A DNA stretch of 60,188 bases, from contig DS999237.1 of the NCBI GenBank assembly GCA_000156295.1, positions 1 to 60,188 on the forward strand. The letters are read 5' to 3'. Below, one piece after another: positions 1-60,188 of the stretch; positions within the stretch are counted from its first letter, which is position 1; each line of letters starts with the position of its first letter. This stretch comes from a marine gamma proteobacterium HTCC2148 (lineage in GTDB: Bacteria > Pseudomonadota > Gammaproteobacteria > Pseudomonadales > Halieaceae). A program made the translations under genes and the position numbers. Below the pieces are notes generated by a model, which was given only the letters and a program-made list of their open reading frames with translations, did not search any database and was not told the DNA's origin.

Positions 1-55
1 GGTTATAAGAACGAATACCTGCCGCCTGTGACGCTTTAATAATAGTGAGCGCTTA

Positions 56-730
56 CTATTTTATAAGCTCCTGTATTGAAACGTATTTTGAAGCAGAGCA
101 TGGGTCCCAAGGCGCGATGTGTGGCACCTCGCCCAGCAAGGGCGCTGGCAATAGGCGCTGCAATGTGTCCAAGTTTTCAGCGTAACTGGTCATGCGTTCA
201 CCGGGCTCGTTAGCCACCCAACCGGCAAGAGGCAGCCCGTCTCGACGCACAGCCTCGGCCGTCAGCAAGGCGTGATTAATACAGCCAAGACGCATGCCGA
301 CCACCAGAATGACGCCCACCTGCAACTGCTTTGCCAGGTCGGCCAAAGTCTCTCTGGGAGAAATTGGAACGCGCCATCCGCCGGCCCCCTCCACCAGCAC
401 AAAGTCAGCACCAGACATCATCACACCCCGGCACAAGCCGGCCAATCGAGAGGCCTGAATATTTTTGCCTACCTCTGCCGCAGCGATGTGAGGAGCAATG
501 GCGGGCGTGAGAGCAACCGGATTTACCTGGGCATATTCCAGCTCCTCGGTCATGTTTGCTATCAACTGCAAGGCATCCTCGTTGTGGCCGTGCTCATCGC
601 AACCCGCCGCTACCGGCTTCACTGCGGCGGTGCTCAAATCCTGGTCAGCCGCCGCTTGCAACAGTGCGCAGCTAACAGCGGTTTTGCCGACTTCGGTATC
701 GGTACCGGTGACAAAAAAAGTATGACTCAT
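56..730 (-). CDS. bioD: Dethiobiotin synthetase
   Basis: ATP-dependent carboxylation and ring closure of 7,8-diaminopelargonate to dethiobiotin, the penultimate step of biotin synthesis, in the cytosol. The 224-residue protein starts with the P-loop GTDTEVGKT (residues 9-17), typical of BioD, and carries the VEGAGGW motif near residue 115. The length is normal for the family. It is the last gene of the minus-strand operon bioB-bioF-bioHC-bioD, and its ATG overlaps the stop of bioHC by 4 bases (727-730), so translation is probably coupled. No terminator is visible in the 55 bases before the window edge. Confidence 0.97.
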   Translation of the reverse strand: MSHTFFVTGTDTEVGKTAVSCALLQAAADQDLSTAAVKPVAAGCDEHGHNEDALQLIANMTEELEYAQVNPVALTPAIAPHIAAAEVGKNIQASRLAGLCRGVMMSGADFVLVEGAGGWRVPISPRETLADLAKQLQVGVILVVGMRLGCINHALLTAEAVRRDGLPLAGWVANEPGERMTSYAENLDTLQRLLPAPLLGEVPHIAPWDPCSASKYVSIQELIK

Positions 731-2325
731 GTTTTCTCCAAAACACCAAAATAGACCTGATAAGTGGCGGGCAAAACCTCACCCTCGCGCCAATACTCGT
801 AAGCACGCATCATGCCCTGCAACACCCGCCGTCCAGTCAGGCCACTAGGACGGTTACGATTCACGTTATGGGCCCCGAGGGTTTTCAACTCGTGCAGAAG
901 CTCACTCACTTTGCCATATTCCATTCGGTAAACCTGCTCGTGCACAGCCAGCGTCAAGTTGCCATGCTGACTCGTGGCCTCAATCAATGCCGCCGCAGGC
1001 AAAAAGGTATTAACGTGCTGGTGCTGGTCTACCGCGGCCCATGAGGAACGCAGCTCCTTGAGTGTGTTGGGGCCCAGTGAAGTAAACACGCAACGACCAC
1101 CCGGGCGCAGTACCCGCCCCAACTCGGAAAAAAGCAACTCGGGGCGATGGCACCATTGCAACGCGAGGCTGCTGAAAATAAGGTCTACTGACTCTGTCGC
1201 CAACGGCAAAGTTTCCGCATCTGCCACCATCCAGGCCCTCGCACCTGGGTGCTGTTGTCTTGAGAAGCGCACCATACCTTCGGCAAGATCCAATCCAAGA
1301 TAATCCGCTTCGGGAAAACGACCAACAAGCTCAGGGCAGAAATAGCCGGTGCCGCTGCCCAGATCTACAATAATCTCGGGCTGGCGCGGTAGTTTGCCCA
1401 ACCGGGAAAGCAATGCTGTGCCCACATCTCTCTGCAAGCTGGCCACAGAATCATATTGTTGCGCGGCGCGGCTGAAAGACTGAGCAACATCAGACTTGGC
1501 CATGGGCTCGGCAGTGCTATTCGAAGCGGACAACCGCTCTGCGTTTTGCAAAAAATGAAAAAGGCTGTCAGAAATTGCCCGCCCTTGCTCCAGAGGCGCG
1601 ACGTGGCTTGCGCCCTCAATAAATCCGACTACAGCTCGCGGAACACTCTCTAGTAATTTGGCCATAGACTGCGCGAGATCTGCGGCCAGTAGATCATCGT
1701 TATCGCCGTAAAGATGCAGTTGCGGCTGGGTCAACTCACTGCAACACGAGCGTTGATCCAGGCAGGCTAACCAATCCAGGCCGGCCTCAAGATAGCCGCT
1801 GCTTTGGTCGTTTCGCAGCGCATGCAGGCTGCGCATCAACGACCGGGGACGAGCAGCACCTGCCGCCTGCAAACTATCGAAGCGACGCAACCCGGCGGGC
1901 GGATCGGCAACAAAAGCTTCGCTGAACTGCTGCAACGTCGGCGCGGGCATACCGGGCCAGCCGTCCTGTTCAAGAAAGCAAGGAGTACTGCAAAGCGTGA
2001 CCAGCGCCGCCACCCTGTCTGGCTGCATCGTTGCTAACTCCAGCGCCAGTTGTCCACCCAGGGACCACCCCATGTATACCGCGCGCTCGGGACTATGAGT
2101 AAATATGCCCTCCAACAAACTGTTCAGACTCACCGGGGCAGAGGCAAGGCCTGGCGCGAGGCAGGGCAAATCCAGCAAGGTAATATTGGCCCAGGAACGC
2201 AGAGCGGGGAGCAAAGGCCGCCAGACCTCTCGATTGCACCCCCAGCCGTGCAGCAATACCAACTCGCAACGCGACGAGTCGGTAGCCAGTAAATATTCTT
2301 GTCTTATATTGACTGTTTCTGGCAA
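727..2325 (-). CDS. bioHC: Bifunctional BioH-BioC: pimeloyl-ACP methyl ester esterase fused to malonyl-ACP O-methyltransferase
   Basis: One 532-residue protein joins the two enzymes that open and close pimeloyl-ACP synthesis. Residues 1 to about 265 are an alpha/beta hydrolase of the BioH type: LLHGWG oxyanion region, nucleophile elbow GWSLGG (Ser88), Asp208 in YGDND and His241 in GASHV. Residues about 275-532 are a BioC methyltransferase: the FSRAAQQYD start typical of BioC and SAM motif DLGSGTGYF near residue 321. BioC methylates malonyl-ACP so that fatty-acid synthesis accepts it; BioH removes the methyl group afterwards. The start codon appears to be TTG at 2325, inside the end of bioF (22-base overlap); no better ATG lies upstream of the hydrolase core. 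Fusions of this kind are known in some gammaproteobacteria. Confidence 0.95.
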
Positions 2326-3473
2326 AGCGCCAGTTCCTCCAGCAAGCGATCTACCTGTTGCGGGCTATGCGCTGCACTCAAGGTGATGCGTAATCTGGAT
2401 GTACCTGGGGGAACCGTAGGGGGCCTGATCGCACCAATCAGCAGACCGCGCTCACGCAGCGTTTGACTCATGGCAGTCGCCTGTGTCGCATCACCCACCT
2501 TTAAAGGCTGGATAGCACTATTGGAGGCCATCAGCGGCAGGCCAAGTTGATTCGCGCCATCCCTAAAGCGCTGGATCAAGGTGACGAGGTGGTTCCTGCG
2601 CCAGGCCTCTTCGCGCAGAATTGCCAGCGATGTTAGCGTGGCGGCAGCGAGCGCAGGTGCTAACGCAGTGGTGTAGATATAATTACGAGACTGCTGAATC
2701 AGTCCTTCAATTAAATAGTCGTCGCCGGCCACAAACGCACCCCCTGTTCCAAGAGCCTTACCCAGTGTAGCCATCAGTACGGGAACTTCTTTAATGCCCA
2801 TGCCCGCGGCTTGCAAACTGCCGGCACCGGACTCTCCCATCACCCCAAAACCGTGAGCGTCGTCCACCATCAACCACGCATCCTGCCTGCGGCACAGCGC
2901 AGCGAGCTCACCCAGTGGCGCACTATCACCATCCATACTGAAGACACCGTCAACCACCACCAGCCCAGACCCTTCAACAGCGGCGAGTTTAGCGTCCAGG
3001 TCTGCAACATCATTGTGGGCAAAGCGGCGAAAGCGAGCGCCGCTGTGCAGCCCTCCATCGAGCAGCGAGGCGTGGTTCAGTCGATCTTGAAAGACATTAT
3101 CACCGGGCTGCAACAGGCTGGTCAGAGTGCCTGTATTGGCCGCGTAGCCAGAAGAGAAAAGCAGGGCGCGAGGCCTGCCAGTCATTTCAGCCAGCGCTTC
3201 CTCCAACTCATGGTGCGGGCGGCTATGGCCGCAGACCAGGTGCGAGGCTCCGCTGCCAACACCGTATTGGGCGGCCGCCCGCTGGAAACTTTCCACCAGG
3301 CGCGGGTGAGCCGCCAGGCCCAGATAGTCATTGCTACAAAAGTTGAGATAGTCCCGGCCCTGCAGTCGCACAACTGGGCCCTGAGCGGAATCCAGAGTCA
3401 GGCGTTGACGATAAAGCCCTTGCTCTTGGCGCTGTGTAAGGCTCGCGCGCAGCCGCTGTTCGAAGCCCACCAC
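2304..3473 (-). CDS. bioF: 8-amino-7-oxononanoate synthase
   Basis: PLP-dependent decarboxylative condensation of pimeloyl-ACP with alanine, the first step of biotin ring assembly. The 389-residue protein has the alpha-oxoamine synthase features: FCSNDYLGL near residue 45, DDAHGFG near 204 and the PLP lysine in TLGKALG (Lys239). The start is a GTG at 3473, 8 bases after the bioB stop. No strong ribosome-binding site is visible, which fits coupling to bioB. It overlaps bioHC by 22 bases. Confidence 0.96.
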
Positions 3474-3481
3474 GTCACGAA

Positions 3482-4522
3482 TCAGGCAGACGCAGCATCG
3501 TAAAAATGAGGGCTTGGATCTTTCGGCGCCTCAGTCAATTCCCGCTGTTCTGGATTGATACCCAGCCGGGCAAACAATGCCAGGTCTTCATTGGCCCGGG
3601 GGTTGGGCGTGGTAAGCAGTTTTTCACCATAAAATATCGAATTCGCGCCAGCGAAATACGCCAGGGCATGCATTTGCTCATTCATCTCTTCACGCCCTGC
3701 TGACAGACGCACGTGTGACGCGGGCATCATGATCCTGGCCACCGCAATTGTGCGAATGAATTCGATAGGATCCAGGTCTTCCTGGCCCGCAAGGGGAGTT
3801 CCCTCTACTCTCACCAACATGTTGATGGGCACACTCTCGGGGTGCTGGGGGAGATTTGCCAGTTGTTGCAGCATACCGGCCCGGTCAGTCTGTTGCTCAC
3901 CCATGCCCACAATCCCGCCACTGCAAACTTTCATGCCCGAACTGCGCACGTGATCCAACGTATCAAGACGATCCTGATAGGTGCGCGTGGTGATGATATC
4001 GCCATAAAACTCGGGCGAGGTATCGAGGTTATGGTTGTAGTAGTCCAGACCAGCATCCGCCAACTGCTTTGCCTGCTCTTCACTCAACATTCCGAGAGTC
4101 ATGCAGGTTTCCATACCCATTTTGCGAACACCTTCCACCATGGCAACCACGTGAGGCATGTCCCTTGGCTTGGGACAACGCCAGGCCGCGCCCATGCAGA
4201 AGCGGGTCGATCCGGCATTTTTGGCAGCACGAGCCTGCTCTAGCACCTGGTCTACTTCCATTAACTTTTCGACTTCCAAACCTGTGTCGTAGCGCGTGCT
4301 CTGGGGGCAGTAAGCGCAATCCTCGGGGCAGGCGCCGGTTTTGATGGAAAGCAAAGTGCTCACCTGAACCTGGTTTGGGTCAAAATACTGACGATGCAAG
4401 CTTTGAGCCTCGAACAACAAATCGTTAAAAGGCAGCTTAAACAATGCCGCTATCTCGGCGCTGGTCCAGTCGTGGCGAATGTGCTGCTCGTTAGGCACTG
4501 TTCGGGCGTTGGCTGTGCTCAT
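3482..4522 (-). CDS. bioB: Biotin synthase (radical SAM)
   Basis: Inserts sulfur into dethiobiotin to make biotin, using a radical-SAM 4Fe-4S cluster and a sacrificial 2Fe-2S cluster. The cluster motif ACPEDCAYC (Cys65, Cys69, Cys72 from the chosen start) and the YYNHNLDT and GGIVGMGE blocks are clear. The frame is open to an ATG at 4585, but I prefer the ATG at 4522. It is preceded by GCAGGT at good spacing, gives 346 residues (the usual BioB length), and leaves the BirA-type operator at 4579-4611 in the leader. The 4585 start would put the operator over the start codon. First gene of the bio operon. Confidence 0.96.
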
Positions 4523-4578
4523 ATCAGACCTGCTAAACATCGAAGTAGAAGGCCGCAATGATAACCGCGAGCAACTTG

Positions 4579-4611
4579 CTGTCAACCTACACTATAGCGC
4601 ATGGTTAACAG
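4579..4611. promoter_or_regulatory. BirA-type biotin operator between bioB and comF
   Basis: Two inverted 9-base arms, CTGTCAACC (4579-4587) and GGTTAACAG (4603-4611), differ at one position and are separated by exactly 15 bases. This matches the proteobacterial BirA operator pattern TTGTAAACC-N14/15-GGTTTACAA. The spacer contains TATAGT on the minus strand (4591-4596), a plausible -10 for bioB. The right arm covers the start codon of the divergent comF (4601). Biotin-dependent repression of bioB is likely by analogy; an effect on comF is inference. Confidence 0.85.
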
Positions 4612-5323
4612 CGCGATTCAGGCGCTGGGAGGTGCCCTATTTCCTACCCGCTGCTGCCTGTGCCAGTGGTCTTGCGCGGGAACACTGCCCCTGTGCGACG
4701 ATTGCCGGGCGGAACTGGTCTCCAACCAGCAATGCTGTCAGCAATGCGCGGTGCCTCTGGCCACAGGTTCCGCGGTTTGCGGCGACTGCCTGAGCCGACC
4801 ACCGCACTACGACCGGGTTATCGCCCCCTGGCTTTACGGCGAGTACCTGGCCTACATTATCGGGCGCTGGAAATTTCATGGTGACCGAGCTCTGACACCG
4901 CTATTGGCTAATCTCTGGCACTGCGGACTGCCGTCTTCCCTGCCCACAGTAGACCTGCTCGTTCCTGTGCCGCTGCACTGGCGCCGACAGTGGCACAGGG
5001 GCTACAACCAGGCCGACCTTCTGGCCACACAATTGCTAAACATGTATCCATGGCTGATGGCGAACAGACAACTGCTGCGCAGGCGACACGCCACCAAAGC
5101 CCAGGCAGGCATGGATGCACAGCAGCGCTCGAGCAATCTCAGTGGCGCCTTTACTGTGTCCAGTGGCTGTGACAATCTCCGCGTGGCCTTAATAGATGAT
5201 GTGCTGACCACGGGCGCAACGGCTGGTGAAGCAGCTAGAGCCCTGAAACAGGCCGGCGCAGCCAGGGTGGAAATTTGGTGTCTGGCAAGAACTCCTCCTC
5301 CGGAGAAATACTATTTAGAATGA
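4601..5323 (+). CDS. comF: ComF family phosphoribosyltransferase-like protein
   Basis: ComF proteins are linked to natural competence (handling of incoming single-stranded DNA) and carry a zinc-finger-like N-terminus plus a type I phosphoribosyltransferase fold. The N-terminus has paired cysteines (CCLCQWSC, CDDC, CCQQC, CGDC within residues 18-65). The PRPP-binding loop is ALIDDVLTTGAT near residue 197. The length of 240 residues is normal. It heads the operon comF-modABC-srkA, and its stop overlaps the modA ATG (ATGA). Its start codon lies within the BirA-type operator shared with bioB. Confidence 0.93.
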   Translation: MVNSAIQALGGALFPTRCCLCQWSCAGTLPLCDDCRAELVSNQQCCQQCAVPLATGSAVCGDCLSRPPHYDRVIAPWLYGEYLAYIIGRWKFHGDRALTPLLANLWHCGLPSSLPTVDLLVPVPLHWRRQWHRGYNQADLLATQLLNMYPWLMANRQLLRRRHATKAQAGMDAQQRSSNLSGAFTVSSGCDNLRVALIDDVLTTGATAGEAARALKQAGAARVEIWCLARTPPPEKYYLE

Positions 5324-6006
5324 CTCGTTCACTTACATTTTTGCTGGTTTTACTTGTGAGTCCAGCCCAGGCCCTGGAGCCTCTGCGAATCGCCGTGGCA
5401 GCCAACTTCCGTGGCGTTCTGGAGCAGATTAATGAGCGCTATTTGGCCCAGTCAGGCCAGCACATTCAACTATCCAGTGCCTCCACCGGAGTATTGGCAA
5501 ACCAGATCATGCATGGTGCACCTTTTGATCTCTTCTTTGCAGCAGACACCGACACCCCGAACAAGCTGCAAGCGGCAAACAAAGGGCTGAGCAGCTCTTG
5601 CTATGCCATGGGCCAAATGTCGCTGGTGGGAGGTGATCTTGCCGCACTGCAAAAGCCAGAGCTGAGTGTTGCCATCGCCAATCCAAAAACCGCTCCCTAT
5701 GGCAGGGCCGCGATAGACATTCTGTCGCTGCCTGAGTTTAGCGCTATTGACCGCGATCAACTGGTACGCGGGACCAATGTCCTGCAAGCCTTCCAGTTTT
5801 GGCGAGCAGGGGCAGTAGATCTTGCACTGGTAGCCCGCTCCCTCGCGCCCGAAGGCTACCCAATAGCAACCAGCTGGCATCGTCCACTGCAGCAAAACCT
5901 GCTGGTGCTGCAGCGCTCAACGGCAGTGATCGCCTACCTCGAATGGCTGGGAAGTGGTACCGTTCGCCAGATGATAATCGATGCCGGCTACTTACCTTGC
6001 TCCTGA
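5320..6006 (+). CDS. modA: Molybdate ABC transporter periplasmic binding protein
   Basis: Captures molybdate (or tungstate) in the periplasm for the ModBC transporter. The signal peptide MTRSLTFLLVLLVSPAQA is followed by LRIAVAANF, the typical ModA beginning, and then SSASTGVLANQI, which lines the oxyanion site. The chosen ATG overlaps the comF stop as ATGA; a longer in-frame start at 5275 would bury the signal peptide. The mature part is about 210 residues, slightly short but complete. It is followed by modB with a short overlap. Confidence 0.93.
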   Translation: MTRSLTFLLVLLVSPAQALEPLRIAVAANFRGVLEQINERYLAQSGQHIQLSSASTGVLANQIMHGAPFDLFFAADTDTPNKLQAANKGLSSSCYAMGQMSLVGGDLAALQKPELSVAIANPKTAPYGRAAIDILSLPEFSAIDRDQLVRGTNVLQAFQFWRAGAVDLALVARSLAPEGYPIATSWHRPLQQNLLVLQRSTAVIAYLEWLGSGTVRQMIIDAGYLPCS

Positions 6007-6683
6007 GCCCTACTGAACTGGACGTCATCGGGCTCACCGCCGCGCTGGCCGCTACCACCACGCTCATCTTGCTGGTGCTGGGCACACCTCTAGCCTGGTG
6101 GCTGGCTCACAGGCGCGGCAGTGCATCCGCAATGGTAGAAGCTGTTGTTGCTCTACCCCTGGTATTACCGCCTACCGTGTTGGGCTTTTACTTGCTGCTG
6201 CTGCTGGCACCCAGCACCCCATTAGGGCAGTTTTGGGAGCAGCTCACCGGGACTCGTCTCGCTTTCAGCTTCAGCGCCTTGGTTATTGGCTCAGTCATTT
6301 ATTCTCTACCGTTTGTGGTACAGCCATTGCAATCGGCATTCCAGAATTTACCCAGGGGACTGCTGCAGGCTGGCGCTACTCTTGGGGCCACGCGCTGGGA
6401 CCAGTTTCGCTCTCTGGTGCTGCCACTCACGCGCCGCAGCTTTATTGCCGCCGCCAGCCTGGGCTTCGCCCATACGGTAGGGGAGTTTGGCGTGGTACTG
6501 ATGATTGGCGGCAATATCCCCGGTGAAACCCAGGTGCTTTCAATTGCCTTGTACGACAAGGTGGAAACCCTTCGTTTCGCTGAAGCGCACCGATTGGCTG
6601 GCGGCCTCGTGGTGTTTTCGCTGGCGCTATTATTTCTTATCTACCGCAACAACGGTCCCGCGGCGTGGCGGGTACGCATATGA
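5997..6683 (+). CDS. modB: Molybdate ABC transporter permease
   Basis: Inner-membrane channel subunit for molybdate import. The sequence from LSPTELDVIGLTAAL onward shows the usual five to six hydrophobic segments and the EAA loop that contacts ModC (GATLGATRWDQFRSLVLP, about residues 140-157). The start is uncertain. A TTG at 5997 gives 228 residues, nearly the E. coli length, and overlaps the end of modA by 10 bases. An ATG at 5943 would add a non-hydrophobic, arginine-rich stretch that is not typical. The stop overlaps the modC ATG (ATGA). Confidence 0.93.
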   Translation: MLLSPTELDVIGLTAALAATTTLILLVLGTPLAWWLAHRRGSASAMVEAVVALPLVLPPTVLGFYLLLLLAPSTPLGQFWEQLTGTRLAFSFSALVIGSVIYSLPFVVQPLQSAFQNLPRGLLQAGATLGATRWDQFRSLVLPLTRRSFIAAASLGFAHTVGEFGVVLMIGGNIPGETQVLSIALYDKVETLRFAEAHRLAGGLVVFSLALLFLIYRNNGPAAWRVRI

Positions 6684-7765
6684 GCCTGACAATGGCAGTG
6701 ACGTGCCAGGGCCATGGTGATTTTTGCCTGGATCTGGCCTGTGAAATTCCGGCAACGGGGGTTACCGCGATTTATGGACGCAGCGGTAGTGGCAAGAGCA
6801 CCTTGCTCGACTGCATTGCCGGTCTACGCAATCCAGATGCCGGCAAAATCAGCTACGGTGACAATGACTGGTTTAACGGGGGCAAGCCAACGCCACCCTG
6901 GGAACGTCGTATTGGCTATGTGTTTCAGGACACCCGCCTGTTTCCCCACCTGACGGTTCAAGGCAACCTGGATTATGCCGGGAAGCGGGCAATGGGCCCT
7001 TGCCCAATGCCGAAGGACGAGCTGGTCTCCACACTGGGGCTTGCAAACCTGTTGTCGCAAACACCCGATACGCTTTCCGCGGGGCAAAAACAGCGAGTGG
7101 CAATTGGCCGCGCGCTCCTCAGCGCGCCCCGGTTACTGCTGCTGGACGAGCCACTCGCCAACCTCGATCAACAAGCCAGTCGCGAATGCCTGGCGCTATT
7201 ACAGCAGCTCGCGCAGGGACTCGACTTGCCCATGTTGTATGTCAGCCACGATATCGAAGAAGTCAGCCAGCTGGCCGACCACCTGTTGTTGCTGGAAGAT
7301 GGCAAGCTACAGGATCAGGGCTCAATGCTGGAAATGTCCACCAGGTTAGATAGTCGCCTAGCTCGCGAGGAGCAGGCTGCAGCCATCCTGCTGGGCGAAA
7401 TAGAAGCACAGGACAACGCATTTTCTCTCACCCAGATCAGCGTGGAAGGCGAAACCCTGTTCGTTAATCACCTCGACCAGCCTTTGGGATCACAGCGGCG
7501 CTTGCGAATACCCGCGCGGGACGTGAGTATCTGCCTGGCAAAACCAGAGGACAGCAGTATTCTCAATATCTTGCCAGTGACTATTCAGGAAATCGAAACC
7601 TGCCACAGCGCTCGTCTGCTGCTGCGGCTAGCCCTTGGAGAACAGCACTTGCTGGCAAGAATCACCCGAAAATCTGCCGAGAGACTAGAACTGCAAGTAG
7701 GAGATAAAGTCTTCGCCCAGATAAAAAGCGTGGCCCTGCTGAGTGAAGCGGAAGACCGACAATGA
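6680..7765 (+). CDS. modC: Molybdate ABC transporter ATPase
   Basis: Energises molybdate import. It has Walker A GRSGSGKST (about residue 35), signature LSAGQKQRVAIGRALL, Walker B LLLLDEPLANLD and the H-loop YVSHD, followed by a C-terminal molybdate-binding TOBE/MOP-type domain of about 130 residues. The ATG at 6680 overlaps the modB stop as ATGA and was preferred to a start five codons upstream. The 361-residue length is normal. The stop overlaps srkA by 4 bases. No ModE regulator gene or obvious ModE box is seen nearby. Confidence 0.95.
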   Translation: MSLTMAVTCQGHGDFCLDLACEIPATGVTAIYGRSGSGKSTLLDCIAGLRNPDAGKISYGDNDWFNGGKPTPPWERRIGYVFQDTRLFPHLTVQGNLDYAGKRAMGPCPMPKDELVSTLGLANLLSQTPDTLSAGQKQRVAIGRALLSAPRLLLLDEPLANLDQQASRECLALLQQLAQGLDLPMLYVSHDIEEVSQLADHLLLLEDGKLQDQGSMLEMSTRLDSRLAREEQAAAILLGEIEAQDNAFSLTQISVEGETLFVNHLDQPLGSQRRLRIPARDVSICLAKPEDSSILNILPVTIQEIETCHSARLLLRLALGEQHLLARITRKSAERLELQVGDKVFAQIKSVALLSEAEDRQ

Positions 7766-8739
7766 ACAGCCATCCCTACGACCCGCTCACTCCCGATACT
7801 GTCATCGACGCAGTAGAATCCACAGGCCGGCTCTCCGACGCTCGCCTGCTGGCCCTCAACAGCTACGAAAACCGCGTTTATCAAGTGGGCATCGAAGACG
7901 GGGAGCCACTTATTGCCAAATTCTATCGTCCCGAGCGCTGGTCGTTAGCGCAAATCGAAGAAGAACACAGCTTCAGCCTGGAGCTGCAGGACGCCGAAAT
8001 ATCTGTCGTTGCCCCTATGGTGGATGAGCAGGGGCGATCCATACATGAATACCAGGGCTTTCAATTTGCCTTGTTCGTCCGCCGCGGTGGTTATCCGCCA
8101 GAGCTGGACAACCTGGACAATCTACTGGTACTGGGACGCACTCTGGGTCGAATTCACTCCGTGGGTAAAGCCTCGCGCTTCCAGCACCGCCAGCGCATTT
8201 GCATACAGCGCATGCTGGCGGACAACCGCGAGTTTCTGCTGCAGAACTTCATACCCAAGGAATTGCGACCAGCCTATGAAACGCTCACCGCAGACTTGTT
8301 AAAGACGGTAATAGATGCCTACACACCGACTGCAGAAGATGAAATCCGGGTTCACGGCGACTGCCATGTAGGTAATATTTTATGGCGAGATGACGTCGCC
8401 CATTTTGTCGACCTGGACGATTGCGTAATGGCCCCAGCGATGCAGGACCTTTGGATGTTCCTCAATGGCGAGCGCCATGACCGGGAGATACAGCTGTCTG
8501 AGCTGATAGAGGGCTATTCCGAATTCTGTGACTTTGACCCCAGGCAATTACGCTGGGTTGAACCGTTGCGAACCTTGCGGCTAATTAATTACGCCGCCTG
8601 GGTCGCCAGGCGCTGGGAAGATCCGGCGTTCCCAAGATCATTTACCTGGTTTAACACAGAGCGCTACTGGGCAGAGCATATATTGGAACTGCGGGAACAA
8701 CTGGCGACATTGCAGGAAGAACCCCTAAGGTTACTTTAG
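7762..8739 (+). CDS. srkA: Stress response kinase A (YihE/SrkA-type protein kinase)
   Basis: Eukaryote-like Ser/Thr kinase of the YihE/SrkA family, which in E. coli protects against stress-induced death linked to the Cpx response. The catalytic loop HGDCHVGN (residues 198-205) and metal-binding FVDLDD (215-220) are intact, and the N-terminal segment resembles SrkA (SYENRVYQVG). The length of 325 residues is typical. It is the last gene of the comF-mod operon, with its ATG overlapping the modC stop. I see no link between its function and molybdate beyond the shared transcript. Confidence 0.92.
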   Translation: MNSHPYDPLTPDTVIDAVESTGRLSDARLLALNSYENRVYQVGIEDGEPLIAKFYRPERWSLAQIEEEHSFSLELQDAEISVVAPMVDEQGRSIHEYQGFQFALFVRRGGYPPELDNLDNLLVLGRTLGRIHSVGKASRFQHRQRICIQRMLADNREFLLQNFIPKELRPAYETLTADLLKTVIDAYTPTAEDEIRVHGDCHVGNILWRDDVAHFVDLDDCVMAPAMQDLWMFLNGERHDREIQLSELIEGYSEFCDFDPRQLRWVEPLRTLRLINYAAWVARRWEDPAFPRSFTWFNTERYWAEHILELREQLATLQEEPLRLL

Positions 8740-8759
8740 TCGCTACGCTTTAAAAAAAC

Positions 8760-10178
8760 TCAGAGATCAAAAATTTTCCCAGGATTCATAATCCCCTGCG
8801 GGTCAAACACCTTCTTAATCTGCTTCATGATCTCTATTTCTAGCGGCGACCGGGAATAATGCAGGTAATCTTTCTTTAGCAAGCCCACCCCGTGCTCTGC
8901 CGAAACCGATCCGCCATAGCGCTGCACAATTTCAAATACCCACTGGGAAACCTCGCCGCACTGTGCCCGAAACTCATCGACAGATAACGCATCGGGCTTG
9001 AGGATATTCAAGTGCACGTTGCCATCGCCGATATGACCAAACCAGACAATCTCAAAATCCGGATAACTCTTTTTAACGGCCGCATCCACCTCCGCCAAAA
9101 AGGCGGGCACCTTAGAAATCACCGTTGATATATCATTTTTGTAAGGCGTCCATGGCGTGATCGTCTCAGAAATATCCTCGCGCAAACGCCACAGATTCTT
9201 GGCCTGGGTTTCACTCTGGCTCACCGTGCCGTCCAGCACCCAGCCTCGTTCCACGCACTGCTCAAATAAAACCATCGCCTGGTCTAGAACAGATTCGTCA
9301 GCCTGCTCGAATTCCAGCAGGGCATAATATTCACAAGGCGTCTCAAACGGGCGTTGCAAACCCTGATGCTCCACCACCTTTTGTAAAGCGAGCTCGGAAA
9401 AAAACTCAAAGGCAGAGAGCTCTATTGCTGCTTGAAAGGCAGTCAGCACCTCCATGATGGCTGACATATCGGACACGCCCAATACCATCACCGCGAGGTC
9501 ACGAGGCGCTCGGTCCAATTGCATGGTCGCCTCAACTACAATACCCAGAGTGCCCTCCGCCCCAATCGCCAGCTGCCTGAGATCGTAGCCTGCATTGTTC
9601 TTGATCAAGCCCTGATTAAGGTCCAGCAACTCACCCGTGCCGGTCACTAATTTCAGACCAGCCACCCAATCTCGAGTCATGCCGTGGCGAATAACCTTGA
9701 TGCCGCCAGCGTTGGTAGAAATATTGCCGCCTATCTGACTAGACCCTGCCGATGCAAAATCTACCGGGTAATAAAGGCCCTGATTTGCCGCGAACTGTTG
9801 TAACTGTTCTGTAATTACGCCCGCGCCGCAGCGCACGGTGCGGTCCATTGGATTAAAGTCTGAAATACTGTTCATTCGATCCAGGGCCAGCACTATCTCG
9901 CCGTTGCAGGCGACACTACCGGCACTGAGTCCAGTGCGGCCCCCTGAAGGGACCAGGGCCAGTTTTTGGTCTGCGGCCAAGCGCACAATAGCCTGCACGT
10001 CATCAACACTTCCAGGCAACACGATTGCGCTGGGAGCAGGCTGGTAAAAGCGAGTCCAATCACGCCCGTAGTGGCGCAGGCTGTCATCGTCAGTGAGCAC
10101 CCGGTCTTCCCCGACAATAGCTTGCAGGGCATTGAGAGTAGCGGTTTCAAGCAGCACCACAGAAGGTTCCTCCAGCAT
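8760..10178 (-). CDS. FAD-linked oxidase, probable D-2-hydroxyglutarate dehydrogenase
   Basis: Flavoprotein of the GlcD/D-lactate/D-2-hydroxyglutarate dehydrogenase family, 472 residues. The N-terminal half has the PCMH-type FAD domain (IVLPGSVDDVQAIVRLA, PSGGRTGLSAGS, GGNISTNAGG). The C-terminal half is the FAD-oxidase C domain, with the conserved HIGDGNVH and SAEHGVG motifs. It is divergent from serA. In pseudomonads the neighbour of serA is a D-2-hydroxyglutarate dehydrogenase that removes the D-2-hydroxyglutarate made as a by-product of SerA. The same substrate is therefore inferred here; D-lactate or glycolate remain possible. The convergent srkA gene ends 20 bases away. Confidence 0.88.
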   Translation of the reverse strand: MLEEPSVVLLETATLNALQAIVGEDRVLTDDDSLRHYGRDWTRFYQPAPSAIVLPGSVDDVQAIVRLAADQKLALVPSGGRTGLSAGSVACNGEIVLALDRMNSISDFNPMDRTVRCGAGVITEQLQQFAANQGLYYPVDFASAGSSQIGGNISTNAGGIKVIRHGMTRDWVAGLKLVTGTGELLDLNQGLIKNNAGYDLRQLAIGAEGTLGIVVEATMQLDRAPRDLAVMVLGVSDMSAIMEVLTAFQAAIELSAFEFFSELALQKVVEHQGLQRPFETPCEYYALLEFEQADESVLDQAMVLFEQCVERGWVLDGTVSQSETQAKNLWRLREDISETITPWTPYKNDISTVISKVPAFLAEVDAAVKKSYPDFEIVWFGHIGDGNVHLNILKPDALSVDEFRAQCGEVSQWVFEIVQRYGGSVSAEHGVGLLKKDYLHYSRSPLEIEIMKQIKKVFDPQGIMNPGKIFDL

Positions 10179-10202
10179 TTATAACAGTGGGCAATTTCAG
10201 GC

Positions 10203-10232
10203 GGCGCGTATGGTACCATACGCGCCTTTTTT
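10203..10232 (+). terminator. Perfect palindrome with T-tract in the serA leader (attenuator, terminator or operator)
   Basis: Positions 10203-10226 form a perfect 24-base palindrome (GGCGCGTATGGT and its exact complement), which can fold into a hairpin with a 4-base loop and 10 paired bases. Six T residues follow (10227-10232). In the plus direction it looks like a rho-independent terminator, yet no plus-strand gene precedes it. It sits 25 bases from the start of the flavoprotein gene and 55 bases before the serA ATG. It could attenuate serA or be a dimer-binding operator for both divergent genes. Confidence 0.7.
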
Positions 10233-10281
10233 CCAGCCCGGCCCATTTCCCCGGCCATTTACTACACAGGATTTACCGGTC

Positions 10282-11511
10282 ATGACCGTACAATCACTGC
10301 CCAAGGGCAAGATCAAATTTCTAATGCTGGAAGGGGTTCACCCTTCTGCAATTGAGACTCTGCAAAGAGACGGCTACACCAATATCGAAGTGCACAAAAA
10401 GGCGCTTCCTCCAGAAGAACTGAAACAAGCCATTGCCGGCGCCCACTTTGTTGGGATTCGTTCCCGTACTCAACTGACCGAAGAAATTTTCGCCTCAGCA
10501 AAGAAACTGGCCGCCGTAGGTTGTTTCTGCATTGGCACCAACCAGGTTGACTTGGAAGCGGCAACGCGCAGAGGCATAGCAGTTTTCAACGCGCCATTTT
10601 CCAACACCCGAAGCGTCGCCGAACTGGTTATCGCAGAGGCCATATTGCTGTTGCGAGGCGTGGCAGAGAAGAACGCGGCAGCCCACCGGGGGCAATGGAT
10701 GAAGACCGCGATTAATTCCTTTGAAATTCGCGGTAAAAAGCTGGGCATCGTTGGCTACGGCAACATCGGCATGCAACTGGGCATTATCGCGGAAAGCCTG
10801 GGTATGCAGGTACAGTTTTACGATGTCATTAACAAGTTGCCACTGGGTAATGCTCGCCAGGTTCCCAGCCTCAATCAATTGCTCGCCAACGCTGACGTAA
10901 TCAGCCTGCATGTGCCAGAAACTGGGACCACTCAGAATATGATAGGGGCTAATGAGCTCGCACAGATGCAGGCAGGAGCTATTTTAATTAACGCGTCTCG
11001 TGGCACCGTAGTGGACATAGACGCTTTGGCCAATACGCTGGCGCAGGGCAAACTGGGCGGCGCCGGGATCGATGTATTCCCGGTGGAGCCGCGCTCCAAC
11101 GACGATGAATTTATCTCGCCGCTTCGCCGGTATGACAACACTTTCCTGACGCCTCACATTGGTGGCAGCACTGTTGAAGCACAGGAAAACATAGGTATGG
11201 AAGTCGCCGAAAAGCTGGCGAAGTACTCCGACAACGGCACCACTATTTCTTCAGTCAACTTCCCCGAAGTGGCTCTACCCGAACATGCTGGCAGCCACCG
11301 CTTACTGCACATACACCGCAACGTTCCTGGGATAATGAGCGCCATCAATAACGTATTCTCTGAAACAGGGGTCAACGTTTCCGCCCAGTACCTGCAAACC
11401 ACTGCATCAGTAGGTTATGTGGTGATAGATGTAGATGCCGAATACAGTGATATCGCACTGGAAAAACTCGCAGCAATTGACGGCACTATCCGTTCACGTG
11501 TGCTGTTCTAG
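10282..11511 (+). CDS. serA: D-3-phosphoglycerate dehydrogenase
   Basis: First step of serine synthesis: 3-phosphoglycerate to 3-phosphohydroxypyruvate, NAD-dependent. The 409-residue protein (E. coli: 410) shows the NAD motif GYGNIG (158-163) and the catalytic Arg in NASRGTVVD, Glu in GIDVFPVEP and His in LTPHIGGST. A C-terminal ACT domain (HRLLHIHRNVPGIMSAIN) usually senses serine for feedback inhibition. The ATG at 10282 was chosen over an open frame reaching 10093 because the family starts with this segment and the extra sequence crosses the palindrome at 10203-10226. Confidence 0.96.
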   Translation: MTVQSLPKGKIKFLMLEGVHPSAIETLQRDGYTNIEVHKKALPPEELKQAIAGAHFVGIRSRTQLTEEIFASAKKLAAVGCFCIGTNQVDLEAATRRGIAVFNAPFSNTRSVAELVIAEAILLLRGVAEKNAAAHRGQWMKTAINSFEIRGKKLGIVGYGNIGMQLGIIAESLGMQVQFYDVINKLPLGNARQVPSLNQLLANADVISLHVPETGTTQNMIGANELAQMQAGAILINASRGTVVDIDALANTLAQGKLGGAGIDVFPVEPRSNDDEFISPLRRYDNTFLTPHIGGSTVEAQENIGMEVAEKLAKYSDNGTTISSVNFPEVALPEHAGSHRLLHIHRNVPGIMSAINNVFSETGVNVSAQYLQTTASVGYVVIDVDAEYSDIALEKLAAIDGTIRSRVLF

Positions 11512-11566
11512 GGAGCCTATTATTTGAGGCTGGCCACAGGCTAGCTTCAAGTGGCATGATTTCATC

Positions 11567-12115
11567 GTGGCTAATGACAAAGACAAGTTTATCGCCGACC
11601 TGGTTGCAGAGCACGGGGTGCCGCTGGAAAAATATCTGGCACGCAAACTCGACAACTCAGAGGACGCCGCAGAACTGGCTCAGGAAGCTTACATGCGGTT
11701 ACACCGGCTGGAGCAACCTGAGAACCTGGATAACGCGCGTGCCTTCCTGTTCCAGGTAGCCACCAATCTGGCCGTAGATCAACTGCGTCGGCGCCAGTTA
11801 CATTTCAAGTTCCTGAAGTCAGAGAAAAGTCAGTCTGTGGACGGCGAACCTATGGATTACAATGCTGCCGGCGCCTCTCCAGAACAAATTCTTGATGCCA
11901 GGGAAAAGCTGGATACCATCAACCGGGCGATAGAAGAATTACCTTTCAAAGTGAAGCAGGCTTTTTTACTGCACCGCCAAAGCGGTCTATCCTATAGCGC
12001 GATTGCCCGGCAAATGGATGTATCGGTCTCCAGCGTAGAAAAGTACATATTGCACGCACTAAAACATTTTCGCACTGCGCTTAATACAGGCCAACCGCCG
12101 GATAAATCCTCATAA
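11567..12115 (+). CDS. ECF RNA polymerase sigma factor, FecI type
   Basis: A 182-residue sigma-70 factor with only regions 2 and 4. Region 2 lies near residues 15-80 (AELAQEAYMRLHRLE, FLFQVATNLAVDQLRRRQ). Region 4 lies near 120-175 (ELPFKVKQAFLLHRQSGLSYSAIA, then the helix-turn-helix with VSVSSVEKYILHAL). This is the FecI group that works with FecR and a TonB receptor. The start codon is GTG at 11567 without a clear ribosome-binding site. It directly precedes fecR and the STN-domain receptor, so it probably activates that receptor gene in response to ligand. Confidence 0.93.
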   Translation: MANDKDKFIADLVAEHGVPLEKYLARKLDNSEDAAELAQEAYMRLHRLEQPENLDNARAFLFQVATNLAVDQLRRRQLHFKFLKSEKSQSVDGEPMDYNAAGASPEQILDAREKLDTINRAIEELPFKVKQAFLLHRQSGLSYSAIARQMDVSVSSVEKYILHALKHFRTALNTGQPPDKSS

Positions 12116-12255
12116 GAAGATTCACACTTTTCGATAATCATCTATTGAGGGAACTTTTAGTTCGCTCGTCCCATCTATATAGCTACTAAACTTATTTAGC
12201 TCCCCGGGAGGGGGGGCTGCAGGAACTCAAGCGGCAGGATGCTGCGGTAAATACC

Positions 12256-13224
12256 ATGAACGAGGAAACTAACAAACAATACGAGCAAGTATGTGAAGCA
12301 GCCTTAAATTGGGTTGCATGCTTGCGTTCGGATGCCGTTTCAGAGGGAGACAGGCAAGCCTTCGCGCTTTGGCTCGGTAAACACAACTCGCATCGTCGCG
12401 CCATGGATGAAGCGCAGGCGTTATGGGACGATCTTGCGGTCGTGCGTCATATCCCCGTAAACATCGACAAAGCAGCCAACCGTTCGCGCTGGCTGGCCAC
12501 CGCCATGGTTGCCGCTGCTTGCCTGGTTTTGGCTGTGTTCTTGTGGCCGCAGTTGCCATCAGACCCGGTCAGCACCCAGTACCGCAGCGCCATGGGCGAG
12601 CGTCGTACCGTAGACCTCCCTGACGGCTCGGTCATCCACTTAAATACCAATTCCACTATTTCTGTCACCTACACGGATGACCAGCGCCACGTTGATCTAG
12701 AGCGGGGCGAAGTTTGGTTTCAGGTCAGTCCAAATAAACAGCGCCCATTCCATGTCGATGCGGGCGAAGCCAGAATTACAGCTGTTGGCACGGCGTTTAA
12801 CATTTATCTCGACGACAACAGCACCGATGTCACGGTAACGGAAGGCGTTGTTGAAGTCAGCGACATCGGGCAAACAGGCCGTCGCTTGCACGCGGCAGAG
12901 TTGTTACTTGAGAATCAGCGGCTGATTACCGGGATCGACGGTTGGGAACTCTCGTCATCGGACGATGTTTCGAAGCAGATGGCCTGGCAGCGGGGCGAAC
13001 TGGTTGCTGAAGAAATGCCACTGCCTGCATTGATCGAGCAATTGGAGCGCTATCAACAAACCAGAATCATAATCGCCGATCCCAACGTGGCGGCACTCAC
13101 CGTATCTGGTGTTTTACAGCTCGACCAGCCCGAAGCCTCTCTCAGCGCTATCGCGGTCAGCCTGGACCTTCAAATCACCCCCCTGAGCGACACATCCGTT
13201 CTGTTGCTCAAAGCCGAGCAGTAA
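12256..13224 (+). CDS. FecR family anti-sigma factor
   Basis: Inner-membrane sigma regulator of 322 residues. The N-terminal cytoplasmic DUF4880-like domain (ALNWVACLRSD, FALWLGKHNSHRRAMDEA) is followed by one transmembrane helix near residues 77-96 and then the periplasmic FecR domain (GERRTVDLPDGSVIHLNTNS, VEVSD). The C-terminal part (about 240-322) resembles the secretin/TonB-like fold that contacts the receptor signalling domain. It pairs with the sigma factor 140 bases upstream and the STN receptor 82 bases downstream. Confidence 0.94.
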   Translation: MNEETNKQYEQVCEAALNWVACLRSDAVSEGDRQAFALWLGKHNSHRRAMDEAQALWDDLAVVRHIPVNIDKAANRSRWLATAMVAAACLVLAVFLWPQLPSDPVSTQYRSAMGERRTVDLPDGSVIHLNTNSTISVTYTDDQRHVDLERGEVWFQVSPNKQRPFHVDAGEARITAVGTAFNIYLDDNSTDVTVTEGVVEVSDIGQTGRRLHAAELLLENQRLITGIDGWELSSSDDVSKQMAWQRGELVAEEMPLPALIEQLERYQQTRIIIADPNVAALTVSGVLQLDQPEASLSAIAVSLDLQITPLSDTSVLLLKAEQ

Positions 13225-13306
13225 GATATAAAGATATTGCACGGAATCAGCCTCAGCAGTCTGTAGAGGCTTCGTTCCCTATAGGTAACATATAAAAATC
13301 AAAGAG

Positions 13307-16300
13307 TTGTGGCGATTCGCTGCTCTCGGGGTGATAGCAATAGCTGCTCATGGACACAGCTTGGCAAGACCGCCTGGCGCGCGCCCAAAGTGGCGCGGCG
13401 TCTTCCTTGCTGCTCTATTTTCCCTGCTCACTGTAAATGTGGTTTTAAGTGAGCAAGAAGAAACTGTTCACTTCACCATTAAGGCCCCGAGGCTCTCCAG
13501 CGCACTCATTCAGCTGAGTCAGCAAAGCGGTCAGCCCATCGTTTTTTCAGATCGCCTCATCAGAGACCTTCCCGCTAACGAATTGGTGGGCACGGCAACT
13601 ACAGCAGAAGCCCTGGATGTGTTGCTCTCGGGTAACAATCTGGAGTGGACGCTGGTCGACGAGCGCGTCATAACGGTGTACGCGAAAACCTGTGGACCAA
13701 AAAGTAGCGCGTGCATTACGCCAGAGCAAATGGTGGCGGAATATCCGATCTACACCCCCGGGCTTGAAGAAACCTGGGTCTACGGTGCACCCGTCACAGG
13801 CTCCAGGATACGCCGAAACGGCTATACCGGAGGCGCACCTGTCGATATTCTCTCATCGCCTGATATTGAGTTAAGCGGCGCTCAAACGCTTGGCGACTTA
13901 CTCAAATTTGTGCCCGCGGTATCAGGCAACGCGCTTAGCACCGCAATTTCAAACGGAGGGAATGGCACAGCCACAGTCACACTCCGTGGCCTTCCTGCCA
14001 CCAACACTCTGGTTTTAGTTAATGGCCGAAGGGTCGCTAACGACGGGCTCGCCGGAAGCTCGGTAGACCTCAATAGCATCGCACCGGCGGCGGTAGAGCG
14101 TATCGAAATCCTCAAGGATGGCGCTAGTGCCATCTACGGCTCGGACGCGATCGCCGGCGTAGTCAACATTATCATGAAGCGCGACTTCCACGGCTTTCTC
14201 GCCGAAGCGTTCTATGGTGAAACTGGCAAGGGCGACCTGGATACCAGGAACTATACGCTTCAATACGGGACAGGATTGCGCGAAGGCTCTTTTTTCATTA
14301 GCGCATCGCACTACGAACAGGGCGCGATCAACAGCAGGGATCGCAATGTTTCACGCAATGCGGACACTCGGTCGCAAGGTGGCACCGATAGACGCTCCAG
14401 CGCTACGCCCAATGCTCGCGTTGGTTTGCCTGACGGCCAAACCGTAATCGCCCAGCGACAGAGAAACTATCGACCGGCGACAAACGAAGACTTGTTCAAC
14501 TACCAGGACTTCACTACGGCAGTGGTGCCGCTGCGGCGGAGTAGCATTTATACCAACGCCAGCTACGATTTCAGCGAGCGCGTCACCGGCTTTTTGGAGG
14601 CGAGCTACTTGGAGACTGATGCGCAAGCAACGCTTGCTCCAACGCCTATCTTCACGGCGTTTGAACAAGAGCCTCTCTTTGTCGCCGCTGACAGTGCTTA
14701 CAATACCTTTGGTGCTCAGCTCAGCGATGTGCGCAGACGGCTAGTTGAACTGCCTGATCGGCGGCAGCGCAATGAATCGCAGGTTTCGCGGTTTAGCGCC
14801 GTCATTGAGGGTTTGTTTAAAGACTGGAACTGGGATATTGGCTATAGCTATAGCCGCAGCGACGCCAGTGAAACTCGCTACAATTTAGTCAATGCTGACC
14901 GCTTGAGGCGAGCGATCGGGCCATCTTCGCAGTGCCAGGGCTCGGCGATTGATGGCTGCACGCCGGTTAACCTGATTGGTCCGGCAGGGAGCATTTCCCA
15001 AGATCAAATCAATTATATCTCCGCCCGGGGAGACGTGAGCGGTTACTCTCGCCTGTCTGCTGTCAGCCTGAATTTCAGCAGCGCGATCGCTTCACTTGAG
15101 GCCGGTAACGTTGAAATTGCTTTTGGTCTAGAAGGTCGGGACGAGTCCACCAAAAAGAAACCCTCGGCATTGCTGGAGAACACCAGCACCATAGGTGCTA
15201 CCAACTTCGAAGCAACAAAGGGAGAGCGAACGGTTTATGAACTTTACCTCGAGACGCTGCTGCCGCTGTGGCAAAGCTCCAATGGGCTATCCAGAATAGA
15301 CCTTGAAGCAGCTTTGCGCTTCTCTCACTACAGTGATTTTGGCGGCACCTCCAACCCTAAAACCAGCGTTCGCTGGCAGGTAAACCCTGAGTTTCTGTTG
15401 CGTGCCAACTATGCCCAGGGCTTTAGAGCTCCCAGCCTGAACGAGCTTTATGCGGGGGACACAGAAAGCCAGGACCTGCTCGAAGACCCCTGCACCCAGG
15501 CTGCGAATATTGGCGTGCTTCAGGGCTGTAGCCTGCTTGCTGACGCGACTCGCAACCAATTTCTCACCGTCAAAGGTGGCAACGAACTACTCGAGCCCGA
15601 AACCTCAGACAGCTATAGCGCCGGGGTCGTGTGGACGCCGACGGCAGCACCTGGCCTGGCTTTTTCCCTGGACTACTTTCAGATTGACCAGGAAGATGTG
15701 GTTGCTTCCAGCGCGCAATTTATCCTCAACCAAAATGCGAGGGCCGGCGCGTTTGATGACAATATTGAAAGAGATGAGTTGGGCAATCTAACACTAGTGC
15801 AAGCCAATAATATTAACATTGGCGAGCGCTCAATTTCCGGCGCAGATCTAGCACTGACTTATCATTACCCGCGCAAAAGCTGGGGACAGATCAGCGTGGT
15901 AGGAGGCGCTACCTGGATAGAAAATTATCAAACAAGGTTAGATAGCGACGCGCCGCGTCGAGACCTCGCAGGCACCTTCAGGGACGAAGCCTCTGAAGGC
16001 CCCGGAAGCATTCCAGAATGGAAGGCCCAGCTCGGCCTTCGCTGGAGCCAAGAGCGATGGCGAGGGAGCTGGCAGTTACATTACGTCGACGCAATCACAG
16101 AATTGGTGCCGGGCACCCAGCGCACGCGGGGTATCAATAGCTGGGTATTGCATGACCTGCAGCTGAGCCACACTTTTGACGTGTTGGACGGGCTGCGCCT
16201 CACGTTGGGAATTGACAATCTACTCGATGAAGAAGCGCCACTGGCAGTATCAGCTTTCAACGACAATATCGATGGCAGGACCCACGAGCTGAAGGGGCGA

Positions 16301-16333
16301 TTCTGGTATACCCGCTTGAGCCAACGTTTCTAG
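13307..16333 (+). CDS. TonB-dependent receptor with STN signalling domain
   Basis: Outer-membrane transducer of about 1000 residues. After a hydrophobic export signal (about residues 31-48) comes an STN domain (about 50-125: FTIKAPRLSSALIQLSQQSGQ), which contacts FecR. The plug follows (GSRIRRNGYTGGAPVDIL, VTLRGLPATNTLVLVNGRR, EILKDGASAIYGSDAIAGVVN), then a 22-strand barrel ending in a C-terminal phenylalanine (LSQRF). The plug style is of the Oar-like receptors common in marine bacteria. The ligand is unknown; nothing marks it as siderophore-specific. The start is uncertain: TTG 13307 or GTG 13331, both with unusually arginine-rich N-termini before the hydrophobic segment. Confidence 0.92.
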   Translation: MWRFAALGVIAIAAHGHSLARPPGARPKWRGVFLAALFSLLTVNVVLSEQEETVHFTIKAPRLSSALIQLSQQSGQPIVFSDRLIRDLPANELVGTATTAEALDVLLSGNNLEWTLVDERVITVYAKTCGPKSSACITPEQMVAEYPIYTPGLEETWVYGAPVTGSRIRRNGYTGGAPVDILSSPDIELSGAQTLGDLLKFVPAVSGNALSTAISNGGNGTATVTLRGLPATNTLVLVNGRRVANDGLAGSSVDLNSIAPAAVERIEILKDGASAIYGSDAIAGVVNIIMKRDFHGFLAEAFYGETGKGDLDTRNYTLQYGTGLREGSFFISASHYEQGAINSRDRNVSRNADTRSQGGTDRRSSATPNARVGLPDGQTVIAQRQRNYRPATNEDLFNYQDFTTAVVPLRRSSIYTNASYDFSERVTGFLEASYLETDAQATLAPTPIFTAFEQEPLFVAADSAYNTFGAQLSDVRRRLVELPDRRQRNESQVSRFSAVIEGLFKDWNWDIGYSYSRSDASETRYNLVNADRLRRAIGPSSQCQGSAIDGCTPVNLIGPAGSISQDQINYISARGDVSGYSRLSAVSLNFSSAIASLEAGNVEIAFGLEGRDESTKKKPSALLENTSTIGATNFEATKGERTVYELYLETLLPLWQSSNGLSRIDLEAALRFSHYSDFGGTSNPKTSVRWQVNPEFLLRANYAQGFRAPSLNELYAGDTESQDLLEDPCTQAANIGVLQGCSLLADATRNQFLTVKGGNELLEPETSDSYSAGVVWTPTAAPGLAFSLDYFQIDQEDVVASSAQFILNQNARAGAFDDNIERDELGNLTLVQANNINIGERSISGADLALTYHYPRKSWGQISVVGGATWIENYQTRLDSDAPRRDLAGTFRDEASEGPGSIPEWKAQLGLRWSQERWRGSWQLHYVDAITELVPGTQRTRGINSWVLHDLQLSHTFDVLDGLRLTLGIDNLLDEEAPLAVSAFNDNIDGRTHELKGRFWYTRLSQRF

Positions 16334-16478
16334 TTAAGCTGGCCAATTCGAAACCGATGTTTTCTACCTTGCGCTGCAGTGCCTGCGGCCTCACTAAGCG
16401 TCCTAAGCCGGGATAGTGAGGCAATTGAAGATCCAGATGCAGCGCATTCATGCCGCCGCTTCTGGCTTGCTACATCGC

Positions 16479-16832
16479 TCAGTTACTGATTGTGACAACC
16501 TGCGATGTTGAGGTTTGTGCAAGGCCCTGGCCCATAGCGCGCTTGAAACAGGCCTTATTTTGAGAGACCTGGCGAGCTCCGCCAGCTTTGCTGGGATTAC
16601 GAGATCCACAAACAGTATCTGCCGCCCGGGCCATCCGGTAATAAAGTGTTTCCTGGCCGCGATCAGTTTTCAGATCCAGGTCAGCATAGGACACGGTAAC
16701 CTGACGCAGGCCTTCCGCGCTCGTTGTAACGTAAGTTTCATCGTATGACGCGGCGCTCACGCTTGTTACGGTACCTACGACAACCGCGATCACTGCGGCA
16801 GAAAACAGCTTATTCATTCTAGCGTTTTTCAT
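16479..16832 (-). CDS. UrcA family exported protein
   Basis: Small secreted protein of 117 residues with a signal peptide (NKLFSAAVIAVVVGTVTSVSA) and the UrcA-family pattern: VTVSYADLDLKTDRGQETLYYRMARAADTVCG, then a second cysteine (NKACFKRAM). The two cysteines probably form a disulfide. The function of the family is unknown. Members are frequent beside TonB receptors in alpha- and gammaproteobacteria. The start at 16832 is supported by GGGAGAACC 3 bases upstream. It is transcribed alone, towards the end of the STN receptor gene. Confidence 0.85.
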   Translation of the reverse strand: MKNARMNKLFSAAVIAVVVGTVTSVSAASYDETYVTTSAEGLRQVTVSYADLDLKTDRGQETLYYRMARAADTVCGSRNPSKAGGARQVSQNKACFKRAMGQGLAQTSTSQVVTISN

Positions 16833-17175
16833 AATGGTTCTCCCTACTCTTAAGTCGACGGCATAATTGCCTTTTTTAAAACAGGCGGCTTCCTATGACG
16901 CCTGCCCTTGAGAAAGAAGATAGGGTAAGAATTACACTGAAAATAGTCAGTTTCGCCCAACCGAAGACCTATAGGGATAAGTTGAGGCTTTTTGTCGATG
17001 AGCTGTTTCAATCTCATCGTTAATAAGCAGGAGACATTGAGAAAATAGGGTTGAACACTCGGACGGATGGAGGCGAAACGGCTACTGATCTCAAGTCAAA
17101 CCGAACGGGTTCGCCGCTACGCCACTCTCGCTGGTATACTCCTTAGCTTGTTTTGAGCAAGGTTCTATAAACATA
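16833..17175. other. Intergenic region between urcA-type gene and exported protein gene
   Basis: A divergent 343-base spacer with no convincing gene. It holds a hairpin of 6-base arms at 16882-16904, followed on the minus strand by TTTT, in the leader of the UrcA gene. A second inverted repeat has 7-base arms CGATGAG (16996-17002) and CTCATCG (17013-17019). An extended -10 promoter for the plus-strand gene lies at 17132-17140. None of the hairpins is strong enough to assign a role. Confidence 0.5.
17132..17140 (+). promoter_or_regulatory. Extended -10 promoter element
   Basis: TGGTATACT is a near-consensus extended -10 (TGnTATAAT-like), 35 bases before the ATG at 17176. No good -35 lies 17 bases upstream, which is common for extended -10 promoters. 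Confidence 0.5.
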
Positions 17176-17694
17176 ATGCGATCAATTACTACGCTTCTTT
17201 GTCTTCTGTTCTCCGTCGGCTTTACTGCCGAAATAGCGGCCGAAAATTCCGATTCAATCGTCGCAGAGTTAAAACACTGTGCAGGGATTGAAAATCGTGA
17301 AGACCGCGTTGAATGCTACGAGTCATTAGGTCGGCGGGTAACCCATGCCGAGCAAGAAAGTACTGCTGAAGTTGCTTCCGCGACCGCCGCCAGTGTCGAG
17401 GTGAAGAGCAGCAATGACAAGGATACGATGGGCGGGTACGAATTCGAAACAAAGTCAGCCGCGGAACAAGAAGCCGAGCAACAGATGAAGACTCGCGTTG
17501 TTCTCTGCCAAAAAAACATAGACGGGATTTGGTACTTCAAGCTCGAGAATGGCCAGGTTTGGAAGCAAGTTGACCGACAGCGCTTGGCTTTCCAGGGGTG
17601 TGATTTTGGGGCGATAGTGACTAACGACGGCATCGGCTATGTTTTGCGCATCGACGGAAGAGAAGGAAAAATCCGGATTAGGCGACGCAAATAA
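17176..17694 (+). CDS. Exported protein of unknown function
   Basis: 172 residues with a signal peptide (RSITTLLCLLFSVGFTAEIAA). The mature N-terminus has a Cys pair pattern (LKHCAGIENREDRVECYESLG) seen at the start of various small periplasmic proteins. A charged low-complexity linker follows (about 55-95). The C-terminal domain, with FKLENGQVWKQVDRQRLAF, ends in VLRIDGREGKIRIRRRK and looks like a small beta-rich fold. I do not recognise a named family. It sits between the receptor signalling genes and the hydroxylase genes; whether it belongs to either is unknown. Confidence 0.75.
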   Translation: MRSITTLLCLLFSVGFTAEIAAENSDSIVAELKHCAGIENREDRVECYESLGRRVTHAEQESTAEVASATAASVEVKSSNDKDTMGGYEFETKSAAEQEAEQQMKTRVVLCQKNIDGIWYFKLENGQVWKQVDRQRLAFQGCDFGAIVTNDGIGYVLRIDGREGKIRIRRRK

Positions 17695-17898
17695 CAGTAA
17701 ATCGTCCTGGGACCGCCTCGTCCAAAGCTTAAAGTGGCGTTTTTATACTCAAAATTAGCCAAAAAAGCGATCTACGTGCAAATAAAATCTCTTTTTAAGG
17801 CCTTATATCGTCCAATATGTTGTGAAAATCCAGATATAGAATTTTTCGGTAAGTGACCTGTGACCATTCGCATGCTCAACAGTAATCGAGGATAACCC

Positions 17899-19080
17899 GT
17901 GTCGTTGAATGGGAAAAAAGCTCAGCAAGAGTCGCTGGAGGCGCAATTAGAGAGCGCAATCGCCCACAGTGACGATGAGCAATGTCTCGAATTGATGAGA
18001 AGCCTGGGCAGGCTATGCCCGGATGACGCCGAGATCCAGCACCGACTGGGGTCGGTTGAAGAGCAGCTGGGTACTGCAGAAAAGGCGCTGGCTGCGCACC
18101 TTTGCTCCATTAGTCTGGCACCCCAAAACCCTCTGACCTATTTATACTCGGGGTTTTGCTTGCAGCAGATGGGCCGACGGGATGAGGCGATCGAGGTATG
18201 GTCATTAGGTTCAGACCTCGAACCCGCGCTGCTAAACCCACCGCACCGCAATGACCCCACAGGGGAGCGACTCGTCGCCGCTGCAACGGCCCTCAGAGAA
18301 CATTTTTCCCAACTACACCGTGATTCGAGCAACACCACAACGCCATCTCACAAAATAACGGGAGCCATCTGGCCTCAAACTACCGACACGCCCTTCAATT
18401 ACCACACTGACCAGCAACGCCCTTCTCTTTTTTATATTCCCGAATTAACCGCCCGCCCCTGGCATGACCTTCAAGGCCTTCGCTGGGTTGAGCACCTCGA
18501 AGCACTCAGTGGCGACATAGTAAAAGAGTTTAGCGATGCACAGGGCAGCTTGCATGCCGTCTGCAGGCCTTATTTGGGTGTCGAAATGAAGCTGGGGCCG
18601 CAATTTACCGAGTTGCAAGGCTCGCTCAATTGGACCGCGCTTGACTTGTACCGAGACGGAAAGTTGCAGAGTAAGGTTGCTCAATATTTTCCAGTCACAC
18701 TCGCTGCACTCGAGCAGGTGCCGCTTTATGGCATGGACAGTCTTCCCTATGAGGTTTTTTTCTCCGTTTTGAAGCCCGGGCAGCACATTAAGCCCCACTT
18801 TGGCCTTTCTAATCACAGCCTGACGATCCACCTTCCTCTTATTGTCCCGCCCGGGTGCTCATTAACCGTGGCCGGCCAACGACGGCAATGGGTCCCAGGG
18901 CGCATATTGGCGTTTGACGACAGTTATATCCATGAGGCGATAAACCCTGGCGGGGAGCAGCGGGTGGTACTCATCTTTTCAATATGGCACCCGGACCTCA
19001 GCAAAGGGGAATGTGATGCCATTCAGCGCAGTTTTACCGCCAGGGCCCGCTGGTTGGCGGCGCGACAGCTGCCACTGTGA
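17899..19080 (+). CDS. TPR protein with aspartyl/asparaginyl beta-hydroxylase domain
   Basis: 393 residues. Residues about 10-115 form two to three TPR-like helix pairs (LGSVEEQLGTAEKALAAHL, GFCLQQMGRRDEAIEVW). Residues about 165-385 form an Asp/Asn beta-hydroxylase domain of the AspH type: LFYIPELTARPWHD, then HFGLSNHSLTIHLPL with His300 and Gly302. The distal site is FDDSYIHEA with His345, followed by Arg355 for 2-oxoglutarate. The HxG in place of HxD is the normal two-histidine iron site of AspH. The start is GTG at 17899 with GAGG upstream. The substrate is unknown. The domain order (TPR then hydroxylase) parallels animal AspH, which modifies secreted proteins, but this protein has no signal peptide. 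Confidence 0.88.
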   Translation: MSLNGKKAQQESLEAQLESAIAHSDDEQCLELMRSLGRLCPDDAEIQHRLGSVEEQLGTAEKALAAHLCSISLAPQNPLTYLYSGFCLQQMGRRDEAIEVWSLGSDLEPALLNPPHRNDPTGERLVAAATALREHFSQLHRDSSNTTTPSHKITGAIWPQTTDTPFNYHTDQQRPSLFYIPELTARPWHDLQGLRWVEHLEALSGDIVKEFSDAQGSLHAVCRPYLGVEMKLGPQFTELQGSLNWTALDLYRDGKLQSKVAQYFPVTLAALEQVPLYGMDSLPYEVFFSVLKPGQHIKPHFGLSNHSLTIHLPLIVPPGCSLTVAGQRRQWVPGRILAFDDSYIHEAINPGGEQRVVLIFSIWHPDLSKGECDAIQRSFTARARWLAARQLPL

Positions 19081-19116
19081 TAGTGTGTTTCATCAACCCA
19101 ATAGCCAAGAAAAAAA

Positions 19117-19821
19117 ATGCTTTCATCTTCTCTAAATACTGAAGAACTGGCGCAAAAATATAGCGCCGATCAGCGAATTCGAATTCCCGATGTCTTACAG
19201 CCAGAGCTTGCACAGCAGTTGCAGGGTCTTTACTACAGCTTGATACCGTTTGAACAGTTGATGTCTGTGCAGGGTCAGAACCGTGCGTTTACCGCCAGCG
19301 AAATGGCAGCAATGAGCGACACTGCGAAACGGCAATTGCAAGAACAACTGGTGCGCCAGGCAGGCGAGGGAGTTGGGTTCCTCTACGGAGGCTATCGGTT
19401 GACAGATGGTCGCGCAAAAAACATCCCCGCGCTTGAACCGCTGCAAACGCTATTTGATTACCTCAATAGCGATGACATGCTAAATTTCGTGCGATCAGTC
19501 ACGGGCGAGGCTGGCTTGGTCGGCGCCGATGGTCATGCCACCCAATACACACCGGGAAATTTCCTTACCCGGCACAGAGATGATCCCGCTGGCGAGCAAA
19601 GGCGTGTTGCCTACGTGTTTAACTTCAGCAAAAGTTGGCACCCGGACTGGGGAGGCTTATTGCAGTTTTTTGAGGAAGACGGCACTCCACGTGACGCCTG
19701 GGCGCCTCAATTCAACAGCTTGGCGCTGTTCGATGTCCGTCATATCCATTCGGTGACCTACGTAACGCCCTTTGCCAGAGAACCCAGGCTATCGATGACT
19801 GGCTGGTTTCACACCGGTTAA
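19117..19821 (+). CDS. 2OG-Fe(II) oxygenase, prolyl-hydroxylase-like (copy 1)
   Basis: 234 residues with a double-stranded beta-helix oxygenase core. The iron ligands are His153 and Asp155 (HRDD) and His211 (HSV), and Arg224 (PRLSMTGW) would bind 2-oxoglutarate. The fold and motifs YTPGNFLTRHRDD and WGGLLQFF resemble the Tpa1/OGFOD1 group of prolyl hydroxylases. It lies 36 bases after the AspH-like gene and is probably co-transcribed with it. A clear paralogue is at 24916-25632. The substrate is unknown; a ribosomal protein, as for OGFOD1, or a surface protein are both possible. Confidence 0.87.
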   Translation: MLSSSLNTEELAQKYSADQRIRIPDVLQPELAQQLQGLYYSLIPFEQLMSVQGQNRAFTASEMAAMSDTAKRQLQEQLVRQAGEGVGFLYGGYRLTDGRAKNIPALEPLQTLFDYLNSDDMLNFVRSVTGEAGLVGADGHATQYTPGNFLTRHRDDPAGEQRRVAYVFNFSKSWHPDWGGLLQFFEEDGTPRDAWAPQFNSLALFDVRHIHSVTYVTPFAREPRLSMTGWFHTG

Positions 19822-20160
19822 AGGGCCCAATTCTCAGTAATCCGGTGCAAAAGTTAGTCATTTGCTGTTTTTGAGGCTCCCGGACTGTGAATATGCCACA
19901 ACAGGGTGCGTTTAAACTTATCTTTCGACCCCCATTTCGGTAGTCTCTGGGTCGGGAAAAAAAGTGCTGAGACACCGAATCCCCCAGGAAGTGCAGACCG
20001 TGCGCGAAAAGTGTGAATTTTCACACTTTTGCCTTTGAGGGCACACATTCGCCAAACGTCTCACATTCGACACATCCAGATTAAATAAGGCCGCAGTCAG
20101 GCTGGGTCTGGTCATCAACTTTTAAATTACATAATGTTCGCAATTACTACAGGGGTAATT
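19822..20160. other. Promoter region of the second TonB receptor
   Basis: A 339-base spacer without a convincing gene. It contains the palindrome at 20007-20030, two direct copies of CACATTCG (about 20043 and 20063) and AT-rich sequence near 20120-20135. A good ribosome-binding site (AGGGG) precedes the ATG at 20161. It probably holds a strong regulated promoter, but I cannot place -35 and -10 with confidence. Confidence 0.5.
20007..20030. promoter_or_regulatory. Perfect inverted repeat, candidate operator upstream of TonB receptor
   Basis: AAAAGTGTGA (20007-20016) and TCACACTTTT (20021-20030) are exact complements around ATTT, 130 bases before the receptor ATG. The core TGTGA-N4-TCACA resembles a CRP site but has a 4-base rather than 6-base spacer, so another dimeric regulator is more likely. 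The right 11 bases recur exactly at 12121-12131, before fecR. Confidence 0.55.
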
Positions 20161-23010
20161 ATGAAGACTAATAAGCTGACTTCCGCGGTCAGACTCGCTA
20201 TTGGTGCTGGTGCAGTGACTGCAGCCATGCCCGTAGCGCAGCTGGCAACGGCACAAGAGCAAATGATCGAAGAAGTGGTCATTACCGGTTCCCGGATCAA
20301 GCGTCCGGATCTAGAAGCGGTAAGCCCTTACACGACCATTGGCGCCGAAGAATTTGCACTTTCAGGCACCATTAACGTTGAACAGAAATTGGCAGAGCTG
20401 CCCTCCACGCTCCCCAGTTTCGGACCCAGCTCTAACAACCCCGGTGACGGCACGGCACGTGTCGACCTTCGCGGCTTGGGTACGTCCCGCACGCTGGTGC
20501 TGGTTAACGGCCGCCGCTGGATTCCAGCAACTCAGTCTGGCGTTGTTGACCTTAACACCATCCCCGGCACGCTCATTAAGCGCGTTGACGTGGTTACTGG
20601 TGGTGCGTCTGCCGTATACGGTTCCGATGCGATTGCAGGTGTTGTTAACTTCAACATGATCGACGATTTCGAAGGTGTTGAAATCACCGGTCTGTATGAC
20701 ATGACCTCTGACAGCGACGCTGAGAAATACAACATCGATATCACGATGGGCGGTAACTTCGCCGAAGGTCGTGGTAACGCTGTTATCTACGCTTCTTACA
20801 GCAAGCGTGAAGCATTGTTCCAGGGCGATCGCAAGTTCTCTGACGTAGCCCTTACAGAGAACACCGATGCCAACGGCAGACCAATCCTGTCGCCTGGTGG
20901 CTCTTCAGGTGTTCCGGGCACTCGTTTGTTCGATAACCCCACTGATCCAGTTACCGGTAATTCGCTGGGTACATTCGGACCCAATGGCGAAGCGCTTCCC
21001 TGGGTTGAGCCAGATAGCCGCTTTAACTACGCGCCAGACAACTTCTTGCAGTTGCCGCAGGAACGCTACCTGATCAGCGCCTTCTCTCACTACGACGTGA
21101 ACGAAAAGGTACGCGCCTACGGTGAGTTCGCTTATTCCTACAACAAAGTTCCTCAGGAATTGGCACCTACTCCAGCGTTTACTACGGTTGAAATCAACCC
21201 GGACAGCGCCTTCTTCTCAACTGAAGCACAGCGCGCGCTCGACACCATCCGCACCGATACTAACGGTGACGGCGTAGTTAATGGTGACGACAATGCCCTG
21301 GGCTTTATTGGTCGTCGTATGGTTGAGAACGGCTCACGCCAGTCTATTGACGTGCGGGATGCATTCCGCGTTCTGGTGGGTGCTGATGGCGACATCAGCG
21401 ACAACTGGTCTTACGATGCTTACTACAGCTACTCAAACCTGGACCAGTCCAACTCGTTGAACAACGACGTGTCAGCCTCGCGATTCATTCAAGCGGTTGC
21501 CACCAACGATGCTGGTACAGCGTGTCAGGATCCTTCTGGCGGTTGTGTTCCCATGAACATTTTCGGTGCAGGCAACATCAGTCGAGCGGCTGTTGACTTC
21601 GTCAACATCGGCGCGACCAACGTAACCAGCATCAGCCAGGAAGTGCTTTCAGCCAGTGTATTCGGTGACCTTTGGACCATTCCTTCTGCCGATTACCCTG
21701 TGGCTGTTGTATTGGGCTACGAGCACCGCTCAGACGAGTCTTCTTACCGCCCGGATACTTTCCTGGCCTCTGGCGACGTACTGGGCTTTAACGCCGGTGA
21801 AGCGACAGCAGGACGCTACAAAGCTTCTGAGTTCTTCGCTGAAGTCTCTATCCCTCTACTGTCAGACAAGCCTTTCGCTGAGGACCTCACACTGTGGGGT
21901 GCTGCTCGTACTTCCGACTACAGCAACCTTGACGATCGTGTGAATTCGTTCGCCACGGCAGTTAACTGGTCGCCATTGGAAAGCTTCAAGCTGCGCTTTG
22001 GTTATCAGGAAGCGGTTCGTGCACCAAACGTGTCTGAATTGTTCCTGGGCCAGTCAAATGGCTTCCCGGGTGCAGACGACCCTTGTAGTGTTGGTGGTTT
22101 CCAACCCGGTGTTACCGATGTCGGCCTTTGTGTCGCCAGCGGCGTGAATCCTGCTGATGTTGGTAAATTCACCCAGGCAAACAGCCAGATTGAAGGACGC
22201 TTCGGCGGTAACCCCGATCTGGAAGAAGAGACTTCAAACACCTACACAGTAGGATTTGTTTGGCAGCCTCTGGACAGCCTGGATATCACGGTTGACTACT
22301 ACGACATCGAAGTTGAAGACGCGATCTCCGTTCTTGGTGGCAGCGTAACTAACGTTTTGGACCTTTGTTACAACGTGGTTCAGAACGCTGGCTCCGACTT
22401 CTGCACAGCGATTAATCGCCGCGCGGATGGCAACGTGGATCGAGTTGACGTTCTTAACGCCAACATCGGTAAAATCGAGACTTCTGGTGTCGACTTTAAC
22501 CTTTACTACTCCACCGACTTCGGCTTCGGCTTCGGCGGCAACGGTTCTACACTGGGCATCAACTTCAACAGCACCTGGCTGGACGAGTTCGATGTTACTC
22601 CGGTTGCAGAACTGGGTGATCGTGTAGACGTTTGTGCCGGCAACTTCGGTAACACCTGTGGTTCACCACTGCCTGAAATCCAGTGGAACACCCGTGCCAC
22701 TTGGCAGTCTGGTGGCTGGACGTTCTCTGGTCTGCTGCGTTACATCGGTGAGACCGATGATGACCAGATCGAGAATGGCGGCGTTGCTAAAGGCGAGCTT
22801 GCTGCTCCGACTATCGGCGACGAGTACTACCTGGACCTGACTGTTGCCTACGCTTTCGAGCAGGGCCTCAACCTCAGCTTCGGTGCTGAAAACGTCCTCG
22901 ATACTGAGCCTACTAAGCTCGGAGACTCGCAGGAGCAAGCAAACACGTTCCCATCAACTTATTCGTTGTTTGGACCGCGTTACTTCGTTAGTGCAGCTTA
23001 CAAGTTCTAA
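20161..23010 (+). CDS. TonB-dependent receptor (no STN domain)
   Basis: Outer-membrane active-transport receptor of 949 residues. The signal peptide is residues 1 to about 32 (cleaved after ATAQ), followed by the TonB-box region EEVVITGSRIKRPD. Then come the plug (VDLRGLGTSRTLVLVNGRRW, GGASAVYGSDAIAGVVNF) and a barrel ending in KF. Extracellular loops hold cysteine pairs (CQDPSGGC, DDPCSVGG with GLCVASG). The ATG at 20161 follows AGGGG; a start 27 bases upstream lacks this. Codons strongly favour GGT, GCT, GTT, CGT, AAC, TTC and GAC, unlike its neighbours, which suggests very high expression. A strong terminator follows. The substrate is unknown. Confidence 0.94.
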   Translation: MKTNKLTSAVRLAIGAGAVTAAMPVAQLATAQEQMIEEVVITGSRIKRPDLEAVSPYTTIGAEEFALSGTINVEQKLAELPSTLPSFGPSSNNPGDGTARVDLRGLGTSRTLVLVNGRRWIPATQSGVVDLNTIPGTLIKRVDVVTGGASAVYGSDAIAGVVNFNMIDDFEGVEITGLYDMTSDSDAEKYNIDITMGGNFAEGRGNAVIYASYSKREALFQGDRKFSDVALTENTDANGRPILSPGGSSGVPGTRLFDNPTDPVTGNSLGTFGPNGEALPWVEPDSRFNYAPDNFLQLPQERYLISAFSHYDVNEKVRAYGEFAYSYNKVPQELAPTPAFTTVEINPDSAFFSTEAQRALDTIRTDTNGDGVVNGDDNALGFIGRRMVENGSRQSIDVRDAFRVLVGADGDISDNWSYDAYYSYSNLDQSNSLNNDVSASRFIQAVATNDAGTACQDPSGGCVPMNIFGAGNISRAAVDFVNIGATNVTSISQEVLSASVFGDLWTIPSADYPVAVVLGYEHRSDESSYRPDTFLASGDVLGFNAGEATAGRYKASEFFAEVSIPLLSDKPFAEDLTLWGAARTSDYSNLDDRVNSFATAVNWSPLESFKLRFGYQEAVRAPNVSELFLGQSNGFPGADDPCSVGGFQPGVTDVGLCVASGVNPADVGKFTQANSQIEGRFGGNPDLEEETSNTYTVGFVWQPLDSLDITVDYYDIEVEDAISVLGGSVTNVLDLCYNVVQNAGSDFCTAINRRADGNVDRVDVLNANIGKIETSGVDFNLYYSTDFGFGFGGNGSTLGINFNSTWLDEFDVTPVAELGDRVDVCAGNFGNTCGSPLPEIQWNTRATWQSGGWTFSGLLRYIGETDDDQIENGGVAKGELAAPTIGDEYYLDLTVAYAFEQGLNLSFGAENVLDTEPTKLGDSQEQANTFPSTYSLFGPRYFVSAAYKF

Positions 23011-23032
23011 TCAGCGCTTAAACTGCTAAACT

Positions 23033-23065
23033 AAAACGGCGGGCTCAGGCCCGCCGTTTTTTTTT
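23033..23065 (+). terminator. Rho-independent terminator after the TonB receptor gene
   Basis: A 12-base perfect stem (AAAACGGCGGGC with its complement) with loop TCAG is followed by a run of nine T within and after the right arm. It lies 23 bases after the receptor stop and isolates the receptor transcript from the TPR-oxygenase gene at 23083. Confidence 0.93.
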
Positions 23066-23082
23066 GTCCCGGATTCAGGCTA

Positions 23083-24915
23083 ATGCCAACTGACCCTCGT
23101 GTACGCTACCAGGCACTGCTTCAACAGCTTTCCAAGCTAGTTCAAAGTAATCCAAAGCTTGCTCTGAAAAAAATTCAGGAACACTTGCGACAGCGACCAG
23201 CCGATGCAAATTTTCTTCACTTGAAGGGACTCGCAAAGGCGGATATGGGATTACATGATGCAGCGATAGAGGCAATGCGAGCATCACTGAAGGCCCACCG
23301 TCAACAGCCTGAAGTACACAATAACCTCGCTAACAGCTACAAAGCTATTGGGCAAACCGAGCGTGCAGAGCAGCACTATCGCGACGCGATCACACTCAAT
23401 CCAAATTATCTCGACGCCTTTAAAAACCTTGGATTATTGCTGCAATCAACTGGTGACCTGTCAAACGCCATAACTTTTTTACAGCGCGCAGTTGACCTGT
23501 CTACTCAAAAGGCGCCCATGCTCACCGCGTTAGGTAATGTCTATCGCGAACAGGAGCTGTTCCAGCAGGCAGTACCCTGTTACCAGGCCGCATTACAAAT
23601 TAATCCAAGTTACGTCAATGCGATTCACAATCTGGGACTTTGTTACAAGCTTACTGAAGAACTGGAACAGGCACGCATCTGTTTCGAAAGGGCAGCCGCA
23701 ATTGCGCCTGATGTTGCTGAGATAGATGTCAGTTTGGGCAATGTTGCATTCGAACTTAAGGATTACCAGACAGCAGAAAACTGCTTTGAAAACGCGATTC
23801 ACAAGGAATCGGGCTATGTACTGGCGCACGAGACCCTGAGTGAACTTAAGTGGCAGTTGGGAAAAACAGACAGCTATTTAAGCTCCTATGAAATCGCTTT
23901 GAAAGAGCGACCCCAGGACATGGCTCTTCGTCATTCCCTATTGCGGCTCTTAATCAATAGTCAGCGCTATGATGAAGCGCGGGACCTTGTTGATCGAACA
24001 ATGCACACCACACAAACGCCTGAGCTGTTGCGTGCCACTGGCGAGCTATATGCCAACGACGGTGACTATGTACAGGCAAGGCAAAACTTTGAGGCGTCTC
24101 TAAAGCTGGCCCCATCCACCGAGGTCACTCAAGACCTTGTTAAGTTAATGCTGATCAAAGCCGACTATGACGCAGCTTTGCCTCTGCTGGATTCGCTGCT
24201 AGTCATTCAACCAAACAATCAGCTTAACTGGGCATTAACTGGAACAGCCTGGCGACTTCTCGGTGATGAGCGCTACCAGTGGCTGATTGATTACAATAGA
24301 GATGTTCAGGTAAGCACCCTGCCAACGCCACCAGGTTACCGCTCGCTGACTGACTTTTTACAGCACTTACAAAGCGTATTGTTAAACATGCATAGCACTC
24401 AAGCCGCGCCTATGCGACAGACCCTGGTTGAAGGCACCCAAACACCTGGACGGCTGCTGCACAAATCGGATCCAGTGATTCAGCTCTATCGCTCTGCGTT
24501 GTCAGCGGCGGTGAAGGACTACATAAGTCGGATGCCCAATGATACTGAGCACCCTTTATTTTCTCGGAAGTCATCGGCGTTTGAATTTTCTGGTTCTTGG
24601 TCAGTAAAGCTGCGCAGCAATGGCTATCATGTCAATCATGTTCACCCTGAGGGCTGGATCAGCTCCGCTTGTTATATTCATTTGCCCTCCAGTATGGGCA
24701 ATCAAGACAGCACGGCCGGCTGTATTAAGTTTGGTGAAAGCCCTCTGGATTTAGGAAACAGAGAGATCGTTGAAAGAGTGATCCATCCACTGCCGGGTCA
24801 ACTTGCGCTATTTCCCTCCTACGCCTGGCACGGCACATTCGACTTCGATTGCGCGGAAGACGACTTCAGACTGACGGCACCGTTTGACGTAATACCGATA
24901 AAAAAACAGCCTTAA
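23083..24915 (+). CDS. TPR protein with C-terminal putative 2OG-Fe(II) oxygenase domain
   Basis: 610 residues. About residues 15-400 hold ten or so TPR repeats (for example VHNNLANSYKAIGQTERAEQHY and ALGNVYREQELFQQAVPCY). The C-terminal 200 residues match the 2OG-FeII_Oxy_5 type: VNHVHPEGWISSACYIHLP with His519 and His521, FPSYAWHGT with His583, and Arg596 in DDFRLTAPF. The TPR part presumably recruits a protein substrate, which is not identified. Its stop (24913-24915) directly abuts the stop of the convergent oxygenase gene, with no base between them. No signal peptide. Confidence 0.88.
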   Translation: MPTDPRVRYQALLQQLSKLVQSNPKLALKKIQEHLRQRPADANFLHLKGLAKADMGLHDAAIEAMRASLKAHRQQPEVHNNLANSYKAIGQTERAEQHYRDAITLNPNYLDAFKNLGLLLQSTGDLSNAITFLQRAVDLSTQKAPMLTALGNVYREQELFQQAVPCYQAALQINPSYVNAIHNLGLCYKLTEELEQARICFERAAAIAPDVAEIDVSLGNVAFELKDYQTAENCFENAIHKESGYVLAHETLSELKWQLGKTDSYLSSYEIALKERPQDMALRHSLLRLLINSQRYDEARDLVDRTMHTTQTPELLRATGELYANDGDYVQARQNFEASLKLAPSTEVTQDLVKLMLIKADYDAALPLLDSLLVIQPNNQLNWALTGTAWRLLGDERYQWLIDYNRDVQVSTLPTPPGYRSLTDFLQHLQSVLLNMHSTQAAPMRQTLVEGTQTPGRLLHKSDPVIQLYRSALSAAVKDYISRMPNDTEHPLFSRKSSAFEFSGSWSVKLRSNGYHVNHVHPEGWISSACYIHLPSSMGNQDSTAGCIKFGESPLDLGNREIVERVIHPLPGQLALFPSYAWHGTFDFDCAEDDFRLTAPFDVIPIKKQP

Positions 24916-25632
24916 TCAACTTCGGGGATCTTTACCGGTTCGAAACCATCCTGTGATTGACAGGCGCGGGCCCGATGCGAAAGGCGTTACAAACTCTACG
25001 GCATGACTCTGTGGTATTTGAAACACGTTCAAGGTGTTAAATGCGGGTAAAAAACCCTCTTCGATATTACCTTGCCCATTAAAAAACTGCAGGGCACCAC
25101 CCCAATTCGGGTTCCAGTTTTTAGTCATACTGATGACATAGGCAGCTACTCGGTTTTTACCACCGATATCGTCATCATGAGTGGTGAGGAAGTGGCCGGC
25201 CTCAAAGCAAGTCGCCTGAGCATCACAGAAACCTATCTCCGGTCGCCCAAGTAACTCTCGGCCAAAATCAAGAAATGCTTCACTGTTAAGGAACTCGAAC
25301 AATGTGCTAAAGAAATGTCCGGGTAGAGTACGATCATGGTAAACGTCATAGATTGGCACTGCTTTGTAGCGATACTGAAATCCATTCATCGCCCCTGCAT
25401 AAATCATTTCATCAAATTGCAGGCTCTGAGCGTCTGTCCAAACAGAAGCACTGTCCGAACCAATGTCCACATGCTCTTCGTTGCGATTGAACGCGAGGTT
25501 CCATTGTTTCTGGTTGGCGAGACTGCGATACAGCTGTTCTGCGCTTGCATCATCAAGTAGACCTGGAACCTGTATTCGTCGCCGCTGGGAAAACTGCTCG
25601 GTCCAATCAGCGGCATTGGCAGCAAGCCTCAT
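24916..25632 (-). CDS. 2OG-Fe(II) oxygenase, prolyl-hydroxylase-like (copy 2)
   Basis: 238 residues, clearly paralogous to the protein at 19117-19821. Shared blocks are GHFLTTHDDD, NWNPNWGGALQFF, AFNTLNVF and EFVTPFASGPRLSITGWF. The iron ligands are His152, Asp154 and His210, with Arg223 for 2-oxoglutarate. All key residues are kept, so it should be active. The N-terminal half has diverged strongly from copy 1, suggesting a different substrate. It is transcribed divergently from the TPR-sulfotransferase gene 65 bases away and convergently with the TPR-oxygenase. Confidence 0.87.
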   Translation of the reverse strand: MRLAANAADWTEQFSQRRRIQVPGLLDDASAEQLYRSLANQKQWNLAFNRNEEHVDIGSDSASVWTDAQSLQFDEMIYAGAMNGFQYRYKAVPIYDVYHDRTLPGHFFSTLFEFLNSEAFLDFGRELLGRPEIGFCDAQATCFEAGHFLTTHDDDIGGKNRVAAYVISMTKNWNPNWGGALQFFNGQGNIEEGFLPAFNTLNVFQIPQSHAVEFVTPFASGPRLSITGWFRTGKDPRS

Positions 25633-25697
25633 TGATGGCCCCTTTATAAATGCATTTACGATGTGTCCTGCAGCTTCCTAATGTATCATCTTCTCCC

Positions 25698-27557
25698 ATG
25701 TCTTCCGACCTGTTACAAGAAGCTGAGTCTGCGCATCGGCGCGGCGACCTGAGCAATGCGGAGCGCTTATATCGTCAGCTGCTCAGCGAGAGCTCGACCA
25801 ATTCGAGTGCCCTTTTTGGTTTGGGTACACTAGCAATGCGCAGTGGGCAGTATAAAAAAGCTGCAGACCTGCTCGAGCAAGCGGCAGTCATCGAACCGCA
25901 CGCCGCAGACATAGGCCTTAATCTCGCGCTCGCCCTGCAAAAGAGCGGGCAAATAAAAGAGGCCATCAAGCATGCTCTGCGCAGCGCTGCACTGGCGTCA
26001 GGGGACGAACATTTTGCCAACGCAATAGGAAAAGTCCTGCTGGATCTCAGGCAACCTGTCGCGGCCATGGAATTATTGCGCAGTTGTTCACCTACTCGAG
26101 CCTCTACTACAATTTTACTCAGTCGAGCCATGGGAGCACTGGGTGACTGGGATCGCGCCGTTGCGCTTTTACGGAGCTTGGCGAAATCGAACAGCAGCGA
26201 CCCCGAAATCGCCGTTGAGCTATCGGTAGCTGCCGGGAAACTGCGTGACTATCCATTGGCGATTGCCAGCTTTAAACACTACCTGACGCTGATAACACCA
26301 ACGGCATCGGATCATCTGCGTTTTGCAGACCTATACCTTATAGCTCGCGATGTTAGCAACAGTGACCAACAGCTGTGCCTCGCTCGAGAAGCCGGGGCAG
26401 CTGGCGCCGACTATCACGTGTTGCGCGGCCGTCTGGACCGACTCGGCGGAAACATGCGCAGCGCCCAAGAAAATAGCGTAGCAGCTCTCGATTATCAGCC
26501 AGGCCACGGTCAAGCCTGGTCACTGCGAATTGAGTCTGCTAATGACACTGACCTTGAAGATTCCGTGGCAGCATTGTCCCTAGAGCTCGCCAACGAAATG
26601 AGCGCAGCCACACCTTACTATCGCACATTAATGCTCTACGCTGTTGCCACAGGGCAGGATCGCCTGGGTGATCTTACCGCCGCCGCGCAGGCATTCAACC
26701 AAGCGAATGCGCTACAAAAGTGCGCTCTTGCTGACAGTGGCAGAACTTACGACATTGACGCTGAATCGACTCGAACTGATAGGCTTAGGCGGCAGCATAG
26801 AACGCAGCTTAAAGAAGCGTGCGTCTCTCAATATCGCCCTATCTTTATTGTTGGCATGCCACGCTCTGGAACCACGCTCATCGAAAAAGTGATTTCCAGG
26901 CTTGCAGGCGTCACTCCTGGAGGTGAGAACGAGGCGCTCACATTTATCGCAGCACAATATCAGCGAGATGTAATGACTGGTCGTTTGCCTGAACCCCAGG
27001 GCCTGTCGCCATCACAATGGCAAGATTTGGCCTCGCGTTACATTGCACTTTCTCCTGGAGCCAACAACATATTCACCGACAAAATGCCTCATAATTTTCA
27101 GCACGTCGGGCTCATTCTGGGAATGTTTCCACACGCTCGTGTCATTCAAATGCGGCGTGAGCCCCGTGACAACTGCCTGTCGATATACCAACGCCCCTTT
27201 CCGGAAGGGCATAACTATGCCTGTGACGCAATCACCTTGGGTCATGCCTGGTGTCAGGCTCAAGGTCTTATGGATTATTGGGTGGAGCTTGACCCGACCA
27301 AAGTCAAAGACCAGAGCTTTGCAGATTTTGTCGACAATCCTGAGGAGGCCGGCAAAGCCCTAGCCGATTTTTGTCAGCTGCCCTGGCATCCTGAGTGCCT
27401 CATTTCAGACCTTCAAGATAACCCCAGTTTTACTTTCAGCGAATTGCAGGTCAGAAGCTCTATATCCAACACTGCAGTCGGGCGATGGCAACGTTACGCA
27501 AAAGTTATGCCCGAGTTTTTTGCTGCGCTAGCCGAACAGGGTTGCCTTGAGCGCTGA
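25698..27557 (+). CDS. TPR-domain sulfotransferase
   Basis: 619 residues. The N-terminal half (about 1-340) is TPR-like (RRGDLSNAERLYRQLL, LFGLGTLAMRSGQYKKAADLL). The C-terminal half is a PAPS-dependent sulfotransferase with the 5'-phosphosulfate loop FIVGMPRSGTTLIEKV around residue 389, and a 3'-phosphate-binding region in VIQMRREPRDNCLSIY. The ATG at 25698 begins the first TPR helix; an upstream in-frame ATG would overlap the promoter region. Related TPR-sulfotransferases are proposed to modify proteins, with tyrosine sulfation the best-known precedent for the fold, but the acceptor here is unknown. Confidence 0.88.
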   Translation: MSSDLLQEAESAHRRGDLSNAERLYRQLLSESSTNSSALFGLGTLAMRSGQYKKAADLLEQAAVIEPHAADIGLNLALALQKSGQIKEAIKHALRSAALASGDEHFANAIGKVLLDLRQPVAAMELLRSCSPTRASTTILLSRAMGALGDWDRAVALLRSLAKSNSSDPEIAVELSVAAGKLRDYPLAIASFKHYLTLITPTASDHLRFADLYLIARDVSNSDQQLCLAREAGAAGADYHVLRGRLDRLGGNMRSAQENSVAALDYQPGHGQAWSLRIESANDTDLEDSVAALSLELANEMSAATPYYRTLMLYAVATGQDRLGDLTAAAQAFNQANALQKCALADSGRTYDIDAESTRTDRLRRQHRTQLKEACVSQYRPIFIVGMPRSGTTLIEKVISRLAGVTPGGENEALTFIAAQYQRDVMTGRLPEPQGLSPSQWQDLASRYIALSPGANNIFTDKMPHNFQHVGLILGMFPHARVIQMRREPRDNCLSIYQRPFPEGHNYACDAITLGHAWCQAQGLMDYWVELDPTKVKDQSFADFVDNPEEAGKALADFCQLPWHPECLISDLQDNPSFTFSELQVRSSISNTAVGRWQRYAKVMPEFFAALAEQGCLER

Positions 27558-27612
27558 TGTTTCAACGCTGAATGAGCAGTCTGGAGCAACCCCTAAATTT
27601 TCAAAGAATAAA

Positions 27613-28401
27613 CTAAAGCCCTGCGCGTGCATCAGCCTCAGCAATCAGTTTGACACGTCGGTTCAACAATCGACTCCAGTTTTCCAATGAGAATACGTGA
27701 GCAAAAATGAAGGACAGGTATCCCTTCTGATGCAAATCGCTCAAATCAGATGCAGACAACAGATTGAGCTTGTCTACGTCTACCGCGAAATAACTACCGA
27801 TCGATTGAGATTCCTCATTTCCACCGGCCCTGGCCTGTTGCTCTGATAGCAGGCCCAGCTCCGACAGCGTGTCGCTGAACTCTTTGGTTCTGCGACGCTC
27901 GGCCTCAAACTGGCCGCAAAATTCGACCATTTGTTGGGTTTGTGCCGATAAGCCATCGCTATCAAAGAAAGGGGTCTCAAAATCCTCGACGATGGCTTTG
28001 GCGGCGCGATCAATCACAATAGCAAACTGGTCATCAGGACCCATCGCCGTAGCGAACGGATGGCGCCTCAGATAAGAAGGAATATAAGCGCCCGCTTCCC
28101 ACTGCCCGTTTTCATCTGTAAACATGTTTCGATCTTTCATGAGCGACAATACCGCCAAAGGCACTCCATTTTCCTTGCTGGAAAAAACCACAGGGTAAAA
28201 CTTTTGCGCAGAACTTATCTCAGAAGCCACCAGCGGCACCGACCGTATTCCGGCAGCGAACTCAAACGGCTTATCGATGCCTCGCCAGCCCAGCTTTCCG
28301 TGATCCTCCCTGTTCAGAAACTCTGGCTGCTCATAGAGAAACATTGTTCCCTTGGGCGCTCTAATGCCCGCTGTTGCGCCTGCTTGCGAAGAGTCTGTCA
28401 T
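27613..28401 (-). CDS. SapC family protein
   Basis: 262 residues matching the SapC family: FLYEQPEFLNREDHGKLGW, FYPVVFSSKENGVPLAVLSL, YIPSYLRRHPFA and FDSDG are its hallmark blocks. The family was named from Campylobacter S-layer work. In marine proteobacteria it recurs beside TonB receptors, oxygenases and halogenases, and its activity is not established. No signal peptide is seen. It lies 87 bases downstream of the methyltransferase gene on the same strand and converges on the sulfotransferase gene. Confidence 0.88.
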   Translation of the reverse strand: MTDSSQAGATAGIRAPKGTMFLYEQPEFLNREDHGKLGWRGIDKPFEFAAGIRSVPLVASEISSAQKFYPVVFSSKENGVPLAVLSLMKDRNMFTDENGQWEAGAYIPSYLRRHPFATAMGPDDQFAIVIDRAAKAIVEDFETPFFDSDGLSAQTQQMVEFCGQFEAERRRTKEFSDTLSELGLLSEQQARAGGNEESQSIGSYFAVDVDKLNLLSASDLSDLHQKGYLSFIFAHVFSLENWSRLLNRRVKLIAEADARAGL

Positions 28402-28488
28402 GTCTGCTTATTCCCGAGATTAATTAAGCTAAATGATACCCTCTCGCGTCTTCGGTGGCATCTGTTCAATCGCATCTGGTGATGACTG

Positions 28489-29394
28489 CTATAAGCGCAG
28501 TGCATGCAACGCCCAACCCACTAGCGCGGGATCCTGGTCTCCTACAAACTGCTCATCGATACTAACGCTACCAAACCCCGCTTCGATGGCTGCCATCTGC
28601 AATAATGAAGCGCTGGCTTCATCTAAAGCTGCACTGCGCAATTGAGAAAGGCGAACTGACTCGGCAACCAAACGCTGCTCCATGCCGGAAGCCAGAGCCA
28701 GGGCCCGCTCAGGAAACGACTGGCGATCATCTATAACCCGACTTATGCCCGCCATAATCTGCCCCGAAATGTGCTTCGATTTGCCCGCCGGATTATCTAG
28801 ATAATCGCGACCCGCAGCCTCTAAATCTCTCAGCTCACCCTGCTCTCGCACAAACCGCTTAAGATGTTCAATCAATCCATCAGGGCGTGTTAACGCTTCT
28901 ATTTCTGCGATCACCGTCTCCGCCGGGCGCACGATTCCACTTTCGTTATGATGCAGCAACAGGCGCATGGGTGCGCCGGGTTTCAAGACCCTTGCAGCTT
29001 CGCGTAAGGCCGGAGACTGTGGGGCATACTCTAGTCCGAATTGACTGGTTACCCCGTCAAACCGGGCATCGTCGAACGGTAAATCGCAGATATCTGTTTC
29101 CGGGAAAAACTGTACTTCACCCAAGGTGTCGAATTTTTCTGCCAGTCTTTCAGGCGCAATATCTGCCAGATCGACAGCGCTGATAGACAAACTTGTGTTA
29201 GCTGCCAGAAGAGCAACTGGCACTGCACCGTTGCCGCTCGCGAGGTCTAACAGCTGTGCACCTTGAGCCATACCGTTGGCAAATTCCGCCCAGAACTCAT
29301 CAATATATGCTTGGTCTTTTGCATCCTGCGACGCGATGCAGCTGTATAAATTGCCGCTCTGCCAATAAAGAGTCCACGGGTTTTCCGAGGTCAT
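28489..29394 (-). CDS. Class I SAM-dependent methyltransferase
   Basis: 301 residues with a SAM-binding core: motif I LLDLASGNGAVPVALLA near residue 48, an acidic residue in AVDLAD, PFDDARFDGVTSQFGLEY as motif IV, and EAARVLKPGAPMRLLLHH as the post-motif. The C-terminal 120 residues are helical and not recognised. The substrate cannot be predicted. It is probably co-transcribed with the SapC gene. Confidence 0.82.
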   Translation of the reverse strand: MTSENPWTLYWQSGNLYSCIASQDAKDQAYIDEFWAEFANGMAQGAQLLDLASGNGAVPVALLAANTSLSISAVDLADIAPERLAEKFDTLGEVQFFPETDICDLPFDDARFDGVTSQFGLEYAPQSPALREAARVLKPGAPMRLLLHHNESGIVRPAETVIAEIEALTRPDGLIEHLKRFVREQGELRDLEAAGRDYLDNPAGKSKHISGQIMAGISRVIDDRQSFPERALALASGMEQRLVAESVRLSQLRSAALDEASASLLQMAAIEAGFGSVSIDEQFVGDQDPALVGWALHALRL

Positions 29395-29728
29395 ACCTGA
29401 TCCTGCACGCTAATAAAGTTCATCTAAAAAAAGTCATCGATTAAAGCACGGTTGTATTAAGTCGATACCGCTTCAATGGGCCACAGATTAACCCAATTCA
29501 TGCACCAGAGTAGAGCATCAATGCACTTGTTTAAGCTCCCAGAGAACTGGCCGAATGTTATTGTCCGACCTACACACCGCACCGCCGACCCTGCAGTGAA
29601 CAAGAGACAGCACCACGGCAGTTTTAATTTGTGCGATGTAGACAAGCGGGGGCGAGACAACTTACCCTCTATTGGTTTCAACATCCGTCACGTCGCCTCT
29701 CCCTACAGACTCGAAACAGGAATGAGCT
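29395..29728. other. Intergenic region before marC
   Basis: A divergent 334-base spacer. Short open frames here lack family resemblance or a ribosome-binding site. I see nothing certain apart from AGGA placed before the TTG start of the MarC gene at 29729. Confidence 0.4.
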
Positions 29729-30334
29729 TTGGACACACTCACCGCATTTGTGACGCTGCTTTTCGTCATGGACCCACTGGGCAACATTCCCGTGTTTCTA
29801 TCCATCCTCAAGGATGTTGATGAAAAGCGCCGCCAATGGATTTTAGCCAGAGAATTGTTAATAGCACTGTTGGTGCTGCTTGTCTTCTTGTGGGGCGGAG
29901 AAGCAGTGCTCAATTTGCTGGGTTTGCGTCAAGAGTCCATTAGTATTGCGGGCGCAATCATCTTGTTCCTGATCGCCATACGCATGATCTTCCCCAGCCC
30001 CTATGGCCTGATGGGTGAGCAACCAGAAGGTGAGCCTTTTATCGTACCCTTGGCCATTCCCATGGTCGCGGGGCCCTCTGCCCTTGCCATCTCCATGCTG
30101 ATGGTAACCTCTGATCCCAATCGGATGTTTGACTGGACCCTGGCACTGGTAGGAGCGTGGGCAGCCTCGGCGGTCATTTTGATGAGCGCGCCCATACTGC
30201 TCAAGGCCCTGGGCAACCGCGGGCTGATCGCGGTGGAGCGGCTGATGGGGATGCTGCTGGTGATTATTTCAGTACAGATGTTCTTCGAGGGCGTGGAGAG
30301 CTTTCTCCACCTGCAAACCGGTGCAGCAATCTAA
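29729..30334 (+). CDS. MarC family integral membrane protein
   Basis: 201 residues with six hydrophobic segments and the MarC signature near the start (FVTLLFVMDPLGNIPVFLSIL) and middle (FIVPLAIPMVAGPSALAISMLM). The family (MarC, YchE, YhgN) has no settled function; a role in antibiotic resistance was withdrawn. The start is TTG at 29729, supported by AGGA 7 bases upstream and by the family N-terminus. It stands alone. Confidence 0.9.
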   Translation: MDTLTAFVTLLFVMDPLGNIPVFLSILKDVDEKRRQWILARELLIALLVLLVFLWGGEAVLNLLGLRQESISIAGAIILFLIAIRMIFPSPYGLMGEQPEGEPFIVPLAIPMVAGPSALAISMLMVTSDPNRMFDWTLALVGAWAASAVILMSAPILLKALGNRGLIAVERLMGMLLVIISVQMFFEGVESFLHLQTGAAI

Positions 30335-30395
30335 AGGCTGGCAAGCCAGGTGGAGGGACACGTCATTCGCCTCCAGTTTAAGGTGATGAATGTCG

Positions 30396-30983
30396 CTAGG
30401 GAGCATGCCGGAAATGCAGGTTTAACGTTACCGGCACCGCCGTGCTGATTGATGTTAGTCCGGCGACTTCACGTAGGGCCTCGATTCCGCCCGCAAGACC
30501 AAAGTCTGAAGCGCTGAGAATCAATGGCCGAGAACTCATTACCCGTAAACTGCCACCATCGCTGAATACCGTCACCGCAACCGTCAGCTTCTGCTCCATG
30601 CCGTGCAAACCCAGCTTGACCGGAATTTCGGTACTGACCGTGCCGCCCTCGGTCACCGCCGCCAGCACAGCCGGATCAACATTCGCCGCAACGGTCGCAT
30701 TGGGAAAATCGGCTGTCTCAAACAGCAATTTACGCACTCGCTCGTTGCGAATCGGGATCAGGGTTTCCACACTGTTAAGGTCGATACTGACCTGAACATT
30801 ACCGCTCTTGCCAATATAACCAACTAGAGAAGCAAAGCTGTGAGTTTCGGCGATGGCCGAATTTTTAACCGAGATAAAATTGATGCTGGAACTTTCGCTG
30901 TCCAACTCCCACTGGGCCGCCGCCTGCGCTGCTGCGAGCATACCTGTTACCAGCAAGCCCATTGCTCGGATTACACGTTTCAT
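30396..30983 (-). CDS. YceI-like periplasmic protein
   Basis: 195 residues. The signal peptide KRVIRAMGLLVTGMLAAAQAAA is followed by a YceI-type lipocalin-like domain (WELDSESSSINFISVKNSAIAETHSF, IPIRNERVRKLLF, FPNATV). The YceI fold binds isoprenoid-like lipids in characterised members; the ligand here is unknown. The ATG at 30983 has AGGAG 9 bases upstream, so an ATG ten codons earlier is less likely. It is monocistronic, between marC and the ars operon. Confidence 0.85.
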   Translation of the reverse strand: MKRVIRAMGLLVTGMLAAAQAAAQWELDSESSSINFISVKNSAIAETHSFASLVGYIGKSGNVQVSIDLNSVETLIPIRNERVRKLLFETADFPNATVAANVDPAVLAAVTEGGTVSTEIPVKLGLHGMEQKLTVAVTVFSDGGSLRVMSSRPLILSASDFGLAGGIEALREVAGLTSISTAVPVTLNLHFRHAP

Positions 30984-31085
30984 GCCATTACTCCTGAAGT
31001 TTTTACACGCCAAAATTGCCAGCGCCCGTTCCTGCCCATCCTAGCGCTCCGGCGAGCGCCAACCAAGTACTAGCTCTGGGAAAGA

Positions 31086-31125
31086 TATATACATAATTGC
31101 GTATATACGTTTTTCCATATATATT
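31086..31125 (+). promoter_or_regulatory. ars operon promoter with ArsR-type operator
   Basis: TTGCGT (31097-31102) and TATATT (31120-31125) are 17 bases apart and form a good promoter 25 bases before the arsR ATG. An inverted repeat TATATAC (31086-31092) and GTATATA (31101-31107) overlaps the -35, where bound ArsR would block RNA polymerase. Binding is inferred from position and symmetry. Confidence 0.7.
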
Positions 31126-31149
31126 GCCTGACAAATCCCGGGAGCAACT

Positions 31150-31506
31150 ATGGAACCGTTATCACTATTTAAATGCCTGGCTGAGGAAACTCGCCTCAAA
31201 GCCGTATTGCTGATTCATGCGCAAGATGAACTTTGCGTCTGCGAGCTCACCGCTGCGCTAAATATAAGCCAGCCCAAAGTCTCACGCCACCTGGCACAAC
31301 TTCGCGACTGCGGCGTACTCACCACCCGGCGAGAGGGGCAGTGGATGTACTACGCGATCAACACCGCGCTGCCAGGCTGGGCCAGGACGATTATTACCGC
31401 GACGGCCACAGACAATGTAGCGGTCACCTACAACTGCTGTGAAAGGCTGACAAAAATGGGCGACCGGCCACAGCGCAGTCGCGATCTTTGTGGGGAACCG
31501 GCATGA
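31150..31506 (+). CDS. arsR: Arsenic-responsive repressor ArsR
   Basis: 118-residue winged-helix repressor of the ArsR/SmtB family. The As(III) site motif ELCVCEL (Cys29, Cys31) lies at the helix before the DNA-recognition segment SQPKVSRHLAQLR. A further vicinal cysteine pair (Cys96, Cys97) occurs near the C-terminus and might add a third ligand. GGGAG precedes the ATG. First gene of arsR-arsC-acr3-arsH; its stop overlaps the arsC ATG as ATGA. It should repress its own promoter at 31086-31125 until arsenite binds. Confidence 0.94.
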   Translation: MEPLSLFKCLAEETRLKAVLLIHAQDELCVCELTAALNISQPKVSRHLAQLRDCGVLTTRREGQWMYYAINTALPGWARTIITATATDNVAVTYNCCERLTKMGDRPQRSRDLCGEPA

Positions 31507-31973
31507 AGCTGCTATTCATCTGCACCCATAACCGCTGCCGCAGCATTATTGCCGAGGCAGTAACCAACGCGTTTGGTGGCAGCCTGCTTCAGGCTCGCTC
31601 CGCCGGCAGCCAACCCTCGGGTGAAGTGCATCCACTGTCTATCAAATATCTACAGCAAGCGGGAATAGACACCGCAGGGCTGCAGAGCCAGTCATGGGAT
31701 GCGCATGAGGCCTGGCAGCCAGACGTGGTAATCACTGTTTGCGACCAGGCCGCAGCAGAACAATGTCCCGTATGGTTTGGTGATGCATTGACCGTGCATT
31801 GGGGGCTGGTCGACCCCTCGCGTCTGCAAGGAAGCGAGGACGAAGTCGCTGCCGCATTTGGCAACACCATCTCAATCCTGCAGGCCCGGATCGAGAAACT
31901 GTTATCCGCCAATCCTCTGACCATGAACGCTACTGAACTGGCCGCGCTGTTCAATCAACTGGGAGAGAGGTAA
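31503..31973 (+). CDS. arsC: Arsenate reductase, low-molecular-weight phosphatase type
   Basis: Reduces arsenate to arsenite for export. 156 residues with the CX5R loop CTHNRCRS (Cys7 to Arg13). Cysteines at 80 and 88 correspond in spacing to the disulfide-relay pair of thioredoxin-coupled ArsC (Cys82/Cys89 in the Staphylococcus enzyme), and VDPS may supply the acid residue. It is not the glutaredoxin type of E. coli plasmids. The ATG at 31503 overlaps the arsR stop, and the stop overlaps acr3 by one base (TAATG). Confidence 0.93.
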
Positions 31974-32980
31974 TGGGTAATTTCGAGCGCTATCTCAGCG
32001 TCTGGGTCGCGCTGTGCATCGTTGCCGGTGTCCTTTTGGGCAACGTGTTTCCCTCTGCCTTTGCCGTTATCGCCAGCTGGGAATACGCCCACGTTAACCT
32101 GCTAGTCGCAGTGCTAATCTGGCTGATGATTTACCCGATGATGATCCAGGTCGATTTTTCCGCCATCAAGGACGTGGGCAAAAAACCTAAAGGCCTGGCG
32201 TTAACGCTGGTGATCAATTGGTTGATAAAGCCCTTCAGCATGGCGGCCATTGGCTGGCTATTCTTCCACGTGTTTTTTGCCAACTGGGTAGACCCACAAA
32301 CCGCAAACGAATATGTCGCCGGCATGATACTGCTGGGGGTAGCACCCTGCACCGCCATGGTATTCGTCTGGAGCCAGCTCACCCAGGGTGACCCCAACTA
32401 CACACTGGTGCAGGTGTCAGTTAACGACATCATTATGATCTTCGCCTTTGCGCCTATTACTGCATTTCTTTTGGGTGTCACAGATATTACTGTGCCGTGG
32501 GAAACACTACTGTTATCGGTTGTGCTGTATGTGGTGTTGCCACTTGTTGCTGGCTACCTGACCCGTCGCCTCCTGCGCAACAAGGTGTCGGGCCTGGTCA
32601 ACCGCCTCAAGCCGCTTTCTGTGTTGGGCTTGCTCGCTACGGTGGTACTGCTGTTCGGTTTCCAGGCTGAAACCATTATCGCCAAGCCACAAAGTATTGT
32701 GATGATCGCGATCCCGCTGCTGATCCAGACCTATGGCATTTTCTTTATCGCCTACTTCGCCGCGAAACGAATGCAGCTGCCCCATAACATTGCGGCACCG
32801 GCAGCGATGATCGGCACCAGTAATTTCTTTGAACTGGCGGTCGCGGTTGCTATCTCTTTGTTTGGCCTGCACTCGGGGGCGGCACTGGCAACCGTGGTCG
32901 GTGTCCTGGTAGAGGTACCGGTGATGCTGTCACTGGTGAAATTTGCCAACAACACCCGGCACTGGTTCCCCACTGCCTAG
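31973..32980 (+). CDS. acr3: Arsenite efflux transporter ACR3
   Basis: Inner-membrane As(III) exporter of 335 residues with about ten hydrophobic segments. The conserved cysteine of ACR3 carriers is in [17 protein letters not shown] (Cys126), and the C-terminal conserved segment is [18 protein letters not shown]. Driven by proton motive force in the family. Translation is coupled to arsC by a one-base overlap. Confidence 0.95.
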
Positions 32981-33007
32981 CGCCAAGCCCAATTTATTTA
33001 GCTGTAA

Positions 33008-33721
33008 ATGAAAAATCGAGATCCCATGCAAAATTTACCCAACATTGTCACTGAACACCTGGTCGCTCCGACTCTTGAGGACATGGTGCCTAAAGAGCGC
33101 TCCTCTCATCCACCACGTATTCTGTTGCTCTATGGCTCGCTGCGAGCGGAGTCGTTCAGCAGGCTGGTAGTGGAAGAAAGTGCCAGGCTACTGCAACAGC
33201 TAGGTTGCGAGACCCGCATTTTCAATCCGTCAGGTCTACCGCTGCCAGATGACAGTGACGAGAGTCACCCAAAGGTCCAAGAGTTACGCGAGTTGATGAC
33301 CTGGTCGGAAGGTCAGGTGTGGTGCTCTCCAGAGCGCCACGGCTCGATGACTGCGATCATGAAAGCGCAGATTGACTGGGTACCATTGAGCATTGGCGCA
33401 GTGCGGCCTACTCAGGGCAAGACGCTGGCAGTGATGCAAGTAGAAGGTGGCTCCCAGTCTTTCAACACAGTAAACCAGTTGCGGGTACTGGGACGTTGGA
33501 TGCGGATGATCACTATCCCTAATCAATCTTCGGTGTCAAAGGCGTTCCTGGAATTCGATGAAGACAAGCGAATGAAGCCCTCGGGATTTTACGACCGTAT
33601 TGTGGATGTGGTGGAGGAGTTGGTGAAGTTTACTTTGTTGACTCGGGATAATGCCGAGTTTCTGGTGGACAGGTATTCCGAGCGCAAGGAGTCAGCGGAA
33701 AAAGTGACAAGGTGCTGTTAA
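33008..33721 (+). CDS. arsH: ArsH NADPH-dependent FMN reductase
   Basis: 237-residue flavoprotein with the NADPH-FMN reductase fold: [20 protein letters not shown] binds FMN phosphate, and [19 protein letters not shown] is the ArsH hallmark. ArsH oxidises trivalent methyl- and aryl-arsenicals or protects against oxidative stress, depending on the species. Last gene of the ars operon, 27 bases after acr3. Confidence 0.95.
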
Positions 33722-33771
33722 TCGGCCAGTTATGTGAGCTTACTCCGACTCCGGCCTCGGCTTTTGTTTAG

Positions 33772-34323
33772 CTAACGCTTTATCGCTTCCCAGCGAGCCT
33801 GTAACTCAGTCGCTCCCAATGCATCCAGGGTTGCTATATTTCGCTCCGGTATGCCTGCTGGGTCGGGGAAATCTGCTAACGCCCTCTCCAGCATATCTTC
33901 TCTAATAAGATGAATAGTCGGCCAGGGTGAACGGTTGCTGAAATGGCTGGCGGCGTCTTGCGGCTCGCCTTCGAACTGATAATTCGGGTGAAAGCTTGCC
34001 AACTGCACAACGCCCTCCAGGCCAGACTGGTATACGAGCTCCTGAACATGATCCAGAAACGCCAGGTAGTCATCGAAACCAGCCAATGCGCCGGTAAATA
34101 CCAGCAAGCTGGTCGCTGTTTCAGTTTCGGGCGTCGACTGCAGTCGATCCAGTTCAGTAAGAAAGAAGGTTTGCAGAGGCTGATCGTTCGCGTCCTCGCA
34201 CACTGCGACTCGCAATTGTTGCGAGCCCAGCAGCGGCTTGGCAAAGGGGCAGAGGTTCAGCCCCACCACAAACTCTTCGAGCCAGCGACGGGTCTGTTGC
34301 TCTGCGCGCCTTGAATCAGGCAT
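33772..34323 (-). CDS. DUF1415 family protein
   Basis: 183 residues from the ATG at 34323 (RRAEQQTRRWLEEFVVGLNLCPFAKP), with the family's conserved LNLCPFA, SFHPNYQFEG and NRSPWPTIHLIRE motifs. The conserved Cys and His residues suggest a metal or redox site, but the function is unknown. An open frame extends 29 codons further upstream into the preceding gene; the chosen start fits the family and lies 10 bases after the rubredoxin-reductase stop, so the two are probably co-transcribed. Confidence 0.85.
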   Translation of the reverse strand: MPDSRRAEQQTRRWLEEFVVGLNLCPFAKPLLGSQQLRVAVCEDANDQPLQTFFLTELDRLQSTPETETATSLLVFTGALAGFDDYLAFLDHVQELVYQSGLEGVVQLASFHPNYQFEGEPQDAASHFSNRSPWPTIHLIREDMLERALADFPDPAGIPERNIATLDALGATELQARWEAIKR

Positions 34324-34333
34324 TGGGCCTGCC

Positions 34334-35704
34334 TCAGGCCATAATGGCCGGCAGTTCCTTTTGCAGTGCCATTTTCTGTTTGGTGGCCTCGCCAGTAAGG
34401 GCAAAACCAAGCAAGGCTCCGCTAGCGTCGCGGAACTCAGCTTTCACGTTGCAGCCATCGGCCTCAACCGCCCATTCGCCCTCAGCACCCTGAGCCGGTG
34501 GCGCAACGGACACTGGACAGGCCGGAACCTTGATTGTCACCGGCATAGCTGGATAGCTCACCTGGGTAGGTTCGCCACTTAAGGTCTTGGCCAAAGCGCG
34601 AGCCTGAGCCATCAAAGGTGCAACATATACCAGGACGTGGCCATCCACTTCAGCACAGTCACCCATGGCATACACGTTGGGAGCGCTAGTCTCCAGCAAA
34701 CGATTTGTCACAACCCCACGGTTGATGTCGATGCCTGATTCCTGGGCCAGTGCAGTTTGCGGGCGTACGCCCACCGCTGAGACCACCAGATCAGCGCTAA
34801 TAGTTTCACCATTGTTGAGGCTGACGCGAACACCGTTCTCCGCATTGTTAACGGCGGTGACCAGTGGCCCGAAATGGAACTTGGCGCCCTTTTCTTCCAG
34901 TGCGGTCTGCACGGCCCTGCCCGCAGGCTCCGGCAGTAATGTCGGCAAACAGTACCCCAGGGGATCGACGGTTTCAGTTTCGAAACCACCATTAATCAGG
35001 TCATTGGTGTACTCACAGCCAATCAAGCCGCCGCCAATCAGGCAAACTTTCCTGACGTTATTTTTCTTCATTGCTGTACGGAAGTCATCGTAGTCCAGCA
35101 AATCATTGACAGAGTAGACCTTGTCCAGCGCATCTCCTTCGATGGGCGGACGAATCACGTCGGCTCCCAATGCCAACACCAATTTACTGTAGTGCACAGC
35201 GGTTTCTGCGTCTCCCACTTTAATCAGCTGATTGGCGGTGTCTATGCCGCTGACTTTCGTCATGGTCCAGACGCTGGCCTTGAGCATGCGGCCCATACTG
35301 CCCGCGTCCATCTGCGCCAGATCGTCGGTAGACATGTCCTTGGTATAGCCTGTCGACAACATCGGCTTGGAATAGGAGCGGCCATCGTCGGATGTAATCA
35401 GGATCAAGGGGGTGTCCTGGTCGTGCTTGCGGAACTCTTTGGCCAGACCATAACCTGCAAGGCCGGTACCGATAATTACCACCGGCGCATGAACCTCATC
35501 AACAACTGGTTCCTCGTGGTGTGGTGTGGCGTCTACCGGAGACTCCTCCAGCAACTCAAAGTCTTCCTTGCCGACACCGCAATCAGGGCAGAGCCAATCT
35601 TCGGGTACGTCTTCCCACTTGGTTCCCGGCGCAATGCCGTCATCAGGCCAGCCTTCTTTTTCGTCATAAATAAGGCCACAGACAATACATTCCCATCTAC
35701 TCAT
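34334..35704 (-). CDS. Rubredoxin fused to rubredoxin-NAD(+) reductase
   Basis: 456 residues. Residues 1-52 are a complete rubredoxin (iron ligands Cys6, Cys9, Cys39, Cys42). Residues about 70-456 are a FAD/NAD reductase with [17 protein letters not shown] for [16 protein letters not shown] for NAD and [11 protein letters not shown] near the C-terminus. Separate rubredoxin and reductase partners normally feed electrons to alkane hydroxylases or detoxify oxygen and superoxide; here they are one chain. No alkane hydroxylase gene is in the window. Confidence 0.93.
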
Positions 35705-35795
35705 CGTCGTTCTCGCTTGCTCTCTCTAATTCTGGAAAGTCCTTCCCCACCGGCCACTTAAAGGCTCAGGGAAAAACAAAAATTGGGGAGGCAAC

Positions 35796-35823
35796 ACTAT
35801 AGGGTTGTGTGAAAATTGTGCAA
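35796..35823 (-). promoter_or_regulatory. Probable promoter of the rubredoxin-reductase gene
   Basis: On the minus strand TTGCAC (35818-35823) and TATAGT (35796-35801) are 16 bases apart, about 90 bases before the ATG at 35704. The match is fair to good. A plus-strand promoter for ubiC must lie in the same spacer but is not clear. Confidence 0.4.
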
Positions 35824-35907
35824 GGGCAATCTGTACTCTCCGGGATGGCAAATTAAGCCAGCTTGCGCCTTGCAAGGGGCACTCCGATAACGCATCCTCG
35901 CCTTGCC

Positions 35908-36564
35908 ATGACTCAACACCACCCCCCTGCCAATGCCCACCCCCTTCGCGCTAGCCACCGTGTCGGTGTTGAACCCCTGTGGCGTCCGGTAAAACAGCTG
36001 ACAACGGGTGCACTGGACCCAAACGTTCGCCGCTGGCTATTGGATGATGGCTCGCTCACCGGCAGGCTAATTGATCAGCAACGCGGACGCTTTCAGGTAC
36101 TGCGGCTCTACCAGGGCTGGGAGGTGCCGCTAGCCTCCGAACGCCGGTTGCTTCAAATTGGGCATCGACAGCTGGCTATTATTCGCGAAGTTGCGCTTCA
36201 GCAGGGGGACAACGCTGTGGTGTTCGCTCGCAGCGTTCTGCCGATCTCCAGCCTGACCGGCAGTTTGGCTCACCTGCGACGGTTGCAGAACAGACCGTTG
36301 GGGGCCATTTTGTTCAAAAATGCCGCAATGCGCCGCAGCCCTTTTGAAGTGGCACGCATTGGAGGGGACTGCGACTACATACCCGCACGGCTGCACCAGC
36401 AAGATGACGCCTGGGCCCGCCGTTCACGGTTCTCGATACAGGACGCCAACCTCATGGTGAGCGAAGTGTTCCTGAAAGACTTTAGCCCCTGGTCGGCAGT
36501 ACTGCCCGTACACCGCACCCAGCGAGGAAAAGTCAGCGCTGCAATTGTTGGCCCGAAACAGTAA
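35908..36564 (+). CDS. ubiC: Chorismate pyruvate-lyase
   Basis: Makes 4-hydroxybenzoate from chorismate, the first committed step of ubiquinone synthesis. 218 residues from the ATG at 35908. Blocks typical of UbiC are [32 protein letters not shown] and RPLGAILF with a basic residue following. The protein is somewhat longer than E. coli UbiC at both ends. It is followed at 32 bases by ubiA, the usual partner. Confidence 0.92.
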
Positions 36565-36596
36565 GCTTAGGTCCTGATCCCCCAGAAGCACCAAAA

Positions 36597-37457
36597 ATGT
36601 TGGCTCAACCCAAATTCCAGGCACTACTGCAACTGATTCGCTTTGACAAGCCGATTGGCACTTTACTGCTGCTGTGGCCCACGCTATGGGCGCTATGGAT
36701 TGCCGCAGATGGAATGCCAGACTGGAATTTGCTGATTATATTCACCCTGGGCACCTTTCTGATGCGGTCTGCCGGGTGTGTGATCAACGACCTGGCAGAC
36801 CGCCACTGGGACGGCGATGTTGGCCGCACCTCGCAGCGACCGCTGGTCACAGGCGCTGTTTCGGCGACAGAGGCCCGATTGCTGTTCATCGGCTTGCTTG
36901 CAGCTGCCTTTGTGCTGGTCCTGTTCACCAACCCATTGACGGTTAAGCTGTCTTTCATCGCCGTAGCACTGGCGTCTACTTATCCCTTTATGAAACGGTA
37001 TACGAACCTGCCGCAGGTAGTATTGGGGGCAGCGTTTTCCTGGAGTATCCCCATGGCTTTCGCCGCCCAAACGGGAGAGCTGCCGGCTAATTTATGGTTA
37101 CTTTATTTAGCCAATTTACTTTGGACGATGGCCTATGACACCAAATACGCCATGGTCGACAGGGAAGACGACCTGACAGTGGGTATTAAATCTACCGCCA
37201 TCTTGTTTGGCCAACATGACCGGCTCATTATCGGTTTATTGCAAACCACCTTTCTCATCCTGATGGTGATCGCAGGTGATCGCTTCAGTCTGCACATGCC
37301 TTATTACGCTGCATTGGTCGGAGCGGCTGCCTTGTGCGTATATCATCAATACCTGATACGCGAACGTGAACGCGACGCCTGCTTCAAGGCCTTCCTGCAC
37401 AACAACTGGGTGGGCGCTGTCATTTTTGCAGGTCTGGTCCTTAACTTCGCCCTCTAA
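36597..37457 (+). CDS. ubiA: 4-hydroxybenzoate octaprenyltransferase
   Basis: Membrane prenyltransferase that attaches the polyprenyl chain to 4-hydroxybenzoate. 286 residues with about eight hydrophobic helices. The two aspartate-rich motifs of UbiA enzymes are [15 protein letters not shown] (about 64-78) and [12 protein letters not shown] (about 181-192). Length and start ([21 protein letters not shown]) match E. coli UbiA. In operon with ubiC. Confidence 0.96.
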
Positions 37458-37470
37458 CCCCGGAACTGCG

Positions 37471-38610
37471 GTGCCATTAAACGCTGAATTTATTACCAGC
37501 ATGTCTCAAGTCGACCCCGATGAATGGGAGCGGCTGTGCGGCATCGACTATCCGTTTCTGCGCCACCAGTTTTTGCTGGGTATGGAAGAATCTGGCTGCA
37601 CTACCGCAGAGAACGGCTGGCAACCCTGCCATATGCTTCTGCGGGATGACCAGCGCGCCGTTGCCGCCATGCCCCTTTATCTCAAGTCCCATTCCTACGG
37701 AGAGTACGTATTCGACTGGTCCTGGTCACAGGCATGGGAGCAAAACGGCCTCCGCTACTATCCGAAGTTGGTCAGTGCAATACCCTTCACGCCAGCCACC
37801 GGCCCCAGGCTTTGCCATTTGCCAGAGCTCAGTTCTGAAGAAGCATGGTCCATCAGCATTCGCGCTCTGGAACAGTTCTCCCGGCAGCAGGAGTTATCCA
37901 GCTGGCACCTGCTATTTCCCCGGGAAGCTGTGTCTCAGGATTTGCTGGAGCTCGGGATACATCAAAGGCGAGCGACTCAGTTTCATTGGTTCAATAACGG
38001 CTACGAGACATTCGATGATTTTCTCGCAGAGTTCAGCAGTCGTAAGCGGAAATCGCTTAAGCGCGAGCGCAGGAGAGTACAGGAGCAAGGTCTACAACTG
38101 ATAACACTGGTCGGTGATGACATTGGCGAGCAAAACTGGGAACGCTTTCATCACTTCTATCAATACACTTATGCGAAGCGCAGTGGTCACGGCGGCTACC
38201 TCACCCGGGAGTTCTTCACCCAAGTGGCTGCAGCCATGGGCGATCAGGTGATCATGGTATTGGCTCAAAAGGACGGTGAGCCGGTCGCTGGCGCTCTCTA
38301 TTTCCGCTCGGCTGACACGCTTTACGGCCGTTACTGGGGGTGTGAACAGGAATTTGACTGTTTGCACTTCGAGGCGTGCTATTACCAGGGCATTGAATTT
38401 TGTATCGAGCACGGCATAAAGCGGTTCGATCCGGGCGCTCAGGGCGAGCACAAAATTCAACGTGGGTTTCGTCCTGTCGCAACGTTTTCAAATCACTGGA
38501 TCGCAGACTCCAAACTGTCTGCTGCAGTAGGGGACTTCACTCGCAGGGAAAAGCCGCACAATGAAGCCTATCTCAAGGACGCTGCCACGCTATTACCTTT
38601 CAAGCAGTAG
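37471..38610 (+). CDS. FemAB/GNAT-like acyltransferase family protein (DUF482)
   Basis: 379 residues related to the GNAT/FemAB-like proteins formerly called DUF482 and loosely annotated as peptidoglycan-related. Recognisable blocks are YPFLRHQFLLGMEESGC, SYGEYVFDWSWSQAWEQNGLRYYPKLV, FHHFYQYTYAKRSGHGGYLTREFF and FDPGAQGEHKIQRGF. The true substrate is unknown. The start is probably GTG at 37471 (family members begin with an equivalent LNAEFI segment); ATG 37501 is the alternative. It is 13 bases after ubiA and may be in the same operon. Confidence 0.8.
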   Translation: MPLNAEFITSMSQVDPDEWERLCGIDYPFLRHQFLLGMEESGCTTAENGWQPCHMLLRDDQRAVAAMPLYLKSHSYGEYVFDWSWSQAWEQNGLRYYPKLVSAIPFTPATGPRLCHLPELSSEEAWSISIRALEQFSRQQELSSWHLLFPREAVSQDLLELGIHQRRATQFHWFNNGYETFDDFLAEFSSRKRKSLKRERRRVQEQGLQLITLVGDDIGEQNWERFHHFYQYTYAKRSGHGGYLTREFFTQVAAAMGDQVIMVLAQKDGEPVAGALYFRSADTLYGRYWGCEQEFDCLHFEACYYQGIEFCIEHGIKRFDPGAQGEHKIQRGFRPVATFSNHWIADSKLSAAVGDFTRREKPHNEAYLKDAATLLPFKQ

Positions 38611-38617
38611 TCGGCGA

Positions 38618-39217
38618 TCAGCCTTTGCGCCAAACCAGCAGGCGATTGTTGGCCGGCATCTCGATATCCTCTCTCAACTCAAAGCCGGCATTGCTGGCCA
38701 GCGCGTTCACCTTTTCAAAATCCCGAATCGCGCTGACAGGTGATTGCTGCGCCAGTCGCTGGTCAAACTGGGCATTGCTTGGAGAAGTGTATTGCCCGCC
38801 ATAATTGAACGGTCCGTAGATGACCAACAAGGTGTCGGCACGAGCCCGGTCACCCAGCTCCCCAAACAAGGCCTCTACCGAGCTCCAGGACATGATATGC
38901 AAACTATTGGCGCTGAACAGTGCGTCGGGGATTGCCTCCACAGGCCAGGGCCTGTCGCTGACATCCAACGCTTTAGGTGGAAGAAGATTAGCGCCCGAGT
39001 ATTGCGAGCAGCGGGGATTCAGGATTTCAATGTGCTGCGCCATTTCTGTGGGCTGCCATTGCAGAAACGGCATCTGGGCGCTGAACCAGGTGGCGTGCTG
39101 CCCCGTGCCCGAGGCCAGTTCCAGCACGTCCCTACAAGAGACAAAAACTCGCGAAAGAACGTCGAGAATAGGCCCCTTGTTATTCTCGCAGGCCTGGGAA
39201 TACGGCAGTGAACACAT
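38618..39217 (-). CDS. DUF938 family methyltransferase-like protein
   Basis: 199 residues. The family features are clear: SQACENNKGPILDVL, the SAM motif VLELASGTGQHATWFS, LQWQPTE and YGPFNYGGQYTSPSNAQFD. SAM binding is likely; the substrate is unknown. It lies 7 bases downstream of yaaA on the same strand and converges with the acyltransferase gene. Confidence 0.87.
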   Translation of the reverse strand: MCSLPYSQACENNKGPILDVLSRVFVSCRDVLELASGTGQHATWFSAQMPFLQWQPTEMAQHIEILNPRCSQYSGANLLPPKALDVSDRPWPVEAIPDALFSANSLHIMSWSSVEALFGELGDRARADTLLVIYGPFNYGGQYTSPSNAQFDQRLAQQSPVSAIRDFEKVNALASNAGFELREDIEMPANNRLLVWRKG

Positions 39218-39224
39218 CAGTGGT

Positions 39225-40010
39225 CTACTTGCCGCCGGGTGCCTCGTCGCGGGTAAACACCCAATCCCTGGCGGTGGATTCAGCCTTGTTAAACCGATAG
39301 CCGTCGACTCGGAATTTCTTTATTCCGTCTGGCTCGTTTAATTCCTTATCGATAATGAAGCGAGCCATCTGTCCCCGGGCTTTCTTGGCATAAAAGCTGA
39401 TGATTTTATATTTACCATTCTTCAGGTCCTTGAACACAGGCGTAATAATCTCACCCTCTAACTGTTTTGCTTTCACTGACTTGAAGTATTCATTGGACGC
39501 CAGGTTGACCAGCACTGCAGAGCCCGACTTTTTCAACTGCTTGTTAACCGCATGGGATATATCGTCGCCCCAATACTCATAGAGGTTCTTGCCGCCGCGG
39601 TTGGCAAACTTCAGGCCCATTTCCAATCGATAGGGCTGCATCAGATCCAGGGGTCGCAGCAGGCCATAAAGCCCTGACAGGATACTCAGGTGCTTTTGGG
39701 CAAAGCCCAATTGAGCCGTATTCAATGTTTCCGCTTCCAGGCCCGTGTAAACATCTCCCTTAAATGCCAGGATCGACTGCTTGGCATTATCGAGACTGAA
39801 TGGCGCTGACCAATTCATAAATCTGGCGTGGTTTAGTTCAGCAATATTTTCGCTCACGCCCATCAGCCCGCGTATATCGTCCGGGCTCATTTCCCGGGCG
39901 TCGGCTACCAGCTCACCGGCACGCTCCAGAAATAAAGGCTGGGTCGTTTTGCGGGTTGTAGGTGGAGTATCAAAATCCAGCGTTTTAGCTGGAGAAATCA
40001 CAGTCAGCAT
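39225..40010 (-). CDS. yaaA: Peroxide stress protein YaaA
   Basis: 261 residues, matching the YaaA/DUF328 family from the first residues (LTVISPAKTLDFD) through RFMNWSAPFSLDNAKQSILAF, LSGLYGLLRPLDLMQPYRLEMG and FYAKKARGQMARFII. In E. coli YaaA lowers intracellular free iron during peroxide stress and has a DNA-binding fold. The ATG at 40010 gives the family start; a longer frame to 40211 crosses the divergent dctQ gene and is rejected. Confidence 0.94.
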   Translation of the reverse strand: MLTVISPAKTLDFDTPPTTRKTTQPLFLERAGELVADAREMSPDDIRGLMGVSENIAELNHARFMNWSAPFSLDNAKQSILAFKGDVYTGLEAETLNTAQLGFAQKHLSILSGLYGLLRPLDLMQPYRLEMGLKFANRGGKNLYEYWGDDISHAVNKQLKKSGSAVLVNLASNEYFKSVKAKQLEGEIITPVFKDLKNGKYKIISFYAKKARGQMARFIIDKELNEPDGIKKFRVDGYRFNKAESTARDWVFTRDEAPGGK

Positions 40011-40110
40011 AGCATTTCGCCTGTCTTGAGTCGCTGGGCTATGGGGTGTCCCCATTCCCAAAGAGGCTATGATACTCTGCACACCGACTAATAAAAAAGA
40101 CCTGATTATC

Positions 40111-40623
40111 ATGTCGTTTGTGCACAAGCTGGTGCAAACCATAGACGCATTCACAGATCGCTCCGGCCGGGTGCTGGCCTGGTTGGCGCTGGCCATGGCA
40201 TTACTGATCACCGCGATCGTAATAATGCGCTATGGATTCAATACCGGCTCCATTTTTTCCCAGGAGCTGGTTACCTACATGCACGCAACGCTATTCATGT
40301 TGGGTACCGCCTACGCGCTCAAGCACGGCGCCCATGTTCGAGTCGATATTTTCTATCGTCAGTTCTCCGCCAGGGGCAAATCATGGATAAACGCGCTGGG
40401 TGGCGTAGTTTTCCTGATTCCGCTTTGCCTGTTTATCGTCGGTGTTAGCTGGAACTTCGTCAATGAATCGTGGGCCATGCGAGAAACCTCCTCTGAGCTG
40501 GGCGGCATCGCTGCCGTATATTTATTAAAGGCACTGATACCCCTGATGGGCATTAATCTGCTACTCCAGGCCCTGGCAGAAACCCTGCGCAGCACCTTAG
40601 AGCTGGTCGAGGGCAATACCTGA
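40111..40623 (+). CDS. dctQ: TRAP transporter small permease (DctQ)
   Basis: 170-residue membrane protein with four hydrophobic segments and the DctQ pattern SQELVTYMHATLFMLGTAYALKHGAHVRVDIFY. It partners the large permease encoded 2 bases downstream. The start at 40111 was chosen over one 14 codons earlier because the family begins close to the first helix. Confidence 0.92.
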   Translation: MSFVHKLVQTIDAFTDRSGRVLAWLALAMALLITAIVIMRYGFNTGSIFSQELVTYMHATLFMLGTAYALKHGAHVRVDIFYRQFSARGKSWINALGGVVFLIPLCLFIVGVSWNFVNESWAMRETSSELGGIAAVYLLKALIPLMGINLLLQALAETLRSTLELVEGNT

Positions 40624-40625
40624 CT

Positions 40626-41987
40626 ATGGAATATCTTTCTCTCTACCTATTCCTGGGTGTCTGCCTGCTATTAATGCTGGGTTATCCTGTGGCCTTCACT
40701 TTGGCAGGCACTGCCCTGGTCTTCGCTGTAGGCGGCATTCTCAGCGGTGTTTTTGACGCTAGCTTTTTAGCGGCATTTCCAGGCCGTGTCTTTGGCACTA
40801 TTAATAACACCACCTTAATCGCCGTGCCCCTCTTCATTCTTATGGGAACGATTCTGGAAAAATCCCGCATCGCCGAAGAGCTGCTCGACAGCATGTCCAA
40901 GTTGTTCGGGGCCATGAGAGGCGGCCTGGGTATATCGGTCGTTGTGGTGGGTATGTTTCTTGCTGCCAGTACCGGGATTGTTGGCGCCACTGTCGTCACA
41001 ATGGGCTTATTATCACTGCCCAGCATGCTCCGCGCGGGCTACAGCCCCTCACTTGCCACGGGCACGATATGTGCCACTGGAACGCTGGGACAAATTATTC
41101 CCCCATCCATTGCCCTGGTACTGCTGGGAGACATTCTCGCCAATGCCTATCAGCAAGCGCAGTTAAAAATGAATGTGTTCTCGCCAAAAACGGTTTCTGT
41201 AGGCGACTTGTTCATGGGGGCACTAATTCCAGGCCTGGTGCTGGTTGCGCTATATATTCTCTACCTTGTGATCTATGCCAAACTCAACCCCGAAGCAGCA
41301 CCCCCGGCAGAACAGGGAGAGGTGTCTGTCGGCGATATCGTTCGCGGCTTAGTGCCTCCATTACTGCTTATTGCTTCGGTATTGGGTTCCATATTGCTGG
41401 GGGCAGCCACGCCAACAGAAGCGGCGGGCTTCGGTGCCGCAGGCGCTTTGGTGTTAGCACTGATCAGGGGTCAAATGAGCGTGCAGCGATTGCGCGAAGC
41501 GGTAATAAGCACCATGGAAGTCACCTGCATGGTATTTATGATCCTGATTGGTGCGGCAATATTTTCGCTGGTCTTTCGTGGCTTTGGCGGAGAAGAACTG
41601 ATCCACAGCTTCTTTGTGGATATGCCCGGTGGTGTCATGGGGGCAACGCTGGTGGTGATGTTGGTGATTTTCCTGTTGGGATTCATCCTCGACTTCATCG
41701 AAATTACCTTTGTGGTTGTCCCCATCGTGGGCCCCATCCTGCTAGCCATGGGCCTGGATCCGGTTTGGCTGGGCATTATGATCGCCCTCAACCTGCAAAC
41801 TTCATTCCTCACACCACCGTTTGGTTTTGCCCTGTTTTACCTGCGCGGGGTGGCTCCTGAGTCGGTACCCACCGGGGCTATCTACCGCGGGGTAGTACCC
41901 TTTATACTCATTCAGTTATCGCTGATGGCAGCACTATGGATCTGGCCGCAAATGGCTACCTGGCTGCCCTCACTAATGCAGCGCTAG
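40626..41987 (+). CDS. dctM: TRAP transporter large permease (DctM)
   Basis: 453 residues with about twelve hydrophobic segments, the ion-coupled transport subunit. Typical DctM blocks: LIAVPLFILMGTILEKSRIAEELL, AASTGIVGATVVTMGLLSLPSML, ATGTLGQIIPPSIALVLLGD and NLQTSFLTPPFGFALFYLRG. Sequence style and length fit the mannitol/chloroaromatic-type or 2-oxoacid TRAP group. Follows dctQ by 2 bases. Confidence 0.94.
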   Translation: MEYLSLYLFLGVCLLLMLGYPVAFTLAGTALVFAVGGILSGVFDASFLAAFPGRVFGTINNTTLIAVPLFILMGTILEKSRIAEELLDSMSKLFGAMRGGLGISVVVVGMFLAASTGIVGATVVTMGLLSLPSMLRAGYSPSLATGTICATGTLGQIIPPSIALVLLGDILANAYQQAQLKMNVFSPKTVSVGDLFMGALIPGLVLVALYILYLVIYAKLNPEAAPPAEQGEVSVGDIVRGLVPPLLLIASVLGSILLGAATPTEAAGFGAAGALVLALIRGQMSVQRLREAVISTMEVTCMVFMILIGAAIFSLVFRGFGGEELIHSFFVDMPGGVMGATLVVMLVIFLLGFILDFIEITFVVVPIVGPILLAMGLDPVWLGIMIALNLQTSFLTPPFGFALFYLRGVAPESVPTGAIYRGVVPFILIQLSLMAALWIWPQMATWLPSLMQR

Positions 41988-42021
41988 CAACGCTCACTTT
42001 AATCCTTATCAGGTCAACGAA

Positions 42022-42414
42022 ATGAACGACATCGATAGCACACCAGTACCGCATGGAGACCTGGCACTGCAAACAGTGGCCATGCCCAAAGATACCAACC
42101 CAAACGGGGATATTTTTGGTGGCTGGTTGATGTCACAGATGGATATTGCTGGCATGGTGACTGCCGCTGAAGTAGCCGGCGGCCGAGTAGCCACGGTTGC
42201 TATTGATGCAATGGCATTTCTTACGCCTGTACACGTGGGCGCAGTCGTCACCTGCTACTGTGATGTACTGGAAATTGGCCGCAGTTCAATTCGAATTATT
42301 GTAGAGGTTTGGATCAACTCAAAACACGATGGTGAGCCGATTAAAGTCACAGAGGGCGAGTTCGTCTTTGTGGCCATTGATGACAACGGTCGCACCCGGG
42401 CCATCAGGGCTTAG
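42022..42414 (+). CDS. yciA: Acyl-CoA thioesterase YciA
   Basis: 130-residue hotdog-fold thioesterase, very close to YciA of E. coli: HGDLALQTVAMPKDTNPNGDIFGGWLMSQMDIAG contains the catalytic Asp and the start of the long helix, followed by MAFLTPVHVGAVV. It hydrolyses a broad range of acyl-CoAs. It is downstream of dctM (34 bases). Its stop overlaps the convergent dctP stop by 4 bases (42411-42414). Confidence 0.94.
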   Translation: MNDIDSTPVPHGDLALQTVAMPKDTNPNGDIFGGWLMSQMDIAGMVTAAEVAGGRVATVAIDAMAFLTPVHVGAVVTCYCDVLEIGRSSIRIIVEVWINSKHDGEPIKVTEGEFVFVAIDDNGRTRAIRA

Positions 42415-43577
42415 TAATCCTCATCTTCGAGCACCACGTCGCGCATGTTAATATAAGCCTGCTCTGAAATATGGTGATAGTTGCGTACGCCTTTATAAAA
42501 CGCTGAGTAAGACGCATAAACCTTGGCTGCCATCGGATCCTGAGCTACCAGCTTTTGCATCGCCTCCTGGGTACCCATCCACAACGCCTTAAGCACATCA
42601 TCAGGGAATCGGCGGATCTCGACACCGTGATCCTCAATCAACTCACGCAATGATTCGTTATTGCGACCGGTGTACTCGTCTAGCATGTCCTGGCTGGAAG
42701 CCCTGGCAGCCTGGCGCACAATGGCCTGCAAATCCAGAGGCAGCGCCGCTAAAGAGTCCTTGTTAATAATAAACTCAAGCACGGAACCGGGTTCATGCCA
42801 GCCGGGGTAGTAATAATACTTAGCCACCTGGTGGAAGCCGAAAATTCGATCGTTGTAGGGGCCAACCCACTCCAGGGCATCGATAACCCCGGTCTGCAAC
42901 GAAGTATAAAGCTCACTGCCCGGTAAAGTGACCGAGGTGCCTCCTGCCGCAGTAAAAACCTCACCTGCCAAGCCAGGAATGCGCATTTTCAGACCCTGCA
43001 AATCTTCAATGGAGTTGATCTCCTTATTAAACCATCCCCCCATTTGCACGCCAGTACTGCCACCGCCCATGGGCACCAGGTTGTAGGGTGCATAAGCCTC
43101 CTCCCACAGTTCTAGGCCGCCACCATAATGCAACCAGCCGAACGTCTCCTGGGCATTCAAACCAAAGGGTACCGCGGTAAAAAACACCGATGATGGAACC
43201 TTGCCCTTCCAGTAGTATGCCGCGCCGTGTCCCGCATCAGCGACGCCTTGAGACACCGCGTCAAACACGCCCAGTGCCGGCACGATCTCTCCGCCGCCAT
43301 AAACCCGAATTTTAAGGCGGCCATTGCTCATTTCATCCACCATAGTGGCCAGATTTTCAGCTGCCGAGCCAAGCCCAGGAAAATTCTTGGGCCATGTAGT
43401 CACCAGCTTCCACTCAAACTGTTCATTGGAGGTCGCCACGACCTCGCCGGCACTGCCACCACTATTTTGGTTCCCGGCTTTGTCTGCCGCCCACAAACCC
43501 AGCACCGCGACCAAAGCCGCAACCAGGGTTAAAATAATGATGGGTGAATAGCGCCTTTCTGTTTCGCCCTGTGCCAT
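42411..43577 (-). CDS. dctP: TRAP transporter substrate-binding protein (DctP), 2-oxoacid/lactate type
   Basis: 388 residues. An N-terminal hydrophobic segment (about 11-29) serves as signal or membrane anchor, followed by a TRAP receptor domain (FEWKLVTTWPKNFPGLGSAAENLA, GGGEIVPALGVFDAVSQGVADAGHG, TGVIDALEWVGPYNDRIFGFHQVAKYYYYPGW). These blocks resemble receptors for 2-oxoacids and lactate (TakP-like) rather than C4-dicarboxylates. It lies on the strand opposite dctQM, beyond yciA and 13 bases downstream of uvrD, an uncommon arrangement. It very likely serves dctQM all the same. Confidence 0.9.
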   Translation of the reverse strand: MAQGETERRYSPIIILTLVAALVAVLGLWAADKAGNQNSGGSAGEVVATSNEQFEWKLVTTWPKNFPGLGSAAENLATMVDEMSNGRLKIRVYGGGEIVPALGVFDAVSQGVADAGHGAAYYWKGKVPSSVFFTAVPFGLNAQETFGWLHYGGGLELWEEAYAPYNLVPMGGGSTGVQMGGWFNKEINSIEDLQGLKMRIPGLAGEVFTAAGGTSVTLPGSELYTSLQTGVIDALEWVGPYNDRIFGFHQVAKYYYYPGWHEPGSVLEFIINKDSLAALPLDLQAIVRQAARASSQDMLDEYTGRNNESLRELIEDHGVEIRRFPDDVLKALWMGTQEAMQKLVAQDPMAAKVYASYSAFYKGVRNYHHISEQAYINMRDVVLEDEDY

Positions 43578-43590
43578 TGCAATTTCCTTG

Positions 43591-45744
43591 TTATATCAGC
43601 TGCAGATTGGCGTACTGCAAAACCAGCCACTTACTGCCCTCGGCATCAAAGTTGACCTCTAGTCGAGCGCTGCTGCCCCTGCCCTCAAAGTTTAGCACGG
43701 TACCCTCGCCAAAAATCTGGTGGTAAACACGCTGCCCCAGGCACAAGTCGGTCTCGGGTACCGCAGCCTGACTGAGCGCACTCACTGGCCTGGAGACGGT
43801 ATTATTAATCCGCACCTCCTGCAGCAGCTCAGCAGGAATTTCGCGGATAAACCGCGAGGGCGCGTTAAAGCTTTCGCTGCCATGCAAGCGTCGGGACTCC
43901 GCATAGGTAATGGTCAGTTGCTCCATCGCTCGGGTAATACCCACATAACAAAGCCGTCGCTCTTCTTCCAACCGCCCTGGCTCCTCAATAGACATCCGGT
44001 GGGGAAACAGGTTTTCCTCCATTCCAACCAGAAACACCAACGGAAACTCCAGTCCTTTGGCGGAGTGCAAAGTCATCAGCTGGACACTGTCCTCGTGTTC
44101 ATCCGCCTGGGCATCCCCGGCGTCCAAAGCAGCGTTATCAAGAAATTGTTGCAACGGTGAGGTTTCCTCTGCCTCATCCTTGACGAACTGCTTCGCAGCA
44201 GAGACCAGTTCCTCAAGGTTTTCTACCCGCGCCTGGCCTTTTTCGCCCTTCTCTTTCTGGTGATACTCGATAAGACCCGCGTGCTCAATACTATGCTCAA
44301 CCAGCTCCTCCAAGGTTAAATCATCGGTACCGGAATCCAGTTCGTTGATCAGTACGGTGAAGCCTTCAAGCGCAGATAAGGCTCTGGCAGGCAGCAATTT
44401 TTCGGTAATCACAGCCTCGATGGATTGCCACAGCGACAGTTCTCTGGCGCGGGCGCAGCTACGAACCACATCCAGGGTTTTACTGCCAATGCCACGGGGA
44501 GGCGTATTGATCACTCGCTCTACGGCAGCGTCATCGCCGCGGCTTTGCAAGAGACGCAGGTAGGCCAGGGCATTGCGAATTTCCATGCGCTCGTAAAAGC
44601 GCTGGCCGCCATAAATGCGGTAAGGGATCGCGCCTCGTATCAGCCCTTCTTCCAAAACCCGGGACTGGGCATTTGAACGATACAGGATCGCCACGGAGGC
44701 ACGGTCGTTGCCATTGGCAATCCAGTGCTCTATCTGCTCGACAACAAACCGGGCTTCATCATGCTCATTAAATCCAGCGTAGAGATTAATCGGCTCACCC
44801 TGCTCACCCGAGGTCCAAAGCTCCTTACCCAGTCGCCCAAAGTTAAAGGCGATAACCCCGTTGGCAGCCTGCAAAATAGTTTGGGTCGAGCGGTAATTTT
44901 GCTCCAGCCTTACCGTACGCGTACCCTTAAAGTCGTCTCCGAAGCGCTGGATATTTTCTATTTTAGCGCCTCGCCAGCCGTAAATAGACTGGTCGTCATC
45001 GCCCACCGCGATCACCGGAATATCCTTTCCGGCCAGCACCCGCAACCAGGCATATTGAATGGTATTGGTGTCCTGAAACTCATCTACCAGAATTTGCCGA
45101 AAGCGGCCCTGGTAATGGGCCAGAACCTCTGGGCTCTTGAGCCAGAGCTCATGCGCCCTGAGCAGTAGCTCGGCAAAATCTACCATTCCGGTGCGATCAC
45201 AGGCTGCCTCATAGGCTCGGTAAACCTGCAGCATTGTCTGGGCGTAAAGGTCGCCGTGGGGCGCATCAATGTGCTGCGATCGCAGGCCCTCATCCTTTTG
45301 TGAATTGATGTACCACATGGCTTGTTTCGGGGGCCAGCGACTTTCATCCAGCTCCATTTCTCGGCAGACCCTTTTAACCAGCCGCAGCTGGTCGTCGCTA
45401 TCGAGGATCTGGAAATTCTGGGGCAGGCCAGCTTCCTTCCAATGAGCCTTGAGCAGGCGATGGGCCAGACCATGGAAGGTACCCACCCACATGCCATGAC
45501 TGGGAATCTGCAGCATTTCCTCAATGCGGTTGCGCATTTCTTTCGCTGCCTTGTTGGTAAACGTCACCGCAAGAATCGACCAGGGAGAGAACTCTTCAGC
45601 GCGGATGAGCCAGGCAATGCGGTGCACAAGAACACGAGTTTTGCCACTACCAGCACCTGCCAGTACAAGCATATTTTGGCTTTCAGCCGCGACAGCATCG
45701 CGCTGGGCCTCGTTCAGTGGGGAAAGAATGTCTGATACGTCCAT
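43591..45744 (-). CDS. uvrD: DNA helicase II UvrD
   Basis: 717-residue superfamily 1A helicase for nucleotide-excision and mismatch repair. It is very similar to E. coli UvrD from the first residue (MDVSDILSPLNEAQRDAVAA). It has the Walker A GAGSGKT (30-36), TFTNKAAKEMR (Ia), VDEFQDTN (II), GDDDQSIYGWRGA (III), LEQNYRST (IV), LMTLHSAKGLEFP (V) and VGITRAMEQL (VI). The C-terminal Tudor-like domain (GQRVYHQIFGEGTV) is present. I see no LexA box upstream. dctP follows closely on the same strand. Confidence 0.97.
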   Translation of the reverse strand: MDVSDILSPLNEAQRDAVAAESQNMLVLAGAGSGKTRVLVHRIAWLIRAEEFSPWSILAVTFTNKAAKEMRNRIEEMLQIPSHGMWVGTFHGLAHRLLKAHWKEAGLPQNFQILDSDDQLRLVKRVCREMELDESRWPPKQAMWYINSQKDEGLRSQHIDAPHGDLYAQTMLQVYRAYEAACDRTGMVDFAELLLRAHELWLKSPEVLAHYQGRFRQILVDEFQDTNTIQYAWLRVLAGKDIPVIAVGDDDQSIYGWRGAKIENIQRFGDDFKGTRTVRLEQNYRSTQTILQAANGVIAFNFGRLGKELWTSGEQGEPINLYAGFNEHDEARFVVEQIEHWIANGNDRASVAILYRSNAQSRVLEEGLIRGAIPYRIYGGQRFYERMEIRNALAYLRLLQSRGDDAAVERVINTPPRGIGSKTLDVVRSCARARELSLWQSIEAVITEKLLPARALSALEGFTVLINELDSGTDDLTLEELVEHSIEHAGLIEYHQKEKGEKGQARVENLEELVSAAKQFVKDEAEETSPLQQFLDNAALDAGDAQADEHEDSVQLMTLHSAKGLEFPLVFLVGMEENLFPHRMSIEEPGRLEEERRLCYVGITRAMEQLTITYAESRRLHGSESFNAPSRFIREIPAELLQEVRINNTVSRPVSALSQAAVPETDLCLGQRVYHQIFGEGTVLNFEGRGSSARLEVNFDAEGSKWLVLQYANLQLI

Positions 45745-45851
45745 CGGCGCATTCTAACCGAGGCAACGAGCAAACCCCACCATGCTGACAAAACGACTAC
45801 AGAAAAAGGACTCAGGTCTGCTACTATCGGCGCAAACGGGACAATAGAGCA

Positions 45852-46943
45852 GTGTCCGACATGAGAGACCGAGACGACGATAACAACGAAACCAACGATG
45901 GTGACCAAACCAGCGCGAACTGGAGCCAAAACGAGACCTTGTTCAGCGACTTCGAAGAAGAGTCAGACTACGAAGACTCAGACCGCGATAGCGATTTCGC
46001 TGCCATTTACACCGAAGTTGACGAAGACGAGCCTGAAGAACTGGACTCCCATAGCAATGACGCTGCCTGGGAACTGAAGGAAGAAGCCTCCAGGACATTC
46101 GATGACGACCCCTGGAGCGAGCCAGAAAACGAATCTGCTGAATCCGACCCTTGGAACAAGGAGCCCAACCCTTCAGGCGCCTTTGACGACGAACCATCCA
46201 CAATCGACCACGATTTACCCCCCCTTGCAGCAGCCCCCATTTTCAGAGACCTTGAACTGGAAGAAGAGTGGGATGACATGGATGAGGATCAAGACTATGA
46301 GGATGAAGACTATGAGGAAGAAGACCGGGAATTGAATATTTCTCTAGGCATGATAATCGTCGCAGTATTAGCGCTTGTTCTGCTGGGGGCTGGTGGCTAC
46401 GGCGTTATTGAACAGCGAGCGGCGATGCAGGAGGAAATCCGCCAACTTCAAGCTAATCTCGCAACATCAGCAGCGCCAAGGGACGTGGCAGCCAGTCGTT
46501 TAGCTGCCGCCCAAGCCAGTGAACGCAACGTGGAACTGCAAGAGCAGTTTACGGAACTCCTGAGAGAAAACAGTAACTTGCAAGCTATCGTCAGCGGCCT
46601 GGAAAAACAACTGACCGCCCAGCAAGAAGTCTTGAAAAAGACAGCAGCAACGCCTGAGCCCAAGCCGGTTCCCCCAGCTCCCCCCGTAAACAGCAGTGCT
46701 GTCGCCAGCGGCTGGTTCGTCAACTTCAGTTCCTATAGTCAGCGCAGCACCGCCGACGGTTGGTTAAAAAAGCTGCAGCCCTCTAGCGGCAAGGTTATCG
46801 TTGCTACAGGCCAGATTGGCGGTAAGACGGTTTATCGAGTTCGTGTAGTGGAACTTCCTGACCGGAGCACTGCCGAATTCATAGCAAGAACGCTGGAAAA
46901 AGAATACGGTCTGCCCAAGCTTTGGGTAGGCAAGTCCGGCTGA
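45852..46943 (+). CDS. Membrane-anchored SPOR-domain protein with acidic cytoplasmic region
   Basis: 363 residues. Residues 1-160 are extremely rich in Asp and Glu (for example EEEWDDMDEDQDYEDEDYEE), probably disordered and cytoplasmic. One transmembrane helix spans about 165-188 (MIIVAVLALVLLGAGGYGVI). A periplasmic coiled coil (190-260) and a proline-rich linker precede a SPOR domain (about 282-363: SGWFVNFSSYSQRSTADGWLKKL). SPOR domains bind septal peptidoglycan stripped of stem peptides, so a role in division or wall remodelling is likely. The start is GTG 45852 or ATG 45861. Divergent from uvrD. Confidence 0.85.
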   Translation: MSDMRDRDDDNNETNDGDQTSANWSQNETLFSDFEEESDYEDSDRDSDFAAIYTEVDEDEPEELDSHSNDAAWELKEEASRTFDDDPWSEPENESAESDPWNKEPNPSGAFDDEPSTIDHDLPPLAAAPIFRDLELEEEWDDMDEDQDYEDEDYEEEDRELNISLGMIIVAVLALVLLGAGGYGVIEQRAAMQEEIRQLQANLATSAAPRDVAASRLAAAQASERNVELQEQFTELLRENSNLQAIVSGLEKQLTAQQEVLKKTAATPEPKPVPPAPPVNSSAVASGWFVNFSSYSQRSTADGWLKKLQPSSGKVIVATGQIGGKTVYRVRVVELPDRSTAEFIARTLEKEYGLPKLWVGKSG

Positions 46944-47005
46944 CTTGGCAGGGACAGTTTGTCCTGTTAAATTCACAATCCAAAACACTGGCAGAGATAA
47001 GACAC

Positions 47006-47365
47006 ATGAAAATAATCAAGCTCACCGCCCTGGCATTAGCCTTGGGTAGCACATCCGCTCTCGCGGCAGACTGCACCGCCCCAGAGGCTCCGGCAGCTCT
47101 CGACGGTGCCTCGGCAACCATGGAGCAAATGCTGGCAGGCCAGAAAGCCGTTAAAGCCTTCCAGAGTGAAAACATTGACTACATGAAGTGCCTGGAGCCC
47201 GCAATGGCGACTGCCGAGGCCGCTATGCAAGTAGGCGAGGATGGCGCAGGCGAAGCCTACAAGGCTAGCCAGGAAACCTACAACGCAGCAGTTTCCGCAG
47301 AGGAAGCGGTTGCTGACCAGTTCAATACAGCCATACGCGCTTACAAAGAAGCGAATCCCGGCTGA
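47006..47365 (+). CDS. Small exported helical protein of unknown function
   Basis: 119 residues. The signal peptide KIIKLTALALALGSTSALA is followed by a mature alanine-rich, helix-prone protein with two cysteines (Cys23, Cys62) that may pair. The ATG at 47006 is preferred because it begins the signal peptide; the frame is open further upstream into the SPOR gene. No named family is recognised. It lies 62 bases after the SPOR gene, possibly in one transcript. Confidence 0.75.
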   Translation: MKIIKLTALALALGSTSALAADCTAPEAPAALDGASATMEQMLAGQKAVKAFQSENIDYMKCLEPAMATAEAAMQVGEDGAGEAYKASQETYNAAVSAEEAVADQFNTAIRAYKEANPG

Positions 47366-47369
47366 TTGT

Positions 47370-47387
47370 GTTCAGGGCCGCCTGAAC
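47370..47387 (+). terminator. Hairpin after the small exported protein gene
   Basis: GTTCAGG and CCTGAAC are exact inverted arms around GCCG, 4 bases after the stop codon. There is no T-tract, so it may be a weak or factor-assisted terminator or an mRNA-stabilising hairpin. Confidence 0.35.
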
Positions 47388-47608
47388 CCCGGTGGCCCAG
47401 ATTCACCTGATCAACACCAGTAGCAAAGCAATACTAGGGTATCTACCAAATGTGGTAATACTCTCGCTAGCCTGTGGTTGCGCCTGCCATCATTGCCAAG
47501 CACCTAATACCCACGTAAAACAAAACCGCTAATACTCAGCGGGGCGAAGGCCGGACATGCTCTTAAAGCCTGTAGTGCAGTCCCTTAACATCTGCTATCT
47601 TTCCGTTC

Positions 47609-49498
47609 ATGAGTAACTCAACTGCGCAGAGTTCGAGCCGCAAAGCATGTCGCGTCTTAACCCTTTTAATGATAACGCTGCTTGCGGCCTGCCGCATGCC
47701 TGTGGCCACCAATGGCGAGGGCGTTGTATACGGCGAGAAAGCGGGGCAGGTTTATTCCAGTGGGTACGTCTTTGATATTCAAGAAGACTTTCATGAAACC
47801 TTTTGGCCAGTGCCAGCCCCAGGCCACAGCTTTCGTCGCTGGACAAAAATATGCCGGGATCAGCCAGGGGCTTGCGAGGTACAGCTCGACGAGCGGCTCT
47901 GGGGTGTGGACGAAACCATACCGCTGGTATCCCGCTACCGGCCCTACTACAGCGGTCCACTCAAACTGCTGGATTATGATGCCTTCATTGGGCCCGGGCA
48001 GAAAACCCTTTCAGTTCCCCTCAGCAGTATTGAGATCGAAGGACTAGCCCTGAACAGCACACCCCGGTATTTCATGGCTACCACTGACATGCGGGTCATA
48101 ATCCCCGCTTTAAAAGTGGGTAATGAGCTTCAGTTTTACTCCCCCAAGGCCGACTACTCAGTGCGAGACCTGGTGATGTTTGTCTCTGCAACAGACTCCG
48201 CCGGTACCATCGCCAGCGCGTCGTTTAGTTTTGGCCTCGCTAACCGGGTGTCGGGAAAAAACCTAAAGCCCTATCAAAAAAACAGCCCTTGGGCAGAAGT
48301 GTTGGCGGCTTGTGCATCTGCTAATGACCCGTTCCAGCTTTGCTCGCTTGAAACTCTGCCCTTTCTGGGCTCGGTATCTGCGGAACCTGACATTGACCAA
48401 ATTTTACAGCGCACTACCGTCACTCATTTCTGGATGGGGGACCGCTTCAAGCAGGTACTAGCAGCGCTGCCACCAGACATGCTGAAAATGTTTCGCGGCA
48501 CCACTGCCATTGTCATAGGCTCCAGTATTCGACCCGCTTTTTACACGTCTGCCACCGGCGCCATATACCTGGATCCACAAGACCTTTGGCTCACGCCTGC
48601 AGAGCGAGAAACCATTGATTGGGAGCCAGACTATCGCTCAGAGTTCGGTTCTACTCTTAAGTTTATTTCTGCAGAGCTTTATGTGTCGGGAAACACGTCC
48701 GCGTGGCGGCCCTCCTATCTGTACGAGGAAGGCCAAAGTCGTACCTTTGACGATATTATCTGGCCCATCGCCAACCTGCTGATACATGAGTTAACTCACG
48801 CCAATGACGCAATGCCACCTGCTCTATTATCAGACGTTTTACCTAATGAGACAGTTCTTGAAGCCACGTACCGGCTTGAGCGCCTGAGCCCCAGCCTGCA
48901 ATTATTAAATACCTATCCACTGCGCTCTGCATTGCTCTATGACCTTGGATCGGTGCTGTTTTTCGGTGCGCCTGTTACCACCGTCTTTCAAAATCTGAGT
49001 GCCATAACGCTGGGGCTGGAGTTCGAACAGGACGATGCCAGCGCTCTATATGCCTATGCGTCCCCGTTTGAGGACACAGCCATGTTGGTAGAAGAAGTGC
49101 TAACCCACTACTACTTTGGGTTAGACAGAGTGAGCTCTTTCCTCGATGTTCCGCGCTCAGATAACCCTGACTGCAGCGAATATACAGTTCAGTGGGGGCG
49201 TATTAACCGGGTTGCAACGCCCGCGATTCGAGAGCGCGCCCGCCTGGTGCTCACAGGTATTCTCGATGAGGCCGACGTATCTCGCTACTTGGATGGAATT
49301 CCTTCTCCAGGTGCGGTAAAGCGGGGTTTGGGCCTTTGCGACAGCCTGCTTCTTTTGCCTAACAAAAATCGCCTCAGCCCCGGTCAGTTTATTGCGCCAC
49401 CAGAACTGGCGCGTCAGCATGCCATGCGTGCTCGAACTCACAAAGAAATGCGCGACCGCAGAAATTTCGGTAGAAAAAGGATTAGCAAAAGGCGTTAA
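47609..49498 (+). CDS. Predicted lipoprotein with HExxH zinc-protease-like motif
   Basis: 629 residues, family not recognised. The N-terminus is a lipoprotein signal (VLTLLMITLLAAC, lipobox LAAC), so the mature protein should be anchored to a membrane by a lipid-modified cysteine. In the middle, IANLLIHELTHANDAMP contains HELTH (His393, Glu394, His397), a standard HExxH zinc motif. The third ligand is not obvious; EEVLTHYYFG near residue 497 is a candidate. The C-terminus is very basic (KEMRDRRNFGRKRISKRR). A protease or peptidase role in the envelope is inference from one motif. The 243-base spacer upstream is AT-rich with a small inverted repeat (TACCA, TGGTA at 47444-47457). Confidence 0.75.
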   Translation: MSNSTAQSSSRKACRVLTLLMITLLAACRMPVATNGEGVVYGEKAGQVYSSGYVFDIQEDFHETFWPVPAPGHSFRRWTKICRDQPGACEVQLDERLWGVDETIPLVSRYRPYYSGPLKLLDYDAFIGPGQKTLSVPLSSIEIEGLALNSTPRYFMATTDMRVIIPALKVGNELQFYSPKADYSVRDLVMFVSATDSAGTIASASFSFGLANRVSGKNLKPYQKNSPWAEVLAACASANDPFQLCSLETLPFLGSVSAEPDIDQILQRTTVTHFWMGDRFKQVLAALPPDMLKMFRGTTAIVIGSSIRPAFYTSATGAIYLDPQDLWLTPAERETIDWEPDYRSEFGSTLKFISAELYVSGNTSAWRPSYLYEEGQSRTFDDIIWPIANLLIHELTHANDAMPPALLSDVLPNETVLEATYRLERLSPSLQLLNTYPLRSALLYDLGSVLFFGAPVTTVFQNLSAITLGLEFEQDDASALYAYASPFEDTAMLVEEVLTHYYFGLDRVSSFLDVPRSDNPDCSEYTVQWGRINRVATPAIRERARLVLTGILDEADVSRYLDGIPSPGAVKRGLGLCDSLLLLPNKNRLSPGQFIAPPELARQHAMRARTHKEMRDRRNFGRKRISKRR

Positions 49499-49574
49499 CT
49501 ATGCCGGGCGACTCCTCCAATAAGCTCCCTGCATGATTAATACTCCCGTGTTTTCTATACGCTTACCGATGCAA

Positions 49575-49961
49575 TCACTCGTTGGATGTCTTTTCCATAT
49601 TGATGGCCGCCAACAGCAATAGACCCGCAAATATGCCCAAATTTTTGAAAAAGTTCTGAGATTCATGTTTGGCATCTACGCCCTCATAGACATTCCAAAA
49701 GTCATGCAAATTCAGATTAATGAGTAAGATCATGGCGGCAAAGCCAAGCGCGCAAATAACCACCTGTTTATTAAATAGCAGGCAGATACTACCGCCAATT
49801 TGAGCAATGCCAGCAATCGCTAATAAAGCGGGAACCATGACCATATTATGAGATTCCATTAACGCCACATGCATATCCCACGAAACGAACTTGCCGATTC
49901 CCGGCAACAGAAAATACAGTGCTAATAACACTCGGCCAACATGTATTAATGCAGATCTCAT
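49575..49961 (-). CDS. DoxX family membrane protein
   Basis: 128 residues with four hydrophobic helices and the DoxX start (VGRVLLALYFLLPGIGKFVSWDMH). DoxX-like proteins are linked to thiosulfate:quinone oxidation or to redox stress in some species, but most, like this one, have no defined role. It is monocistronic, downstream of glmS on the same strand with a 53-base gap. Confidence 0.85.
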   Translation of the reverse strand: MRSALIHVGRVLLALYFLLPGIGKFVSWDMHVALMESHNMVMVPALLAIAGIAQIGGSICLLFNKQVVICALGFAAMILLINLNLHDFWNVYEGVDAKHESQNFFKNLGIFAGLLLLAAINMEKTSNE

Positions 49962-50014
49962 TCGTTGCTCCCTATTCCGAGCTAATCAATTATTTTTAAA
50001 TGACCGCTATCGTT

Positions 50015-51844
50015 CTATTCCACCGTAACAGATTTGGCCAAATTGCGCGGCTTATCCACGTCAGTCCCTTTTTGCACCGCCACATGGTAAGACAACAGCT
50101 GTAGCGCAACCGTATAGACAATTGGCTTAACGACCTCAGGACAATGAGGCATGTTCAACACATTGACTCTGGGCTCGCTGGCAAAGCCTGCCTGTTCGTC
50201 GGCAAATACAAATAACTCACCACCTCTGGAGCGAACCTCTTCCAGGTTCGATTTTAACTTTTCCAACAGCTCATCGCCGGGGGCAACAGCAACAATTGGC
50301 ATGTCGTCGTCAACCAATGCCAATGGTCCGTGCTTCAGTTCTCCTGCAGGATAAGCTTCCGCGTGGATGTAGGAGATTTCCTTTAATTTAAGCGCCCCCT
50401 CCATTGCCACGGGATATTGAATACCTCTACCCAGAAAAAGAGCATGGTGCTTGGAGATAAACGATTCGGACATCTGCTTGATCGCGTCATCCAACTCAAG
50501 CGTCTCCTGCACATAATCTGGAAGATTGTGCAGGGCATTCACCAGCTCCTGAACGTGTTCGGCAGGCATCGCGCGTCGGCGACCCAGCACTGTGGTCAGC
50601 ATAAGCAAACCTACCAGCTGGGTAGTAAACGCCTTGGTAGACGCAACGCCAATCTCGATACCCGCACGAGTCAAAAAAACCAGGTCGCTCTCTCTTACCA
50701 GAGAACTGTTATCCACATTGGCAATCACCAGGCTGCCAAGGAATTCCCCGGGGGCAACGTTGCGCATAGCTGCAAGCGTGTCCGCGGTTTCTCCGGATTG
50801 CGATATAGTGACCAGCAAGGTGTTTTCATGCTGGACTCGTTTGCGGTAACGAAATTCCGAAGCCACTTCGATCTGACAGGGAATACCAGCCAATTCCTCC
50901 AGCCAGTAGCGCGCCACCATTCCAGCATGAAAACTGGTTCCGCAGGCGACAATTTGTATCGCCTGAACCTTGTCAAAAATTGCCGCCGCGCCATTACCAA
51001 ACACCTCGTCGGCTATCTGGTGATCGGCACTCAGGTTGAGTGTGGCTGCCAGTGCCCGAGGCTGCTCATAGATTTCCTTGATCATGTAGTGATCGAAATC
51101 ACCCATATCTGCGGTTTCCACCGCGGCGTCAATACGGGTTTTCTGGCGCTGGACTTCCTTACCCGCTTCGTCATAAATAGTGATAGAAGAGGGGGACAAG
51201 AGTGCCAAATCGCCCTCTTCCAGATAGATAAAGCGATCGGTCACCTGGCGCAAGGCCATCTGGTCTGAAGCCAGAAAGTTTTCGCCAATGCCAACACCAA
51301 TCACTAACGGACTGCCCTGGCGGGCAGCGACAATCTGCTCAGGGTGCTCTGCATCGATCACCGCCAACGCGTAGGCACCGTCTAGCCGCGAGACCGTAAT
51401 TTGCATTGCCTCCGCTAAACTTCTTCCTATTTCCATTGCGCTGTGAAGTAAGTGAACGATTACTTCGCTATCTGTGACAGAGGCAAATTGATAGCCCTGC
51501 TGAGACAGCTCCAGCCGCAGAGCCTCATGGTTTTCGATAATGCCGTTATGCACCAGAGCCAGTCGTTGACCGGAAATATGGGGGTGCGCATTAGCCGCAG
51601 AAGGCTCTCCATGGGTCGCCCAGCGAGTGTGGGCAATGCCCGTGCAACCCAGGTAAGGCTGCAGTTGTTGGGCGCGCTCCAGCTCTGCGACTTTTCCCAG
51701 TTGCTTGTGCATCAGCAAATTTCGCTCGTTATCCAACAGTGCCATACCGGCAGAGTCATAGCCTCGATATTCGAGCCTGCGCAGGCCTTCCAACAGGATT
51801 TCAGAGACTTCGCGTCGTGCCGCAGCGGCCACAATTCCACACAT
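50015..51844 (-). CDS. glmS: Glucosamine-fructose-6-phosphate aminotransferase
   Basis: Makes glucosamine-6-phosphate from fructose-6-phosphate and glutamine. 609 residues from the ATG at 51844, equal to E. coli. Cys2 (CGIVAAAARR) is the glutaminase nucleophile exposed after Met removal. Two SIS domains (GTSFHAGMVARYW, SQSGETADTLAA, STKAFTTQ) form the isomerase, and the C-terminus LAKSVTVE is the conserved end. An upstream in-frame start would hide the catalytic cysteine and is rejected. Only 2 bases separate it from the glmU stop. I see no glmS ribozyme. Confidence 0.97.
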   Translation of the reverse strand: MCGIVAAAARREVSEILLEGLRRLEYRGYDSAGMALLDNERNLLMHKQLGKVAELERAQQLQPYLGCTGIAHTRWATHGEPSAANAHPHISGQRLALVHNGIIENHEALRLELSQQGYQFASVTDSEVIVHLLHSAMEIGRSLAEAMQITVSRLDGAYALAVIDAEHPEQIVAARQGSPLVIGVGIGENFLASDQMALRQVTDRFIYLEEGDLALLSPSSITIYDEAGKEVQRQKTRIDAAVETADMGDFDHYMIKEIYEQPRALAATLNLSADHQIADEVFGNGAAAIFDKVQAIQIVACGTSFHAGMVARYWLEELAGIPCQIEVASEFRYRKRVQHENTLLVTISQSGETADTLAAMRNVAPGEFLGSLVIANVDNSSLVRESDLVFLTRAGIEIGVASTKAFTTQLVGLLMLTTVLGRRRAMPAEHVQELVNALHNLPDYVQETLELDDAIKQMSESFISKHHALFLGRGIQYPVAMEGALKLKEISYIHAEAYPAGELKHGPLALVDDDMPIVAVAPGDELLEKLKSNLEEVRSRGGELFVFADEQAGFASEPRVNVLNMPHCPEVVKPIVYTVALQLLSYHVAVQKGTDVDKPRNLAKSVTVE

Positions 51845-51846
51845 GA

Positions 51847-53217
51847 TCAGGCTTCCCCGCTGTCTTTGCCGGGGCGTTGCCAACCCAGAATATTGCGCTG
51901 TTTGGCGCGACTGACAGCCAGCTCTTTTTCACCGACTGCTTTGGTCACGGTAGAGCCCGCACCAATAAAACCTCCATCGGCAACCGCAAGAGGTGCGACA
52001 AGCGTGCTATTGGAACCAACAAACACATCATCACCCAGAGAAGTTTTATGCTTGTTGACGCCGTCGTAGTTACAGGTAATCGTGCCCGCGCCCACGTTCA
52101 CTCCAGCACCCATGTCGCAGTCGCCGATGTAGCTGAGATGGTTCACTTTACTACCGGCACCGATATTTGCTTTTTTAGTTTCAACAAAGTTGCCGACTCT
52201 GGCACCTTCAGCCAATACGGTTCCGGGGCGCAGGCGCGCATAGGGCCCTACATTGGCTTTGGCTCCAACCCGGGCATCTTCCAGGTGGCTCATGGCATGA
52301 ACAGATGCTCCGTCCGCAATCGTCACATTTTTCAGTACACAATTCGGGCCTATGGAAACGCCGTCGCCAAGCACGACCTGACCCTCAATCACCACATTAA
52401 TATCGATACTCACATCAACACCGCAGTGCAAGCTGCCACGAATATCCAATCGCGCCGCATCGGCCACGCTCACCCCATCGCGCAACAACTGCTGTGCTTG
52501 TCTAAGCTGGCACTCACGCTCTACCTGATTTAATTGCAGGCGATCATTGACTCCCAGCACCTCCAGTTCGGACGTCGCCAGTTGAGCCGCCACAGTTTTG
52601 GCATCGGCAACAGCCATAGCGAGGACATCAGGCAAGTAATACTCCCCCTGACTGTTGGCATTACCCACCGCTGGCAAGTAACGCTTGAGATCGGCGGCTG
52701 GCGCAGCCAGCACCCCTGTATTAATTTCATTAATTAACAGTTGCTCCTGATTGGCATCCTTATGCTCAACCACGCCCAGTACAGAGTCATCATCGCCTCG
52801 CAAAATGCGCCCGTAACCGGCGGGGTCCGTCACCTGAGCGGTCAGCAACGCAGGTGCTTTAGTGGCTTTCTCGACCAGGGCTTGCAAGGTGTCCAGGCGA
52901 ATCAGTGGCACATCGCCATAAAGCACCAGGACTGTGCTGCGCTCATCCACCCTGGGCATGGCCTGCAGCACCGCATGGCCAGTGCCCAGTTGCTGTTCCT
53001 GAACAACCCATTGCAGCGTTTCAGCAGCCATTGCCTCCTTCACTTCCTCTGCACCATGACCCACGACCACATGGATAGCCGAGGGGTTCAAATCACGGGC
53101 AACGCTAATCACATGCTGTAGCATGGGTTGGCCCGCAATCTGGTGTAAAACCTTGGGAAGGGGAGACTTCATACGAGTCCCTTGACCCGCAGCAAGAATA
53201 ATAATTTCGAGATTCAT
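51847..53217 (-). CDS. glmU: Bifunctional GlmU: glucosamine-1-phosphate acetyltransferase / GlcNAc-1-phosphate uridylyltransferase
   Basis: Last two steps to UDP-GlcNAc for peptidoglycan and LPS. 456 residues, as in E. coli. The N-terminal pyrophosphorylase has LAAGQGTRMKSPLPKVLH and VLYGDVPLI. The C-terminal left-handed beta-helix shows hexapeptide repeats and the acetyl-CoA region GDCDMGAGVNVGAGTITCNYDG. First gene of glmU-glmS, with its own promoter at 53287-53315. Confidence 0.97.
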   Translation of the reverse strand: MNLEIIILAAGQGTRMKSPLPKVLHQIAGQPMLQHVISVARDLNPSAIHVVVGHGAEEVKEAMAAETLQWVVQEQQLGTGHAVLQAMPRVDERSTVLVLYGDVPLIRLDTLQALVEKATKAPALLTAQVTDPAGYGRILRGDDDSVLGVVEHKDANQEQLLINEINTGVLAAPAADLKRYLPAVGNANSQGEYYLPDVLAMAVADAKTVAAQLATSELEVLGVNDRLQLNQVERECQLRQAQQLLRDGVSVADAARLDIRGSLHCGVDVSIDINVVIEGQVVLGDGVSIGPNCVLKNVTIADGASVHAMSHLEDARVGAKANVGPYARLRPGTVLAEGARVGNFVETKKANIGAGSKVNHLSYIGDCDMGAGVNVGAGTITCNYDGVNKHKTSLGDDVFVGSNSTLVAPLAVADGGFIGAGSTVTKAVGEKELAVSRAKQRNILGWQRPGKDSGEA

Positions 53218-53261
53218 GTAGTTAGTTCCCAGTGAGGCAGAAGCCTACTGTCAGATATTTT

Positions 53262-53291
53262 TTGACATTAATTCCGGATTAAGTGCATTAT
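53262..53291 (+). promoter_or_regulatory. Probable promoter of the TrmB-type regulator gene
   Basis: TTGACA (53262-53267) and CATTAT (53286-53291) are 18 bases apart, about 55 bases before the ATG at 53346. It overlaps the divergent glmU promoter. Confidence 0.5.
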
Positions 53292-53315
53292 TATCGCTGA
53301 TAATTATCAAAACAA
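53287..53315 (-). promoter_or_regulatory. Probable glmU promoter
   Basis: On the minus strand TTGTTT (53310-53315) and AATAAT (53287-53292) are 17 bases apart, about 70 bases before the glmU ATG. The spacer contains the palindrome at 53298-53309, so a bound regulator would block it. Confidence 0.5.
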
Positions 53316-53342
53316 CGCCATTTGTCACATAAAAATTGACAA
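53298..53342. promoter_or_regulatory. Two inverted repeats, candidate operators in the glmU/TrmB spacer
   Basis: TGATAATTATCA (53298-53309) is a perfect 12-base palindrome inside the glmU promoter spacer. A second inverted repeat, TTGTCA (53322-53327) and TGACAA (53337-53342), ends 3 bases before the regulator ATG. Their positions suit repression of glmU and autoregulation; the binding protein is inferred to be the TrmB-type regulator. Confidence 0.5.
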
Positions 53343-53345
53343 CAA

Positions 53346-54086
53346 ATGAAACTCGATAGTCTACGCCAGCTCGGTCTTAATGACCGGGAAATCAATATCT
53401 ACCGTGCTTTGCTGCGTCTGGGGCCAGCATCTATCCGTGACGTTGCCGCTGAATCGGGGGTGAACAGGGGTAGTACCTACGAAACCTTGAAGAAATTGGC
53501 CGGTAAGGGGGTAGTGAATTACTTTCCTCGCGGCAAACGAAGAGTGTTTCAGGCAGAGGACCCTGAGCAATTATTGCAGCTGGGCGAACGCAGGCAACAG
53601 GCGCTATCGCTGGCCATGGAGCAACTTCGCAGCGAAGTGATCCCTGAGCTTAAGCAAACACAGGCAGAATTCAGTCCAGGCAACGTGCGCTTCTACGAAG
53701 GAGACGACGGCGTAGAATTTGTGCTCAGGGATATTCTCAACAGCACAGCCGGAGATCCGCAGCGTGGCTATGCAGTGATTTCAACAAAAACCCTCAGGGA
53801 ACACCTCTACCGCCCCTTCCCCAATTTCACCCGGCAGCGAGAGAGCCGCGGAATTCAAGTTCGCGTTATTGCTGTGGGTGAAGGCGGTGATGAAGCTGAG
53901 TACGCCGAACGCAAATGGCTACCCGCCAGCGATACCGCAGATGCGTCTTATATCGCCATTTATCCACCCAAAGTAGCGATGATTACGCTGGCAGATAATG
54001 ACTATCCGGTAGTAGTAATCATTGATTCGGCAGCCATCGCCTCAACCCAGCAAATCCTTTTTGATACACTGTGGCAGCTGCTGTGA
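53346..54086 (+). CDS. TrmB family transcriptional regulator
   Basis: 246 residues. The N-terminal TrmB winged helix-turn-helix has GLNDREINIYRALLRLGPASIRDVAAESGVNRGSTYETLKKL and EKGVV-like turn residues. A coiled linker (about 75-105) and a C-terminal phospholipase-D-like effector domain (about 112-246: VRFYEGDDGVEFVLRDIL, RGIQVRVIAVG) follow. TrmB proteins are best known as sugar-responsive regulators in archaea and are rarer in gammaproteobacteria. Its place between atpC and glmUS, divergent from glmU, suggests control of amino-sugar synthesis, as the unrelated GlmR does in Pseudomonas. This is inference. Confidence 0.88.
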   Translation: MKLDSLRQLGLNDREINIYRALLRLGPASIRDVAAESGVNRGSTYETLKKLAGKGVVNYFPRGKRRVFQAEDPEQLLQLGERRQQALSLAMEQLRSEVIPELKQTQAEFSPGNVRFYEGDDGVEFVLRDILNSTAGDPQRGYAVISTKTLREHLYRPFPNFTRQRESRGIQVRVIAVGEGGDEAEYAERKWLPASDTADASYIAIYPPKVAMITLADNDYPVVVIIDSAAIASTQQILFDTLWQLL

Positions 54087-54139
54087 GCGTGCAGTACCCC
54101 TGACAGTATCGAGGTTGCACTGCCGATGCGCCGCCCGTA

Positions 54140-54171
54140 AAAAAGCCCCGGCTTTCAGGCCAGGGCTTTTT
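54140..54171. terminator. Bidirectional terminator between the TrmB gene and atpC
   Basis: AAAAAGCCC (54140-54148) and GGGCTTTTT (54163-54171) are exact inverted arms; inside them GGC and GCC pair after one mismatch, around a loop of about six bases. A-run on one side and T-run on the other allow it to end both the plus-strand regulator transcript and the minus-strand atp operon transcript. Confidence 0.88.
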
Positions 54172-54210
54172 CGGCGGCCCTGTAAATGGGCAACGTGGTG
54201 CAGGTCACAA

Positions 54211-54639
54211 TTAGCCGCGACCGGCCCGATTTTTCAACTTGCGTAATGTCGCCAACTGAGCGGCGGCTTCGGCCAACTGTGCTGATGCACGGCCATAGTC
54301 GAAATCGCCAGATTGGTTAGCCAGTGCATGTTCAGCTTCTTTACGTGCCTCCTCTGCAGCCGCCTCGTCCACGTCGTGGGCACGAATTGCGGTATCAGCA
54401 AGAATAGAAACAACGCCGGGCTGAACTTCAAGAAAGCCGCCAGACACGTAATAAACTTCTTCGTCACCAGCCTGCGTGACGACACGGACTGGGCCCGGAA
54501 CCAGCGCCGTCAGCAAAGGAGCATGGCCGTAGCTCACACCCAACTCACCTTCGCCACCAGTGGCCACGAGCATCTCGACCAGGCCGGAGAAAATCTCTTC
54601 TTCCGCACTGACGATATCGCAGTGGATTGTCATTGCCAT
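54211..54639 (-). CDS. atpC: F1 ATP synthase epsilon subunit
   Basis: 142 residues of the central stalk, with a beta-sandwich ([39 protein letters not shown]) and a C-terminal helical hairpin that can inhibit ATP hydrolysis. Last gene of the atp operon, 27 bases after atpD and followed by the terminator at 54140-54171. Confidence 0.96.
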
Positions 54640-54666
54640 AATTCTGGCCTCGTTAACTGACTGCTG

Positions 54667-56139
<1,473 letters not shown>

Positions 56140-56161
56140 TTACGCCGTGTCGAGCTGCCGT

Positions 56162-57025
56162 TTAACCAATGGCCGCTGCGCCACTCACAATCTCTGACAG
56201 TTCCTGAGTAATCGCTGACTGACGCGCTTTGTTGTAAATTAGCTGCAGGTCATCAATCAAGTCTCCGGCGTTGTCAGTAGCATTTTTCATTGCCAACATA
56301 CGCGCCGCTTGTTCACAGGCACCGTTTTCTACGACTGCCTGATAGACCTGAGACTCAATGTAGCGAGTCAACAAGCCCTCAAGAAGCTCTTTTGCATCGG
56401 GCTCATAGATGTAGTCCCAATGGTGAGCCATCTCGTCGCTTTCTTCAGCTTCCAGGGGAAGCAACTGTTCAACACTGGGCTCTTGAGTCATGGTGTTCAC
56501 AAACTCATTACTGACCAGGAACAGGCGGTCGATCTTGCCCTCTTCATAGGCATCCAACATCGCCTTTACTCCACCGATCAAGTCGGCCAGCGATGGCTCT
56601 TCACCCAGGTCACGCACCGCAGCGATAACGTTGCCGCCGTAACTGTTAAAAAATGCTGTCGCTTTGGCTCCAACCAGGCTGAGGTCAATCTCAATACCCT
56701 GGTCGTTCCAGGCTTTCATGGACTTGATCGCAGCCTTGAACAAATTGATGTTCAAACCGCCACACAAGCCGCGATCAGTAGAAACGATGATATATCCCAC
56801 TCGTTTCACTTCACGCTTTTCCATGTACATGTGCTGGTACTCTGGTGCTGCGTTAGCAATGTGACCAACCACAGAGCGCATGCGACGGGCATAGGGCTTG
56901 CCCAACTGCATGCGGTCCTGAGCCTTACGCATTTTCGACGCAGCTACCATTTCCATAGCGCTGGTGATCTTCTGCGTGCTCTGGATGCTCGAGATCTTGG
57001 TCCGTATTTCTTTTCCGGCTGCCAT
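56162..57025 (-). CDS. atpG: F1 ATP synthase gamma subunit
   Basis: Rotor shaft of F1, 287 residues. The N-terminal helix [32 protein letters not shown] and the C-terminal helix [37 protein letters not shown] form the coiled coil, with [11 protein letters not shown] in between. Positioned between atpA and atpD as usual. Confidence 0.97.
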
Positions 57026-57045
57026 CTAAGGGTCCTCGGGCTCTA

Positions 57046-58590
57046 CTACCAGGTCTGAGTAGACTTAAACTTCTCGATCGCAGACTTGAAAGCGCCCTCG
57101 ATCTCGTCGTTATAGTCACCGCTCTGAACGATACTGCCCATTAACTCACTGTGCTCTGCATGCATGTAGGACAGCAGTGCATCTTCAAAATCACCAATCT
57201 TGGCGACATCAACATCACTTAGCATGCCTTCGTTAGCGGCATACAGCAGCAGGCCCATTTCCGCGATGCTCTGCGGAGAATACTGCTTCTGCTTCATCAA
57301 CTCGGTGACGCGCTCACCATGGTCCAGCTGGGCCTTGGTCGCGTCATCCAGATCAGAGGCGAACTGGGAGAACGCCGCCAGCTCTCGATACTGCGCCAGC
57401 GCAGTACGAATACCACCGGACAGCTTCTTTATGATCTTGGCCTGTGCCGCACCACCAACCCGAGATACCGAAATACCGGCATTCATCGCGGGCCGCACGC
57501 CAGCGTTAAACATATCGGCTTCCAGGAAGATCTGCCCATCGGTGATAGAAATCACGTTAGTCGGCACAAACGCAGATACGTCACCGGCCTGGGTCTCAAT
57601 AACAGGAAGTGCTGTCAAGGAGCCGGTCTTGCCTTTCACTTCACCGTTAGTGAAGTCTTCGACATACTTGGCATTAACCCGTGCGGCACGTTCCAGCAGA
57701 CGCGAGTGAAGATAAAATACATCACCAGGGTAAGCCTCACGACCGGGAGGACGACGCAGCAACAGCGAGATCTGGCGGTATGCCCAGGCCTGCTTGGTCA
57801 GGTCATCGTAAATGATCAGGGCGTCTTCACCGCGGTCGCGATAATATTCGCCCATGGTGCAACCGGCAAAAGGTGCCAGGAACTGCATTGCAGCCGGGTC
57901 AGAGGCCGTCGCCGCGACAACAATTGTGTGCTCCATTGCGCCATGCTCTTCGAGCTTGCGCACAACGGCAGCTACAGAGGAGGCCTTCTGACCAATAGCG
58001 ACGTAAACGCACTTAATACCAGAACCTTTCTGGTTGATGATGGCATCAACCGCAATTGCGGTCTTGCCAATCTGGCGGTCACCAATAATCAACTCACGCT
58101 GACCACGGCCAATCGGCACCATGGCGTCAACCGCCTTCAAACCAATTTGCACGGGCTGGTCAACGGACTGACGGGCAATAACACCGGGAGCAACCTTTTC
58201 CAGCGCGTCGGTCATTGCCGCATTAACGGGGCCTTTACCATCGATGGGGCTACCGAGTGCGTCTACCACCCGGCCCTGTAGTTCGGGGCCAACAGGTACC
58301 TCCAGAATACGGCCAGTACAGCGGCAGCTTTGACCTTCAGCCAGGCTTTTGTAATCACCCAGGATTACCGCGCCAACAGAGTCGCGCTCCAGGTTCAGCG
58401 CCATCCCGTAGATGCCGCCTTCAAATTCAATCATCTCACCGTACATAACTTCGGCGAGACCATGGATACGAATAATACCGTCGGTAACAGATACCACGGT
58501 GCCTTCGTTACGAGCTTCAGAGGACACATCGAGTTCGTCGATGCGCGACTTGATAATCTCGCTAATTTCAGATGGATTCAGTTGCTGCAT
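57046..58590 (-). CDS. atpA: F1 ATP synthase alpha subunit
   Basis: Non-catalytic nucleotide-binding subunit of F1, 514 residues (E. coli 513). N-terminal [14 protein letters not shown] binds the delta subunit; the P-loop is GDRQIGKT near residue 170; [17 protein letters not shown] is the alpha-subunit signature. The gene follows atpH by 23 bases. Confidence 0.98.
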
Positions 58591-58613
58591 GCTCTGTTCC
58601 TCAATCCTAAATT

Positions 58614-59150
58614 CTAGGAGTTCAATGCTTCGGCCAGCTTGTTCAGCCTGCCGCGCACGGAGCCATCGATCACCAGATCACCGGCCCTGATTAAAACGCC
58701 ACCCAGAAGGTCTTTATCAGTAGATGTACTGACCTTCACTTCGCGTTCAAGTTTTTTGCCCAATACGTCGGCGAGCTTAACGGTCGTGGCTTCAGTCAAA
58801 TCAAAGGCGGAGATCACTTCTACGTCTACCGACTTTTCCTGATTGGCCTTGAACAGCTCAAATTGGGACGAAATTTCCGGCAGCAAAGCCAGACGCTTGT
58901 TCGAGGCGAGGATTGAAACAAAGTTCTTCACCTCGGCGCCCAAGACATCACCGCAGACCTCTATCATGGTCTGCGCCTGCTGCTCGTCAGTCAGCGATGG
59001 ATTGTTCAAAACCGCCGCCATACCGTCGTCTGCTGCGACAGCGGATGTAGTGAGCAATTGCTCTGACCACTGCGCCAGCGCATTATGCTCTCGGGCATAC
59101 TCAAACGCCGCTTTGGCGTAGGGACGTGCCAGTGTGCTTAATTCAGCCAT
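58614..59150 (-). CDS. atpH: F1 ATP synthase delta subunit
   Basis: Peripheral stalk subunit of 178 residues. The N-terminal helical domain ([19 protein letters not shown]) and the C-terminal conserved [28 protein letters not shown] are typical OSCP/delta features. Lies 12 bases after atpF. Confidence 0.96.
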
Positions 59151-59162
59151 AGCTCCCTCGCG

Positions 59163-59633
59163 TTACAGCTCTGAGGCCAGCTTCTCGACCAGCTCGTTAT
59201 GAGCCTCTTGGTCGATTGCAGAACCCAAAACTTTTTCAGCGCCGGCCAATGACAGGGCTGCAACCTGGCCGCGAAGTTGCTCGCGTGCGCGGTTGGTTTC
59301 CTGTTCGATCTCTGCCTGGGCAGAGGCTTTCACTCGATCAGCCTCTACAACGGCAGCGTCCTTGGCTTCTTCAACCAACTGGCCTGCACGCTTGTTAGCG
59401 GAATCGATGATGCCCGAGGCCTCTTCCTTGGCTTCTTTCAGGCGTTCTACTGCCTTCTCTTTGGCCAACTCGAGGTCGTGACTTGCGCGGTCAGCGGCAG
59501 CCAGGCCATCGGCGATCTTTTGCTCGCGCTCAGACATGGCAGCGATGATAGGCGGCCATACGTACTTCATACAGAACACGACGAAACAGATAAACGCGAT
59601 CATCTGCCCGATAAGCGTAAGATTTATATTCAC
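59163..59633 (-). CDS. atpF: Fo ATP synthase b subunit
   Basis: Peripheral stalk subunit of 156 residues, the E. coli length. One N-terminal membrane helix ([23 protein letters not shown]) is followed by a long charged helix that dimerises ([23 protein letters not shown]). A single b gene is present; there is no b-prime. Confidence 0.97.
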
Positions 59634-59698
59634 GCTCTTCTCCTCACAGGTTGTTGGGGTTATTTAAAACGCAATAACCCCGATTAGGTTTGTCTCTA

Positions 59699-59938
<240 letters not shown>

Positions 59939-59965
59939 CTAGTTTGTGTAGATATTTAAAGTAAA

Positions 59966-60188
<223 letters not shown>

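Follow-up and report, generated by a model that had tools for sequence, protein, structure and literature searches.

Sequence comparison indicates that the window, the whole 60,188-nucleotide stretch of DNA analysed, holds a modular locus made up of a stable frame and an exchangeable cassette. The TonB-dependent receptor TBDR2, a TPR protein with an aspartyl/asparaginyl β-hydroxylase domain (AspH-TPR), and a TPR protein with a PF13759 2OG-Fe(II) oxygenase domain (TPR_Oxy5) clearly behave as one such cassette in these comparisons. The receptor and the enzymes very probably form one functional unit, and there is a good chance that the enzymes carry out protein modification. For the whole chain of steps that we propose, in which the cassette enzymes of a two-layer locus would hydroxylate, sulfate, and perhaps methylate TBDR2 before export and thereby shape ligand binding, we estimate a probability of roughly 0.4.

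The gene set reported by the first-pass annotation was confirmed with Pfam and NCBIfam, all named genes being found where it had placed them. They include four 2OG-Fe(II) oxygenases of three kinds (one PF05118, two PF13661/PF13640, one PF13759), three TPR-bearing enzymes, and two TonB receptors, one of which (TBDR1) is accompanied by FecI and FecR and carries an STN domain. The plus strand encodes AspH-TPR (17899..19080), the PHD/Tpa1-type oxygenase Oxy4a (19117..19821), TBDR2 (20134..23010; Pfam Plug/barrel), TPR_Oxy5 (23083..24915), and the TPR-sulfotransferase TPR_ST (25650..27557). A second PHD/Tpa1-type oxygenase, Oxy4b (24916..25632), a SapC family protein (27613..28401; PF07277, E 3.7e-59), and a class I SAM methyltransferase, MT (28489..29394; Methyltransf_11), lie on the minus strand. 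The cassette and frame genes do not form one operon. The start of TBDR2 is probably at 20161, as annotated before, and the orthologue in G024 opens with MKTNKLTS.

The frame contains the plus-strand genes for a FecI-type ECF sigma factor (11567..12115; Pfam Sigma70_r2/r4_2), a FecR anti-sigma factor (12256..13224; Pfam FecR, DUF4880), and TBDR1 (13307..16333; Pfam STN/Plug/barrel), which together have the composition of a Fec-type signalling module with an N-terminal STN domain on the receptor. This domain scored 28.7 bits in TBDR1 (Pfam cut-off 28.4) and was not found in TBDR2. FecI, FecR, TBDR1, and the flanks are retained in all seven same-genus genomes, with identities, where the genes were seen, of 75 to 83% for FecI, 56 to 60% for FecR, 66 to 71% for TBDR1, 79 to 84% for FADox, 85 to 90% for SerA, and 81 to 91% for MarC. 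FecI, FecR, and TBDR1, which had been counted as part of the modification system, thus belong to the stable frame and lie outside the swapped cassette.

Orthologues of AspH-TPR and TPR_Oxy5 are missing from all seven same-genus loci; among the loci of the genus, other sulfotransferases, AspH-type proteins, a 2OG oxygenase, and methyltransferases adjoin a different receptor. The receptors in these loci are 28 to 35% identical to TBDR2, none exceeding 35%, whereas TBDR2 is 54 to 82% identical to receptors adjoining same-family enzymes in other genera, other orders, and one other class. It is for this reason that we treat TBDR2, AspH-TPR, and TPR_Oxy5 as one cassette. Measured against the genome background, co-inheritance was found for these three genes; the identities of the sulfotransferase, MT, and Oxy4 were non-discriminating. 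The window sulfotransferase is 30 to 32% identical to those of Thalassotalea and Colwellia versus 30 to 33% to same-genus sulfotransferases, Oxy4b is 46 to 48% identical to Thalassotalea proteins versus 42 to 44% to Oxy4 in two same-genus loci, and MT identities likewise fail to separate distant from same-genus copies. The co-function of receptor and enzymes, previously inferred from proximity, is further supported because TBDR2, AspH-TPR, and TPR_Oxy5 are exchanged while the flanks stay.

Correlation of identity matrices gave r values, before and after removal of frame similarity, of 0.82 (n = 41) and 0.89 (n = 25) for TBDR2 and AspH-TPR, 0.85 (n = 24) and 0.91 (n = 9) for TBDR2 and TPR_Oxy5, 0.78 (n = 26) and 0.72 (n = 24) for TBDR2 and MT, and 0.69 (n = 27) and 0.56 (n = 19) for TBDR2 and the sulfotransferase, each with p = 0.0005, the permutation floor. 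Each receptor was assigned to TBDR1 or TBDR2 according to its closest match, which left out L233 and L237; missing cassette-gene identities were set to 20, TBDR1-TPR_Oxy5 (one pair) was left out, and the three Pseudoalteromonas rows, here and in the loop comparison below, are near-duplicates. As TBDR1 also follows AspH-TPR (r = 0.84, n = 13), MT (0.85, n = 15), and, after frame removal, TBDR2 (0.58, n = 20), relatedness is only partly eliminated by these tests.

TBDR2 was found with all or part of the same enzyme families in other Halieaceae, Thalassotalea, Colwellia, Glaciecola, Pseudoalteromonas, and a Kordiimonadales MAG. A conserved neighbourhood in related genomes, the check set with the first-pass annotation, is therefore seen within Halieaceae, across orders, and in one other class. 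G024 and G026 contain TBDR2, TPR_Oxy5 (56 and 51% identical, respectively), TPR_ST, AspH-TPR, SapC, and MT in shuffled order, and G026 has both Oxy4 genes in addition. The receptor together with most or all enzyme families was present in three Thalassotalea genomes, Colwellia, Glaciecola (no sulfotransferase), MAG Ww382, and the Kordiimonadales MAG; an Arenicella contig carries the enzymes and ends before any receptor. A receptor-anchored search yielded six loci, two of which run off their contig; all four with enzyme-side sequence carry TPR_Oxy5, MT, the sulfotransferase, and Oxy4, and two of these four also AspH-TPR. The named scan covered 590 relatives, of which the best 80 were retained.

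Among the family loci retrieved, a TonB-dependent receptor gene lay within 5 kb of 40/65 AspH-TPR genes and 25/35 TPR-PF13759 genes, or 40/52 and 25/29 when only genes with full flanks or a match were counted, and 12 AspH-TPR family genes with full flanks had no such neighbour; co-occurrence counts for non-anchor genes are biased upward by the anchor-based choice of loci. Loci L046 to L065 were chosen by TPR_Oxy5 (20 of 26 places; G077 was added as L118 and G111 left out), L066 to L117 by AspH-TPR, L119 to L125 by the receptor, and L233 to L252 by the small-protein gene c3 (20 of 80 places). All 20 c3-chosen loci have a TonB-dependent receptor; 13 have an enzyme of the five HMMs or a related one, six have none (L236, L239, L240, L246, L247, and L252), and one is cut off. 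The receptor-chosen locus L125 also has none of these enzymes. Since six of the 20 c3-chosen loci are enzyme-free and cassette types cannot be told apart by the identities of the sulfotransferase, MT, and Oxy4, we lowered our confidence in the functional unit and in the whole chain.

By sequence and predicted fold, the cassette enzymes resemble the protein modifiers AspH, TPST2, and PHD/Tpa1. AspH-TPR (PF05118, E 5e-38) matched PDB AspH chains, presumably of the human enzyme, with 80 bits (E 1.5e-21) through the motifs FDDS-x-x-HE and W-x-P, and its residues H300, H311, H345, and R355 are invariant in 79/79 sequences; we take H300 and H345 to bind the metal and R355 to bind 2OG. The preceding TPR region lies below the Pfam cut-off (TPR_12, 23.7 versus 30.1 bits) but matches designed TPR proteins (8bu0, E 3e-9). 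The motif HxD...H...R of PHD/Tpa1 enzymes is present in 12/12 sequences (H153xD155, H211, and R224 in Oxy4a), and in TPR_Oxy5 H519, H521, H583, and R596 are invariant in 43/43. TPR_ST (PF13469, E 1.6e-31) has a PAPS-binding P-x-S-G-T-T motif, a Glu that we assume to be catalytic, and a tyrosylprotein-sulfotransferase-like fold, the features, acceptor residue aside, of a TPST; E426 and R503 are invariant in 45/45 sequences and R405 is found in 98%. Human TPST2 (3ap3) was the first sulfotransferase among the 50 Foldseek matches listed, with a TM score of 0.63 by target length; OGT-type TPR proteins were also matched, and the sequence match to TPST1 was weak (E 0.0027).

SapC and the methyltransferase, which had been listed as members of the system, are frequent in it but optional. 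SapC adjoins the cluster in G024, G026, L126, L127, L131, and L157, and MT adjoins AspH-TPR or TBDR2 in many loci. Membership of UrcA (16479-16832, minus strand) was rejected, as no match was found in the 88 family loci scanned.

We propose that the frame (SerA side, FecI-FecR-TBDR1, MarC side) senses and signals, and that the swappable cassette consists of TBDR2 and a dedicated set of modifying enzymes that are probably located in the cytoplasm. These are AspH-like and PHD-like hydroxylases, the PF13759 oxygenase, and the TPST-like sulfotransferase, frequently joined by a methyltransferase or SapC. The TPR domains would bind unfolded or newly made protein, Asp/Asn and probably Pro would be hydroxylated, and a side chain, perhaps one created by hydroxylation, would be sulfated, perhaps with methylation in addition. 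The modified protein would be TBDR2 itself, before export, and its conserved, cysteine-paired outer loops may thereby gain the ligand-binding chemistry of the receptor type. TBDR2 is the most economical substrate because nine cassettes yielded neither a precursor nor a scaffold gene; the site-level test gave it no support. The earlier interpretation, modification of one surface protein or of a transported peptide, is partly supported.

In the AlphaFold2 model of TBDR2 (mean pLDDT 82), the outer loops 448-490, 541-557, 630-698, and 920-948 show 66 to 86% identity between the window and ten window-type receptors; strand segments show 33 to 71% in the same comparison, and other outer loops are poorly kept (355-386, 38%; 597-602, 32%; 877-896, 30%). 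An arms-race reading, with enzymes masking a phage receptor, was dropped because conservation extends to several of the long outer loops in window-type receptors; others vary. When 74 TBDR2-type receptors that have AspH nearby were compared with 21 that do not (95 in total), no Asp/Asn site tracked AspH convincingly. The best column, N444, on a predicted strand, reached 0.88 versus 0.48 (p = 2.6e-4 over 21 columns, phylogeny uncorrected). Judged by window-type receptors, a C-x-D motif in loop 448-490 looked promising as an AspH site, but many receptors with AspH have Ser there.

Alternatively, though this seems rather unlikely, TBDR2 might import a small molecule or ribosomal peptide that the enzymes have tailored, in the way that siderophore receptors co-vary with their ligand. 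Receptor and enzymes do co-vary, FecI-FecR-TBDR arrangements are typical of iron-complex signalling, same-genus loci pair other enzymes of the same chemistry with another receptor, and Oxy4b weakly matches the cyclophane-peptide oxygenase YhhC in NCBIfam (25 bits versus a cut-off of 150). As the first-pass annotation had stated, however, no NRPS or precursor gene was present, nor any PKS family, among the proteins scanned at 8760-32980, and the gaps of nine cassettes contained no small ORF shared across genera, so that the locus does not look like a RiPP or NRPS natural-product cluster. Shared gap ORFs considered as precursor peptides were gene ends in the 60-base padding or matches between close relatives (Thalassotalea, Colwellia). 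Moreover, for a cassette to function in both Alphaproteobacteria and Gammaproteobacteria, every recipient would already have to make the scaffold, and the presence of TPR domains in three of the enzymes suggests that the substrates are proteins.

It is also unlikely that the target of the enzymes is a different protein component of this uptake system, such as c3, a partner of the TonB/ExbB/DUF3450 kind, or a surface protein that works with TBDR2 but is encoded elsewhere. The gene c3 (17176..17694, plus strand), overlooked in the first-pass annotation, encodes a diverged member (17 to 25% identity) of a small secreted protein family with the common motif F-x-L-[DE]-N-G-[QD]-x-W-x-Q. The family occurs in 76 of 140 Halieaceae genomes and 22 of 28 genera, at 80 places (including the window copy, which is also a row of the search model), and a TonB-dependent receptor stands beside c3 throughout the c3-chosen loci. 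In Thalassotalea, Colwellia, and Glaciecola, genes of a DUF3450-ExbB-ExbB-ExbD-TonB-TPR cluster follow the cassette, as called by Pfam for T. algicola and by position and size for the others. Against this, c3 had no match in L126 to L134, which include the Thalassotalea and Colwellia cassettes, or in G026, and the genome of the window lacks the TonB2-type cluster at this locus and has its best copy on another contig. The window c3 is probably left over from the local locus. Among the small-ORF clusters from a wider clustering were c3, secreted and 150 aa long, and a lipoprotein of 100 aa (cluster 15).

Modification of a lipid or envelope polysaccharide (LpxO/OlsC-like hydroxylation, sulfolipid) by enzymes that merely share regulation with the receptors is very unlikely. 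The AspH relatives LpxO and OlsC act on lipids, and NCBIfam weakly placed AspH-TPR in OlsC (50.7 bits) and LpxO (38.8 bits), but these scores are far below the cut-offs of 450 and 500, compared with the extended match to PDB AspH chains, and a lipid hydroxylase was rejected. Chance proximity in receptor-rich genomes (7 to 81 first-look candidates in those listed) was rejected as extremely improbable, as only 2 of 20 random 16-kb regions (relatives, long contigs, 19 genomes) had any TonB-dependent receptor, at 44 to 66 bits, and the set recurs across orders and one other class.

The diet of many marine bacteria is governed by TonB-dependent receptors, none of which, as far as we know, has been shown to carry hydroxylation or sulfation. 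Beyond modification of TBDR2 at this locus, we put forward tentatively a broader idea: that outer-membrane receptor loops bear modifications like those of the eukaryotic secretory pathway (β-hydroxy-Asp/Asn, hydroxyproline, sulfate, and perhaps methyl groups), which enzymes guided by their TPR domains would add in the cytoplasm; that receptor and private kit are exchanged between genera, orders, and classes; and that uptake specificity is set by modification pattern as well as sequence. If so, bacteria would have a new way to modify their surface, receptor sequence alone would not suffice to predict ligands, and 2OG oxygenases and sulfotransferases that are commonly annotated as isolated enzymes could be tested as a single system whose partner is named. 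Even with a different substrate, the exchangeable cassette offers a direct handle on which molecule its enzymes change.

Several known systems share features with this locus. TPR_ST is related in predicted fold to TPST2, on which the bacterial sulfotransferase RaxST is described as having been modelled (PMC6637879). It differs from TPST and RaxST in its long TPR domain and its association with hydroxylases and a receptor. Neither a RaxX-like peptide nor a RaxA/RaxB type I exporter was found among the proteins scanned at 8760-32980, and the cassette gaps shared no small ORF, so that a RaxX-RaxST sulfated-peptide system is not apparent at the locus. AspH-TPR shares with AspH the order of TPR and PF05118 domain and the conserved His and Arg positions; unlike AspH, it has no export signal visible by eye and is therefore probably cytoplasmic. 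Among solved structures, Oxy4b is nearest to 4iw3 (E 3.8e-5) and TPA1 (E 7.6e-4), which we take to be the Pseudomonas putida EF-Tu enzyme PPHD and the yeast protein, but here paired Oxy4 copies are linked to a receptor. Caulobacter and its relatives commonly have receptor loci that contain a tryptophan halogenase and SapC; these likewise combine a TonB-dependent receptor with accessory enzymes, and one family locus, L252, has a tryptophan halogenase near a receptor of this type and c3. In contrast to those loci, the hydroxylase-sulfotransferase-receptor set and its exchange were not found described in a literature search judged by titles. With Fec-type surface signalling (FecA-FecR-FecI), finally, the locus shares the order of ECF sigma factor, FecR, and STN-bearing receptor, whereas here the modifying enzymes and a second receptor lie outside this module and are exchanged without it.

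Scans against Pfam and NCBIfam bore out, gene by gene, the gene list of the first-pass annotation. The first of the two TonB-dependent receptors (TBDR1, 13307-16333) carries an STN signalling domain and lies downstream of FecI and FecR, and the second (TBDR2, 20134-23010) is without an STN domain. The enzymes are an AspH-type PF05118 oxygenase with TPRs (AspH-TPR, start 17899), two PF13661/PF13640 oxygenases (Oxy4, starts 19117 and 24916), a TPR-PF13759 oxygenase (TPR-Oxy5, start 23083), and a sulfotransferase with TPRs and PF13469 (TPR-ST, start 25650). As no export signal was visible at the enzyme starts on reading by eye, the enzymes are probably cytoplasmic. The window lies on a single contig of a 4.33-Mb genome. 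At 31150-32980, consecutive genes for ArsR, a low-molecular-weight phosphatase/ArsC-type protein, and an SBF-type transporter probably form an arsenic resistance operon. Elsewhere in this genome (C22:156168-157261), two adjacent PF13640 oxygenases are encoded, for which no match to the 18 window proteins compared was found at E 1e-4.

A search of the first relatives with TPR-ST gave two clear orthologues, in the Halieaceae genomes G026 and G024 (47% identity in both). Near them were found TBDR2 (70% and 82% identity, respectively), TPR-Oxy5 (51% and 56%), and AspH (47% and 48%), as well as SapC and the methyltransferase (MT), in a gene order differing from that of the window. The G026 locus contains both Oxy4 genes, and the G024 locus contains FecI-FecR-TBDR1. 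Among 140 Halieaceae genomes, 26 encode TPR-Oxy5 (E <= 1e-60) and 63 encode AspH-TPR (E <= 1e-20). When the neighbourhoods of 20 of the TPR-Oxy5 places were inspected, a TBDR2 match and AspH were present together in 10 loci, eight of which also had TPR-ST; at the other 10 places, several of them on short contigs, there was no TBDR2 match.

The Halieaceae locus is often flanked by FADox-SerA and MarC, and the usual order inside is FecI-FecR-TBDR1, the small secreted protein c3, TBDR2, and a variable enzyme set. In seven genomes of the same genus, FADox (79-84%), SerA (85-90%), MarC (81-91%), FecI (75-83%), and TBDR1 (66-71%) were similar to those of the window where seen. The receptors at this locus were only 28-35% identical to the window TBDR2, and orthologues of AspH-TPR and Oxy5 were absent from the locus in all seven; in one of these genomes, G006, an AspH match lies at C1:102341-102964. 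Several same-genus loci encode other enzymes of the same chemistries: three sulfotransferases, an AspH-type protein, and a PF13640 oxygenase in G001, two methyltransferases and another AspH-type protein in G002, and TPR-ST, MT, and Oxy4 in G006 and G007. In the G004 locus none of these chemistries was found. Outside the genus, the identity of TBDR2 to that of the window, highest in G024 and G026, was 66% in the metagenome-assembled genome (MAG) Ww382, 63% in Thalassotalea algicola, 61% in Colwellia, 60% in Glaciecola, 56% in Pseudoalteromonas, and 54% in Kordiimonadales. Within this group the enzymes track TBDR2 unequally, with 30-56% for Oxy5, 37-49% for AspH, and 30-47% for ST, which is lowest in Colwellia and Thalassotalea (30-32%). 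The window ST is no closer to that of these two than to same-genus ST (30-33%), and Oxy4b is 42-44% identical to same-genus Oxy4 and 44-48% to that of Colwellia and Thalassotalea, so that ST, MT, and Oxy4 alone are no proof of exchange.

Across Halieaceae loci, the identity of TBDR2 correlated with that of AspH (r 0.82, n=41), Oxy5 (0.85, n=24), MT (0.78, n=26), and ST (0.69, n=27). After removal of frame similarity, the values were 0.89 (n=25), 0.91 (n=9), 0.72 (n=24), and 0.56 (n=19), respectively; every one of these correlations was at the permutation floor. Frame identity accounted for TBDR1 (r 0.76) better than for TBDR2 (r 0.40). Counting against specificity, TBDR1 also tracks AspH (0.84, 13 loci), MT (0.85, 15 loci), and, after frame removal, TBDR2 (0.58, n=20).

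Named relatives were scanned with an AspH alignment, and the following holds for the best 80 of 590 loci, which were kept. TBDR2, TPR-Oxy5, AspH, TPR-ST, and two Oxy4 are accompanied by MT in Thalassotalea algicola, T. loyana, and T. eurytherma. Colwellia chukchiensis has this set but lacks MT, and Ww382 likewise lacks MT but has SapC in addition. A Glaciecola MAG has TBDR2, Oxy5, MT, AspH, Oxy4, and SapC without ST, a Kordiimonadales MAG has TBDR2, Oxy5, one Oxy4, ST, MT, and a double AspH, and three Pseudoalteromonas have TBDR2, Oxy5, and AspH; in an Arenicella MAG the enzymes lie at a contig end with no receptor there. A TonB-dependent receptor was located within 5 kb of 52 of 96 AspH genes (52 of 79 if only those with full flanks or a match are counted), and AspH was also found without a receptor. 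Next to the cassette in Thalassotalea, Colwellia, and Glaciecola come genes for DUF3450, two ExbB-type proteins, ExbD, TonB, and a TPR protein, assigned by Pfam for T. algicola and by position and size for all others; these neighbours fit a receptor-centred system. This cluster immediately follows the cassette in L132 (14964-19913), L133, L134, L128, and L131, and its nearest copies in the window's genome are on contigs C18 and C6. In two alphaproteobacterial loci (L129:8579-11194 and L140:1156-3666), one protein fuses two AspH domains with TPRs. AspH-TPR without a nearby receptor match was seen in L066, L067, L070, L153, and others, and two genomes of one genus, G158 and G159, have fairly close homologues (42% and 39%) of this kind.

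A receptor-only anchor removes the bias of an AspH-anchored choice of loci. Window-type TBDR2 (E <= 1e-180) was searched in 369 genomes drawn from the class and found in two, one being the window's own. In the family of the other, 6 of 21 genomes were positive. In two of these six loci the contig ends on the enzyme side; the four long enough all contained TPR-Oxy5, MT, TPR-ST, and Oxy4, and two contained AspH. Among the family loci fetched, a receptor lay within 5 kb of 40 of 65 AspH genes and of 25 of 35 TPR-Oxy5 genes; restricting the count to genes with either complete flanks or a match gives 40 of 52 and 25 of 29. Of 20 random 16-kb regions of relatives, two contained a receptor, at 44-66 bits. 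Choosing the loci by c3 was the more demanding test: a receptor adjoined c3 in 20 of 20, and at least one enzyme type was present in 13; one locus (L241) was cut off. As no enzyme type was found in the other six (L236, L239, L240, L246, L247, L252), receptors of this broader type can occur without these enzymes. The c3 family (window copy 17176-17694; L084:13124-13594 and others) comprises secreted proteins of ~150 amino acids with the motif F-x-L-[DE]-N-G-[QD]-x-W, occurs in 76 of 140 Halieaceae genomes at 80 places, and gave no Pfam match for the member scanned. A tryptophan halogenase is encoded between receptor and c3 in another Halieaceae genus (L252:3280-4902), and a lipoprotein of ~100 amino acids that has T-G-[ST]-R as well as paired Cys occurs in L084 (9582-9872) and 11 other loci of several genera.

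Strands and loops of TBDR2 were taken from an AlphaFold model (mean pLDDT 82), the loops being called outer by length only. In a 23-row alignment, eight conserved Cys are placed as four pairs in loops 448-490, 630-698, 734-767, and 823-848. Between the window receptor and ten window-type receptors (best 80 of 590 loci), identity was 66-86% in loops 448-490, 541-557, 630-698, and 920-948, 53-60% in 226-308, 734-767, and 823-848, 30-38% in 355-386, 597-602, and 877-896, and 33-71% in the strand segments. Several outer loops are therefore as constrained as the barrel, in keeping with a ligand or a modification common to these receptors. Among TBDR2-type receptors, no Asp/Asn position was convincingly associated with AspH.

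Among the proteins scanned at 8760-32980 there was no NRPS, PKS, or precursor gene, and the gaps of nine cassettes held no small open reading frame shared across genera. In the compact Thalassotalea cassettes, every cassette protein other than TBDR2 is an enzyme, and we infer that this receptor is the most economical substrate. The system is real, recurrent, and modular. Of the receptor-linked hydroxylation and sulfation system of the first-pass annotation, which may act on a surface protein or on a peptide, the receptor, AspH, and Oxy5 are supported as one unit. Its chemistry is plausible; its function we infer, rating it as a putative surface-protein modification cassette.

The cassette enzymes are relatives of protein-modifying enzymes. 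The PDB chains closest to AspH-TPR are those of AspH (E 1.5e-21), and the AspH-TPR residues H300, H311, H345, and R355 are unvarying in 79 of 79 sequences. The AspH proteins of the window (17899-19080), G024, and G026 read NHSLT(I/V)HL, and Arg at Asn+2 is kept in 12 of 13 other aligned members; its loss may alter co-substrate or substrate binding. H519, H521, H583, and R596 of TPR-Oxy5 (43/43), the HxD...H...R motif of Oxy4 (12/12), and E426 and R503 of the sulfotransferase (45/45) are likewise invariant. The closest solved structures to Oxy4b are 4iw3 and TPA1. The AlphaFold2 model of TPR-ST (mean pLDDT 89) matches TPR proteins first, including OGT and SPINDLY, and the first sulfotransferase among the matches listed is human TPST2 (rank 42, E 8.9e-7).
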